A stretch of 64,000 nt of DNA from Tribonema minus (taxonomy: Eukaryota > Sar > Xanthophyceae > Tribonematales > Tribonemataceae), in assembly GCA_017506865.1 (NCBI GenBank), contig JAFCMP010000113.1, positions 372,001-436,000 on the forward strand, written 5' to 3'. How positions within the stretch are numbered: the stretch's first letter is position 1; the number at the start of each line of letters is the position of its first letter. The notes beneath the pieces are model-generated. The model made no database searches. It had not been told where the DNA came from and saw only the letters and a list, made by a program, of their open reading frames with translations. Made by a program: the position numbers and the translations under genes. Below are positions 1 through 64,000 of this stretch, piece after piece.

Positions 1-1265
1 AGAGTTCCTGAGCAGCGCTGTCGTTGTAAGCTCCTGGTGCGGATCCCGGCACTGCGTCGAACAGGAAGGGGGTGAGATACTGAGCAATGCTGCCTAACGA
101 TATTCCCATCACATTGTGAAAGGGGGAGAGTTACTGGGCAGCGCAGCCGTTTCGCGTGATATTCAGCTGCTCTATTCAAGTACAACATTCCGGGCGGAGA
201 GTCGACAGGGCCACGGGCTCCTGGTGCATCTGAGAGCACAGAATTGCAACAGGGGGGGGCGGAGGCTCACAGAAGGAGCTGTCACATTCTGCTTCTGGCT
301 TGTCAGAAGCAACACCAAGATTCCAGTCAGTACGACTGCATCAGCAGCACGAAGCACTGCGCACTCGTCGTCTGCCATCAGCTCCTGGTGCAGAGGTTGG
401 CAATGCAGTGTTGCTACATAAGCTACAGAGAACCGGAAGCACAGTAGCAATAGCAGAGTTGACTCCGAAAAAGGCCTTCAGAAAATCTATCAGTATAGAA
501 GTACAATGATTGCTGATGTGCCGCCGTCGCAAGCTCGCGGCACAGGAACTGGCATCATGCGTGCTATAGAGCGGGCTTGGCACATGGAGCGCAGCTCATG
601 TGCTGGACATTTTGTGTCGCAGCAGTTTGTACCAGTTGGCACATTGACAATTGCTCACAACAATCTGCTATCTGCTGCTACTGCTGCACAGAATTCCACA
701 TTTCAAGTACTAAAAATGCTATCCTTCGACGAAGCATTTTAATCATTAATTACATCAAGATCTGCTGTGCTAGTGGCGGCATTTGTACAAGCAAAAGCTG
801 AATGCTCCAGGCAGAAAGAGAGCAACAAGAATTTTTCCGGTCCGCAGGAGCAGCAACGTGCTAAATACTGTACGAGCACTTGCTGCGATCATGCGCTCAA
901 GACTGATCAAGTGCGCACAAATGTGCCCAGTTATGAGAATTCGCGTTTGTGTGTGTCCAACCCATCATGTATACAAAGTTTTGTTGAGGACTAGTAGCAG
1001 CCCATGCGCACACTGGCGAGATATCATGTGCTCAGAGAGCATAGCAGGCGCACACATTCGACACAAGTGCATCGCATGCATCATGATTGACGACTAGATG
1101 GGAGCTGTTAGCCAGGCTGTAATAATCCGCCATTGGTGAGGTAATCACAGCGCTGTTAGCTAGTATCTAGCTGGGCTTGCGACAGCCTCATTGTGATGCC
1201 TGCGCGACAGCGACACGATCTTTGGCCTCAAACAGTAAATAATGTAGATCTTCGGCACCCCTTAC
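1..1265 (-). other. Presumed first intron of the DAHP synthase gene
   Basis: No exon was recognised here on either strand. A short word, GCTCCTGGTGC, recurs near 31, 217 and 382. It resembles the acceptor-type echo pattern of the other genes (CACCAG followed by GAGC on the minus strand), but I could not match the sequence behind it to DAHP synthase. Confidence 0.4.
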
Positions 1266-1526
1266 CTCTCCTGCGAAAACCAGGGGACTTTGTCGTGCCA
1301 GAATCCTTTCTGCGTCTGCCAGCTTCTCGCCATCGTTGTACTCCGGCATTTGGTAAGCCTTGCGCGACCTCCAGGAGTCCGGCCGCCACCCCGGTGCCAC
1401 GTCAAGAGGGACCTCGATGGTCGCCTTTGGTGGGCTCATGACCATGCGGTGGGGCAATGCTCGCGGAGCGAAGGCGCCGGCACTCGCAGCGAGCGCCAGC
1501 ACCGCTGCTGCCGTCTCGGTTTTCAT
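1266..1526 (-). CDS. Class II DAHP synthase, plastid-targeted, first exon (partial gene)
   Basis: 3-deoxy-D-arabino-heptulosonate 7-phosphate synthase joins phosphoenolpyruvate and erythrose 4-phosphate in the first step of the shikimate pathway, in the plastid of algae. The exon starts at the ATG at 1526. It encodes a hydrophobic signal peptide (residues about 4-18) ending ASAGA-FAP, the conserved phenylalanine after cleavage that is known for import into complex red plastids. From about residue 45 it reads WRPDSWRS, then MPEYND and SPLVFAGE, the N-terminal signature of the plant/bacterial type II family. The exon stops after GE at a clean GTAAG donor (1261-1265). Only about 87 of the expected 450-500 residues are present. 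I could not find the following conserved block (LLQGGDCAE) in 1-1265, so the next exon is probably left of the window. The family call is secure; the gene is incomplete because of the window edge. Confidence 0.85.
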
Positions 1527-2802
1527 GGTGAAGCTGCGGCAGGTGTGTCAAGCAGCGATGAACGGCAAAGTCAGCTGCCAGCATGGATGTCTGGTTCAGT
1601 AATTGACAGCGAGCGCAATGAAGTAAAGGCATCCAAACACTGTCAGCCAACAGTGTTGCTGTGCAGCTAATGAGACGGCACTGGCGAATCCTGGGTGTGG
1701 CAGGACGATCAAGGATTCGCACCACTCCCGCACCAGTAGATGGCGCCATTCTGCAGGGAAAACTTATCACGCACTCTCACCTGCGCTGCTTCGCCTTGCC
1801 TCCCGTACGATGGCGGCCAACCAAGTACCACAGCAACAAAATTCAATGGACGAGATCACCAAATCTATTAGGGAAGCTACTAGTGAAGCGATTAAAAGTT
1901 TTCATGTGTGCGCAGAGACAGTGTAAATGACTGCCAAGCCTGGAGAGACCTCCCGCACGCACGCCAGGCGCCGCTCGTGAAGCAAGGTGAGGCCCACCAC
2001 AATTGATTTTTGTGTTGCCATGGCCGTCGGAGCTCGCTGGCCTGCACCTTGCGTACACCATCTGCTTGAAGGTGTGTCGATGAAGCCGGCGAAAAGCCCT
2101 GGAGACTCGCCCTCAGATCTCGCGATCGGCAGGGTGAAGAAATGCTCTGCTTCTCAAGGTCTGTTGGTGTTGTTAATTGACTGGGACCTTCCTAGGCGCC
2201 GCAACGCTAACGATGCTGTCATGAGCTACATTCGCCTATCTTGATTTGACGGTCGCAAACGACAGGTCAGAAGTATTTCACAGAAAGATCGCCCTGAAAG
2301 TGGCGACTGGGTGGTCCGATGCCGGTCTCGCCAACTTACAACCAGCAGAGAACATAATTTGTACCAAAGTTGATTACGGCATCTATGGCGGGCAGCGCGC
2401 GTGTCGCTGGATATCCAGACAGCCTCTTCTGGGGTTTGATTCCGCTCATGAAGGGGTCGGAGAGACCAACAACGCTCAAAAGCATCTCAGCCCATCCCCC
2501 ATCTCACCCTCACATGTTGACCGCGTAACTGTCTTTCGTATCGAACTGCAGCCTTCGGTGGGTGCATTGCACATCTTTCCCACTTTGCCTCCCGCCATCC
2601 TTTTTCCTTCCCCCGACCAACCCCCGCCTCACTGTCACTGCCTGCCGCCGCCCTCTGTGTGGTGTGGTTCATCTCAGCAGGTGCCCCTTCACCAAGCAGA
2701 CAAATCTGCAGTGCCGGCGTCAGGACCTGCAATCGGCATCGAGAGTCGACGCTCCTGCGCCAAGCCACAAATTCAACTTCGCCTCCCTCCGACCGCGGCA
2801 TC
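1527..2802. promoter_or_regulatory. Shared divergent 5' region of the DAHP synthase and KDM5-like genes
   Basis: 1,276 bp separate the two start codons, which face away from each other, so both promoters and 5' UTRs should lie here. I see no convincing TATA box or other core element. The ORFs in this stretch are not conserved and look fortuitous. Confidence 0.5.
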
Positions 2803-3941
2803 ATGATTACCGCATCGGTGCCGCCATCACTGCCAGCCTTGTCGTCACCAGTCAAGGAGAACCGTGCCTTGGACACACAGAAACCTCGTGAACTTTCCAA
2901 TTCCAACGGCAACGCTAACAGCAACGGCAACACTCAGCACCCGCCACCACTTGCACTTGACATGCCGCCACCGGCAGCAGTGCTCGCCGAAGCCGCCATC
3001 ATCGGCGACGTGGTCTTGCCGCACGCCAAGAAGAAGCGCGGCCGGCCAGTTGGCAGCAAAGAGGTATGTTGGGATGGGCTGGAGCCAGTCGCCCTGATGG
3101 CACTAACTGGTGTTACAACTGACTGACTTTGACGTCAATCACCGCAGGGTACTTTGCTTACAGGCGCCACTGGTGCGGACATGACCTTGCCGCTCACTTC
3201 TTCCGCCTCAAATGCGGTGCCGAGTTGGGTTCACGGCGATTCCAGACTTTGGGCAGCACCTCAAGTTGCCGCTGCGGCGCGTCGACATGCGCTTAGGGTT
3301 AGGACTAGGGTTAGGGAGTTTGGATCAGGGTTAGGGTTTGGGTAAGGTAGGCTGGACTTGCGCGTGGAGATTGTGATTGTTCAAGTTGAGCACAGATGCA
3401 AGGCAGATAGTGCCCATCGCAGCAAATGATGATTTGTGGCGTGGTGGCCGGGCGCGGCGCACGTGTCGCCCCCTCGCTACCTACATGCATACCTCAAGTA
3501 TTAGCTTATCATCTTGGAAACCGTGCACGCCCACCACTGGTGGTGAAACAGTTCCATCTTCCGTTCTACGCCAGATACGCTTTCAGTCTTTGGTGTTCTG
3601 CAAGTCCAGCGATGCCCGCGGCGCAGAATAGTAGCGCTCCCTTAGTCGCACTTCAACATGCAGCTGTCAGCAGAACTGTCGTCCTCACGCAGCAGCGCTC
3701 CCCTTTGCTCTCCGCTGACTCCTTGCGACCATCTGTGGCATTTGCATGGGTGTCTGATCTGCGCCCGCTGAAGCGCTGCCGTAAATCTTCAACTCTGAAT
3801 CCTCAACCGCACACGCTGCCGTCGCTGGGTTCAAACTTCAACTCTGCTGCACCTCGTTTTATTCCTCAATTGTAACAGGTTCCAGTGCCGGTGACGCTCA
3901 AGCCGCAACGACGCCGCACTCAGACCAGCCGGTACTCTGAG
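2803..3941 (+). CDS. KDM5-like exons 1-3: N-terminal basic, AT-hook-like region
   Basis: Exon 1 (2803-3063) ends in KKKRGRPVGSKE before GTATGT. The GRP core flanked by lysines and arginines is an AT-hook type, minor-groove DNA-binding motif. Exon 2 (3148-3297) follows CCGCAG and ends before GTTAGG, a donor that is itself the start of a TTAGGG-like tract; it is supported by phase only. Exon 3 (3879-3941, 21 codons) lies between ACAG and GTGAGT and is strongly basic (KPQRRRTQTSR), consistent with nuclear localisation. Confidence 0.6.
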
Positions 3942-6900
3942 GTGAGTGACACTGCTAGTGTAAATGTTTTTTAACGTCAGTGCCAGGGTAAGGCTTTGGC
4001 TAGGTTAGGGTTTGCATCCGTTGCATTGCAGTCAATTAGGGTTAGACATTTGGTTACATTCAGGGGTAGGGGAAGGCTAGGAGTGGGCTGACATGAAGGC
4101 ATGCTCTATGCACGTTGCGCGCCGCGCTGACTTGCCATGCATTTCGTGGTCCTTTCTGCGCTGTTGAGGATGCCCTGAATAATGTTTTGATACCACAAGT
4201 ATCGCTGCAGGCGTTGCATGCCCCCCCTCCCCCCCCCCCCCCCCCCCTTTCGCAATGGTGAGGCTGTGCCACAGACAGTGACAAAGCATGCTTGAAATGC
4301 ATCCCTTTACCCTTACTCTCCCTGGAACGGAGCTGATGTGATTGTCCCTTGCGCCCCTCCCTGCACAAAGCATGCTATTTTTCCACCTTCAAATTGAAGT
4401 TACTGCTCAAAGTTGCTCATCACTGAGCTTGAGTTCGCTCCTCAACAAGTTTGTCTGCGAATGCGCCTCGTTCGCTCGCAACTGCCGTGGGAGACACGCG
4501 CTGTGCATAAATATGCGGCAGGGGTCTCCCTGATGTTTCACTTCAGATTTGAAGTAGAGAAGTTGCACTTGCTGCTCGCAAAGCTCACATGCAGATGTTG
4601 TCTTCCTTTGCACCCCAGCGCCAATCCAAACTCCATCAGCACTCATTCCAATCCATGCCCTACCTCCAATCTACTCCTAAACCCTAACCCAACTCATTCA
4701 AGTCATCACTTTCGGTATGCCTCCACTTTTCAAAGCACTGCCATTACGACTGCGTGAGCTGGACTTAGGATCACTTTGTCCGCCCGCTTCGTCGCAAAAT
4801 GCCTGCAGCGCTAACTTTCTCTGTCGTACATTTCTCAATCAGCAGAATCAGCACGCCCGCCTGCTGCAGCAGACACGGTTCACCGCCAGTGCTGCAATTG
4901 GCACCGCGTTGTTGTTGTACTTCAACTACTTCAAGTTTGTGACATGCCGTTGTACCGGGTGCGGCATCTAGTGCTAGACCTGGGCACAGCAGACTTTGAT
5001 TCATCAGCTCTGACAGCTGTGCGTCTGTCGGCGCTGACCCTGGCGCCAGTCGCAGCACGTTCACACATGATGCACCGCAGCACTGTGCATGATGCCGCCG
5101 GACGCCGTACAAGCCTTGTTTGGGAACCATGCCTTCACCAAGTGACAACCCCATTTCCGCGCCGCTGCGCATGACGCGAGCGCAGCAACGAGCACGCTCT
5201 CCATGTGTCGCAGTACTTTGAAGTGAAACCTACTACTGCTACTATACTGATAAGTGCTGGAGCATATGGCAGTTACGTGCTCATTGCCGTTAGCACGCTT
5301 CACGGTTGCGGCAGTTACACTTGCCGACAGACTACAGTACAATGCACTTTAAGCAGCACACAACTGGCGCTGGTCTTCTGTTGCACAGTTTACCCTGATG
5401 TCTGCCTCTGCCGGGTGGACAACGGGCTAGTGAGCGACAGCTCTCTACGTTGCATTCAATAAGCTCGATTCCGCGCCGCACGCCTGCTGCCGCGCAGGAC
5501 GAGTACAGCAACGAGCAGGTGCGGCTCACGCAGCAGGCGCCACCAGCCGCGTCGTGCAAAACAGAAATTTACTACTGCTACTACCATGTTAATAAGCTCA
5601 GTTGAGCGCTGCGCACCTGCTGCGCCGTGCAGGAAGGGTACAGCAACGAGCAGGTGCAGCAGGCGCGCGCCAACAGCCGCGTCGTGCAGAAGGGAAATTT
5701 ACTACTACTACTACCATGTTAACAAGCTCAGTTGAGCGCTGCGCACCTGCTGCTGTGCAGGACGAGTACAGCAACGAGCAGGTGCGGCTCATGCAGCAGG
5801 CGCGCGCCAACAGCCGCGTCGTGCAGTTCCACGCCCCCGTCAACGCGTACACCGTGCCCGAGGCGCCCACGTACCGCCCCACCGTCGCGCAGTTCGCAGA
5901 CCCGCTCGCGTACATTGAGACGATTCGTGAGGAGGCGCAGAAGTGAGTGTGCACACCAATCACAATATATGCGTGTTATGGGTAGGTATGTATAGGTTCC
6001 AAGCGCCCGTCAACGCGTACACGGTGCCCGAGGCGCCCACGTACCGCCCCACCGCCGCGCAGTTCGCGGACCCGCTCGCGTACATTGAGACGATTCGTGA
6101 GGAGGCGCAGAAGTGATGTACTTCGAAGTACGGCGTAGCTTGTGACGAAGAACCTCACCCCAATTCTGTGCACTGAGACACTACACCAGGAGAAGGCGCG
6201 AAAGTTTGCGCTTGATTGGTGGCAGTACTGTTCCCACAGTTGATGCTGGTGAGCATGTTCACGTACATTTCTCAGCTCATGTGGGCGGTATACGCACGTG
6301 TATCATGTGGACTGTTGGCCGCCTCGAAGTTCAAGTATGCGCTACTTCGCTGAGTGACTCGCCCATCGCGCTGCTTCGGCTTCAGCTGCAATGACCGTGG
6401 CAACGTCCTTTCTTCCGCGCCAGCTGCATCAACCACGACAAGTCAAGCAACTGAGCACGCCTGTTTTTTGCTGAATGCATTCTTCGTTTCGCTGTGCTAA
6501 ATGAACTGACTCGGGTGCAGACCTACCCAAGTTCAGTGCACATATTGCTAGACTAATTGCCACTGACGGTAGTGACGCCCCTCCAGGTTGCCGAGTAAGC
6601 GGGGAGCATCCCATGCTCGCAGGAGCAGCTGATGATGGGCATGTGTCACAGGTTTCCTGAACTTCTCAGATTTGAGGCTCAAACTCTGCTACTTCATATA
6701 GAAGTATGGAAACGAATCAAACGATCGTAGAGCTCTAGGTGACAAGGGACGGTTAGCCGCAAGTGCCTTCCACCAATAATCGTGGTCGCCGCTGCTGCAG
6801 CAATTGGCCACAAGTCAAAAAGTACCACCGTATCCACCAGTCAAAAAGACTTCTGTGTGCTAAATCAACATGATCATTGCACCAGCATGCCTCTCTGAGT

Positions 6901-9900
6901 CAACAAGCAGGAGAGAGGTCCCATGCACAGCCGCGGAGGCTCGGACAACAGCATTGTCACTGAGGTCTGTGGTCGCAAGATGTATATATTTAAGTTGCGC
7001 GCTAATTGAGATGTATATATTGAAGTCGCGCGCTAATTGAGGTTTATCATAATATGGGTGTGGTGACTTGCCATGCGCACTTTGTCTGTCTTACAGCACA
7101 ACACCCTGACTTTACTGCTTGAAATGCTCCCTGCGCGCATTCAGGTATGGCATTGCCAAGATCATACCCCCACAGGGGTGGTCGCCGCCGCCGCCGCGCC
7201 CCGTCGAAGGCAAGCGGTTTCCCACTAAGGAGCAGGCGATACACACGCTCAGTCAGGGGCTCGACTACGAGGACGGCAAGGACTACACCATAGCAGGTAT
7301 GTAGGGTATGAGGGTATGTATACATGTAGGTTTGGTGCTATGAGGGTATGTATACATACCAGGTTACCATAGCAGGTTGTAGGGTATGAGGGTATGTGTA
7401 CATAGCAGGTATGTATGGTGTGGGGGTACGTATACAAAGCGGGTATATTGAAGGCAAGCGCTCGCCTACCAAGGAGCTGGTGATGCACACACTCAGTCAG
7501 GGGCTCGACTACGAGGACGGCAAGGACTACACCATAGCAGATACGTATGGTTTGAGGGAATGTATACATAGCGGGCATGTATGGTATGAGAGTATGTATA
7601 CACAGCTGTGTGCTGAAGGCAAGCGGTTTCCCACACACGATCAGCCAGGGGCTCGAGTACGAGGATGGCAAGGACTACACGATAACGAGTGCGCGTGGTA
7701 CTTTCTCCGTTTCAGATTTATTGACCAGTTGACGCTGAGATGCAACTTTTAAGATGCCAGCGACACAAACGACTCATCGATAATAAGTGATCAGCACCCC
7801 TTCGAGTAGGGTAAAACACATGACATAAAACTGTTGCGAAGCATGAGGGTATGTGTTAATCGTGTGCATGTAGCCTACCCCGCCTTTGAAGGGGTGTGTG
7901 TGCGCGAGGACATTTCCACTGTGAGAAAAGGTAGCAAGTGGAGACAATTAAATTACTCTTGCATGCCCAGGACTACATGGTGTGAATGTAGCCTACACGC
8001 TTGTGAAGGGTGGTGCGTTTTACGATGAGAAAAGGTAGCAAGTGGAGTCAAACATACCATGCATGTCCAGGACCACGGCAGTTGACGAATGCCCATGATA
8101 TGGCACTGCAGTGTGCCCGCCTGCTGGCCCAAAGGCTGTGGTGATGGTCACTCTTGCCGCATGCTTCCCTTCAACTTCAAGCCTGATTCCTCCAACTTCA
8201 ACCCCAAGCCTATTCAAACATCAGCCCTGACCGTGTGGGGTCACTCACCTGAGGTGCACGTGCGGTTTCTTCCCAAACCTCCCAGAGTTCAAGGCCATGG
8301 CGCACAAGTTCGCCGCGGACTGGAGCGCCAAGCACGGCCTAAGCGCTGCTGCCGCCGCCGCCGCCGCTGCGCCTGCCGACACCATTCCCGCCGCTGCTGC
8401 CGCTGCGCCCGCCGCCGCTGCCGCTGCCGCCGCCGCGGCGCCGCAGAACAGCGGCAGCGCGCCTGCGCGGCTGCCTACGCCCGCGGAGATTGCGCACATG
8501 GAGCTGGAGTACTGGCGCATGGTGGACGTGGGCGAGCCGCGAGCGACGGTTGAGTACGGCAACGACATCGACGTGAACGAGTTCTGGAGCGGGTTCCCCG
8601 CGCCGCCGCCGCAGCACATGGTCGCGGCGGCGGGCGAGTGGGCGGGGCGCGCGCTCGACTTTGCGCACAAGGACTACTACGCCAAGAGCGGGTGGGCTTA
8701 CGTCTCATGTGTTTATGAGGATTCTGTGCATGAATGTGTACTTCGAGGCATGGGGCATCATGCATGTATGTGCGGTGCACGTGTTCACCTTTGTGGTACA
8801 GTGGTCTAGGCAGAAACGGGTATGCTTTGCTATGACATGATGTAAATTACTCATGCTTCGAGCGGGTGCGCTCTCATCTTGTATGTGTGTGAGTAATTTA
8901 CGCATAGATATGTATGGGGGCATGCATGTATGCACGTGCAGCGGGCCACGCGCATGCTTGGCTTCAGCCACTATGGCGGCAGCAGTTTACGCAAAACAGG
9001 CAGGTCGGCATTGCCATGGCGTACTACAGATTTTTAGAGGACTTGAGCTTGGCGGTATGTACTTGATAAATCTGGAGCAGCACGTGTGTGGCATGAGAGT
9101 ACACTGGCGGCGCGCGAACTTGCCGTGGGCCACATGGACGGCTACGCCCAACGTGGGTGTGCTGGCGCACGTACACGCGCACGCACATGAGTCGGGGCAG
9201 CTGCGATGGGCGGCGCACGCGCATTCAGCGTTCGCCATCAAGACGGCGCTCGATTTGGGTATGTTGGTATGCATTACGCCAGTGTCGTCACGTCGCAGAG
9301 GCTGAGGGCCAGTTGTATGCGTCAGCTACTGCTTCAGCTACCGCCACTGACCCCTACTTTAACTGCCAACAACAATGCCCACGCCGCAGGTGGAACCTTT
9401 GCAACCTGCCGTTCTGGCGCGGGTCGGTGCTGCGCTGGTTCCGCCACAAGATCACCGGCGTCAACGTGCCCTGGCTGTACATCGGCATGCAGTTCACGAC
9501 GTTTGCATGGTGAGAATTGGGGGTAGAGCTAGGGTTAGGGTTAGGGTCCGCCACAAGATCACCGGCGTCAACGTGCCGTCGCTGTACATCAGCATGCAGT
9601 TAACGACGTTTGCATGGTGAGAATTGGGGTTAGAGTTAGGGTTAGGGTTAGGGTTTGCCACAAGATCACCAGCGTCACCACGTGCCGTGGCTGTACATCG
9701 GCATGCAGTTCACGACGTTCGCATGGTGATAATTGGGGGTAGGGTTGGGGTAAGGGTTAAGGGTCCGCTGGTCCGCCTCAAGATCACCGACGTCAATGTG
9801 CTGTGGCTGTACATTGACATGCAGTTCACGACTTTCGCATGATGAGAACTGGGGGTAGGGTCAGGGTTAGGGTTGTCTGCCACAATATCACCGGCGTCAA

Positions 9901-12900
9901 CGTGTCGTGGCTTTACATCGGCATGCAGTTCACAACTTTTGCATGGTTAGGATTAGGGGTAGGGTTAGGGTAAGCATAAGGGTTAGGATTGTCCGCAACA
10001 AGATCACCGACGTCAATGTGCCGTGGCTGTAGATTGGCATGCAGTTCACGACGTTTGCATGGTGAGGATTAGGGGTAGGGTTAGGTTCAGGGTGAGGGTG
10101 AGGGTTGGTGCTGGGAAGACACCACCTGTACGGCATCAGACTGGTCAGCATATAGAAAGTGTCCAATGTTGTGAGAAAGCGATGATCATGCGCGTGTCAC
10201 GACCAGAGTGGCATTGGCCCATGCAGTGAGTGTACATAGTGCCCAGGGTGTGTGCGCTTGCACTTGTCTGCCTCACGGTGCCACGTCGAGCTGTTCTCCA
10301 TTGCAGTGAGCGCGCGCCCCTACTTCATGAAGAAACAAATGTATTACCATCTCTACTTTTGTATGACCATGCCTGCATAGCATATGCATCAAGTGCCGCT
10401 GTTTAATGCGTTCTTCAACTTGAACTGCAGGCACAACGAGGACAACTACCTGTACAGCATCAACTACAACCACGAGGGCGCGCCCAAAATTGTGAGTTCA
10501 ACTTTGAAGTACTCAACCTCTACCTTGATGTAAAGACGTTGTACTTGACGTGTTTTCTGCAGCTCTTGCTCCTGTGCCGCTCTGTGCTGAGGGCCAGAGG
10601 TAAAACTAGGGCTAGGGGTAGGCGACCTACCTGTCAAAACAGCAGTGGGAATTTTGTGCAACGATCACTTCGCGCGTCAGGTTTCCATGATGGTGTAGGG
10701 CGGAAGTTGCGAGTCCAACCTTGGCGCCCTTCGAGTTCAGCAGACAGTGCACACGTCCTTTCTGAGGCGGTGGCGTGGCAATCCTGTTGCAGTTGATCTG
10801 GCACAGATTTATGTCTCCAACATATCCGGTTTTTTGAATGAACTTGCACTTGATGTGACAAGGGGGGCATATTGCTCATGGGAGGTGTTGAACCGCAATC
10901 GAGGGCTCAGGTTCGCGCTAGGGTCGGTGTTGAAGGTGGAAGTTAGGGTTAGGCTGCGCTTCAAGGTAGGGCGCATGCCCCAGGGTCAGGTTAGGGTTAT
11001 GGTGAGATAGGTGCATGCGTGAAGCAGTGTGCAACTCTCAGTGTCGCACTCCTCAGCCCGCCCTCTGCCGAGGCGTCAGCGGCGCCGCGCCATCTGTCCA
11101 TCTGTAACCGCTTTCCGCAATCGCCCCCATCTCTGCGCAGTGGTACGGCGTGCCGGGTGTCCAGGCGCGGAGCTTCGAGACGGCCGTGCGCGGCCACCTC
11201 CACCTGCATGTAGAACTACATCTCTTAACGTCGCACTCCGAGTGCTTCTCAGCGGCCGACCCTCTGCTGAACGGCGCTGCGCCCTCTGTCCATCTGTAAC
11301 CGCTTTCCGTAACCGCTCTCCCCCCCCCCCCGCACATAGTGGTACGGCGTGCCGGGCTCGCAGGCGCGGCGCTTCGAAACCGCCGTGCGCGGCCACCTCC
11401 ACCTCACCATGGAGGACGACCCCGAGCTCCTGTACAACATCACGACCATGGTGACGCCGGCGCTGCTGCGCGAGGCCAAGGTCTCAGTGTCGCGCGCGTG
11501 CCAGGACGCGGGGACGTTCGTCGTCACCTTCCCCAAGGCGTACCACGGCGGGTTCAGCACGGGTTACAACATGGGCGAGGTGAGGGCCGCCGCCGCTGCC
11601 GCTGCCGCTGCTGCTGCTGCTGCCGCTGCAGCTGTTGTGGAGCGCCGCTGCTTGTGCGAGTGCGTAGGGCATGTGTGTCGTCGTGGCGTTCCCCAAGGCG
11701 TACCACGGCGGGTTCACCGCGGGGTACAACACGGGCGAGGTGAGCGGTGCCGCCGCTGCTGTTGCTGCCGCTGTTGTTCAGTGCTGCTGCTGCCGCCGAG
11801 CGAGGCCTGCTGTGTGCGTGTCGCGCAAGGTTTGCCGTCGTGGCGCTACGCCAAGAAATACAGTGGCGGGCTCAGCAGGGGGGGGGGGGGGGCATTGGGG
11901 AGGTTATTGCTGCTGCTGCTGCTGAGCGCTGCTGCCAAGTGCTGCACTGCTTGCGCGCGTGGTGTCAGGGCATCGCAACACCGCATTACAGGATACCGCG
12001 TCCACCTCAAGCCATAGTGACCGGCGAGTCACAGCAGTGCAAGACTGGGCCTTCTGTCTGTGCTGGTACTCACGAGTGTCAAACTGGCGCAGCTTCACGC
12101 AGTGCCTCTAGGCCATCAGCTCAGCAACGCTCTGCTGGGCGGAGCAAGAGTACAGGAGCGACGAGCGCTGAAGGTGAAGTGCGTATTACAGCTGAAGTTG
12201 AAGTGCCAGAGTCGAAGTGCGTCAGAGCGCCTCTGGCACTAGGCAGTGCCCGATGGGCACGCTGTGCCGCCCGGTGAAACAGTGCGGCGACACCTGGATT
12301 GTTGAAATGCGCTGATTGCACGGCTATCGTCCCCCGTGGGCTGTCAACTTGGCGATGCCCAGGCAGGTGGAAGTTTGGGCACGAGAGCAATGAGCGCTAC
12401 TATCACTTGTAGAGAGTGATCTACCAACAGGCTTGAAGTACATGCTCAAAGTTCAAGTGCACTGAAACTTCCCGCGTTACACAAGCAAATGTACGAGCCC
12501 CTGATTCCCGTTTTGAATGCGCTAATTTTCTGTGTGCTCTGCAGGCCGTGAACTTTGCGATGCCTGACTGGGTGAAGTTTGGACACGAGAGCAACGAGCG
12601 CTACCGCCTGTCGTCGCGCGCGAGCGTCTTCTCCTACGACCGCATGGCCTTCATGCTCGCCATGTACCTGCCGGAGCACACGCTGCAGTCGTGCAAGGCG
12701 GTGCTCACGGAAGTCAGGTCAGTGTTCAGTCGGCGAAGGGAATCAAACGTATTATATACACCCATACCTGCCCAAGCACATGCTGCAGTTGTGCAAGGCG
12801 GTGCCCTTGAAGGTCAGGTCAGTGCTCAAATGCCGGTATGTAGGCTTCAGATGCGCCATATACCCATACCTGCCCCAGCGCGCGCAGCAGTCGGCAGCGC

Positions 12901-14600
12901 TCTGGAGGTGACCGCACTGGAGTCGTTGAGGACTTTGAGCGCACTAACCCTAACCCTAACCAAACCCTAATTCTAACCCTGACGTCCATGTCTGCCACGA
13001 AGCGCGCTCCATGCGCTCGCTGTCGCACACATTGAAACACGCGCAGAGGTGAATAAGCCTGATGCGCTCCCCCCCCGCTGCTGCTCGCTGTCACGCACAG
13101 GAGGCTGCGCGACGAGGAATTGAACCTGCGCGCGGTGCTCGCCAACGACGGCGTCGTGGACCCCGGCGCAGGTGTCCGCCTGCACAAGTTCCGCCTGTCC
13201 GTTTTTGATGAGATCAGCGCTCAGCACGACGACCGCAGAATGTGAGTCTTGAGTTGTGAGTCATGAGTCATGATGGCGGCAATTACGCAGTGGGGATTTC
13301 ATTGTTGATGAGATCAGCGCTCAGCACGACGACCGCAGAATGTGAGTCATGAGTCACGAGTCATGGTGGCGACGATTACGGGGAATGGGGAAATTTGTTT
13401 TGATGAGATCAGCGGTCAGCACGACGTCCGCAGAATGTGAGTCTTGAGTCATGAGTCATGGTGGCGGCAATTACAGGGTGTGGAATTTGTTTTTGATGCA
13501 CGACGACCGCAGAATGTGAGTCATGAATTGTGAGTCAGGGGACGCCGGTTGCGGGGTATGGGGAAAGTTGGTTTGACAATATGAGCGCTCAGCACGACGA
13601 CTGCAGAATACGAGTCATTAGTCATGGTGGCGGCGGTTACGGGATGGGAAAATTTCTGGGGCGGTTCTTGTGTGTGTGCTCTCAGACGTTGCGGATCGCA
13701 GCAGATGTGAGGCTGCTGCTGCTGTCGACTTGTGTTTGTGCAGTCAGATCCTCATGATGTGGTGGCTCACCACCTATCGGTCTCTGTTGCAGCTGCATGT
13801 TTGGTCCTGCTGGTGTGTACCCTGCAGGGATGCTGAAGCTGATGCTGATCAAATCTGCTCTCTTCATAAGCACGTCACTCTTGTGGACTCATTCCCTTTC
13901 AGACCTTGCGGAGAACGGTAGGTGTATGCCGCCGCCGCATAGCACCCTGCTCGGCCAAATGCGCATAGGACTACACATACTTGTTGAAGTGCACCTTTAC
14001 TCAATTACTACCAGTGCCCTGCACACGCCCCAGCACGCGTAGACGCGCTCGCAACCGCCGGAACAGCAGCAACCCCCCCCCACACACCCCCACACCCCCA
14101 CCCCCAACACACACGTACGTGCGCAGGTGCCACGTGTGCAAGCACACGTGCCTCATGAGCGCGGACGTGTGCGCGTGCTGCGCATAAGTATATACCTCAT
14201 AAAATTGATGTCTCATCTAATGCCCATACTGTCCCTCGCACGCGACCACGCGTGTGACAAACCAGAGGAGCACACAGACACACACACCTTACCCCTGCCC
14301 CCCCCCCCCTCCCCCCCCCCTCACGCGCGCAGGTGCCACGTGTGCAAGCACACGTGCTTCATGAGCGCGGTCGTGTGCGCGTGCTCGCAGACGCGCGTCG
14401 CGTGCCTGCGCCACTGGCGCGGCATCTGCGACGCGGGCGCGCCCGGGCCGCACCGCGCCTTCTTCCTCCTCTGGCTCAGCGCGGACGAGCTCAACGGCAT
14501 GGTCGATATCACGGAGCGCTACGTCGCGAGCCTCGAGCGCGGCGCGCCGATGCCGCCCGCAGAGCTACACCGCTTTTGGGGCCAGTTCGACCCGGAGTGA
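2803..14600 (+). CDS. KDM5/JARID1-like JmjC histone H3K4 demethylase
   Basis: Predicted Fe(II)/2-oxoglutarate dioxygenase that removes methyl groups from histone lysine, probably H3K4, in the nucleus. Exons: 2803-3063, 3148-3297, 3879-3941, 5761-5942, 7145-7296, 8286-8691, 9390-9509, 10431-10491, 11340-11579, 12545-12717, 13101-13241, 14333-14600. They total 2,217 nt, or 738 aa, and every junction keeps phase. Order: AT-hook-like KKKRGRPVGSK (about 75-86), JmjN (about 185-240), a linker with a poly-Ala insert, JmjC (about 400-560), and a C5HC2 zinc finger (about 651-685). The catalytic triad is intact: H446, E448 and H534. The 2-oxoglutarate lysine is K464 in GAPKIWYG. ARID, PHD and PLU-1 regions of animal KDM5 are absent, so the architecture is closer to minimal plant/fungal types. 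Exon 2 (3148-3297) is the least certain. The start is the first in-frame ATG of the exon. Nearly every intron contains degenerate copies of the flanking exon ends. Confidence 0.9.
5476..5760 (+). repeat. Upstream echoes of JmjN exon 4 (two copies)
   Basis: Tandem units of about 130 bp copy the exon start (GACGAGTACAGCAACGAGCA) and the intron end. Pseudo-acceptors fall at 5497 and 5632 before the real one at 5760. The copies lose the frame after about 65 nt. Confidence 0.85.
5761..7296 (+). CDS. KDM5-like exons 4-5: JmjN domain
   Basis: Exon 4 (5761-5942) carries VPEAPTYRPTVAQFADPLAY and ends in EEAQK. Exon 5 (7145-7296) continues YGIAKIIPPQGWSPP. This is the JmjN signature (P-x-F/Y-x-P, F-x-D-P-x-x-Y-I, YGI-x-x-IIPP) that packs against the catalytic JmjC fold in KDM4 and KDM5 enzymes. 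The junction splits one Lys codon (AA|G). Donors are GTGAGT and GTATGT. Confidence 0.9.
5996..6112 (+). repeat. Downstream echo of JmjN exon 4, frame-preserving cassette
   Basis: A 117-bp near-perfect copy of the exon 4 end. It is preceded by TATAG and followed by a GTGATG donor-like site. Spliced between exons 4 and 5 it would keep phase and add 39 residues, duplicating the JmjN start. Confidence 0.75.
6701..6854 (+). repeat. Dispersed repeat family A, copy 1
   Basis: About 150 bp, sharing the core AGATCGTAG-type start, CCTTCCACCAATAA, GTGGTCGCCGC and a GACTTCT end with copies 2 and 3. Short AGAAGT/ACTTCT inverted ends are visible. It lies in the intron between KDM5-like exons 4 and 5. It is MITE-like or introner-like, with no coding capacity. 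Confidence 0.75.
7450..7689 (+). repeat. Downstream echoes of JmjN exon 5 (two copies)
   Basis: Copies at 7450-7541 and 7615-7689 repeat the exon end (GAAGGCAAGCG to GACTACACCATAGCAG). Both are separated by GGTATGTATACATA-type tandem repeats derived from the donor region (7297-7600). Confidence 0.85.
8286..8691 (+). CDS. KDM5-like exon 6: linker and start of JmjC region
   Basis: The exon begins EFKAMAHKFAADW, like the SFxEMAxxF start of KDM5 linkers. It passes through a GCN-repeat-encoded Ala-rich insert (8348-8447), then reads IAHMELEYWRMV, VEYGNDIDVNEFWSGFP and YYAKSGW. EYGxDI-x5-SGFP is the characteristic pre-JmjC motif of the family. The insert replaces the ARID/PHD1 region of animal KDM5 and is probably a disordered loop. 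Confidence 0.9.
9390..11579 (+). CDS. KDM5-like exons 7-9: JmjC catalytic core
   Basis: Exon 7 (9390-9509) has WNLCNLP and GVNVPWLYIGMQFTTFAW. Exon 8 (10431-10491) has HNEDNYLYSINY and GAPKI, giving the iron ligands H446 and E448 and the 2-oxoglutarate lysine. Exon 9 (11340-11579) begins WYGVPGSQA and ends TFPKAYHGGFSTGYNMGE, with the third iron ligand H534. All catalytic residues are present, so the enzyme should be active. Confidence 0.93.
9548..10061 (+). repeat. Five downstream echoes of JmjC exon 7, each with a TTAGGG tract
   Basis: Copies at 9548-9616, 9656-9726, 9774-9841, 9877-9946 and 9992-10061 repeat the exon end (ACAAGATCACC to GTTTGCATG). Each is followed by a GTGAGAATTGGGG-like donor and a TTAGGG-type tract. 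The repeated unit is therefore exon end plus donor plus telomere-like tract, about 110 bp. Confidence 0.9.
11133..11215 (+). repeat. Upstream echo of JmjC exon 9
   Basis: This copies TGGTACGGCGTGCCGG through GGCCACCTCCACCT together with about 80 bp of the preceding intron, including a pseudo-acceptor GCGCAG. Confidence 0.85.
11671..11900 (+). repeat. Downstream echoes of JmjC exon 9 (two copies)
   Basis: Copies near 11671-11745 and 11833-11885 repeat the segment encoding FPKAYHGGF, including the iron-ligand His codon in the first copy. Donor-like GTGAGC follows the first. Confidence 0.8.
12338..12415 (+). repeat. Upstream echo of exon 10
   Basis: A diverged copy of the exon 10 start (CGATGCC, GTGAAGTTTGG-like, CACGAGAGCAATGAGCGCTA). 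Confidence 0.75.
12545..14600 (+). CDS. KDM5-like exons 10-12: post-JmjC helices and C5HC2 zinc finger
   Basis: Exon 10 (12545-12717) starts AVNFAMPDWVKFG, completing the JmjC barrel. Exon 11 (13101-13241) is a helical linker rich in charged residues. Exon 12 (14333-14600) opens with CHVCKHTCFMSAVVCAC and later CLRHWRGIC, a textbook C5HC2 finger. It ends at TGA 14598-14600. The protein ends about 50 residues after the finger, without PLU-1 or PHD domains. Confidence 0.92.
12763..12915 (+). repeat. Downstream echoes of exon 10 (two copies)
   Basis: Copies at about 12763-12826 and 12858-12915 repeat ACCTGCCGGAGCACACGCTG-like sequence and, in the first copy, the GTCAGGTCAGTG donor. Confidence 0.8.
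13297..13615 (+). repeat. Four downstream echoes of exon 11
   Basis: Copies near 13301, 13395, 13490 and 13571 repeat GATGAGATCAGCGCTCAGCA and CGACCGCAGAATGTGAGTC with a period of about 90 bp. Most retain an apparently good GTGAGTC donor. Confidence 0.85.
14127..14200 (+). repeat. Upstream echo of zinc-finger exon 12, in-frame stop
   Basis: This copies the acceptor GCGCAG and the exon start encoding CHVCKHTC. It then reaches TAA at 14185-14187 in the same frame. Use of this decoy acceptor would truncate the protein inside the zinc finger. Confidence 0.85.
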
Positions 14601-14603
14601 TTG

Positions 14604-14636
<33 letters not shown>

Positions 14637-16956
14637 GCGCGGCGCTGCTGACAGTGCTGCTGGAGCGCTGCTGCTGCTGCCCCGCAGGGGAGAGTGCATG
14701 CGGCGCGGCGGCGGCGGCACCGCACCAGCGCGTAGAAATGCAGCGCTGCTGCCGCTGCGGCGCGGGGTGCAGGTGCATGCGGACGGCTGGCAGCAGCAGC
14801 GCTGGCGCAGTGCGGCACGCCGCTGCTGCTGCTGCTGCTGCGCGGAGCGCGCGTGCGCACGTCTAAAGGGGCCGGCGCTGGCCGCAGCAGTACCGTGGGG
14901 CGCCTGCTGAGCAATGCTGCAGCTGATCGAGTGTGGAACAGAAGCGTGGGGGTGACCAGGAGCAGTGCGGAGCGCTGCCGTAACGGTGCACGCGCCTGGC
15001 GCGGGCGGCGGCCGGGGCGCGTGAGCGGCGCTGCTTGTGCATGTTTGCGATGGCAGCGGTTTGGTGCTGCGCGCCGCGCTGCGCTGCCGCCCCTCTTCAA
15101 GCCGTATTGCAAAAGGGGGGCGCTGTTGCGAAGTGCACATGGGGGGATGCATGTGCGCCGCGGCTGCTGCCGCCGCTGCTGCTGCCGCTCGCGGGCGCGC
15201 GGCGGAAACACCGCGGTGCGCGACTGCCGCGTTTGCACACCCGCGGCGCGCGCAGCAGCAGGACGAGCGCACTCCCTAGACCCTGGAGCACTGACCCATG
15301 CACCACGACCTGCCTGTTGGCTTGACGATTTTGAGGACAGCGGATTTGCGTCCGGCTCCATGCCGGCCCGCCTTTACAAGCGCCCCCTCCACCTACAGGC
15401 GCAGCTGCGCGCGCCTGCCTGCGCGCTGAGCGGTGCTGTGCTGAGCGACAGCCACACACAAATGCGGACTAACAACAAGCACGGCGGGGGGCATGCGCAG
15501 CCCGAGGGGGGGGGGGAGGGGGGGTGTGGAACGATCCCTGTCAGAACGGTCTGCAGGCGTCACACGAGCGCGAAGCTCATCTGGCTGTGAGCCTGGCGGG
15601 TCCGGCGGCTTTGCAGCAGGAGCATACACGGGCACTGGGGCGGTAATTACTAATCAACTGGTTTCTGCCGAGGGCGCTCTTGTTGTAAGGTCATGCCTGG
15701 GCAGTCTCCCCCCCCCCTCCCGCCCACTTGTGTGCCTTTGCCCGGAAATGTGGCGATATCTGACTGGCGAAACGCGATTGGTGTAATTGCCCGTGAGGTG
15801 TGGTCGTCTGCTCGTGCGTCCATCAATCATACATGGAGCCGGCTGCGATGCAGCGTGTCATGTCGATAGCAGCGCTCTGCTCTGTAGCTGCCTTGTGCTG
15901 GTGTCTGAAGCATGCCAATTGTGTGGCATCTGTGCCTTCTGCCTCGCGCCACCGTAATTGTTGTGATGGGATGAGCTGAAATGCAGGTCTGCAGCATTGC
16001 ACAACAGACACCTGCACCCCCCCGTAACGTGTGTCGACTTTGCCCTGGGTGAGAATTGTGAAGACATGCCGAAAGTATGCAGATGCGAGCATTGCCAGTC
16101 ACTTACAAAAATGCATGGCCTCATTGTTGTGGAGCCGTTGCTGATAGAGGCTGGACTGGGGTCGTCATTTGTGCGTGCATCTGACCCATGAGCGCTTTTT
16201 GTTTTGACAACATGTTAACATCTGCTCTGCAGCCCTGCAGGCCTTGTAGAGTCAAACTCTGCAACAAGGGACAGCGCATGATGTGCGTCCTCAGCTCTCA
16301 GCCGCCTTTATCACCCCTGTAGCAATGGGATGCGTCAGCTGCAGAGATAAGCACTTGCGCTTGAGCAGCAGGCTCGCGCGTTGTGGGAACGCACGCGCGC
16401 ACCGTTGACAGCGACTGCACAAAACAATTGACAGTAAGTCAGGCTGCTTTGTGTGAGTGGCCTCACCCACTCTCGCGTTTGTAATGGCCCATACTCTGTC
16501 AATACGCAAGACACTTGGACGCAAATGTTGCAACAGGGCGGCACAGAGAGCCCTGATGGCACCACAAGCGCTCGGGCGCGCAAACTACTGTGGTGATGTG
16601 CGGGTTTCTCCAAGGCACTGGCCGACAACATCCATTTGCGCATGGCAGCACAGTACGGGGTCTCAAGGCGGCACAGATGCGCTGTTGCTGAAGTTGAAGA
16701 TGCAAGGTACAGCAGAGAGGGCACCGCCGCGCAGCGCGCAAAGCACGGAGCTTTGAGGTTGCAGCGACGACTTTACTGCTGTTGTGAGCCACAAGGAGAA
16801 GTCCCCGAACCGTTGCAGTGACATGCTGTGCGTGATCGCCCACCAGTTGGTCCCACTTCATGCAAACAGAGGCGATCACCAAAGCGTTGATTTTACCCAA
16901 CAGCACCGCAAAGTGCAAGATACGATTGTGAAGCATCGCGGCCCATGCGCCGCGCC
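14601..16956. other. Convergent 3' intergenic region between KDM5-like and CNBD genes
   Basis: This 2.36 kb lies between two convergent stop codons. The first 0.8 kb is GCN/CTG triplet-rich and yields long open frames on both strands (for example 14519-15361 on the minus strand) with Ala/Arg/Cys/Gln-rich translations and no conserved motif. I treat these as fortuitous. The rest has no recognisable gene. No canonical AATAAA signal stands out beside either stop. Confidence 0.5.
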
Positions 16957-17325
16957 TCACACCGAGGACGCCACTGTCGCAGGCCCGCGCGGCGGCTGCG
17001 GTATCCGCACCTGCCACGACTGCGGCGGCAGCGCGCAGAGCGGCCGCGCGCTCTGCGCGCTGCCGCCGCCGCCGCTGCCGCCGACGCCGCCCGCACGCCC
17101 GCTCGCCCCTGCCGTCGACACGCGCCGCCTCGAAGCTGAGTGCTGCTTCCGTTGAGCGCTGCGACTTGCACCATCAAGGACCCACGCTCCCGCGCCGCCA
17201 CCGCCGCCACCCGGGGACGTCGCTGCGCGCGTCCGCCGCCCCTCGTCCGAGTGCTGCCGCTGCTGCCGCGCCGCCACGCCATGCGACGCGGGCCGGCACG
17301 GTGCCGCCGCGTTGAGGGGGCGAGA

Positions 17326-17385
<60 letters not shown>

Positions 17386-20328
17386 GCCGCCGCCGCTGCC
17401 GCCGCCACCGCGAGGTCGCAGACGGCGGCCCGGCCGTGCGCCGTACGCGGCGGCAGTGCCAAACGGCACTGCGCGCCCTGCTGACGACAGCGATAACGAG
17501 CTCGTAGAAGGCGCAGCGGCGGAGGAGGAGCTGCGCGTGGTGATGGTGCTGGCGGCGCTGCCGTCGCCAGCGGCGGCGGCGGCGGGGGCGAAGGAGCGGC
17601 GCAGCGCTTGCGCGGCGCGCGCGTCATCCTGCCGCAGTGTGAATCTGGTGGTGGCCGGGTTCCACACCTGCGGGAGCACAGCGCGCGCACGCGGTCAGCG
17701 AGGGGGTGTTGTGAGTCGGGGTGCGGTGCTGCTGGTGGCGGCAGCGGCGGCAAGCGCACGGCAGACACAACCTCACTGCTGTGACTTTTGTCGTGTTTGC
17801 TTCGCTGCCGCCTCCCAACACCGATGCGCTCGTGGAGCCAGATGGCCTGCATGTTGGGCTGAACTTCAACATTCCCTGTGGCTCGTTGGTTTGGTTGCGA
17901 GGCGCCGCAGACTAGTCACATTGCGTGGTGCCTGAAGGCCCTCGGCAGCACCCCCAGCCCTTTGGCTCGCAGCCCACGAGACTTGCCGGCGCTGACGTAG
18001 GTGAACACAGTACACTCGGGCCAAAGCGTATGCACGCTGAGTCATGTCACTGCGCTCAGGCTGGTACCCCGGGCTGGAGCAACAGACTCGACGTTCAGCG
18101 TGCGCGTAAAGCCGCAGACGAGAGGCACTGCGGTGCGCTTCAATATCGCTGGAGGCAGCGCGCTCCGTCAGTACGATACCTTTACTTACGCGCCAACAAG
18201 GCATTGCAACGCCGTGCAGCAGCCCTCAGCCAAAGCGCATACACACGTAGAAAACGTGCTTGTTTCTATATGCACCTTGAGGTCCTTGTTGCCTCGCTCG
18301 GTCAGGCCGCTGCAGAGCTGCACGGGCGCTTCGCTGCCGTGCTGCGCGAGCGCGCTTGCGCAGCGGCCATCGCCTCGCCTTAGGGCCTGCGCCACCTTTG
18401 CCAGCAGGCTGGGGGGGGCAGTGCACAACGAGGGGCAGGGTGTGTGTTTGTGGGGGGGGGGGGGCAAGCAGCGAGAGTATTGACAAGGCTATGGGACGCA
18501 CTTTGGGATCAATCTCTAACAGCGGAAGGGTTGGGTGGGCGTAGGATTATCAGGGTCGCGGGATGCGTGCAGCACTTACTGATGCTGTGGCAGACAGAGC
18601 CCTTTGGTGAGGACTGACAGAGATTCTGATGCCACACGGCGCCAGACCTGCGAGGGCCAACTGCAATGTCATGCTTCAGCGCAACACGAGGCGAGGGGTG
18701 GATTGTTTTCTGATGCGTGCCTGGCGGTGACGTTGTCATCACGCGCAACGGAGCGAGAGGGTGAAAGGTAGGGTCAGATATATGGTCAGGGTTAAGGCCA
18801 GGTTAGGGTTAGGATCAGGACAATTTGGAGTGGGAGTAGGGTGAGGGTTAGGTCAGTGACGGCACCGCGCCGTGTGTCAACGCTCCACTGAATTTGTGTC
18901 TCTATGGGGCGCAGTGCAAGCCCAACGCTGGGGCACAGCGCTTTGCTAGGGTTAGGGCTAGGGTTAGGGTTAACCCTAACTCTAACTCTTACCCTAACCC
19001 CTAACCCTAACCCTAACCCTAAGGGGTACGCAGGCCGTTGCCGTCCGCACACATCATGCACAACACAGCTCCGCTAGGGTGAGGGTTACGGTTGGATAGC
19101 CCCTGCTACGTAGGTCGTGGTTGCCGATGCAGCGCCAGCGATCGCCTCCGCAGGCCGCTGTTTCGAATCACCGTCGGCAGAGGCGCTTGCAATGCCGGCC
19201 TTTACGAGCGTGACTCAAAGCTGCTGCGTACCCTTCAACCCTCCTGTAGAACAGTGCTGTGCCCCAGGTATCTCTTCTACACGGGGGCACCGCGCACAAC
19301 ACCCTGCGCGACGTCAAGCACGCCAGCGTCGCGCGCCGCCGCATGACTTTATGCCGCGAGTACCCTTCAAGCGTTTGTGTACACCAGTCGGTGCTCTGCT
19401 GCTAGGACTTTGTGAACACAGATGCAGCCACGCCGACATTTTCATCCATCGCACCTGGAGCACGCCGCCTCTCGCTCTGCGGTCATCGGCAGCGGCGTGC
19501 CACCGCCGCCGCTGCCGCCGCCACGCCCTGCGCTCCCGGCGCTCGCGCGCATGAGCTCCAGCAGGTTTGCCATGATGCTGCCACGCGGCGCACGGCTGCG
19601 GCGGCGGCCACTGCGCTCAACTTTGTCGTTCACCGACGCCGGCACGCGCTGCGCGTCGGCAGCGAAGCGACAGGGCAGCGCGGCGGGGGGCGCACTCAAT
19701 GCGTCAGGGCAATGCGTGGTGAAGGCGGGAGTGAGTGCGCAGAGAGAGAGAGTGCTGCGCGCTGATGCGGCGTCTGAGGCGCGCGCTGGCACGTTTGCTG
19801 CTCCGAGCGCACGGCAGCCCCTGACCCTACTGGTCGACGGTTTCAGTTCCGGACGAGCACCAGGGTTCTGACCCTGGCCCGGTCGCTCACTGTGAGGCTG
19901 ACGCATACCATCCATAGGGTCAGGGTTAGGATTAGAGGTAGAGCTCATGAGGGCTAGGTTAAGGGTCGAGTGACGCGGCGCATGCGATACCGGGCACCGC
20001 CCCGTCCGCTCATTGCGCGCCGTGGCCGTGCACAGGCGGGCGGGCACAGTTAGGCAGCCCTTCCACTGCGGACGCATCAGTCGTGCTGCGCAGCAGGCGC
20101 CACCACCGTGGGCTTCTGCAATGCCATGGACACTAACCTGAGCGTCCGCTTTGGGCGCGCCGGCGCCGCCGCCACTCGAACGCGCGCCGCCCGTGCGTGG
20201 AACGCCTGTGATGAACACGGAGTCCTCGTCGTCGCCAGCGGTCTCGGCGCGCGGCAGCGGCGACGGCGGCGGCGGACGCTCAGCAGCAGCGAAGCTCCAC
20301 CTCAGCACTCGAGCGCCGACGGCGCGGC
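16957..20328 (-). CDS. CNBD gene exons 11-14: low-complexity C-terminal region
   Basis: Exon 11 (20138-20328) reads DDEDSVFITGVPRTGG. Exon 12 (19455-19648) has a basic stretch (SGRRRSRAPRGS) and MANLLELMRASA. Exon 13 (18276-18408) reads LLAKVAQALRRGDGRCASAL. Exon 14 (16957-17667) begins VWNPATTRFTLRQDD, runs through a poly-Gly tract (17331-17402) and ends in VASSV at TGA 16957-16959. No known domain was recognised. Support comes from matching phases and splice sites, so these exons are less certain than 1-10. Confidence 0.55.
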
Positions 20329-23300
20329 CTGCGGGGCAGCCGTGCGGGCATAGTTGAAGTTGAGGTTCTCGAACGAAGCTATGCGCTTCGGAGGGGGTGC
20401 TATGGTGCCGCCTGGAGCTGAGCGTGGGGGTGGGGTTAGGGTTAGGGTTAGGGATAGCGAGGAGGGGGGAGGGCTCTGCCGTGGTTGAGCGCTGACTCTA
20501 AGCAGCTCAAGACACGTAAGCGGGGCGCGGCGGGCCCTGGCCATCCAGAGCCAGCGCAAGTGAGCATTTCCTGAGCGGCAAGCAGCTGGGGGGCTGGGGG
20601 GTTGTCAACGATGCATTTCACAAGAGGATGGGCCAAACACCAGAACCAACTATGACCCATGCCCCACACAGTTTGTCCTTTGCCGACTTGTATCGCAGAG
20701 GTGGCCCCGTGCGTGAGCCAAAACATTGGTTGCAGTTAGGGTCAGGATTAGCATCAGGGCTAGGGTTACAGTTAGGTTCACTGTTCACATCAGGGTCCTC
20801 CTCAGTGGTGTGCGAGCCCCGCAGCGGCGCCGCCCTCGCCACGCGCAATCGAGCGCTGCAGCACTCACATCCACCACGCTGAGCGCTGCTGCCAGAGCGC
20901 GCCACCGCCGAGGCAGCGGCCGCCCTCTCCCGTGCGGCGTCGAACACCGCTGCCGTCAGCACCAGGCAGGTGCAACCTGCGGCACCGCTGCGAGCTTCCA
21001 CTTCCCACCCTTCGCCGGCTGCAGTAGCGGCGGCACCAGCGGCGGCGGCGGCAGCGGCGGCAGCACCGGCGGTGCTGGTGCCAGTGGTGGCAACGGCGGC
21101 GTTGGCAGCAGCGGCGGCGGCAGTGGTGGCGGCGGCGGCGGCGGCGGTGGTGCAGGTGGCGACGGCGGCGGTATCAGCGGCGGCGGCGGCAGCGGCGGTG
21201 GTGATGGCGGCGGTGCCCGTTGCGGCGGCAGCGGCAGCGGCGGCGCTCTTCGTTCCAGTAGCAGCTATGAAAGCGCCTCCAAAATAGTCGCCCACGGAGA
21301 GTTCTCCCAGACAGGTGGATGGGGGGTCGGAAGGGGGCCTGCATGTGTAGCCGGCGCGGGCAGCATGCACTGCCACAGTCCCCTGCAAACAACAGCGCCA
21401 TTGCAAGGAGATAGGATAAGGGGTGCATTTGTCGAAGTGCACTATTTTAAGTGCACTTTCAATATTTACAAGACACGCGTTGATTCTTATGGCAGGCTGG
21501 ACGTCCACCATCTGGGTTAGGGTTAGGGTTAGGGTTAGGGTTAGGGTTAGGGTTAGGGCTAAGCTCCCTGGTGCCCTCAGCGAGAGTTGATAGAGGGGAA
21601 CGTGCTTGGCGTCCACCATCTGGGCTTTTGCGCGCTTCAAGCGATAGCTCAACCAAAGTACACGGGCAGGCGCACATTTCAGTGAGCAGCAGAACGTAGA
21701 CGGGATGCAGACATCAGCGACGTGGGGGGGGTGGGGGGGGGGGTAGTCTATGCCAGCGCTCCTTACATGTACTTTACTGCAGTGTCTGCCCCCCTCCCAT
21801 TGTACTTCGAAGTATTCATTGAAAGAAGCCTGCAACACTGGGCCTCAGAGGCCTGCCCACTCGATCCCTGGCACATGGTCCCAAAAACTAATTCCATGTT
21901 GGGGCTGCAATAAAAATGACATCTCAAGTACATGATGGCTTGGTCGACGAGAGGCAGATGCGGGCGTGTCAGCAGTTGGCATTCGTTGTGTGGCGTTGTT
22001 GCGCGCTGAGTTGCGTCAAGCAGTGCCATTACCGCCTTGAACTTGACTGTGATTGTGGTGTGGGATAGTGGTAGTCACCGCAAAGGAAAGGGCGGGTCGG
22101 GGGGGAAAGGGGGGGAGGTACTGAGAGTGCCCGCCATGCAACTCTCGCTGGCGGCACAGCAACGAGACTGCTTCTGATCAAGTCGCTGATGCGCGGGGCA
22201 ACGGACGCAGAGCTACTTGCTGCTGAAGTACGACAACGTCAACGCAAGAGCTAAACGACGCTTCTCATGAGGCAGCACCTGCACTATCATGACCAGAGGG
22301 CCGTCGCTGAGGGCACGGCCACCGCCGCCACCGCCCCCGCCGCCACCGCCAGCCCCGCTGCCGCAACCAGTTTTAACGCCGCCACCGCCGCCGCCGCCGC
22401 AGACGCAGCCGTTGCCTACTGGTTGCAGCGGCTCGGCGATGCGCTGCCCAGGCGGCAGTCGCCACACTTGCAGGCCGGCACGCAGCCTGCCCCTGTGCGC
22501 GTGCGCGAGGCGCCGCAGCAGCGGCTGCGTGGCGACTGCGCGCAGCAGCAGATCCTCCGGGATGCGCTGGCCCGCGGGGCTGCAGCGGCGGCGGCGGCGG
22601 CAGCGTGAGCAGCAGCGCAGGAATGTGTCTGCGTCAGTGTCGTTTGTATGTGAATCTGCCGTTTGAATGTGAATTTGGGTTTGATGACAGATCTCTGGCA
22701 CTCAGCTACCCAGGAAGTATGCTGTTACTGCAGTGTCACAAAAAGGGGGGCAAGTGGATAAAGCGAGAGATCGATTCAGAAACGCACACCCATGCTGCCG
22801 CAGAGGAGGTGACAACTTGTAGCTGCAAGAATATGCTTAATAAAGCCGCGACTACGCCCCAGCACTGAGTCTCCTCGGGTGTTGTGCTGCGCACCTGCGC
22901 ACCGGCGCTGAACTTTCGCAGGCGGTGATGGCAGCAACAGCAGCAGCAGTGGCAACAGCAGCGGCGGCGACGCCGATATCTGCAGCGGCGGCGGCGGCCA
23001 TGGCGGTGGGAGGCACGGTAGGAGCAGGTTGCAGGGCCAATGAGAGGTCCAGCGGGCATTTCTCTGGGGCATATGATGTGCCTATCATCATGTCTGTGAC
23101 TGTACCCCTCAAATACGGGGAAAAGCACCCCCTGGCGGTTCCTCGCGCATATGTCCAGACCAGCCGTCAACACCCACGCGCAGTCCCTGAATGGCACACA
23201 ACACCAGCATCTGGCGACCAATGAAAGTGAGCACAGCGGCGGTCATCATCGCTCAGCTTTGGCCCCAGTTACCTGTCTTCCAAGAGGACGCCGCTCGTGT

Positions 23301-26300
23301 CAGCGCGTGCGTCATCTGACCAAAATCTAACAATGGCAGCGGTTCCATTGTTAAACTTAAGCCCTACCTGTCGTTCAATTTCAAGCCCTACCTGTCTTCC
23401 AAGAGGACGCCGCTGGTGTCAGCGCATGCGTTCAGCTGCCGCGCGACCGCCGCGCACGCCGCCGCGTGCTGAGCATCCGCTTCCGCAGCAGCGGCACCGC
23501 CGCTCTGCGCGCCGCGGTGGCGCCGCGCAGCAGCAGCAGCCCTAGCACTAGGGCTGCGCAGCGCTCCATCGACCTGTGCTTCGGGCTGGTATGTATCCAG
23601 GCACGCCGCGTACGCCGCTGTGTCGAGCACTGCCACCGCGGTGGGCTGGCGCGATATGGCGCGAACGCGGTTCGCCTGCGGTCACGGACGGTGCAGGAGA
23701 TTGGGGGGGTTTAGGGGGTCACGGTTCGGTGGCTGGCGCAATATGGCGCGAGCACGGTTCGCCTGCGGTCACGGACAGCGCAGGGGGCTTGGGGGGTTTA
23801 GGGGGTCATGGTTCAGAATGGGGCTGGGAATGGGGCTAGGGGCCGGGCGCGATGTGCTCTGGCACGTTGACAAGTACATGCGCCGAGCGTTGTCATCAAC
23901 TCTGGCTGTCTCGAGCGGTCGGCACAGAGCTCATCGCAAAGAGTGCGGTCATCGGCTAGGTTGGGGATAGGGTTAGAAACCTGATCCTGAAAGAAGGAGC
24001 CATGTAGGTCTGACCCTACCACATCTCCGTTGCAATTGGCAGTGACGCGGAACCTACACATACGTACAAACACGTGACTGGCGCGCAGGAGCCCGAGGTA
24101 TGTTCGCCACGGACTGACAGACGCGTCACCTTCAACGTCCTAACCTCATCTCCACACGCCCGACACCAACCCTGACCCTAACCAATGGTTTTGCAGCGTC
24201 CCCCTGCGTGGCCACCATGCGCCAGCAGAAATTGAAGCAGCTAGCACGGCAGGCAATGACTGCGCGTGAACAGCGGGTGCCACCGCCGCACCATGCACGC
24301 ACACACACACATGCACAACGAGCCTCAGCAGCTGAACGGCGCAGGCGCAAAACGCGTCACTCGGCCCCCCCCGCCCCCCCCCCATGAGCTGAGCGCTGCT
24401 GCTGACCTGCTTTGCCGGGGCCATGCCCCCCAGCACCCCCCCCGGCTCCAGCACGGCGGTGCACGGCCCAATGGCGCTGGCGTGCCACGGCACCAGCGAC
24501 GCCCTTGCGCGGTCGACGTCACCGCTGCTGAGCAGTGACTCGGGGGGGACGCGGAGGGGGGGGGGGCGCTCCTGCCCCCTGTGCCGCTTCGGCGGCGGGT
24601 CGTGGAGGGAGAGACTCCTGCAGGGGGGGGGGGGGGGGGGGGGGAGATGGGGGGGGGGGGGAGATGGGGGGGGGGGATGAGCATAGTCAAGCATGATAAG
24701 ACAGAACCATAGCTACTGCTTCGCCCATAGCCTTGCCCAACGCGGAACAACCAGCGCCCACAACACTATACACACATGTGCGCCCAACCTGAAGTTGCCC
24801 TTTACACTGCGTGCAAGCGGTGCGTTTGCGGCGCTTGACCCTACCCCCAACCCTAACCCTAACCCTAACCCTAACCCTAATCCTAACCCTAACCCTAATG
24901 CTAACGCTGCCCTTGGACCACAACGTGCTACTGCCACTCTTTATGTGCGCACTGATGAGCTGGCAGTCAGCAGTCCCGAGGGGTGCTGTGATCCGTGGAA
25001 CCACGTGCAAAGGTCCTGCAGGCGGACGGGCCCCAAGGACCTGGTGTTGCAGGCTGTCACCTGTACCTTGGGGGTTGATGTTGAGTTTAGGGTGAGGGTT
25101 AAGGTGGGGATTTGGGGGATGAACGCAGCGGCACCCAGCCTGAGCCACACCCATCACAGCCCATGTGACCATCTGTGCATTCACGGGGTGCAGAATTGCT
25201 GCTCCAAGACCAGCCGCAGATGCCTCATTGGCACGGTCCGCTCAGCATACGAGACGCGACCGTCGCGCTCACCAGTTCTTGTGCCGTATATGTACCCCAT
25301 TGGTTAGTCATGATGTACACATACCCTGCGATGACCAGAACGCAGGGCCCGCGCCGTATAGGTAACTAACCCACAGGTGAGTCACAACGTAAACATTATA
25401 AAGGTAGAAGTCTTTGAGACTACTGTGGATATGATGGCACTGTTTGACGCCCGGCCAATGACTGCAGCCGCGGCGACCACGGTTATTGGTGGAAGGCACC
25501 TGCGGCTAACCACTCCTTGTCACCTGGAGCTACGATCTTTTGGTTCGTTTTCATACTACGTACCCTGCGATGACCAGAACGTAGAGCCCGCTGTCAGCGC
25601 GCGCGGCGCACGGCTCCAGCTCCGTGAACGGCGGCAGCAGCCGCAGCGTCATCGCCGCCGCCAGGCGCAGCTTGACGCGCAGCGGCGTGCGGCGCCACAG
25701 CGCGCCGTCAAAGCCGCAGCCGTCGCTGTCCATGCACTGCGCAGCGGTCACAACGGGCGGTTACAACAGACAGTTACGGTTACTCGTGTGGCGCTCCGTC
25801 GGTGCCGCAGCCGCCGCTGTCCATACGCAGCGCAGCGGCGGGCAGTGGCAGGGGCGGTCACAATGGGCGGTTACAATGTGGCGGTTACAGCTACTCGCGC
25901 GAAGCCACAGTGCGCCGTCGAAGCCGCAGCCGTCGCTGTCCATACACTGCGCAAGCGGCGGGCGGTGACAGGCGCGGTCAGAACGGCGGTCACGATGGGC
26001 GATTACAAGTGGCAATTACAGTTATCTGTGCAGCGCTGCAGCGCTCCGTCAAAGCTGCCGCCATCGCTGCCTATGCACTGCGACGCAGGTTGCGACGGCA
26101 GGTGTTGGTTACAGGTTGCGCGCATGCGCAGTTTGCGACAGCGCTCAGTCGAGGACACAGCCGTTGCGGCTCATGCAGCGCGGCGCGGCGGCGACGACGA
26201 GGGCAGTTGAAGAAGTCAAGTTTATTGGGTGGTTTGCGCTGGCGCTGCGCAGCGGAGGGCCATGGCGCGGGCGGTTATGAGGCAGTTACAAAAAGCGGGA

Positions 26301-26866
26301 ACTGCCAGTGCAGTTGACAACGGATGAGCAGCTGCAGCTGCCACTACGGTGTATGTATTGCTGCGTGCGACTTCCCTTGTGCGGCGGCTTGCTCCACTTA
26401 TAGTAATTACACCACGTGCCCTGACAGCATTGGCACATCACTGCACCAGCGCAGTGCGCGCACAGACGCTGACTCCAACAGTGCAGTGCAAACGCAGCCA
26501 CACAGCCAAACCCCCGTTGCATGCTCTCCGGTGCGTCCGATCTTGAGTACACTCTGAGTACAGAACGTGTACGCGTGCGCTACGCACCTGAGTGATGGCG
26601 CAGACCTCGGCAGCGCTCCGCTTCTCGGGCGGCCTGCGCAGGAGCGACAGCGCCGCCTCTACTCCAGCAGCAGCGCACGGCGCCAGCGCAGCGCAAGTTG
26701 AAGTTGCTGTATCATCAGCGCTCAACAGCGCAGATATGCCAGCAGTGCCCGGTGCGCCACCAGCAGCAGCGGCAGCGGCAGCGGCAGCGGCAGCGGCAGC
26801 GGCAGCGGCAGCGGCAGCGGCAGCGGCAGCGGCAGCGGCAGCGGCAGCAGCAGCAGCATCGGCGGC

Positions 26867-26903
<37 letters not shown>

Positions 26904-29900
26904 GCAGCAGCGCTCTGCGTTGCCGCGACCGCGATCACCGCCGCCGTGCATGCCTCGCCGTCCGCCGCGATGCGCACGCGCGCCGCGCCCCCCAGCGCAG
27001 CCTGCGGCGGCAGCGACGCAGTTGGACTTGAAGTCAGCAAGGCTGAACTTGAAGTCAGCGCGTGGTGCGTCAGCGCTTCGGCATCCATGCTGACTCATTG
27101 CTGAGCACTGGGCAGGCATCGTATCATTGTTCACCGTGCTGTGCTATCACTGTTCACCATACTGAGTGCTGTGCGACCGGGGGCGCACACCGCCGCGCCA
27201 GCGCTTGAGCGCATCCGACGGCGGCGCCGCGCGCGCAGCGATCGGTGCCTCTTGAGCCTGCGTCTCGTGGTTCACGCCGTAATGGCGACAGGGATGAGCA
27301 CTGCCACATGTCGCTGGCGGCGGGTGAGTAGGTATCATCACATGCGCGGCATACCTGCATACCGCACAGGTCCCCCGGGCCCACGCACACCCCGTCCCCC
27401 TTCGCCCCTTCCAATTGGCTTGCTTCGCTGTCCCCAGGGGCTTCTGTGCCCTCCCTCCCTCTTCCCCCCCCCCCCTCCCCCCCTTCCGCCGCCGCCGCTG
27501 CCCCTCCACCGGCCGTGAAGAGCGCGCTGCCGCTGAGGATGAGCACTGCGCAGCCGGCATCAGCGCTCAGCTCTTGGCCGGGCGCGAGGCGGTGCGTGGC
27601 GGCGGTGCGGTGGAGCGCCGCCGCGGCCGCCGGCGCGAGCTGCAGCAGCGCGGCGTGGCCGCGCAGCAGGTGCCTGCGGCGGCAGCGGTTGGCATGGTGT
27701 GGTAAGTTGTCTTCCTTTGTACTGTTGTTTCGTGACATGAAACCTTACACGTTTTTACAATTAATTACTTCAGAAGCAACATACTGCATAACTGGTGTGT
27801 GGACGGGCTGTGATTCATCCGCTGGCAGCAGCTGCAGCAGCGCGCCATGGCCGCGCAGCAGGTGCCTGCGGCGGCAGCAGTTGGCGCGCGTGACGTGGTG
27901 AATCGTGTCCTTTGGTGTTGTTGTTTGTGTGACACGAAGCCTCATACGCTGAAGTGGAAAATCTCTTGTCCGGCGCCAGCTGCACGTGCATGCGGCGGCA
28001 GCGTTTGGCGCGCATGACATATTTGCTATTTTCGATTGTACAGGGCCCTGTAGACAGGCGCAGCCATCACAAAAGGCTCCCTTTGCTGAGCGCTGCTTCC
28101 CAGGAATGCAGGGGCGGAGGCAGCCGCCGCTGCTCAACTTCAACATCACACGCTGCGCCGCATCGCGCCCAGCTGCTGCAAAACCTGCTCGTGCATCTGC
28201 AGGGCGCGTGCGCTCGTATCTAGCCTACAACCGTGGCACCCATGCTCACTTCGGTATGCCCCCGGCGGCAGCGCCGCAGTGCTCAGCAGCGCTGCAGCAG
28301 CGCTCATCCCGCGCCGCCGCCGCCGCCTCCTCCGCCTCTGCGCGCAGCGCGAGCGTCGGCGCGAGTGCCGCCGCCACCGCCGCCGTCGCGCCCGCCAGCA
28401 CCTCGGCGGTTTCGCTCGTAACCGTCACCCGCGCGCGCCACGCTCGCGCACTGCGCGCGCCGCGCGGCGACAGCGGCGGCGACGACGGCGACGCTGTCTC
28501 CCAGGAGAGGTGACTCTCCCACTGAGGCTCCAGCGGCGCCGGGTGCGGGAAGAACTGCCCCTCAGCAATGTCCCGATACGCAATGCGCTCCGCGGTGGCG
28601 GCGGCGCGCGCAGCTGGCTGCGCGTCAGAGCTGCGGACCGCCGCCGCCACGGCCTGAGCGGGAGAGTCGCCTCCTGCCATTTCGTGTGCGGCGTCGGTTA
28701 TGCGGTCGGGCGCTGCTGCTGCCGCAGCGGCGGCGTGCACAGCTGGTGGAGCGCCGGAGCTGCGGTCCGCCGCCGCCGCTGCCTCAGCGCGAGAGTCGCC
28801 TGCCGCCGCTTCTTCCGCGGCGGCGGCGGCGCGGTCGGGCGCTGCTGCGGGCACAACGTTCGCGTGCAGCGATCCAGGCGGCGTTGCGCCGGCGCCCGCT
28901 GCGGCGATTGTTAGTGCAGAGGCAGAGGCGACACGCGTGCGCGGCAGCGTGCAGGACGGCGCTATGTTGTCGTCCGCTGCGGAGGCGGCAGCGGCGGCGG
29001 CGGCGGCCGCGGCAGCGGCAGCGGCATCGGCGGCGGCGGCGGCAGCGTCAGGGGCGGCGGCGACGGCGGCGGCGGCGGCATCGTTGGCGGTAGCGGCGGC
29101 GGTGGGCGCGCGCGGCACCGAAGGGGCGGCAGCGGCGGCGGGATGCGCGGCGGCAGCGCGGCTCAGGCTCACGGAGAGCGCGCCGCTCAGCACGAGGAGG
29201 GTCGTGTTGCAGGCGACGCGTGGCCACGCCTGAAACAGCCACAAGCAAGCACCGCGCGATCGTCAGGGATGGGTGCTAAAAAAGTAGTCGACATCGCAGC
29301 TAGTGACGGTTACATGCGGTGCTGACGGCACCGGGCGCACAAAGACATCGTCACAACCGGCGCTCTGGGTTGAATTTCCGCCGGAGAATCCGTCGTCAGC
29401 AGCGCTTTGGGTTGAAATGCTGCTGTGCCCCTGATGGTGCTGCTGCTGCCATCATTTGTTTGTTCGGAGCGCCGCAATAAAGACAGGAGCAGCCTGAGCC
29501 AACGCAGCGGTACAGGCGCACTTTCGTTGCAGCGGGGGCGTTCTCATCGTGCCTCACACACTCCACGCAGGCTCGCCGCACCGAGTCATGGCGACTGAGC
29601 AGCAGCTGCGTCGGGCGCACACGCATTCCACCTTCTTCAAACTCAGCAATTTACGCACCGCGTGGTCGCCTGAGCCGTGCTGCAGCAGCTCCCACGCGTG
29701 CGCCACTTGGCCGCGCTCGTAGCGCGCGAGTCTCAGCTCCCGAGTCAGCGCGTGGCAGGTGCTCAGCGGCACGGCCGCCAGCGCCGGCAGCGCCTTCAGG
29801 TACTCCGCCGCGACCGCCGCCTCCGCATCTGTAGTCAGAAGTGTGGGGGGGGCGGGGGTCATGTGCGATTCGTGGAAGCACGGAGTCGTCTGCAACTCCA

Positions 29901-30278
29901 AGTGCGGATGAGACGTGCGAACTGCGCATCGCTCAGCAACCTGCCATGTATTACTTTTTTTCTTGTTCTTGGAGTGCTCCAAGCGCAGGCGGCGACGCGC
30001 CGACGCGCTGCGATGCTACAATTACTTCAAGTGCTTCTTGCAGTACACGTACTTAAAGGGCTGCAACGCTCACCTGTGGTGCAGCCGCGGCTCAGCAGCG
30101 CGCGCGCGAGCGCCGGCGCCCACGCAACAGCAGCCTCATCCAGTGCCCACGTCATCCCAAAGGCCGGCGCGGCGCCGCTTTTGGCTCCCCCTGCCGTCCA
30201 CCACTGCGCGCAGAGGCGATTTGGCACCACCGCGAGCGCTGCGTCGCGCGTGCACAGCAGGGCGGCGGCGCCGCGCAT
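16957..30278 (-). CDS. Protein with multiple cyclic-nucleotide-binding-like (CNBD) modules
   Basis: Minus-strand exons in transcript order: 30278-30074, 29828-29659, 29229-28250, 27673-27355, 27001-26588, 25736-25564, 24617-24407, 23675-23392, 22579-22279, 21382-20869, 20328-20138, 19648-19455, 18408-18276, 17667-16957. Total 4,800 nt, 1,599 aa; all 13 junctions keep phase. CNBD beta-roll signatures recur: YERGQVAHAWE plus LLVLSGALSVSL; HRLAPGQEL plus CAVLILSGS and VGPGDLCG; GLYVLVIAG plus EPGGVLGG and VAVLDTAAY; WRLPPGQRI plus VMIVQGTVAV and GDYFGG. The phosphate-binding cassettes are poor (FGGAF instead of FGE-x-AL, Arg not clear), so nucleotide binding may be lost. Loops are expanded by poly-Ala/Gly. 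No kinase, channel or transmembrane region is evident. An acceptor and C-run precede exon 1 (30301-30350), so there may be an upstream exon and an earlier start. Confidence 0.72.
17331..17402. repeat. GCC triplet repeat in CNBD exon 14
   Basis: About 22 GCC/GCCACC units, read as poly-Gly in the chosen minus-strand frame. Confidence 0.9.
18946..19022. repeat. Head-to-head TTAGGG/CCCTAA tract
   Basis: G-strand repeats run into C-strand repeats at GGGTTAACCC (18967-18976). It lies in the CNBD intron between exons 12 and 13. Neighbouring degenerate TTAGGG text begins at about 18785. Confidence 0.88.
20869..22579 (-). CDS. CNBD gene exons 9-10: fourth CNBD-like module
   Basis: Exon 9 (22279-22579): PEDLLLRAVATQPLLRRLAH, VWRLPPGQRIAEPL, a Gly-rich loop, and GPLVMIVQ. 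Exon 10 (20869-21382): GTVAVHAARAGYTC, LGELSVGDYFGGAF, a poly-Ala/Thr loop, then CTCLVLTAAVFDAARERA. This is the best preserved module: helix, PGQ turn, V-x-x-G-x-V strand, GDYFG cassette and C-x-x-L-x-L final strand. The catalytic-type Glu and Arg of the PKA cassette are not present. Confidence 0.75.
21517..21558 (+). repeat. Seven perfect TTAGGG units
   Basis: Interstitial vertebrate-type telomere repeats in the CNBD intron between exons 9 and 10. This is the longest uninterrupted tract in the window. Confidence 0.95.
23260..23785 (-). repeat. Echoes flanking CNBD exon 8
   Basis: An upstream copy at about 23735-23785 repeats GCGCGAGCACGGTTCGCCTG. A downstream copy at about 23268-23312 repeats CTGTCTTCCAAGAGGACGCC with the donor. 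The real exon is 23392-23675. Confidence 0.75.
23392..25736 (-). CDS. CNBD gene exons 6-8: third CNBD-like module
   Basis: Exon 6 (25564-25736): WRRTPLRVKLRLAAAMTLRL, PPFTELEP, then GLYVLVIAG. Exon 7 (24407-24617): a basic Pro-rich loop, then GPCTAVLEPGGVLGGMAPAKQ. Exon 8 (23392-23675): ISRQPTAVAVLDTAAYAACL, matching the final strand and the D-x-x-x-Y/F of CNBDs. The order of elements follows one CNBD, with a long loop inserted between strands. Confidence 0.7.
24620..24677 (-). repeat. G-run (C-run on sense strand) before CNBD exon 7
   Basis: Several runs of G totalling about 45 bases immediately upstream, on the minus strand, of the CTGCAG acceptor at 24618. It is an example of the sense-strand poly-C tract seen before many acceptors here. 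Confidence 0.85.
24848..24899. repeat. CCCTAA tract
   Basis: Eight near-perfect CCCTAA units in the CNBD intron before exon 7. Confidence 0.92.
25320..25365 (-). repeat. Downstream echo of CNBD exon 6
   Basis: Copies ACATACCCTGCGATGACCAG, the exon end and donor at 25560-25580, on the far side of repeat family A copy 2. Confidence 0.75.
25405..25560 (-). repeat. Dispersed repeat family A, copy 2
   Basis: This is the reverse orientation on the plus strand, that is, sense with respect to the CNBD gene. It starts only a few bases after the donor of the exon 25564-25736. Core blocks CACCAATAA, GGTCGCCGCGG and ACAGTGCCAT match copies 1 and 3. Confidence 0.75.
25760..26290 (-). repeat. About five upstream echoes of CNBD exon 6
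   Basis: Diverged tandem copies (near 25790, 25896, 26030, 26125 and 26230) repeat the exon start and acceptor of 25564-25736, read on the minus strand, with linkers like GGGCGGTTACA. Confidence 0.8.
26588..27673 (-). CDS. CNBD gene exons 4-5: second CNBD-like module
   Basis: Exon 4 (27355-27673) reads HLLRGHAALLQLAPAAAAAL, HRLAPGQEL, AVLILSGSALF and VGPGDLCGMQ. Exon 5 (26588-27001) joins in phase 0 with AALGGAARVRIAADGEACTA, followed by a long poly-Ala tract and SLLRRPPEKRSAAEVCAIT. The last block resembles the L-x-KPP-x-x-R-T helix that opens a further CNBD. The Ala tract is encoded by GCN repeats at 26757-26916. Confidence 0.72.
26757..26916. repeat. GCAGCG/GCA repeat in CNBD exon 5
   Basis: About 50 triplets (first GGCAGC hexamers, then CAG units), read as poly-Ala on the minus strand. 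Confidence 0.92.
27820..28015 (-). repeat. Upstream echoes of CNBD exon 4 (two copies)
   Basis: The copy at about 27815-27890 repeats the exon start encoding HLLRGHAALLQL. A shorter, weaker copy lies at about 27960-28010. Both are in the intron just before the exon. Confidence 0.75.
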
Positions 30279-30300
30279 GAACCTTGCTGTCGGCGAGTGC
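28250..30300 (-). CDS. CNBD gene exons 1-3: first CNBD-like module
   Basis: Exon 1 contains MRGAAALLCTRDAALAVVPN and ends at a GTGAGC donor. Exon 2 (29659-29828) gives the A/B-helix and first strands: EYLKALPALAAVPL, RELRLARYERGQV. Exon 3 (28250-29229) continues ACNTTLLVLSGALSVSLSRA, then about 130 residues of Ala-rich repeat loop. It returns to the fold at AYRDIAEGQFFPHP and RARVTVTSETAEVLAG. The acceptor before exon 3 is TTTCAG. The Ala-rich insert sits where CNBDs normally have a short beta4-beta5 loop. Confidence 0.7.
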
Positions 30301-31482
30301 CTGCACCGAGTAGGGGGCAGTAGGGGGGGGGTGAGGGGGGGGGGGGGATCGGGATGAGCTGGCGACGTGTCTCTGTTGCCCGTCGTCCGGACCATGCTAC
30401 GGCTTGAGGCGGCGGGCAGAGGGATGAGGACAGCAGTGCTGAGCGCGTCAGAAGCGACTGTCGCCTGGTGCTACAGCTTGCGCGTGGCGTTGCCAGCCCT
30501 CCACCCGTCAGCATAATAAAACCATTGCTCAACTTTTCTGTGCTGTGTCTGTCAGCTGCTTATATATACATTCCCGCTACTGTCAGCCGTGGCAGCGCTG
30601 CAGCTGCGGCTTCCACTTGTGGCGTTTCTTCTGACGATGCTAGTGCTTACCTCGGCCGGAACCCAACAGTGTCTCCTGCACTGAATGTGAGGCTGGGTGC
30701 TTCCAGCTGCAGCTCTCCGTCAAGCAGTATGTACAAATCCGCCTGGAAAACAGTAATGGCATCGCGGCTGGATGAACATCAGTCATCGTGCAAGCCATTT
30801 GCCTGGCACCAAGGTCTCAAAGCAGCACGGTCAGAATGATACAGGCAGCTATGCCGCACACGAATGGCGCTGACACCGGCCCGATGCTTCAACCTCGGTT
30901 CAGATCTCACCTCATTGGCGGATGCCTGCGGCAGCGTAAGACTGGTACCAGGGAGAACACGCCGCAGCGCAACATGTTTCGAGAGCTGCGCTCGTATGTT
31001 CACATCAAGCTGCTTCGCAAATCGATGATGCCCAAGCAGTGTGCAGATCTGAAATATCTGCTCCACTGCACGTTGCTCTGGCCTCGTTCTCAGCAACTTG
31101 TCGGCCGCCGGTCCTACCGCAGCACTCGTCATCATGCTCCCTGCTTTTTGAAGTCATTCCAATTTTTGGGGTTCCAGCGTTTCTGGTGGTGTAACGAACT
31201 TCCAGCTAACGGACATGAACAAAGTAAGCAAGTGGATCTTGACACTTGAGAGCTACACGCAAACTAGGTTGCTTTGAAAGGCGCAGGTCGATGCAGCTGT
31301 TGGTAACGCGCACTGTCCGTGCGCCTACTTGAAGCTGCAGCAGCCTGGCCCTGCTGAGCCTGCCTGCATTTGTGTACAGGCACACACGGTCTCTCGTTTT
31401 GCATACGAGGGGGGGCAGGGGAAGCCAGGCACTTGCTGCTTCGGAGCGCTAGCAGCCAGCACCTCACGACCTGCTTGCCGTC
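30301..31482. promoter_or_regulatory. Divergent 5' region of the CNBD and MABP-DENN genes
   Basis: About 1.2 kb separate the start codons of the two opposite genes. The left part (30301-30350) holds a G-run on the plus strand, a C-run on the minus strand. It sits just before a plausible acceptor at 30301-30302, so an extra CNBD 5' exon may lie near 30350-30530. Nothing else coding was recognised. Confidence 0.4.
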
Positions 31483-34400
31483 ATGTCTCATGGCGACGGC
31501 TTCACCGATCCAGAGGACTGGCCCAAGGTCAGCGACTACTTCGCTGTGGTGTCGGCGAGCGATGAGCTGCTGGAGGAGGATCGGGACTGGCCGGCCAGCA
31601 TACTGGACAACTGGAGGGAGACGATCAACGACATCGTGGTGGTGGCGCCCAAGCACGCGGAGTCCCCTCCCCTGGACTTCGACCTGCTGGAGAAGAGCAC
31701 TGGTAACCAGAAGGCGGACCTCAACTCCGGGGCCCTGTATGCACCCAGCATGTTTCTGGCGATACGCAAGCAGGGCTCCACCCCCAGGTAATGCCTGCGC
31801 ATGCTGTTCAGTAAGCTGAGCTTAGCATCCATGGACTTGGTGGTGCTTTGTGCAGTGCGAGCTAGTTTTAGTACACCTGGACATCTCCTGTGCTGGCAGT
31901 GTGTGTGGCATTCGGTGCCAGGGTGCGCTGACTGAGAGCAGACACTTTGTAACGCAAGCACCGCAACAACGGACAGAGTTGCCGGGTATGCCAGTGGCAA
32001 CAGCGTCAAGCAGGCAGAAAACTTCACAGGTGACTGCTGAGACCATAGCACTAGGTCCAATGATCTTGAAGTGTTGGTGACATTATATATGTTCACCGTT
32101 CAAAAGGGGGCGTGACGGGATTGCATCACGTCCCAACGCCATCGAGGACACGGCTGGAACACAAATGAAAGCTACTTGTGCACCAGACCAGGGCACAAAG
32201 CTGCTGGTTGGACAGCCATTCTACAACAGCTGCAGCGCAGCTGAAGTGCACCTGATTCACTTAAACTGTCACGTGCCATCCCTGTTGTAGCGCGCAGAGG
32301 ACTAAATATTGAAGTGCTTGCTCCCGAGGTGCTGTCTTTGGCTACGGATCCGTTCTCGACAGTACACATCAAAGACTGAGGATGTGATGCGCGTGCATGT
32401 GCGCCTCACTACTTCAGCATATCTCAGAATCATCACTGGACAGCCTTCAGCACAGCATTTCGCAGTCTCCTGCGGTGCTTCTACGCTCAAATTGCACACA
32501 TCACTCCATTACTGCCCTTGCAGCGACACGTACATTGCCGGAGTGGATGTGTACTTTGGACCCAAGGACAGGCCGCAGCTGCCGCAGGGGTGGGAGCTGA
32601 TCACGACGACGGTGGGGGGGAACAGCGCCAACCTCAACAAGGGGGGGGACGAGTGCTACCTGGCGGTGAAGCGGGCGCGGGCGGACATCATCGATGGTGA
32701 GCAATGCTGCCAGAACAGTCATCAATGCTGCCAGAAAAGGCATCAAGTAACTGAGCAGGCGGGGCCCTAACTGTGCATTCATCATGCTATCTGGCGGTGG
32801 AGCGGGCGCGGGCGGACATCATCAATGGCGAGTGTTGTGTAGATTGCAGAAGCAACTGTGTACGCGGATTCTGTCTCTGCGCATGTATTGTGCTATGCGG
32901 CGGTGAAGCGGGCGCGGGCTGACATCATCGATGGTGAGCCGTGTGTCAAAATGCAGAATAAACTGGTTAGGTGGATGTGTTCTAATGCATCTTTTCCTGG
33001 TATCCGGCAGTGGAACGGGCGCGGGCGGATATCATTGATGGTGAGCGTTGTGTCAGACTGCAGAATAAAGTGGTTAGGTGGATTTGTTTTTGTGCATTCA
33101 TTATGCTATCTGGCGGTAAAGCGGGCGGGGGCGGACATCATCTACGGTGAGTGGTGGTAAACTGCAGAATAAACTGTGCAGGGATCCATACTAACGCAAT
33201 TGTTATGGACATTAATTAAAAGATCGTAGAGCTCTAGGTGACGAGGCGTGGTTAACCACAAATGCCTTCCACCAATAACTGTGGTCGCCGCTGCTGCGGC
33301 AATTGGCCACGAGTCAAACAGTGCCACCATATCCACAGTAGTCAAACGACTTCTGGGTGCAAGCTTTTTAGCGTTTGAGGCATGGGTGCTCAGCATGGAA
33401 AGGTTTCACGTGTTATAGTGTCTGGCGGTGAAATGGGCGCGGGAGCGGATGTCACTGACGGTGAGCAACGCTGCAGGAAAGGAAGTGAGCAGACCGGGCC
33501 CTAATTGTGCATTTCTTGCCGCTTTTGTTGAAATATCCTTATAGGAAGTAATGGTGTGCAGACTGATGAGATGTACACACTGAGATTGCCACCGGGCAGC
33601 GGCGATAGAGGCGCGAACTGCTGCTGCAGTGTGCGCAGGACCTGCCTTCTTTACACACCGCAAAACTTTAAATCCCTCTGTCGGGATGCTCCTGTAGAGT
33701 AACAGCTGTGTATAATGCGAGGTGCACGCCAAAGTGACATGTGCACATTGCAGCACAAATGAGCACCCACCACGTGGCATGGCCAGGACGGCAGGCAAGG
33801 TGCGGCGTGGTACACTGTAATCATGGGATTGTGCGGGCTTTATAGTACGTCACTTTCACAGCTGCTAGCAGTGGGTTAGGGTTCAAGTCACCCTCATCCT
33901 TCACCGCACTGAAGCCCCAGTTTTCGAGCGGGCCTGGTGGCTTTCAAGTCTTCATGTAAACGTATTGAAGCACCGAACAAAAGCATACACTTCTCGGTGC
34001 CAACGGCCGGCGGGGCAATAAGCAATAAGCAGCCGGCGCTGACGGTTTGCCTTCCCAAACTTAAAAAAAAAAAAAAACCTCCTCCCCCCCCCAACTTCAA
34101 CAAGCCCCCATCTGAGGGGGTTGGCATGAGGGTCGTGCTCCAAGCTGGGGTTGGAACCATGGTGGCATGGAAAGCTTTGTGTAGTGACCAGCCCTTCCTT
34201 CCAATTTTAATGCAATGGCGCTATGCCATGGCTCACAGACAACGAGCGATGTCGGCGTCAGTGAGGGATTGATCGAGCCACGGCCATTCATGGCATCTGT
34301 AACGCGCAGCCGCGCCGCCACCCCGCCGAAACACCCACTCAACCCCACAATAACTACCCTGTGCCCAGCCCGTATGCGCTATGCCAACTCAAATCTGCAA

Positions 34401-35039
34401 TGATACTCACCTTGACCCCGCCTGAATATGCGCAGCCGTCCAGCCGGAACACCTACTCAACTCCAATTACCTAGCGTTTACGCACTATGCCAAGCCAAAT
34501 GTGCAGTAGTACCTACCTATACCCCGCCTGTACGCGCAGCCGCGCGGCCGCTCCGCCGCAATTCCTGCCCATACTTCTACTACCTACCCACACCCCCTCG
34601 CTGCGTGCGCAGGCCCGCCGCCGCCGCGCAGCCTGTGCGCGCGCGGCGAGTCGCTGCGATACCTTACCTTACCCAGTGTTACGATACCTACCCAGTGTTC
34701 TGATACCCAGTGTTTCAATACCTACCCATACCCCCCCTGCGCGCGCAGGCCCGCCGCCGCTGCGCAGCCGGTGCGCCGTGATCGGCAGCGGCGCGCGCGG
34801 CGACCTGCTGCCGCTACCTTACCTTACCCAGTGTCATGATGCCTACCCAGTGTTCTAACACCTACCCATACCCCCCTCTCCCCCCGCCTGCGCGCGCAGG
34901 CCCGCCGCCGCTGCGCAGCCTGTGCGTGGTGATCGGCAGCGGCGCGCGCGGCGACCCGCTGCCGCCCGACCACGCGATGGACCCACGCAAGAGCCTCAAC
35001 CGTGGCAAGTACGGCGACGAGGTGTACCTGGCGCACCAG
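31483..35039 (+). CDS. MABP-DENN exons 1-3: MABP beta-prism domain
   Basis: The three exons encode the three repeats of the MABP beta-prism. Repeat 1: INDIVVVAPK with KADLNSGALY and FLAIRKQ. Repeat 2: IAGVDVYFGP, LPQGWELITTT, ANLNKGG, YLAVKRA. Repeat 3: LRSLCVVIG, KSLNRGKYGDEVYLAH. D/N-L-N-x-G in each repeat is the family hallmark; MABP domains bind acidic membranes. Junctions split Ser (AG|C) and Gly (G|GC) codons. The third exon appears to use a GC donor, GCGAGT at 35040. The start ATG at 31483 gives a short acidic N-terminus. Confidence 0.88.
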
Positions 35040-38000
35040 GCGAGTCACCTGTTGAAGTTTGTGAGCGGTTGTTGAAGAAGGGTGCGGCGACGGCGGCGCG
35101 TGCCCCCGGGGCCGTGATCGCCGAGTCGGGCGGCAGTGCTTTGCCTTTCTTCGTGCGCTTCCGGGAGCGTGCACGCTGTGGTCGATGTCAGCCGAGTCAC
35201 CTGTTGAAGTTTACATATGGTTGTGGAAGAATGGGTTCGATGACGGCGGCGCGAGGCCCCGGGGCCCGTGACGGCAGAGCCGGGCGGCGGCGGACGCTGC
35301 TTTCCGGCTCGTATGCATATCTTGCCGTGCTCACAGCGGTGGCGTCATCGCGGTCTCAGTGCTCAGCGCCCCGCGGCCGTGACGGCAGAGCCGGGCGGCG
35401 GCGGCGGACGCTGACTGCTGGGTCTGTGTACTTTGAGGTTGGGTGCTGTGGTGCTTAGGGTTAGGGCTAGGGCTAGCGGCCTGCGCGCACGACGCTGCTG
35501 AGCGCTGTCACAGCTGGCGTGGGGGTGTCGCGCTCGCGCGCGCATGGCCAGTCCTGCTCACAGAACCCCACTCTTGAAGTTCTGAGCGCCGTCACATCTG
35601 GCGCAGGCGGGGACGGCGCTCGCGCGTGCGAGATCGGTCTCGCAAGAGTTGAAGTAGAAGCATGCGCTCGATGAGCGCTTTTGTGCTTTCGCACCAGTTA
35701 GGGCTAGGGTTAGGGTCAAGGGTTGGTGTGACCTGTGAGGGTGTTATAGGGGGGAGAGGGGGCGCGGTCTGCGCTTGCGAGACGCCTTCACCTTGCGCTT
35801 GCAGCAAGCAGTCACTTCAAAGCCCACTTGGCATTTTCCGACATGCTCTTGGGCGCCGCCGCGTGGGCGAAACGCCCTGACGTGCAGGAGCACGATGCAC
35901 GAGTGCTACCGGCTCTACTGGCTGGGGCTGGTTTTTGGGTTAGCAAAAGCTCACTTCGAGTTCTGACTTGACGCGTTCTCGTGTCATCGCAGGTGGGCGA
36001 AGCGCCCACGGTGTGCGCGCTGCCGTACCGCAGCGCGACCCAGAAGCGCTGCCGCGCCCAGATGTTGAACCTCAATACCTGCTTCACGTCCTGACTAGTA
36101 TGCCCTCTTTTGCTTCAATTGCAGCTGGGCGAAGCGCCCACGGTGTGCGCGCTGCCGTACCGCAGTGCGATCCAGGAGCGCTACCCGCGCGAGGACACGC
36201 CGTTCTGCCCGTTCCCGCAGACGCAGCTGCCCATGTTCCTGTACCCCGACGGCACGCGCCTCATCTACAGGGCCAAGGTGCGCGCTGAGCAGCTGATATG
36301 GAATATACAATGACCCTGTTAGCAGTGAAGAATAGCAGACGCAGCTGTCCATGTTCCTGTACCCCGACGCCACGCGCCTCATCGGGCCAAGGTGAGAGCG
36401 CTGAGCAACAGAAGTGGATTACACAATGACCCTGGTAGCAATGAAACAGTAGTTCAAGTAGCTCTGGCGTCATCTGTACCCCAACTTGCGCTTCATCTAC
36501 AGGGCCAAGGTGAGCGCGCTGAGCAACTGAAGTGGAATACACAATTACCTTGTTAGTAATGCGAGAATAGTTCAAGTACCTCTGAAGTTGTCTGTGTTTT
36601 GACGGCACGCGCCTCATCAATAGGGCCAAGGTGAGCGCTGTGCAACTGACACGAGACTGAAGTAGACAATACAACACTCCTGTTTACGGATGGAAAACAG
36701 TTGAAGTCGCTTTGATGTTTTCTGAACTTTGATGTCATGCGTCTCATGTACAGCCCAGGGTGTGAGCCTGAGCCACAACTGCATGCGAATGCGAAGTAGA
36801 AAGTACAACGGCTCTGTTAAGTACAACGGCTCTGTTAGCAGCAGGGAAATGAAGTTGAAGAACCTTCATTATCATCCAACGTAGCCGGCTGCATTCAAAC
36901 CGCCGCGGCCGCGCGCACACGCGCAGGACACGCGCATTCAACACCTGATGACCACTGCATCAAAAGGGCAGATGTTTACTTGCGCGCGCGCACGCGCACG
37001 TTCCACGCATGTTGACAACCTGAACTTGAACGGCGCGTTTGATGAATTAACCTCTCGGATACCCCGTCTGATATGCCCCCCCCTCCTCTGCGCGCACACG
37101 CACAGGACGCCGAGATCCCACGTCCGTGCTTCTTCCCGCTCGTCTTCACGGACATCAACGGGCGACACAACTTTGCGGGGTGCCTCACGTTCTACGAGCC
37201 CGTGCCGGAGAAGCGCGTGCGGCGCCTCGTGCGCTACGTGCGCCACGCCATCGGCCTCGGCGAGCGCCGTAGGGTGAGCCCCATTAAAATCTAGCGCTGC
37301 CCTTACACCCAACCCTAGCCCTGGTGCTAATTCTAACTTTAATCCTAAGCAGACACCACCCCAGCGTAACCCTCTGCAACTGCAACCCTGACGTCAATTG
37401 CAACAAAAACATAACTTCGACTGTAACTCGTGCGCTACGTGCGCCACGCCATCGGTTTTGGCGAGCGCCGCAGGGTGAGCCTAACCCTACTTCTAGCCCT
37501 TGCGCCCCTGCGTAACCTGCGCCTGGCCTTCTCTCTGATAGGTACTTGCCCTACAGTAGTCTTTGTTGGTTAGGGTTAGGGTTAGGGTTAGGGTTGGGGT
37601 TAGGGGTGCCAGGGTGAGCGTGACCTACCTAAGCCTCACGTCAACCGCAACCTTATCTGCAACACTTGCGCGTGCGGCGCCCCGTGCGCTACGTGCGCCA
37701 TGCCATTGGCCTCGGCGAGCACCGCAGGGTGAGCGCGACCTCTGATTGCGGCTGCCAGCCTAACTTCAGTTCCAACTAAAAACAGAACTCTGACTGTAAC
37801 GCGTGTGCGACGTGTGTCACGCCATCGGCATCGGCAAGCGCCGCAGGGTGAGCCTAACCCCGATTCTAGCCCTTGCACCCCTGCCTAACCCCTAGGCTAC
37901 ACCCAACCCTTACTCTATTTCTCACCTAGACTCCATCCCCCCTCTCAACATGCCAGCCTGCGCCTGTCTACCCCGCGTGCACATCGCTGCAGGCGGTGCT

Positions 38001-39873
38001 ACCTGCCTCTGACATTGCGCAAGACTAGGGTTGGCACGTGCGTAGATAGTATATATACGGTATATTGGTACATACGCGTATATATACGCGTAGACGCCGA
38101 AACGGGGCGTATATTCGCGTATACGCTTTTGCACCGCTGTGGTGCTCACGAGCGCTGCCCGTGGCCCAGCGCATGCCAAGGGTAAGGTGGCTAGGGCTAT
38201 CTGGGGGCCAGAAGCGGAAAGGCAGGGCTGAGCGGTGGTCTCAAGCCACAGAAGGCGCCTGCACAGCCTGAACTTGGCAATTCAGTGGCTCAGGCAGCTT
38301 CGCACCTGGCCAGCAGAGCCTGCATGAGCCTTCACGGCTTGTTCTGTCGGTGATGTGGAAGAGGACGATGGGAAGGGAGTCGCTGCACATGCTGACAGAC
38401 ACGCTGCCCTCTGACGAGGCGCAGCTTTTCAGCGGCACCATGCGGTCGGCGCACTCAGGCCGTAACCAAGCTTCTTTTGGCATTCGGCCAACTTCAAGAA
38501 AATCCCACACTTCAAGTGTTGCTCTGATGACACTTTATGAAGGCAATTATTTCTAGTGTCTGCATGTCTGTAATCAGCACCCTGAGCCCGTTCGAATGCA
38601 CCTGGTTTCAGAGAAATCTAAAGACGACAAGTCGTCGTAGCGAGATTTGGCTTTGTCAGATACGCTAATATACGCAGTATATACGTATTGTACGCCAAAA
38701 ATACGTATATATGCGGGTATGCAAAATCCAAATATACGCAATGTGCCAACCCTACGCAAGACGCAGCTGTGCTTGCATACATACCGCCCCCCCCCCCCCC
38801 TTCTACCTCACACTGACCTGCCCCTCACACCAATCTATACCTCACACCGACCTCGCCGCTCGCGTTGACGTCACGCAGGAGCAGCGACTCCACCTACCCT
38901 CACATTTGTTACCCGCCCCACCCCCTTCCACCTCATATCTACCAACCGTATGCGCCTCGCCGCCGCAGACGGAGCTGCTCGCACTGACATCGCGGGCCGC
39001 GTTGTCGCTCTAACGTACATACCCCCCCCCCCCCCCCCCCCTTATCATACCAACCTACCCCGCGCAGACGGAGCTGCTCGCGCTGACGTCGCGCGCCGCC
39101 GCCGCGTCATCGGCGTCGCCGTCGCCGCGCGCGCAGCAGGTCATCGTCAACATGCTCGGCGAGCACCCGGGCTTCTCCACGGACGACGGCGGCGACGATG
39201 ACACCGATGACAACAACGAAGACGAAGACGATGATGAGGATGATGCCGCGGGGGGCGCCATCCCCTCGCCCCCCGCGCTGGTGAGGGGCCCCTTTGGCTC
39301 CCCCGCCCCCCCTGCGTGCGTGGCCTCTGATGGCGGCGGCGCTGATGACGACGGTGAGCGCTGTCACGGTATGGGTAGGTATGTGTAGCTGGCACGGGAC
39401 TAAAGAGAAGGCAGAAGTGGCCTATTAGTCGGCGTGCTGCCGCGTCCGGGCGCGGGTTTGCACGGGGAAGTGGAACATCGCATGGCGTGGCGCAGGCGGC
39501 GCAGAGGCGCTCACAGCGCTGAGCACTGTTGCTGTGTAGCTGGCGTGGCATTTTCCATTGGGGGGGGGAGGGGGAGATCTCTGGCGTGGCATTTTCCATT
39601 GGGCTCAAGTTCCCGATGAGGGGGGGGGGGAAGGGGGGATCCCTGGCCTGCTGCTGAACTCAACCCCCCCCCCCCGGCCCCCCCGAACCGCCCCCCCCCC
39701 GCTGTGCAGCCACCGCGCCGCCGGACCCGGAGGTTGCCGCGCGGCTCGCCGCGGGCGCCGTGTACGCGCCCAAGACCATCTGCGCCATCTCCCGCGCGCC
39801 CATCTACGGCACGCTGCGCCGCTTCCTGGCGCACCTCTACACGACGGCCGCGGCGCCGCCCGTTGCCGCTGCT

Positions 39874-39904
<31 letters not shown>

Positions 39905-42900
39905 CGGCTCTCGCGGCAGGGGCGGCAGCGGCCAACGCTTATGGTAGCATTAATGGCCGCAGCGGCGGCGGCGGCGGCGGAAGCGGCGGCGGTGGCGGCG
40001 GCGGCGCGATCGTCCCCTCCCCGCTCTGGCAGATCAGCGTGAGCCTGCGGGTGTTTGTGGGGTGCCTGCCGCTGCCGTCGCCGGGCGGCCGCGCGCTGAG
40101 CATCTGCCTCCCTGGCGGCGGCGGCGGCGGTGGCGATGCGGCAGCAGCAGCTGCGGCGGCGGCAGCGGCGGCAGCGGGCGGGCTGAGCTGCATCGAGGAG
40201 GAGGCGGCGGAGGCGCGGCGGCTGCTGCTGGAGGCGTCGCCGGCGGCGTGGCTGCCGACTGCGGGAGTGGACTTCAAGGCGCCGTTCCGGTGCCTCGGGG
40301 TCGCGAACGCGATGGCGGTGTTCGGGCTCATGCTGCAGGAGGCCAAGCTCGTGTTCCTGAGCACGCGCCTCGCGCTGCTGACGCAGGTAAGCGCTGCTGC
40401 GGAGCGCCGCTGCCGCTGCAGACGCGTCCAGGGCGCGTGCTCACCTTGCTGCGCGCAATGGGAATGCCCTGACGGTCGAGCCGAGAGAACGCTCCCGTCG
40501 GTCTCCAAGCTAAGAGACGCTGCGGAGAGCGCTGGCAGCGTGTTACACGTGCGGCGAGGTCTGATGTTGAGACCCGGTACGCAAGCAATGAGAATGAAGG
40601 TACCCACACAGCAGGCATACCTACCGTACCCAAGGGGTAGCGTTCACCTTGACCTTTTATGATGGCTGCACCGCGTTGACTCTTGCATCCGCATCGCCAA
40701 AGGGAGTGGAGGTGGCAGTCGCTGCTGTGCAAACTGACCAAGCGCCTGCGCGTGGCAAAGCAAGCTGTAACCCCCCCCCCCCCCCCAGCGCCGCCGCCGT
40801 CGTTCACACATTCCCCACAGCCCATGGCAACGGTCTGCGTTCAGTTGAACTGTTGCCTCGCGATTTGACCACACTGCTCGCCGTTTTCACTGGGACATGC
40901 CGCCACAGTTCAAGCTGCCGCAACTGTCGCCCTGCATGCTCACCTATGACGTTTACCACAACGCGTCGTTTCATCGGAGCCCGCCGCGTTTGACAAGTAA
41001 TGGAGGGGTTCCGCGTGCTGCTGTTTAACCTTCGAGTGGCTCTAACCGCCGCCTCGTAACTTCACCACACAGCACGCCGTTTCCACTGGGTACTGCCGCC
41101 GGTGACGTGCCGCGACAACGGACCAGGCGTAGAATGGGTACTTTTTGCAAGCCCCCCCTGCCGCCACAAGCTGCTGTGACCGGCGCCCTACGTGCCCCCC
41201 CAAAATCATCACCACAGCGCGCTGTCTCACCGAAAAGCGCCGATGGTGACGTGCCGCGACAGGCCAATGGAGGGGTTCCGCGCGCCGCTGCTCCCCCTGG
41301 AGTGGCTCCAACTGTCGCCTCGTAACTTCATCACACGGCGCGCCGTTTTCACTGGGTACTGCCGTTGATGACGTGGCTCTATTCATCGCCTCGTAACTTC
41401 ATCACACGGCGCGCCGTTTTCACTGGGTGTGTACTGCCGCCGGTGACGTGCCGTGACAGGTCATGGAGGGGTTCCGCGCGCTGCTGTTCCCCCTGGAGTG
41501 GCAGTCGCTGTACGTGCCGATACTGCCCGCGGCGCTGTCGGGGTGCCTCGAGGCGCCCGGCGGCTTCATGATCGGCATCGCCGTGACCGCCGCGGACATG
41601 GAAGTTGGAACTGCGGTGATTGCGAGGTGCGTCACCCTTTGACGTGGTCAATTTGAAGTTTTTATACTTGAAGTTATGCGGCACGTGAGCGCGCGCAAAC
41701 GTATAGGTGGGCACTGCGGTGATCGCGAGGTGTGTCAGTTTATATGGTTGATGTTATACTGTATTTGAAGTTTTGATCATGGCGCTGCCGGGGTGCCTCG
41801 AGGCGCCTGGCGGACACATTGATCGGCATCGCCGTGACCGCCGCGGACATGGAGGTCGGCACTGCGGTGATCGCGAGGTGCGTCACTTCAGGTTGTTTGA
41901 GGTTGTCAGACTTGAAGTTTGATCATGAATGAGCTGATCGCTGCGACCGCCGCGGACATGGAGGTCGGCACTGCGGTGATCGCGAGGTGCGTCACTTCAG
42001 GTTGTTTGAGGTTGTCAGACTTGAAGTTCTGATCATGAATGAGCTGATCGCCGCGACCGCCGCGGACATGGAGGTCGGCACTGCGGTGTTCGCGAGGTGC
42101 GTCACTTTGGCTGTGCCAGTGTTCATGTTACAGCTTGAAGTTGCACGTTACAGCTTGGAGTTGCACAGTTTACATGAGCACAAATCGCTGCCGACTGCCG
42201 TAATCGTCACGGGCGCGGAGGTGGGGCAGGGTGATTATTAGAATCAGGGATAGGATTAGGCCGCGGTGGTTTGTGAGGCACATGGCTGTGCCGACCTCTG
42301 CGCCGGAGCTGCATCAAATGGCCCAATACGAAACACCAAGACGGCATGAGCCCGTTGCAGTTGCATGCAACAATGCCCCAACTTCAACAGCGCGCCGCGT
42401 CACATGCTACAGCGCACGCATCGCGCCGCGCCCCCCCGGCGCATCAGCGTGCTCATCCCGGTGCTTGTGCTTGGGGTCAGTGTTCGACCTTAATAAGCCA
42501 CTTCTACATCAACAAATGTAACAGCGCTCAACCGCAAACGCGCTCCGGCATGTCACCTTCCGCTGACCGTTTCCCCTCGCAATGCCGCGCCCGTGCGTCC
42601 CCCCCCCCCCCCTCACAGGAGCTTGAATCTGGCAGGGCAGGCCCATATGGTCAACCTGGACCTGAACGAGGTGAGCTGAGCACTGTGTGCCTGTGGCTTC
42701 ACTACGCGAGGAAGCGCGAATGATGCTGATGAATGATGATGATGATGAAGTTGATGGTGGTGATGGACCTGAATCTGGCGGGGCAGGCCCACATGGTCAA
42801 CCTGGACCTCAGCAAGGTGAGCTGAGCACTGTGCGTGTGGTTTTATTAGATGCATTTTGGAAGCGCGAAGATGCACCCGCCCCACATCACCGGGCCACAT

Positions 42901-44797
42901 CGTGCAGGCGGAGCGCATCCCGGTGACTGCAAGCGGCGTTCCTATATGACACAAGCTTCAAATTTGCTGAGGCGTGCTGCCGTTGGAAGGGTATGTAGGT
43001 AGTAAGGATAGCTGCAGCACCTTTCCAATCTGAACCGCCGCCACTGATAGCAGCAGTGCTCAGCAGGAGACGCACTCGTCGGCACCGCCGTTGCGGTTCT
43101 GGCTCTCGACGTGCGCTTGTCAGGGCGGAAGCTCGGGTCCGATGTGGGTAAGGGTTTGTCAAACCTCAGCACGAGGGCTACAGTGTGCGCCTCAGGGCCA
43201 GGCTAGGGTTAGGGTTTGTGCGTCCCACGCCAGTGCTCGTCATCTTACCAAGGTCACCCCCCCCATCGGGCTACCGTTGGGGTAGAATTGCGGCCGACCC
43301 TAAACGCAACAGACGGTGACCTCGCCCCGGTCTCTCTCGCGCGCCAAAACCCGCAGATCCTGCTGCCCTCGGGAAAGTTCTACAGGGACCCGCACGCCCC
43401 CCCCGCGCGCCCCCGTGATGCCCCCCCCCTCACCCCCCCCCCAGCGCAGCCTCCTCCCCCGCCCCGTCCCCCCCGCCCCCGGGCAGCAGCGCCGCGCAGT
43501 CGCCGCTGTCCGCGCAGCCCGCCGCCAACGGCTACGCCGTCAACCACCAGATTGCGCGCAAGACGTCGCCGAACCTGCCGCCGCCGCAGAGCGTCGCGGC
43601 AGCGGCGGCGGCGGCGGCGGGCGGCGCCAATGGCAGCCTCAGCGGCGGCGGCGCGTTCGCGGGCGTCGACGCCAGTGTGCACGGCGGCAGTTTGTGCGAG
43701 GAGGAGACGAAGGCGTACCTGCCGCTGCCGCCGGGAGTGCGCGCAGCGCTGGCGGCGCGGCTCGCGCGCGCGTGCAGCGGCTGCAGCGGCGGCGGCGGCG
43801 GCGGCGGCGGCGGAGACGCCGCCGCGCCGCTCGCGCCCGGCGCCGGCGGCGCGGCGGCGCTCGACGTCTACAGCGACCCCTTCACTGGCGGCTCCGCGCA
43901 CGGCCGTGGCGGCAGCGGCGGCAGCGGCGACGGCGGCAGCGGCGGCGGCGCGAAGCCGGGGTCGCCGGGGCGGCGCGGGATGCTGGCGGCGGCGGGCAAC
44001 GCGCGCGCCGCGGCCAATAAGCTGGGGAGCACCGTGGGGGGTGCGCTGGGGCTATTCAAGCCGGCGGCGTCGCAGCGCGAGCACAGCGGCAGTTTTGGCG
44101 GCGGCAGCTTTTACAATGGGGCGGGGGGGGGAGCGGCGGCGGCGGCGGGGCGCCGCGGCAGCGTAGGTGCGCGAGCAGTTGCTTGTGGTATTGGGCTTCA
44201 GCCCCCACTGTACTGTCTACCCCGACCCTCACCCTGAGCCCATACTTTCCTGGGCTGTTTTGCGAAGCGAGACGGTGCCAGCGTCACGTCAATAGCACAT
44301 CGTTGCATCTGTCAATGGCTTGGCTTGAAAGAGGTGAGGATTGAGACTAGGACAGGGATTACGTGCGGGCTGGGTTACGGAATGGGGTTTGATATACATA
44401 GTCTGGACGCTGTCATGCAGGAACAGCATCGCAGTGCGGCACGCTCGAAGTTGCTGGGCGCCGCCGCTGCAAACGCGCTGCAGGTGACCGTGACAGCAGC
44501 TGCGCTCTGTGTCGTTGGAACCCCCGTGATGTATTGACACGTGCAGCACGCAGACATGGCCCCCGCGTTGTCATGCCGACCTCGTCAAAACCACTGCGCT
44601 GCGCTGCGCCGGCAACAGCGAACATGGGCCGAGGCCGCAGCAGCGCACGCACCTACCGTCCCGGAACTACATTCCGTGAAGTACATATACCACTTCCTGC
44701 GCTGCGTTTGCGGGTCCATCAGCGCCGTCGCTGGCAGCTGCTGTTGAGACCAGCAGCGGCAGCAGCGGCGGCGGCGGAGGTGGCGGCAGCGGCAGCA

Positions 44798-44863
<66 letters not shown>

Positions 44864-47800
44864 GCGCGCGAGGCGGACGTGCGCTCGCACTTTTGCACAC
44901 ATGATCAGCTCGCCGCTCACTCATCTTGTTCACTCTATACGCACATACATATACCTACTCTGCTCATACGTACCCCTGCTTACCCCCCCCGCCCCCCCAT
45001 TGCGCGCAGGCGCCCGCGCCTCCCTCCACGCCGTCGCCGAGAGCGGCAGTGGCGGCGGCGGCGGTGGCGGCGCGCGCGCGCGCTGGGAGTTTGGAGAAGC
45101 CGACGCGCTACGCGACGCCTTCCTGTGCGCCATGGTCGACATGCTGGGTGATTTGGGTCAGCACATGCTGCCGCGCGGCACCGCGGCGGCGGGCGGGTTC
45201 GCCGGCTGGGGCGACAACATTGCGAGCGCGCCGCTGAACCGTCTTTTCGACACGGCGTCGTTCCTGGAGCAGGTCGAGCACGTGTCGCGCCCGTTCGTGC
45301 AGGCGCTGACGACGACGCAGGTGGGCGTTGCATCACTTCATCTAGGGTTTGAAGTAGGGTCAGAGCACACGTCGCGGCCGTGCGTGCAGGCGCTGACAAC
45401 GACGCAGGTGGGCGCAGCGCTGCATGCATTGCGTCACTTCATCCAGGATTTGAAGTAGGGTTAGACGATCGACCTGCCTCTTTTGACACGGTGTTGTTGC
45501 TGGAGCGGGCCGAGCACGTGTCGCTACCGTTCGTGCAGGCGCTGACGACGATTGCATCACTGCATCTAGGGCTTGAAGTAGGGTCAGAGCACGCATCGCG
45601 GCCGTGCGTGCAGGCGCTGATGACAACGACGCAGGTGGGCGTGCAGCGCTGCATGCATCAGCGTCACTAAATCCAGGATTTGAAGTAGGGTTAGACGCTC
45701 AACCTGCCTCTTTTGACACGGTGTTGTTGCTGGAGCGGGCCGAGCACGTGTCGCGGCCGTTCGTGCAGGCGCTGACGACGATTGCATCACTGCATCAAGG
45801 GCTTGGAGTAGGGTCAGAGCACGCATCGCGGCCGTGCGTGCAGGCGCTGATGACAACGACGCAGGTGGGCATGCAGCGCTGCATGCACCGCATGACTTCA
45901 TCTAGGGTTTGAAGTAGGGTTAGCCACTGGACTGCCTCTTCGACACGGCGTCGTTCCTGGAGCGTGTCGTGCGTGCAGGCGCTGGCGATGACGTGCGTGA
46001 GGCAGCGCTGCGCTGCGCATGTACTCCATGTAGGAAATGAAGTTAGGCTCATGGCAGGTGGGAGCAGGTGACGCATGGCCATTTACGCGGGTGCTGACCA
46101 TGCGACGCAGGCGAGCAGCGCTGTGCAGTGTACCACTTCATCTAGGGTTTGAACTAGAGCTACTGACACTGCCGCGGGCCGCACCGCTCTGCCCTCGACC
46201 CTTCAGGCGCGGGCAATGCCTCGAGGCTGGCGGCGCAATGCGGGTGCGGACGGACAGTGTAGGTTGAACCTCAATTCATTTGATAGATCCACCGAAGCGA
46301 ACAGAGGATTGACAGAGCCGGCCCATCGGTTGAGAATGGTCGGTGTGGAACTCTACAGGCAATGCCTTGAGGCTGGTGACGCGGTGCGGATGCGGATGAC
46401 ATGCTGATATGTGCGTGCACAGTGTTGCGTGCATCTGCTTTTCTTCATCTAGGGTTTGAAGTAGGGTTAGAGCGCGCGGCGCGCACAGCATCGCGACTTG
46501 TACGCAAGAGTACAATAGTAGAAGTACGCCACAGGCTAGTGACCTGACCCTGAGAATGACCTAACCCTAACCTAACCCGAACCCTAGCCCCAACCCTAAG
46601 AAGGGTGATGCCCGCACGCTCTATTGAGGTGGCTGACATCACTGTCTGTAACACAGTGTGACCCGATCTTGATGAATTAGTCACCACGCAACGCGGCGTT
46701 GGCAGTGCACGCATTGGCCATGCACTCACGGCATCGCCGCCTTTGCGATGCGCAACTGAGCACAGAGTTTTGACCACTGATGTGGCCCTTGAAGTTGAAG
46801 TTGTGCAGCGTGCATAGTGATGTTAGGCTGAGACGCGACCCGACTTTGACAAACTCTTCATCGCGGAATGCCGCTGTGGTGCCCTATTCCCCCCCCCCCC
46901 CCCCCCCCCAAGTGTGCAGATGTTCTGGGCGCTGGTGGGGCATGTACGATGCGTGACATGCCCGTTGAAGGTGAAGTCGTGCCTAAATTGAAGTTGTACC
47001 TGTGTACCTGCACCCGCGAGAGATGGCTACCTCAACGATCTGCAGCTGAGATATGACCTAGACCCTGATGAACCCCTCGCCACGGAATGCCGCTCTAACG
47101 CCCTCCCCCCCCCCCCCCTCCCTCCCCTGTGCGCAGATGTTCTGGGTGCTGGTGCAGCAGTGGGTCGAGATCAGCGAGAATGACGACAAGCTGGTCTTCT
47201 TCGAGGACTGCGTCAAGGTGCGGTGCCTTGAACAAATAAGGATTTTTGATGGCAAGAGTATCAGCGGTGCCCTGTGTGCCAGCGAACACATGAAAGTTGG
47301 TTCTGAACTGCTTCGTCAAGTGCGTTGCGCCATACTGGCAATGGGTTCCAGGATGATGTCAGCGAGGAGGAAAGGGTGAGGCAGCAATATGACACTTCTG
47401 CACTTTTGGCTGATGAGCCGCCTGTAGGGCTGTTGCCGAGCGCGGCCCGCATCACAAGGCAGCAGCGCTCAGTCACGAGCACAGCGCTTGGCCTCTACCG
47501 ACCACCCCCCAGCAAGGGGGCGCGTGCTATGGACCCAAATGGGGGCCTTTGTGAAGCTGTTGAGGGGTATTTGTGGCGCTTTTTGCAGGTACTGACGAGA
47601 CCAATGGTTAAGCAGATGCCATTGCCGAGGTGTCGCAAAGCCGCAAACAAGGGCAAGGTTGTGTCCTAGGACCAGCGAGCATAGCACATGTGTGCAAGGG
47701 TTAGGTTAGGGTTAGGGTTAGGGGTAGAAACGCCAGCAGTGGGAAACGGGCAAGCCACGTAGTGGCTTGTGCACTTCGTACTGTGTCTATGCCTGCAGCG

Positions 47801-50800
47801 CTGACTTAAAACCTAGCCCTAATCCCATCACTATATGCTCGCGTCCCCCGCACCTTCTCGAGGAGACTTGATGCACCTGCAGATTCTGGGCTAGGTTTAA
47901 GGTCGAATTTAGGGCTAGGGCAACCCCCGTCGACGCCTACCCCTACAGCAGCAATTTCAAAGCTCCAGCCCCTCTGCCCCTTTCACGCCACCCCCCCTCC
48001 CGCCAACCGTCCCCGCCCCCCCCCCCCCACACACACACCATCCCCCTCCCCCAACCACCCCCTCCACCCCGATACACACACACCATCCGCTGACCATCCT
48101 CGCCACATATGCTGCCAGGTCTGGAAGCAGCGACGGCTAAAGGCGGCGGCGGCGGCGGCAGTGGCGGCAGCAGCAGTAGCGCGCGACGGCGGCGAAGGCG
48201 CTGCCGCGGCGGCAGCGGCGGCGTGCGCCGCAGCCTCCGAACTGGACTCTACGCCGGTGTCAGCGCAGGTGCGATGGCAGCAGGAGAGCGGATATGCCAG
48301 CGGCGGCGGTGGCGGCGGCGGCAGCGGCGGCGCTGCGCAGGCCAGCCTGCAGCAACATGTGAGAGCATGCTAGGTGGTCTCAATGCTGCTCACGGTTGTC
48401 TGTGCGTCTGCGTCTGAAAGTTTGGGTTCGGCATTGTCGTCAACGATGCTGACGCTACCGAAGGGAAGAGTGCAAGCAACACTTCAAAATCGCCCTGCTT
48501 GAGCTGGCGGCCATTGTGAAATGACAAACAGTGGTCATGGGGGAACCTGCCGAGGGCATTCGCCAATGTGTTTTGGTCACCAGCGCGATGAACAGGGGTT
48601 TGGGTTTAAGGCTTTGGCCAGGGTAACCCTACACCAACCCCACTGTAGCCCTAATCCGACGGAGAGCAGACAGCCCGCAGTGACCAATGACGCAACTGAT
48701 TGCTGTCACGCAAACGAGAATTGCTGCTGCAGAGGCCAGGAGAAATGCCTCTTTCAAATGTTATCGTAACAAAGGGGCCAAGCATCAGCATGTGAAACCC
48801 GCCTTCCTTGACCTTCTGGCCGACTGAGCGCTGCTGCTGACCGCTGCACGCTGATCGCTGCCGCACATGCGCGCGCCGCGGGCGCTGCTATTTGCGTGCA
48901 CCGCCACTTGCCTGCTGTACACCCATTTCCTCAGTGATGTGGCCCCAGCGAGCGCCCGCGGCTTGCATGACGCAGCACGATGCTGCTGCTGCTGCTGCTG
49001 CCGCTGCTGCTGCTGCTGCCGCCGCTGCTGCTGCTGCCGCTGCTGCTGCCGCTGCCGCTGCCGCTGCTGCTGCCTGAGCCCGAGCGGCGCGTGTCGCTGA
49101 CGCTCCGCCGCTGCTGCCACCGCGCGCTACCGCTGCGCGCTGCCGCAGACCAAGGGCGTGAAGATGCTGCTGCACTCCGCGCCGGGCGCAATGGCGGCGC
49201 ACATCGGCGCCGTGGGCGTGCCCTCCGCGCACGTGCACAGCAGGTGCGTGCTGAGCGTCACCATCTCTTTTTTTACATAAGTATGTAATGTAAGCTGAGC
49301 GATGTGCACAGTGGTGCCGCGTGCGCGCCCTCCGCGCACGTGCACACCAGGTGGGTGCTGAGCATCACCATCTCTGTAGTTCTGGTAGCATATTTCGAGC
49401 GGCATGTATGCACGCTGAGCGATGTGCACATCGGCGCCGCAGACAGACATGCATGGCAACAGTCGCATAAGCAGACTCAGGAACCACCAGTTCATATCTA
49501 AGGCTATGCATGCACACGGAGCTCGTCGATCGCCACTCTTACCCCCTACCCCCCCGCCTTGCCCCCCCACCACGGGCCAGGCCTTCATATTCATTACCAA
49601 TTGCTGACACGTAATCGATCGCCTAGCTCAGCCCCCCCCCCCCCCCCCTTCGTTGCCTCGCAGGCGCATCAGCACCAGCAGCTCCATCGGCGGCAGCGAG
49701 GAGGAGGACGAGGACGACAGCGGTGACGACTGCAACGACTGCGGGGGCCCCGGCTCCTGCAGCCCCCCGGATGGGGGGGACGAGATGTTGCTGAGCGATG
49801 TCAACGAGCGCCAGCAGCAGAAGCGCGCGGCCGTGCAGGTGCGTTTACGCAAACATGCAGTCCATGATAGGTGCGAGTTACACACTGCGGAGCTCGGGCC
49901 TGGTGTGTGCGGATGGGTGCGGGTCAGTATGTATGGGACGAGATGCTGCTGAGCAATGCCAGCAAGCGCCAGCACAAGCGCGCGGCGGTGCAGGTGCGCC
50001 CACGCCACGACTGCGTGCTGCTGCGTGCAAGCCAGAGGCGAAGTCCCTAACCCTAACCCTAACCCTAACCCGGTCGCTGTGTCACAACGTAAAGCGAGTC
50101 GCATCAAAGGCTTCTAGCGTGCAGATGCACTGTCGCAATAGGAACTGGCGCGCGAGGGCCGGGCGCGAAGGCCCGCTTCCAGCAGCAAAGCACGGCGGCA
50201 GCGCGGGCGTACCATTGGCGCATATACTTAATACACAAACCACTAAGAAACCACAACATACATCAGTTGACGCCAATAGTGAATCCGCCTCTAACTCTCC
50301 CCGCCTCCCCGCCCCACCCCAAATTCCCATCGCGCAGGCGAAGCGCCTGGCCAAGGAGCTGAGCCTCCACGACGCAAGCGCCCCTCCCCTCGTCATCCCC
50401 GCCCCCTCCCCAAGCCCCCTGCTCCCCCTGTCCCCCGTAGCCCCCGCCCCTGGTGGCGGCAGCAGCGCTCTGCAGTGGCAGCGGCCGCGGCTGCAGAGGA
50501 CGGACGTCAGCGGTCTCGGGGGGGCGCGGGGGGGGGCGGTTGAGCGCTGCCAGTGGCCCGCGGCGCTGGACTGGAAGTTGCTGGAGGCGCCCATGGTGCG
50601 TAACCCTGAACCCACACCCTACCCCTAGCCCTTAATCTAAACGCTGACCATAGGCGCGGCACTGGAAGCTGTCGGACGCGCCGACGGTGGGTAGCCGTAT
50701 ACCCGAACTCTTGCCCTGAACAACCATAAGCTAGCTCGGAGGCTGCTGCAGGCGCACATGCTGCCTGCGTGTGTGCGCGTTATGTGTATGTGCATGTGCG

Positions 50801-53800
50801 CGCGTGTGTGTGTGAAGGGGGGGGGGGGGGGGAGAGTGAGAGTGTGTGTGTGTGTGTGTGTGTGCCTGTCCGCGCGTTCAACGTGGCTGCGCAGGATGCA
50901 CACGACCAAACAGCTCTGTGAAGTTCTGTTTGCCGCCGTACCACCAGCGCTGATTGCCGCCACTCATTTTGACTGCCGCTGCCCCTCCAGTGCTGATTGC
51001 TGCCATTTCATTTGCGCCAATCGGCGATCGCTGCCGCGTCACCAGCGCTGAGCGCTGCCACTCATGTCAACTGCCGCGTCCTCAGCGCTCATCGCTGCCA
51101 TTCTTCGCTTTGCCCCTGCCAAGTATGTAAACTGCGGCTGTGTCACCTGTGCTACTCATTGCCCGCTCGTGCCGATCGCCGCCATTCGCGTCAATCGCAG
51201 CAGCATCACGCGCGCTGCTCGCTGCCCCTTTCCTTGTTGATCGCTGCCACCCACAGGAGTGCTAGCCTACCGGCTAGTACTCTGCTGCAGCTACGTGCCT
51301 ACACATGCTCGGCGGTATCAGTCAAGAAGTGATGCACGCGCTGCTTCCCCCCCCCCGGACCCTTCGCAAAAAGTACACATTCCGAGGCCTGTTCCCCTTT
51401 TCATGCTGATCGCTGCCACCTACAGGAGGCGCTCCCCGCCGTCCTCCAGAAGCTCCGGACGCACGCCATACTGGCCGCCGCGACTGGCAAGAGGGGGGGG
51501 CGCAAGTACCTGCTCGCGCACGAGGTCAGGGGGGGGGGTGCGGGGGCTGCACCAGAGGCAGCGGAGGGGGCTGCGTCGGGGCCCCTAGCGGGCAACCACA
51601 TCGATCAGGTTGGTGGGGTATGTAGGCTAGCGCAAGAATGGTGGTGAGTCACTGTGTTGTGGGTGAAGTCAGGAGTTGAGGTTAGAAGAGCTGAAGTCGA
51701 AGGGGGGGGAGGCGGGGGCTGCGCCTGGGGCGGCGGAGTGGGCTGCATCGGGCCCCCTCGCGAGCAACCGCATCGATGGTGGGGTAGGCTGGCGCATGGG
51801 TGATGATGAGTCATCATGTTGTGGGTGAGTCAGGAGCTGAAGTGAGCAGCAACAAGTCCGGTCCGTTGCTGTCCACCCCTCTCTGGCTGCCGAGCGCCGG
51901 TCGCGGGCAGCAGTGATCGCATACGCTCAATGTGCTATCGCATCCGTCGACTTTGCACGCACTGCGCGTGTACGTCTCGGCCTTTGCGGTGCACCTCCTC
52001 TGCCTGCCGAGCGCTGTCACGAGCACCAGTACTCTCTGAACTGTACCCCCATTAACTCACACTACTCTGTCATAAACCGCATTCGCGCCGCAGGCGCTGC
52101 GCGTGTACGCCTCGGCATTCGCGGTGCACCTCCTCTGCCTGCCGAGCGCTGTCACGAGCAGCAGCCGTACTGCAACTTCTTGAAGAGCTGTGAGGCACGG
52201 ATATCACACCCACATAGTGCTGCACACCCTTGCGCTCCGCAGGCGCTGCGTGTCTACATCTCCGCATTCGCAGTGCACCTCCTCTGCCTGCCGAGCGTCG
52301 TCACGAGCAGCAGCCGCAATATGAACTCTGAAGGCATAAGCACATGTGCACAACCTCAACACGCACTTATACCCCCCCCCCTCCCCCCCCCCAGGCGCTG
52401 CGCGTGTACGTCTCAGCCTTCGCGGTCCACCTCCTCCGCCTGCCGAGCGCCGTCACGAGCAGCAGCCATAATGCCATTTCTTGAAGAGTTGTGAGGCACA
52501 GATATTCACACCCACATGTTGCTGTACACCCTTGCGCTCCGCAGGCGCTGCGCGTGTACGTCTCGGCCTTCGCCGTCCACATCCTCTGCCTGCCGAGCGC
52601 TGTCACGAGCAGCAGCCGCGCCCTTCAACACACAAACTGAACATGCTTTATCAAACCTGTTCACTTTGCAGGCGCTGCGCGTGTACGTCTCGGCCTTTGC
52701 GGTGCACCTCCTCTGCCTGCCGAGCGCCGTCACCAGCAGCAGCGGGCGCGCCGTCGGCGCCGTCCTCGTAGGCCTCGGCGTCCTCCACCACCTGCAGTCT
52801 CTGGGCCTCGCGGCCCTTATCGACGAGGCCATGTGGCGCTACGTCCTCGTCGCGTGTGGGCACGTGGGCGGCGACTTCATGCGGCAGGTCGCGGCGGCGC
52901 TGTTCGACGCGATGCGCGCGTGCGCCATCACGCCGAATTCCGTGACGTACGGGCTGTACACCAAGGCGCTCGCGGAGGAGAACAGCCGACAGGTGCGCGC
53001 GCAGCGCTCACGCATATTTGTTTTAACAGTAGAGGTGAACACGTAGTAGTACAGGTGTGTACCAGGGAAAACAGCCATGCGTCACTTCAACGCCCCAACC
53101 CCCCACGGAGTACTTCAAGTGCGACATCAACGCCTCTGTCGCGGCAGGTACATTTAAATCCCCTCTACTATACCGTGCAGCATTGCTCATCCAACACTGT
53201 CATGCGCTGCCTTCGTTGCTCGCTGCCGCAGCGCTTCAAGTCCATGGGCGGAGGCCGCGGGTACCGCGAGGAGATAGGAACGCAGCATTGCTCATCCGAC
53301 TTTGTTGTTGCTCGCTGCCGCAGCGCTTCAAGTCCATGGGCGGCGGGTACGGGTACCTGGAGGAGATGGGCATGCAGTGGTGCGAGGCCGCCGTCGGCGA
53401 GTCCTTCGACAGGGCACGGCTCAGGAGGTCCAGCGTGGACTTGAGATCATCGGGGCTGTCGCTAGCGTGAGTTGTTGTCCTTGTTGTGTCATGGAGTGCG
53501 TGTATCCTTGTTGTGTTTGGAGTATGTGCATCATACCTTAAAGTAGGTGTGCTTCAATATATACACATGTCGGCGAGTCTTTTGACAGGTCACGGCTCAG
53601 GAGGTCCAGCATGGACCTGAGATCCTCAGGGCTATCGCTAGTATGAGCTGTTGTCCTCGTCGGTCTTGAAGTACATGTTTGAGTGGTTGTCGTTGCGACA
53701 CTTTCAGACTGTCATACGACATGTAGATTCCTTACAGCTAGATGCCAATCATCTGGGCTTTTTCGCGCCCTGAGCGAGAATTAATAAAAAGTACATGTAT

Positions 53801-56800
53801 GATATGTGTGTCTCAACATGTACACACGTCGTCAAGTTGTTTGACAGGTCAGGGCTCAGGAGGTCCAGCATGGATTTGCGGACTGTCGTTAGCGCGAGTC
53901 ACGTGTAAACGTATCACATTTGTGCCTACATGTATGTCACATCGGCAAGTCGTTTGGCAGGGCATGCCTCAGGACATCTAGCGTGGACCTGCGTTCGTCC
54001 AGGCTGTCGCTAGCGTGAGCGGTATGTTTATGTACTGCGATGTGGATGCGCTTCGCAGTATATACACCAGCGAGTCATTCAACAAGCCACGGCGCAATGG
54101 GGGTCCAGCATGGACCTGTGGTCGTCCGGGCTGTAATCCCAATCCTAACTGTAATCCTGACCGTAACCCAAACCCTAGCGCGAATAGTATATGTGTGTAG
54201 TGTATGTACGTGCTCACATACATAAAGCGTGGTACTGCCGCTCTACTTTCAGTGCATGTGTATCGTGACGCGGCAACTGCTGCTGCATGGAACTGCGACG
54301 AGCGTAACTCGCAAAACCTAACCCTATCCTAACCGTAACCCTAGCCCTGACCTCAACACTTTTTCTGAACTCTTTGCCCATCACCCAGTGTGCACACATC
54401 GCGACACGGGTCGCATTGAACGCACCCGCAAAGAGCCCTGTCTCAAGTAAGGGAGGGCCTTCAGAGCAATCAGCGGCAGTTACACCACTGCAAGCTCACC
54501 CATGAATGAATACAGACCGTGCCCTTGGCTCCTGACCTCCCGTGAATCAGGGTTAGGGTTAGCGGGCAACTGTGAGTGCAGAGATGTGCTGCCGAGCCAC
54601 ATAGGGTTAGGGTGAGGGTTATGATTAGGGTTAGGGTTCGAGCTAAGGTTACTAAGGGTGCACAGCGCACCGCACCGCATTCTCCGCACGCCGCCGATCA
54701 CACGCAGAATTGCTTCTGATGACTCCCCCCCCCCTCCCCCCCCCATGTCCGCCTGCAATCACACGGAGCCGCTACTAATGACCCTTTCCCCCCCCCTCCG
54801 GCCCCCCTCCCCCCCCTGCGGCAGTACGGTGGCCATGAGCGTGCGCGCGTCCATCGCCATGCAATTACACGGAACACTTACCGTACTGATGACCCTCTCC
54901 CCCCCCCCTCCGGCCCCCCTCCCCCTCCCCCCCCCCCTTCCCCCTTCCGCCTGCAGCACGGTCGCCATGAGCGTGCGCGCGTCCATCGCCATGCGCAGCC
55001 GCGCCAAGCTGTCGCTCTCGCTGCTGTCCCCCGCGAACGCCGTCCCCGAGGTGCCCCCGCCCCCCCCCGCCGCCGACAAGGGGAAGGAGGGGGAGGGGGA
55101 CGCCGACAGGGGGGGCGGCGACGACGAGGGGAAGTGGTCCGACAGGGTCACGCCGCTCGCCATGTGGAGCGCCGCGCGCTGCGCGGCGTGCGCGTACTGC
55201 CTGATGGACGAAGAGGTAACCATGGCGGCAGCGCTTTCGAATCCTGCTTCATCATTCCGTCTGCTGAGGGCCGCGCGCTGCGCCGCGTGCGCCTACTGAC
55301 GAGGAGGTGATCACGGTGGCAGCAGTCGTACATTTTGGTTCGTATTTCCATGTTTAAAGTGTCAGTAGCGCGCTGCGCCTCGTGCGCGTACTGCCTGATG
55401 GACGAGGAGGTAAGCATGGTGACTGCAGCTGTGCGCCGGATAGGTAGAATGTGATCAGCACCGCATTCTCGCCCTGACCGTACCCCCGAGCTTACGGCCT
55501 CAACCGTCACCTCAGCCCTCGTCGGCGGTGCACTGAGCGGCGTGCGCCTACTGCCTCGTGGACGCGCAGGTGATTACGGTGGCAGCAGCTTCAGATCTTG
55601 ATTCACTATTTCTAAGTTTGTGTTTAGTTGAGAGTAAATCCATTTTTTTTCCATGGATGAGACCATATCTGTGGCAGCAGTTGTGCCTGAACTATGTTTG
55701 GATGTGATCACCAACCCTACCCGTAAACCCAACCTTATGGCCATGCCCCGCCCTCAACCGTAACCTTAGCCCTCATTGGCGGTGCGCTGCAGGACCTGCG
55801 CCTACTGCTAACCCTAACCCTGAGATGGAAGAGGAGGTGATCGTGGTGGCTGCAGTGGTGCGTTGGATGTGTTGATGTGATTATCACGCAACCCTAACCG
55901 TTAACCTAAGCCTGCGGCCTTTGCCCTGCCCGCGTGTGAATGTGCTCATCGCCTCACCCTAGTCCTAACCTTGACCCTAACCCTAACCCTAGGCCTAATC
56001 CGACAGCCTTGCCCTGCCCTGAACTGCAAGCTTAGCCCTCATCGGCGGTGCACTGGGACCTGCGCCTACTTCTTGATGTACAAGGAGGTAACTGCAGTGG
56101 CTGCAGTTATGTGCGGCGATTCCAGGTGTCGCGCGTGATAGCCGTCTGGAGCGTTGTCGCCTTGTCACCAACTCTAACCCTAACCCTAGCGCGCGGTGGG
56201 CTGCGCGGCGTGCGCCTACTGCCTGATGAGCAAAAGGTGATCGCATGGAGTCGGCGGAGGCTGATGTTTGGGCTGTTGCGAGTGCACATGATCATCCTGC
56301 GCGGCCTAGCCCTAATCTCAATATATACCTTAACCGTAACCCCATAGCCAAGTCAGAAACATGGACAGAGCTTTGGATGAATTCTTGCGAGATCATGCAG
56401 ATTGTCGTGCGCCGAGCATCGTGTGCCGTGCCGCAGCAAGGGTTATATGCTTCTCGGCGTCAGCAGCACCTGTCTGACTGAGGAGGACTGGCGGCGGCGA
56501 GTTGTTGCTAGGATTAGGGTTAGGGTTAGGTTAGGGTTAAGGTTAGGTTTAGGGTAAACAGAGCGCCGTCGGGTGAAGGCGGGAAAGTCAAACCCTAACC
56601 TAAGCGCTGGAGACCGTACAGCACATTTAGCGGTTTGGGCATTAGACGCACAAGACCCCGGGCCCTACAATACGAGTACTTGGTGCGCGTGAACTGCGCA
56701 CTTCAGCACTTCAGAAGCACGTACTCGAGCATCAACACACTCCAGGTATGCACGTATGCAAGCATGACGCCATGCACACAGCCTGCGCGGACCCATTCCC

Positions 56801-59800
56801 ACCCACTACCTACCCGCTGGCGCGCAAGTGACCCCCCTGCGTGACAGCGCTCACCCCCCCCTCCCCCCACCCCCCGCAGGTCATGGCCGGCTGGCGCCAC
56901 ACCGACACCGAGGACTACAAGGTCGAGTGCCCGCGCTGCTCCGAGCCGCTCGTCCCCAAGCTCTCGTACCGCACCTACAAGCACCCGCGCGACGCCGCCG
57001 CCGCCGCAGCGGCGTCCGCCGCGGACGCCGCCGCCGCCGCCGCTGCCCGCCGCCGCCGCCGCCGCGCCGCCGCGCCGCGCCGCCGCCGCCGCCGCGGCGC
57101 AGTCGCACTCGCCGCCGTCCCCGTCGCACCGCGCGCACGACAGCGGCCCGGGGGCGCTGCAGTCCGTGACGGCGTCGCCGTCGCCGCGCAACAGCCTCAA
57201 CGCCGGAGGCGGCGCCGCCGCCGCCGCGGGGCGCGCGTCGCGCTCGCTCTCCATGCCCAATGACGGTGGCGGCGCCGCGCCGTCGCCGCTCAGCGCCGCC
57301 GCCCTCGGCGACGCCGCCGCCGCCGTCGCCGCCGCCGTCGCCGCCGCCTCGGAGGCGGGCTCCCCGGACGAGTACGGCAGCCCTGGCGGCGGCAGCGGCG
57401 GGCGCGTCGCATTCGCGGCAAACGACGGCGGCACGCCGCCGGGGCGGCGCTCGCGCACGGGGAGCCAGTCGCCGCCACAGAGCCCGCGGCCGCAGCAGCG
57501 GCCGTCGCTCGTGCGCGGGCTGTCGCTGGATGAGCGCTCGCCGCCGCGGCCGGGCGCGCCGCCATGCGCATTCGCGGACGCGGTGGCGGCGGCGGCGGCG
57601 GCGGAGGCGTCACGCGCGCCGCTGCAGCGGTGAGCGACGAAAGAGCGGCAGGGTAGAAGTCAGCGGCTGCAGCAGCGCTTGCAGCAGCTCTGCGCGTATG
57701 CATGAGTGCCGCCACGAACGTGGGGCAAGCAAGCTGGTGCGAGGTCCGTAGTTACTGAGCGCTGCTGCTGCTGCTGTCGCCGCCATTGGCGTTTGGACCT
57801 GGCGGCGGCGGCGGCGGCGGCGGCTGCGGCGGCAGATGCAGTGCGCAACGGCTCTGAACACATCAGATGACTACGATTTTCCTGTGGCATTCAGGAGCTG
57901 AGCCTTGTCAAGTCTTGCGTCTGAATCAAGCAAGGCAGCTGCTCAGAACCCTCACTCGAATTACCTCTCACCTCAGAATTACGTACTATCAACTCAAGCT
58001 CTCAGCAACACGGTGTTCACGCGATCTCAGATGGAGCAGCCGCCTGGAGGGGGGCGGCGGGGGCAGCATGTCCCCCATCGGCGGGGGGGCGACCGAGAGG
58101 CATGACAGCTGGCACGCCGCGGGGGGCAAGCGCGGCGGCCCCTACGGAAGCATCAGCGGCAGCCTGCCGCCGGACTCCGAGGGCGTAGTCATATACCTGA
58201 GGTGAGCGCTGCCGCAACTAAAAATAAGTGTGCTTGAGTCGACTTACTTTGAGCTGAAGTGCCGCGGGGGGCAAAGCGCGGTGGCCTCGTACGGCAGCGT
58301 CAGCGGCGCCTGACTCGGATGGCGTCGTCATATACCTGAGGCGAACGCTGCATTGAGTCAATGCACCTGCAGTTGAAGTGCTGCGGGGGGCAAGCGCGGT
58401 GGCCCCTATGGGAGCATCAGCGGCAGCCTGCCGGACTCCGAAGGCGTCGTTATATACTTGAGGTGAGCATTGCAAGAACAGTACGCTCGAGTTGACGTAC
58501 TTGAAGTTGACGTGCAGGGGGGGGGCAGCGCGATGGCCCTAGTGCAGCATCAGCGGTCGCCTGCCACCCTCGTCTGACAGCGTTGTTGTAGGTATACCTG
58601 AGGTGAGCACTGCAGCAATTGCATGCTGATGCTTCAGCAACTTACTTTCTCCAAGAGGGAGCTGTCAGCGTCAGTCGCGGTCTGCTCTCTTGGACACCGT
58701 CAATCGTACCTGAATCCGACTGGATGCTTCAACTTGCAGTTTGAACTTCCAAGGCAGGAGCGTCAGCGTCAGCCTCGCCGCCGGACTCTGTGAGCGTTGG
58801 CAGTGTCCAAGCCGAGGCTCGCGACACAGTTCGGTTAAACTTTAACTTGTAAGGTGGTACACGGTATTTCCAGGCCATTATAATCGAGCTCGTCAGCGCT
58901 GCTGCTGCGTGGACGTCTGCCAACATTCAATGGCCACCGTCATGATTTTCATCATGGATTTTGGTGTTGCACCATCGACGGCTCACTCCACGCAAGGCGC
59001 GCATCGTCGCCGCTGCTACCACCACTTGAACTTTGCGTTGCGGCCCCGTTTGTGGTGCTGCGGCGGCAGCCGGCGCATCAGCAGCTGAAACCACGACGCA
59101 CGCTGCATGCTTTCCTTATCAAAACCACCGTTTACAGCATCGTCATCATGCTGTTGACGGGTCGCGCTGTGTGGTAGTGCGGAGACGCCGGAGCGGACGT
59201 GCGATGCGCAGTCTGCGCATGCGTTCAAATTCCTGTGTGGCTGTGGCGGCAGCTGGAGCGTCTGCAGTTCACGCGTGGCGCTCCGCGCTTGTGTCCAACT
59301 ATGCTGAGGATCACAGCATCACCACTACAGTATCAATGTTTGCGCCTGCAGCCCCGTGGTGCTGCGGCAGCTGTACTGCAACTATGCTGAGCATCACTAT
59401 CGCCGCTGTTGATATGTTGCGCCTGCAGCCCCGTGGTGCTGCGGCGGCAGCTGGAGCGCCTGCAGCTGTACCTCAACTTTGCTGAGCATCATCATCACCG
59501 CAATCGATGTTTGCTTCTGTGTTGCTTATCAGCTAGGGCTCTGCTTCAGCTACGTGCCTCGTGTTGCTGGCCTGTGCCAGACAACAAGTGATGGCACTAC
59601 GCTGCTGCTTCCGTGAGTCTCTCCGCAAAAGCTTCACATTCTATTCCATACGCTTGTTTCCCTTGCGCTGCAGCCCCGTGGTGCTGCGGCGGCAGCTGGA
59701 GCGTCTGCAGCTGACGCACGGCGTCGACTCCCTCACGGTGGAGTGGGTGCGGCGCCACCGGCGGCACTTGTACTGGAACATCGTCTGGTTTACCACGCGC

Positions 59801-62293
59801 CTCGGGTAAGCGCACACTTGTAGTGGACGGAAACATTTTGATAGGAACACACAAACCAACGGCTGCAAACCCTAACTTAACTCTAACCCTAACCCTAACC
59901 CTAACCCTACCCACCGGCGGCACCTCTACTGGAACATTGTCTGGTTCATAACGCGCCTCGGGTGAGCGCGCACTTGTAGACAGGAGCACCTTGATAGGAA
60001 AACAAAGACCAGCATCGCAGGACCTCGCTGTTCATTGTGCACGGGTGGGCAACACGTTCATACACACACAAACTTCGCAGTGTATCATTTTGAATTCAAA
60101 TGATACACTGCGAAGTTTGTGCGCAAGTGTTTTTCACATGCACCGGCGCTACCTGTACTGACATATCGTCTGATCCAGCATGTGCATCGGTGAGCCCGTG
60201 CTCTTGCTGCAGCAGGCAGCGGCAGGTAGCCAACAGAGTAACCATTAAGACTACAATTGCTGGCCACGTGCATAATCAGAGGAGTACGCTTTGGAGCAAG
60301 ACGCATCGTTAACCGGCAAGGTCGGGGGCCTACCGTTCATGACATATGGTTGTCACTCTGCGGGCATCCTTGAGCCACCCAGCATCAAGCTGGCCCAGCC
60401 CCCCCCCCCTCCTCCCCCCCGAAGTTGCATGGCCTCACACGCGCCCCCCCTCCTGCTGTCGCTGCCACCACCGCCGCCCACCCGTCCGCCCCCCAGGCTC
60501 CCCATGCCGCTGCGGCAGTCGGAGCGGAACCGCCGCGTGCGCAGCCGCCGCCAGCAGCAGCGCTCGCCGTCCCCTGCCGCCGACAGCACTGGCGCCGCCG
60601 CCGCCGCCGCCGCGGCAGCGCCGGAGTTCGACGAAGTGCCGGTGGTGTCGTGGCAGCGCCCCGCGGCGATGGCGCGCGCCGCGCAGCTGGCGGCATGGGC
60701 GGCGGCGGGCGGCGGCGGCGGCGTGCGCGCGGGCGCGCTCGCGCCTGCGGCTCTGCTGGCGTGCGTGCTGCCGCCGCCGCCGCTGGCGGCGCTGTTCCCC
60801 GGGCTGTCGCCGCGCGAGACGGAGGCGCTGAACGGCGTCCTCACCATGCTGCACCTCAGGTGGGGGGGGGGCGCGGTGTCCTGTGTGCAAGAGCAATGTA
60901 GAGGTCTGGTGCGGGGAATGGGGGTCTGAGCAGCTGGCAGTGCGATCGCTTGTAGAAGGAATGTCAGCCCTTCAAAGCAGCCCCACCCCATGTCTTTGGT
61001 GCTGTATTACCAGGGGCAAGCAGATGTACATTTTCAGGATCCGATGTGCAATGGTTGTATTTGAATCGTCGTTCAGCTGGCCCTGCCCTGTCAAATCAAC
61101 AGCGCGCAAGATGGCGTCGTCGCTTCTCATGTCCACCCGCCAGTTTCGACTCTGCAGCTCAGCTGCGCCCACGCGCACCCAGCACTGCCGGCGCCCGCAC
61201 CCGCGCTCTCTCCAACTTCAACACTTGATGCCCTAAACTTCAAACCTCGCGGCGCGCGCAGGCACTCCCACGGCCTCGGAGACGTGCTGCGCAAGCTGCA
61301 GCAGCTGCGCGCGCCGGCGCCGCCGCCCACGGCCGAGTCGCGGCGCCTGAGCTACTGCGGCGGCGGCAGCCCTTTCTTCAGCTGCGGCGGCGGCAGCGGC
61401 GCCACGAGCGGCCTCCACGAGGGCGCGTACGTGACGCTGTTGAAGTTGATAGCGGCGACGCACGTCGGCGGCGACCTGGACGTGCGCGCCAGCATCGCTC
61501 AGGTACGGTTCTGCGCGCGCTAGGGTTAGTGCTAGGGTTAGGTAGGGTCAACATTGAAGTTGAGGTTAGGTGCGCGCGAGGCGGGTGTGTGCTGCAGAAC
61601 CCCACTCAATCGCCAACTCATTGGTGCCAACGCACGCACCCAGGAGCTCGGAGTTTTAGCCCACGTGTGTGCGTGCACAGCTCAAGCCCAGGAAGGCGGT
61701 GATGCGCATACGCAGACTGCTGTTAACGAACACAGTTTTGTTGCGTACCCATGGGCTGTATGCGAGCGGTCCATCACGCCCGTTGCCAACACACAAGCTC
61801 TCTCATGGTGGCCTAGCCCCAAGTAGCAGCTGCGTACCATGTCGCCGTGCTCCCCACGTGTTACCTGCAGCAGCCCCTTCTACATCACAACAACTGTCGT
61901 TGGTGGCTGACGTCGTGGCTCATTGCCTGAGCGCTGCCGCAGCTGCGCGAGAGCGACACGCTGCCGCCGTTCGAGCGCGCCTTCGTCGCCAGCGTGCAGG
62001 CCATGGCGGACAGGGGCAGCGGCGGCGGCGCGGCAGCAGCAGCGGCAGCGGCGACGGCGCAGCGCAAGGGCGGCATCAGTAGGGAGCCCTCGCTGAGCGC
62101 TGTTGCGGCGCCTGCGGCAGCGCCGGCGGTGGTAGCAGCGTCAGCGGCAGCGGCGGCAGCGACTCCCATGGGCGCGGGGCCGCGCGCGGCGGCGGCGCAC
62201 GAGCGGCGGGTGAGCGCCGCCGTGCTGCAGCTGTTGGACGAGCTGCCGAGCGATCGCGCGCTCGCGTACCGCAGCATCTGGGGGTATGTGTAG
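31483..62293 (+). CDS. DENND4/Crag-like MABP-DENN protein, putative Rab GEF
   Basis: DENN proteins catalyse GDP-GTP exchange on Rab GTPases in membrane traffic; DENND4/Crag acts on Rab10/Rab11 in animals. Exons: 31483-31787, 32524-32696, 34900-35039, 36125-36277, 37106-37273, 39068-39353, 39710-40386, 41460-41626, 42619-42670, 43357-43414, 43450-44162, 44421-44483, 44749-44878, 45010-45320, 47137-47217, 48119-48358, 49149-49243, 49664-49838, 50338-50595, 51426-51608, 52672-52992, 53324-53466, 54957-55215, 56880-57629, 58040-58201, 59674-59805, 60497-60859, 61262-61502, 61943-62293. Order: MABP (1-206), uDENN (207-313), cDENN (about 410-710), dDENN (about 1030-1160), PPR-like (about 1530-1583), zinc-binding MAGW block (about 1700-1735), SPVVLRRQLE block, C-terminus. 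Total about 2,380 aa, longer than animal DENND4 because of Ala/Gly-rich inserts. One frame jump lies inside the 56880 exon. Exons 43357-44878 are least certain. Confidence 0.85.
32787..33465 (+). repeat. Five downstream echoes of MABP exon 2
   Basis: Copies near 32787, 32898, 33008, 33108 and 33420 repeat CTGGCGGTGAAGCGGGCGCG through GACATCATCGATGGTGAGC. Several keep the donor. Repeat family A copy 3 is inserted between the fourth and fifth. Confidence 0.88.
33202..33354 (+). repeat. Dispersed repeat family A, copy 3
   Basis: It lies in the MABP-DENN intron 2 among echo copies of exon 2. It shares AGATCGTAGAGCTCTAGGTG with copy 1 and the CCACCAATAA, GTGGTCGCCGCTGCTG and CCACAGTAGTC blocks with the others. 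Confidence 0.78.
34300..34860 (+). repeat. Upstream echoes of MABP exon 3 (about five)
   Basis: The clearest copies start at 34613 and 34749. Each repeats a GCGCAG acceptor, GCCCGCCGCCGCTGCGCAGC and a TACCTTACCCAGTG linker. Weaker copies lie near 34310, 34430 and 34530. Confidence 0.8.
35999..36765 (+). repeat. Echoes on both sides of uDENN exon 4
   Basis: One upstream copy (35999-36065) repeats GTGGGCGAAGCGCCCACGGT. Four downstream copies (near 36335, 36473, 36603 and 36733) repeat GCACGCGCCTCATCTACAGG and the donor. The real exon is 36125-36277. Confidence 0.85.
36125..37273 (+). CDS. MABP-DENN exons 4-5: upstream DENN (uDENN)
   Basis: Exon 4 (36125-36277): LGEAPTVCALPYRSAIQERY, PFCPFPQTQLPMFLYPDG. 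Exon 5 (37106-37273): FFPLVFTDINGRHNFAGCLT followed by FYEPVPEKRV. These match the uDENN order PxxxxFCFP, then F-x-x-T-x-x-x-G-x-x-x-Y-G/A-x-x-x-x-FYE. Both exons are phase 0 at both ends. Confidence 0.9.
37428..37852 (+). repeat. Three downstream echoes of uDENN exon 5
   Basis: Copies near 37428, 37675 and 37797 repeat GTGCGCTACGTGCGCCACGC to CGCAGGGTGAGC. A TTAGGG tract at 37568-37606 lies among them. Confidence 0.88.
37568..37606 (+). repeat. TTAGGG tract
   Basis: Five to six units in the MABP-DENN intron among echoes of uDENN exon 5. Confidence 0.9.
38018..38025. repeat. Left target-site duplication CGCAAGAC
   Basis: This is identical to the 8 bp at 38755-38762 on the other side of the hAT-like element. 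Confidence 0.8.
38026..38754. mobile_element. hAT-like non-autonomous transposon with 8-bp target-site duplication
   Basis: The two ends are inverted: TAGGGTTGGCAC at 38026 and GTGCCAACCCTA ending at 38754. They continue inward as imperfect AT-rich TATACGCGTATA-like inverted repeats of roughly 100 bp. The element is flanked by a perfect 8-bp direct repeat CGCAAGAC (38018-38025 and 38755-38762). An 8-bp duplication and a (C/T)AGGG-type terminus are hAT superfamily hallmarks. At 729 bp it cannot encode a full transposase. A minus-strand stretch near 38510 (VWDFLEVG) might be a relic of a BED-type N-terminus, but this is weak. It sits in the intron between the uDENN exon 37106-37273 and exon 39068. 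Confidence 0.8.
38755..38762. repeat. Right target-site duplication CGCAAGAC
   Basis: This is identical to the 8 bp at 38018-38025 on the other side of the hAT-like element. Confidence 0.8.
39068..42670 (+). CDS. MABP-DENN exons 6-9: acidic linker and core DENN (cDENN)
   Basis: Exon 6 (39068-39353) is a linker with a strongly acidic run (GDDDTDDNNEDEDDDEDD). Exon 7 (39710-40386) has VYAPKTICAISRAPIYGTLR, a poly-Gly loop, then FRCLGVANAMAVFGLMLQEA and KLVFLSTRLALLTQ. Exon 8 (41460-41626): VMEGFRALLFPLEWQSLYVP, ILPAALSGCLEAPGGFMIGI. Exon 9 (42619-42670): LNLAGQAHMVNLDLNE. These are the classical cDENN motifs (ALF-P-x-x-W, Y-x-P-x-L-P, P-x-P-F-x-x-G, V-D-L-D). A possible 15-nt microexon at 42907-42921 would also keep phase. 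Confidence 0.9.
40985..42110 (+). repeat. Echoes on both sides of cDENN exon 8
   Basis: Upstream copies (about 41000-41035, 41262-41320) repeat ATGGAGGGGTTCCGCGCGCT. Downstream copies (about 41712, 41780-41883, 41935-41992, 42045-42105) repeat GCGGACATGGAGGTCGGCAC and GATCGCGAGGTGCGTCAC. The real exon is 41460-41626. Confidence 0.88.
42766..42823 (+). repeat. Downstream echo of cDENN exon 9
   Basis: A copy of CTGAATCTGGCGGGGCAGGC to AACCTGGACCTC with a GTGAGC donor. No AG precedes it, so it is not an independent exon. Confidence 0.85.
43357..44878 (+). CDS. MABP-DENN exons 10-13: low-complexity linker before dDENN
   Basis: ILLPSGKFYRD (43357-43414) continues the cDENN LP motif. The downstream frame (ANGYAVNHQIARKTSPNLPP, TKAYLPLPPGVRAALAARLA, DVYSDPFTGG) is shifted by two bases. 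A 35-nt C-rich intron at 43415-43449, or a length error in the C-run, would connect them. Exon 44421-44483 (EQHRSAARSKLLGAAAANAL) and a Gly/Ser exon 44749-44878 are supported only by phase and splice sites. Confidence 0.5.
44760..44866 (+). repeat. GGC triplet repeat before dDENN
   Basis: A long GGC/AGC tract, probably a Gly/Ser linker exon (44749-44878). All three frames are open through it, so the frame rests on splice phase only. Confidence 0.85.
45010..47217 (+). CDS. MABP-DENN exons 14-15: downstream DENN (dDENN)
   Basis: Exon 45010-45320: ALRDAFLCAMVDMLGDLGQH, RLFDTASFLEQVEHVSRPFV, QALTTTQ. Exon 47137-47217: MFWVLVQQWVEISENDDKLV then FFEDCVK. This is the dDENN helical set: R-x-A-F-L, FD-x-x-x-FL, PF-x-x-x-L-x-x-TQ-x-F. 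The join at 45320/47137 restores the conserved TQ-MF. The 1.8-kb intron between them is filled with copies of the first exon's end. Confidence 0.9.
45362..46215 (+). repeat. Series of downstream echoes of dDENN exon 45010-45320
   Basis: At least six alternating copies repeat GTTCGTGCAGGCGCTGACGA and TTTGACACGGTGTTGTTGCT. The linkers resemble CATCTAGGGTTTGAAGTAGG. The copies at 45478-45660 and 45715-45890 are themselves a longer tandem pair of about 240 bp. Confidence 0.88.
46866..46950 (+). repeat. Upstream echo of dDENN exon 47137
   Basis: This repeats CGGAATGCCGCT, a long C-run, GTGCAG and ATGTTCTGGGCGCTGGTG-like sequence, as found at 47085-47155. Confidence 0.85.
47698..47726 (+). repeat. 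TTAGGG tract
   Basis: Four units in the intron after dDENN exon 47137-47217. Confidence 0.85.
48119..51608 (+). CDS. MABP-DENN exons 16-20: central linker
   Basis: Exon 48119-48358 (VWKQRRLKAAA, then Gly-rich; an internal donor at 48269 is also possible). Exon 49149-49243 (TKGVKMLLHSAPGAMAAHIG). Exon 49664-49838 (acidic SEEEDEDDSGDD and a Cys cluster CNDCGGPGSC). Exon 50338-50595 (AKRLAKELSLHDAS, Pro-rich). Exon 51426-51608 (EALPAVLQKLRTHAILAA; an alternative donor at 51525 keeps phase). No domain was recognised; all junctions keep phase. Confidence 0.7.
48981..49076 (+). repeat. CTG/CCG triplet repeat in intron
   Basis: A CTGCTGCTG-type tract upstream of the acceptor at 49148. It may serve as the polypyrimidine tract; open frames through it are fortuitous. 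Confidence 0.8.
49312..49460 (+). repeat. Downstream echoes of exon 49149-49243
   Basis: The first copy (about 49312-49352) repeats GTGCCCTCCGCGCACGTGCA-like sequence and the donor; a second partial copy is near 49420. Intervening text (GCTGAGCGATGTGCACA) is also duplicated. Confidence 0.75.
49936..50000 (+). repeat. Downstream echo of exon 49664-49838
   Basis: This repeats GGGACGAGATGCTGCTGAGC through GCGGCGGTGCAGGTGCG. Confidence 0.85.
50045..50071. repeat. CCCTAA tract
   Basis: Four units shortly after the echo at 49936-50000. Confidence 0.85.
50652..50695 (+). repeat. Downstream echo of exon 50338-50595
   Basis: This repeats CTGGAAGCTGTCGGACGCGC with a GTGGGT-like donor, a diverged copy of CTGGAAGTTGCTGGAGGCGC. 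Confidence 0.7.
51262..51425 (+). repeat. Dispersed repeat family B, copy 1 (3' end of an intron)
   Basis: About 160 bp sharing CAGCTACGTGCCT, AAGTGATG, CGCTGCTTCC, CGCAAAA and ACATTC in order with 59520-59673. It ends exactly at the acceptor of the exon 51426-51608. Confidence 0.65.
51672..51790 (+). repeat. Downstream echo of exon 51426-51608
   Basis: This repeats GGCGGGGGCTGCGCC, GCGGCGGAG, GGGCTGC and the ATCGATGGTGGGGTAGGCTG end. Confidence 0.8.
51959..52617 (+). repeat. Five upstream echoes of PPR exon 52672
   Basis: Copies at about 51959, 52094, 52243, 52395 and 52545 repeat GCGCTGCGCGTGTACGTCTC through GCCGAGCGCTGTCACGAGCA. Period is about 140-150 bp, most with a pseudo-acceptor CAG in front. 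This is the clearest upstream series in the window. Confidence 0.92.
52672..53466 (+). CDS. MABP-DENN exons 21-22: PPR-like segment
   Basis: Exon 52672-52992 encodes ALRVYVSAFAVHLLCLPS and then MWRYVLVACGHVGG with VAAALFDAMRACAITPNSVT, YGLYTKAL. This is a pentatricopeptide-type helical hairpin (F-x-x-M-x-x-x-x-I-x-P-N-x-V-T-Y). DENND4 proteins carry a PPR motif at the same place after dDENN. Exon 53324-53466 has YLEEMGMQWCEAAVGESFDR and a Ser/Arg-rich end. Confidence 0.85.
53230..53280 (+). repeat. Upstream echo of exon 53324-53466
   Basis: This repeats the CTCGCTGCCGCAG acceptor and CGCTTCAAGTCCATGGGCGG. Confidence 0.88.
53568..54135 (+). repeat. Four downstream echoes of exon 53324-53466
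   Basis: Copies near 53568, 53830, 53942 and 54062 repeat GGCGAGTC, TTTGACAGG and CTCAGGAGGTCCAGC. They diverge progressively away from the exon. Confidence 0.82.
54829..54885 (+). repeat. Upstream echo of exon 54957-55215
   Basis: This repeats GTGGCCATGAGCGTGCGCGC and GTCCATCGCCATGC after a long C-run, with CGGCAG as pseudo-acceptor. Confidence 0.88.
54957..57629 (+). CDS. MABP-DENN exons 23-24: zinc-ribbon-like MAGW block with a frame jump
   Basis: Exon 54957-55215 ends CAACAYCLMDEE. Exon 56880-57629 begins VMAGWRHTDTEDYKVECPRC then SEPLVPKLSY. Together they give C-x2-C-x2-C ... DEE-x-MAGW ... C-P-x-C ... LVP, the conserved C-terminal cysteine block of DENND4 proteins. Beyond about 57000 the frame runs into a GCC repeat. 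The sensible continuation (SPSPRNSLNAGG, SLSMPNDGGG, VRGLSLDERSPP) is in a different frame, implying a net one-base excess within 57000-57100, or an unseen splice. Confidence 0.8.
55263..56240 (+). repeat. About six downstream echoes of exon 54957-55215
   Basis: Copies near 55265, 55365, 55530, 55785, 56050 and 56200 repeat GCGCGCTGCGCGGCGTGCGC, CTACTGCCTGATGGACGAGG and the GAGGTAAC donor. The intervening linkers carry CCTAACCCTAA-type tracts. They copy the Cys-coding part of the zinc-binding block. Confidence 0.88.
56513..56556 (+). repeat. TTAGGG-like tract
   Basis: Interrupted TTAGGG/TTAGG units in the intron before exon 56880. Confidence 0.82.
58040..62293 (+). CDS. MABP-DENN exons 25-29: C-terminal region
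   Basis: Exon 58040-58201 is Gly-rich (HDSWHAAGGKRGGPYGSISG). Exon 59674-59805 has SPVVLRRQLERL and HLYWNIVWFTTRLG, matching the SPLVLRKELE...WNLVWYF-x-RL block that ends DENND4 proteins. Exon 60497-60859 starts LPMPLRQSERNRRV. Exon 61262-61502 has HSHGLGDVLRKLQQL. The last exon, 61943-62293, has LRESDTLPPFERAFVASVQA and RVSAAVLQLLDELPSDRALA, and stops at TAG 62291-62293. Confidence 0.83.
58255..58610 (+). repeat. Three downstream echoes of exon 58040-58201
   Basis: Copies near 58258, 58378 and 58515 repeat GGGGGCAAGCGCGGTGGCCC, AGCATCAGCGGC and ATATACCTGAGGTGAGC. Confidence 0.87.
59036..59500 (+). repeat. Upstream echoes of exon 59674-59805 (about four)
   Basis: Copies near 59040, 59235, 59345 and 59430 repeat GCAGCCCCGTGGTGCTGCGG and CGGCAGCTGGAGCGTCTGCA, separated by CTGAGCATCA-type linkers. 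Confidence 0.85.
59520..59673 (+). repeat. Dispersed repeat family B, copy 2 (3' end of an intron)
   Basis: Same ordered blocks as 51262-51425. It ends at the CTGCAG acceptor of the exon 59674-59805. Two introns of one gene therefore share a homologous 3' end although the exons differ. Confidence 0.65.
59882..59910. repeat. CCCTAA tract
   Basis: Four units directly before the first downstream echo of exon 59674-59805. Confidence 0.85.
59915..60195 (+). repeat. Downstream echoes of exon 59674-59805 (two copies)
   Basis: A close copy at 59917-59965 (CACCGGCGGCACCTCTACTG to CGCCTCGGGTGAGC) and a decayed copy at about 60142-60195. The perfect inverted repeat 60067-60121 lies between them. Confidence 0.85.
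60067..60121. repeat. Perfect 24-bp inverted repeat with 7-nt loop
   Basis: The left arm 60067-60090 and right arm 60098-60121 are exact reverse complements around TGAATTC. RNA from either strand would form a strong hairpin. It lies in the intron between exons 59674-59805 and 60497-60859, just before a decayed copy of the first exon's end. Confidence 0.9.
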
Positions 62294-64000
62294 GGCGCGG
62301 GGTGCGCTGCGGCGGCGTTGCGTTGCGTCGTCGCACCCGTCTTCGGGGGGTCACGCGTGCGTGTCGCGTCGGTGCGCTGTGCGGCGCCGGCGCGCAGCCG
62401 CTTGCGCGCGCTTGCCATTCAAATATGTGTTGGTATGCCGGTCTGATAGGGTATGTGTTTGACCGTATGCGCCGCTGCGGAGGCTGATTGGGGAAGGGCC
62501 TCACTTTTATCCTCCAGATCGGTGTTTGGCTGTGATGAATGTGTGAAGGGAAGGGGGTGGGGGAGGGGAGGCGCGGAGGGGGCATCTGTGCGAGATTCCG
62601 CTCAGTGAAATCACAATGCGCGCACGGTGGATGCAGATCTTGCAAATGCATGTGCCCTTTCTACGTTGGTGGAGCGCTGTCACTGTGCCGACCTGCTGCC
62701 TGCCGCTGCTGCCGTCCGTTCAAGGGGCAGAGCGCCGATTTCTTGCTCTCTACATCAGCGGTTTTACTTGTGCATGCGCAATTGTGTGAACGCATCTCTG
62801 CTGCACGTGTCTTGCTGTCGTCGTTCGGCAACCATTGGCCTCAAGTTGTGAATCGCAACATGAGGAAAACATGCTGGTAGCAGTACTCGTGGAAGAAAAC
62901 CAATCTCAGCGCCTCTCCTTACTGTTGCAGTACATGCACTTTGTCGACGCATGACGCCTTTCCAGGGTCCACACACCTGTGGATTTCTGAGACATGATTC
63001 ACGCCAGCGCTTGCAGTACAACTGCAGCATGCGGCGACTTGACCAGCCTCGCAGGTGCACTCATGGCTTCTTGCGGACGGTCCATGCTGCGAAAGTGCGG
63101 CCAGCAGTCTCCTGTGCAGAAGACTGCTTCTCACGGCCGTCCGGTCAATGCGGTGACACTGTGCTACCCATATTCCGCCCTGTGCCAGCGGGTGAGCGTC
63201 GCTGCTGCCTCCTCACAAGCTTCAGCGCTCACATATCTGAAATAGGCGGGGCGGCACGCTGTGCATGTCGGCCTCGTGCGCAGCCGTGGCAGCGTCAACA
63301 GAGCAGTGACATGCACTCAACGCATGCCCTTCAGTTCCACGCGCTGTGCTCGGCATGAAACTCAGCATCATGCGTGCAGTTGCCCCCACTGGGCAGATGA
63401 CACTGTAGATGCTGCAGAATCATTTGCCAAAATGGGTATGCATATGTGATGCAGGCGACAGCACCACCGGCGACACTAACGAACCACAGTGACGTGCCCA
63501 CGTTGTGCTTCAACGGGTGCAATCGTACTGCACCAAATCCTCAAGAAGTGGCGTGCTGCGAGACCGAGAATTTGCCATAGCAACAATGATATTGCAAGTT
63601 GCACTAAGCGCAGGCGTGCAGGTGCCGCTCTGCAGTTTTATGTGTAGTTGATCCAATCGTGCAATTTTAAGCCGTTGGCGACCGGCTTCACAGCAGTGCT
63701 TCGGTGCTTCCAAGGCATGGCGATGCTTTTTCAAGAATGACAGGGGTGGGTCAGCCTCAGCATAAGTGCTGCACACATGTGTTCTCAGGAGCGGCGCGTG
63801 CTGTGGGCGGAGGCAGCTTGAAGGAGTGGCTCGAGCGGCCAACGCCATTCCGCATGCGTATGCAGCGGATGTGGCGACCAGCACTTGTGCCGTGTTCAGC
63901 ATTGTCACTCGCAGCACCCTCATCAACAGCGATGGGGCAGGAATTTTGGCGAGTCTCCTCCTGCAGAAAACTTCAAGGTCTCCTCTGTGTCAGCGAACAC
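62294..64000. other. 3' flank of the MABP-DENN gene, no gene recognised
   Basis: 1.7 kb with lower GC than the exons. Several short open frames exist on both strands (for example 63510-63926, minus) but none shows a conserved motif or a repeated exon-edge pattern. An exon of a further gene cannot be excluded. Confidence 0.4.

Follow-up and report, generated by a model that had tools for sequence, protein, structure and literature searches.

The window considered here is a stretch of 64,000 nucleotides, positions 372001-436000 of contig C113 in the 158-Mb assembly of the yellow-green alga Tribonema minus (Xanthophyceae). It contains two genes on the forward strand and, at about 24-30 kb, fragments of a gene on the minus strand. 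The exons of gene 1 join into a single clean frame, and the best database match of the resulting protein is the deposited T. minus protein JKP88DRAFT_348135 (P0001). The alignment of the two extends over 795 columns, 160 of which are gaps, and 633 of the remaining 635 columns are identical. Gene 2 was identified from protein matches with PF03456/PF02141; a search with its protein returned six matches of the DENN-domain type, none of the six labelled Tribonema. Its exons were placed by hand, with consistent open frames in most, the two awkward cases being 43357-44166 and 56880-57629. The exon at 35039 has an uncertain boundary: its donor is apparently GC (GCGAGT), or else the exon ends some 20 nt further on. 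Copies of exon edges, referred to below as echoes, lie within the introns of both genes. The genes and the echo arrays, in window coordinates, are as follows.

2803-14600, forward strand: gene 1, KDM5/JARID1-type JmjN-JmjC-C5HC2 histone demethylase, 12 exons, 693 aa
31483-62283, forward strand: gene 2, DENN-domain protein, 26 coding exons placed, end not fixed
5458-6116, forward strand: echo arrays at both edges of exon 5761-5942; acceptor unit about 133 bp, donor unit about 170 bp
7206-7684, forward strand: donor-side echoes, exon end 7296
9433-10107, forward strand: six-unit donor-side array, exon end 9509, unit about 107 bp
11080-11404, forward strand: acceptor-side echo, exon start 11340
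11518-11882, forward strand: donor-side echoes, exon end 11579
12339-12604, forward strand: copy of the first 60 nt, exon start 12545; scored as non-touching, 1 nt of intron aligned
12665-12891, forward strand: donor-side echoes, exon end 12717
13202-13655, forward strand: donor-side array, exon end 13241, unit about 100 bp
14088-14389, forward strand: acceptor-side echo, exon start 14333
32653-33474, forward strand: donor-side array, exon end 32696
34312-34965, forward strand: acceptor-side array, exon start 34900
35863-36190, forward strand: acceptor-side echo, exon start 36125
36217-36809, forward strand: donor-side array, exon end 36277
37213-37890, forward strand: donor-side echoes, exon end 37273
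38916-39099, forward strand: acceptor-side echo, exon start 39068
40848-41502, forward strand: acceptor-side array, exon start 41460
41531-42108, forward strand: donor-side nested array, exon end 41626; two copies 97% alike
42624-42874, forward strand: donor-side echo, exon end 42670
45230-46483, forward strand: donor-side array, exon end 45320
46827-47154, forward strand: acceptor-side echo, exon start 47137
49199-49440, forward strand: donor-side echo, exon end 49243
49777-49998, forward strand: donor-side echo, exon end 49838
51868-52752, forward strand: acceptor-side array, exon start 52672
53215-53377, forward strand: acceptor-side echo, exon start 53324
53392-54134, forward strand: donor-side echoes, exon end 53466
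54750-54994, forward strand: acceptor-side echo, exon start 54957
55167-56228, forward strand: donor-side echoes, exon end 55215
58116-58618, forward strand: donor-side array, exon end 58201
59296-59693, forward strand: acceptor-side echoes, exon start 59674, partly simple sequence
59755-60011, forward strand: donor-side echo, exon end 59805

Comparison of the window with itself, the check that the initial annotation had proposed, bears out the tandem nature of these copies. With a local match defined as one of at least 45 bits between copies no more than 1.5 kb apart, there were 126 same-strand and 7 opposite-strand local matches in the window, and 112 and 8, respectively, in a 200-kb sample from two other contigs; simple-sequence matches were removed (5 of the 126 in the window, none of the 112 in the sample). 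The copies thus lie in the same orientation, head to tail, as tandem duplications do. In genes 1 and 2, the adjoining intron holds a junction-spanning copy, containing both exon and intron sequence, at 30 of the 72 junctions (18 of 36 donors and 12 of 36 acceptors), and by our own count 25 of the 36 introns carry at least one array.

The core claim of the initial annotation, that tandem echoes centred on splice junctions are present in the introns, is therefore upheld by these counts and by the shift test described below. Its figure of at least 70 copies is close to the 67 that we counted in the two genes, and its unit size of about 60-240 bp, occurring one to six times, agrees with our range of 82-232 bp (5th-95th percentile, 84 units, all data) and one to six copies per array. 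That echoes fill most introns was an overstatement, detectable repeats making up 34-36% of intron bases, or about a third. For comparison, repeat coverage is 39% in the outermost 60 nt of exons and 9% in exon interiors; outside the two genes, it is 5% at 14.6-24 kb, 13% at 24-30 kb, and 0% in three other flanking stretches. Echoes had also been claimed for three genes on both strands. Two of these are confirmed, and the third, on the minus strand at about 24-30 kb, is only fragmentary, with local repeats crossing two predicted exon edges, 25564 and 27673, by our own reading. Minus-strand examples of echoes are present at other loci.

The association with junctions was assessed by displacing the exons by 250-700 bp and recounting the clusters of local repeats that cross a junction. 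In the window, 29 of 37 clusters cross one, as compared with 14.3 (sd 2.5) for shifted exons, and none of 2000 shifts reached the observed number. The 200-kb sample, in which 16 of the 20 stretches come from a single contig (C17) and the 95 exons are our own ab initio predictions, as are all exons outside the window, gave 31 of 64 clusters against 12.0 (sd 2.3), again with none of 2000 shifts reaching the observed number. When all data were pooled, 86 of 350 junctions were spanned, compared with 42.9 (sd 6.2) after shifting and 58 in the largest of 200 shifts; outside the window, a local repeat spans 57 of 278 predicted junctions.

The pooled data include ABC-transporter loci found by a Pfam search blind to repeats, which show the same picture by eye and contribute to the pooled shift test only, without a shift test of their own. 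There are 22 such loci, of which L047, L049, and L050 were omitted from both analyses, and L029 from the exon-depth count, as overlapping others; 19 were thus viewed for echoes and 18 entered the exon-depth count, with L001-L008 left aside. The table of 132 kinesin family-model matches is an independent sighting of junction echoes, as two exon ends in it are matched again shortly downstream, at C246:700950/701357 and C511:561699/562024.

There are 37 window clusters in the shift test and 36 when matches are confined to the two gene spans. By our own reading, the 7 non-touching clusters include four (12339, 35037, 51225, and 51530) that begin or end no more than 6 nt from a junction, one (43561) inside a low-complexity exon, and only two (7859-8076 and 50942-51102) that are clearly confined to an intron; all 7 were scored as misses. 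Junction echoes are real, far above chance, and recur at other loci.

The duplicated unit has a characteristic anatomy, with typically about 50 nt from the exon and 80 nt from the intron. Among the nearest copies (n = 85), the quartiles are 39-66 nt for the exon part and 57-121 nt for the intron part. The exon-side boundary peaks at 30-75 nt into the exon in all three data sets. Only the deepest boundary of each junction was retained, so that intron-only repeats there go unseen. Of the 114 array boundaries, 95 fell inside exons and 19 outside; depth exceeded 90 nt in just 5 of the 95 and 120 nt in none, with a median of 59 nt for donors and 44 nt for acceptors. In exons of at least 200 nt, none of 34 boundaries is deeper than 120 nt, compared with 36% for shifted exons, and the median, 53 nt for all exons, is 47 nt for those of at least 200 nt and 45 nt for those of at least 260 nt. 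Depth therefore does not grow with exon length, a result that bears on the idea of a nucleosome centred on the exon. Donors are spanned more often than acceptors (54 of 175 versus 33 of 175). Junctions of long exons, of at least 400 nt, are spanned less often (5 of 48) than those of exons of 120-179 nt (32 of 90); exons below 120 nt give 10 of 62. Stop-codon edges offer a natural unspliced control, and none was spanned among the only seven available.

Alignments that end just beyond the junction had raised the idea that exon edges are copied alone, without the intron. This was rejected as a rule. The intron part is still homologous (z of at least 4) in 61 of 87 nearest copies, so the units are mostly tandem duplications straddling the junction and not copies of an exon edge; 9 of 68 well-kept copies have no remaining intron homology. 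Identity is about 0.89 in the exon part and about 0.69 in the intron part, the latter whatever the identity of the exon. Among 15 well-kept pairs, some of which are not at junctions, 6 abut with an overlap of 1-10 nt, a possible microhomology, where the copies meet; 5 others are multi-copy, and the remaining 4, decayed at the edge, end 9-14 nt short. The expectation that copies decay with distance from the exon is borne out as a weak trend (mean Spearman coefficient of -0.29 over 19 arrays), and falls short of a clear decay, the nearest copy being the better preserved in 24 cases and the worse in 15 (P = 0.2).

How much of this pattern requires anything special about splice junctions is the main question of interpretation. 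Small tandem duplications could arise uniformly, be purged from exons, and decay elsewhere, leaving those that span a junction as the most visible because their exon copy is conserved. Tandem duplications do occur in gene-poor loci, where 11 clusters in 40 kb give the base rate, and purely within introns, and the greater identity of the exon half means that it stays alignable for longer. We simulated such a process on genes 1 and 2, with a uniform rate, purging in exons, and slower decay of the exon copy. Touching events made up 25-27% of those detected, the median exon depth was 74-79 nt, and 37-39% of depths exceeded 90 nt and 19-21% exceeded 120 nt, in contrast to the 5 of 95 and 0 of 95 observed.

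The rates in this simulation were only roughly calibrated, and intron halves have diverged further in reality than in the simulation, so measured detectability was used instead: 49 of 85 units would be findable if the whole unit resembled its intron half. The corrected expectation, which also allows for intron sequence hidden in arrays and reuses the simulated event ratio with an assumed depth factor of 0.9, is that 32-46% of clusters should touch a junction. The observed 29 of 36 exceeds this (P of 3e-9 to 2e-5), with an excess of 5-9 in odds. Two effects must inflate the apparent excess to some degree: the exon half decays more slowly, and arrays take in intron-only repeats from their vicinity. 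Even so, uniform duplication predicts, over both calculations, that only 25-46% of clusters touch a junction, the shallow depth that it fails to predict holds in long exons too, and the rarity of intron-only events is unexplained by purging. Neither decay nor purging accounts for the shallow exon depth. Since the corrected expectation also lies below the observed count, we favor the view that junctions truly are duplicated more often than other sites, by a factor of five to nine in odds, over and above the background rate seen elsewhere, and consider it unlikely that uniform duplication is the whole explanation.

A second possibility is that selection at junctions retains echoes for a function, whether as splicing enhancers, as decoy splice sites, or as alternative exons. 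In P0001, six gene 1 echo segments, located by mapping looked-up peptides to the window, are coding (5633-5683, 6003-6113, 7453-7539, 7646-7687, 11141-11206, and 11677-11739). Relative to the echo-free gene 1, 155 residues of P0001 fall in gap columns, with 5 gap columns the opposite way, by our own count. Repeats inside a conserved JmjN/JmjC protein would be unlikely in a main isoform, and we take the six segments as annotation of echoes, although occasional use is possible. Deposited T. minus gene models may accordingly be inflated by echo exons.

Over 161 copies aligned to their exon, with predicted frames outside the window, mismatches by codon position are 0.071, 0.064, and 0.161. Third positions thus differ more than first and second, as a coding role would have it, an excess that by our own estimate is about what synonymous change in the real exon alone would give. 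Indels in the same copies are frame-breaking in 46 cases and multiples of three in 11, which disfavors coding or alternative exons; together with the mismatches, this pattern fits non-coding decay of the copy combined with synonymous change in the real exon. The initial annotation was nearly right that copies always carry the splice site, as 72 of 87 nearest copies retain the splice dinucleotide. Such retention might suggest selection, yet by a rough estimate it is about what would be expected for two sites at 7-10% divergence and is probably close to neutral. The suggestion that echoes supply decoy or alternative splice sites is so far unsupported, and we regard a selected function as very improbable.

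The literature offers a third explanation, intron gain by tandem duplication. According to the available part of a review, tandem duplication of exon segments bearing AGGT is a source of new introns (PMC3443670), and Drosophila cases are described in the available passages of another paper (PMC2891723). As presented there, such events resemble those in Tribonema in that a small local tandem duplication supplies intronic sequence; they differ in that exon-internal sequence is duplicated to give a new intron, whereas in Tribonema existing junctions are copied and existing introns grow. In the AGGT model, the first bases of the new intron repeat the beginning of the downstream exon, and its last bases repeat the final part of the upstream exon. 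In the Tribonema genes, the copies on the donor side consist of the end of the same exon with its donor, those on the acceptor side contain the start of the same exon, and both adjoin introns that already have two splice sites. The duplicated segments are not exonic with a new intron between the copies, and because they straddle existing junctions, they do not fit the model.

The point in favor of intron gain is the potato RdRp gene, in which, from the portion of the report available, a tandem duplication across an intron-exon boundary, which includes the start of the exon together with the polypyrimidine tract and the 3' splice site, gave rise to a new intron whose splicing is shown by RNA reads; an 83-bp duplication within the first intron is described there too (PMC4974935). 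This is the nearest precedent among the sources as available, as the duplicated segment likewise crosses an exon-intron boundary. It is, however, a single spliced event in one gene, whereas the Tribonema events, read from DNA, occur at many loci, on both the donor and acceptor sides, and are mostly decayed. As an account of the echoes, intron gain of the classical kind has only the slimmest of chances. Although tandem copies are hard to assemble and a few pairs are 97-100% alike, an assembly or sequencing artefact is scarcely credible and was rejected: most copies differ by 3-30%, with indels, they are overwhelmingly same-strand, and they lie at many loci on several contigs, so the collapse in an independent assembly that had been named as a refutation does not fit.

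Introners are intron-generating transposons with dispersed relatives at many loci. They resemble the Tribonema echoes in that intron sequence is multiplied in an algal genome and differ in being dispersed, whereas the echoes are local and gene-specific within the window. No exon echo was recognized in the best 40 of 55 distant or inverted window matches, which are mostly telomere-like or GC-rich simple sequence, along with one palindrome and two dispersed repeats. A transposon or introner origin was rejected as the copies are local within the window, same-strand, and head-to-tail, in line with the earlier remark that ordinary intron growth by transposons does not explain junction-centred copying.

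The reading that we prefer, with a probability of about 0.6, is that the nuclear splice junctions of T. minus are hot spots of small head-to-tail tandem duplication, tolerated through the surviving junction on the exon body. It builds on the head-to-tail structure, the junction excess, the shallow exon depth, and the non-coding decay observed at many loci on several contigs. In outline, a block with the splice site near its middle, about 50 nt of it exonic and about 80 nt intronic, would be duplicated, more often at donors than at acceptors. Such an allele would be tolerated because one functional junction remains attached to the exon body. That junction, to judge from the reading frame, would stay in use, so the extra copies would fall inside the intron, lengthening it and then decaying as non-coding DNA; recurrent events at the same junction would build up arrays. 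Selection presumably removes duplications that lie within an exon or take in a whole one, since these would alter the mRNA.

The cause may lie in broken DNA or stalled forks at junctions while genes are being transcribed or their transcripts spliced, with paused polymerase, R-loops, and positioned nucleosomes as candidate triggers and with repair by fill-in and end joining or by template switching. Given the excess over uniform duplication, the initial suggestion that replication or repair drives a process at splice junctions is reasonable in this respect. A plausible repair route is provided by the small tandem duplications that arise in mammalian cells from induced breaks through CST-guided Pol alpha-primase fill-in and end joining (PMC8355091, in the passages available). 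Like those in Tribonema, they are small and tandem, and they need no repeats or homology to form; by contrast, that system is mammalian, its breaks are induced, and the available passages make no link to splice sites, whereas the Tribonema process is proposed from sequence. A bolder version of the hot-spot reading would have splicing or transcription itself break or slip DNA at splice sites, the hot spots copying themselves and acting as the chief engine of intron growth in Tribonema. This we put forward tentatively, as the less probable form.

Intron growth without transposons is poorly understood, and in Tribonema one can still tell where each piece came from, and the events are frequent. 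As the target is the splice junction itself, whether transcription and splicing provoke local duplication becomes directly testable in a culturable alga, and the bolder version, if true, would link spliceosome activity to local genome duplication. To judge by the sources as available, a single junction-crossing duplication was already known, in potato (PMC4974935), which qualifies the original remark that the phenomenon has no name, and what is new is the recurrence at many loci, centred on junctions. No description of a genome-wide, junction-centred process was found among the literature matches listed, at the level of titles and abstract openings and with most subscription journals outside their scope. 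The findings also carry a practical warning, in that T. minus gene models can carry echo exons, as in the 155 residues of the KDM5-type P0001.

Several other features of the sequence deserve mention. Introns of both genes and the DNA between the genes contain copies, 82-85% alike, of a dispersed repeat about 155 bp long (6705-6860, 33204-33360, and, in reverse, 25406-25557), which may be a small transposable element. A weaker one, of 83 columns and 75% alike, is found in two introns of gene 2 (51265-51345 and 59524-59606), another intron stretch of which contains a near-perfect 55-bp palindrome (60067-60121, 96% self-complementary). Many short interstitial TTAGGG/CCCTAA telomere-like arrays are scattered through introns and intergenic DNA (18945-19022, 21514-21558, 24838-24905, 50045-50071, and others), sometimes within echo units. 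In a gene-poor stretch elsewhere (L025, 100-1280), there is an exact (100%) direct repeat at an offset of 971 bp. Finally, three protein-kinase matches, at C144:145514 (G000), C223:530795, and C278:13472, have identical E-value, score, and frame length, which suggests recently duplicated segments or haplotypes.
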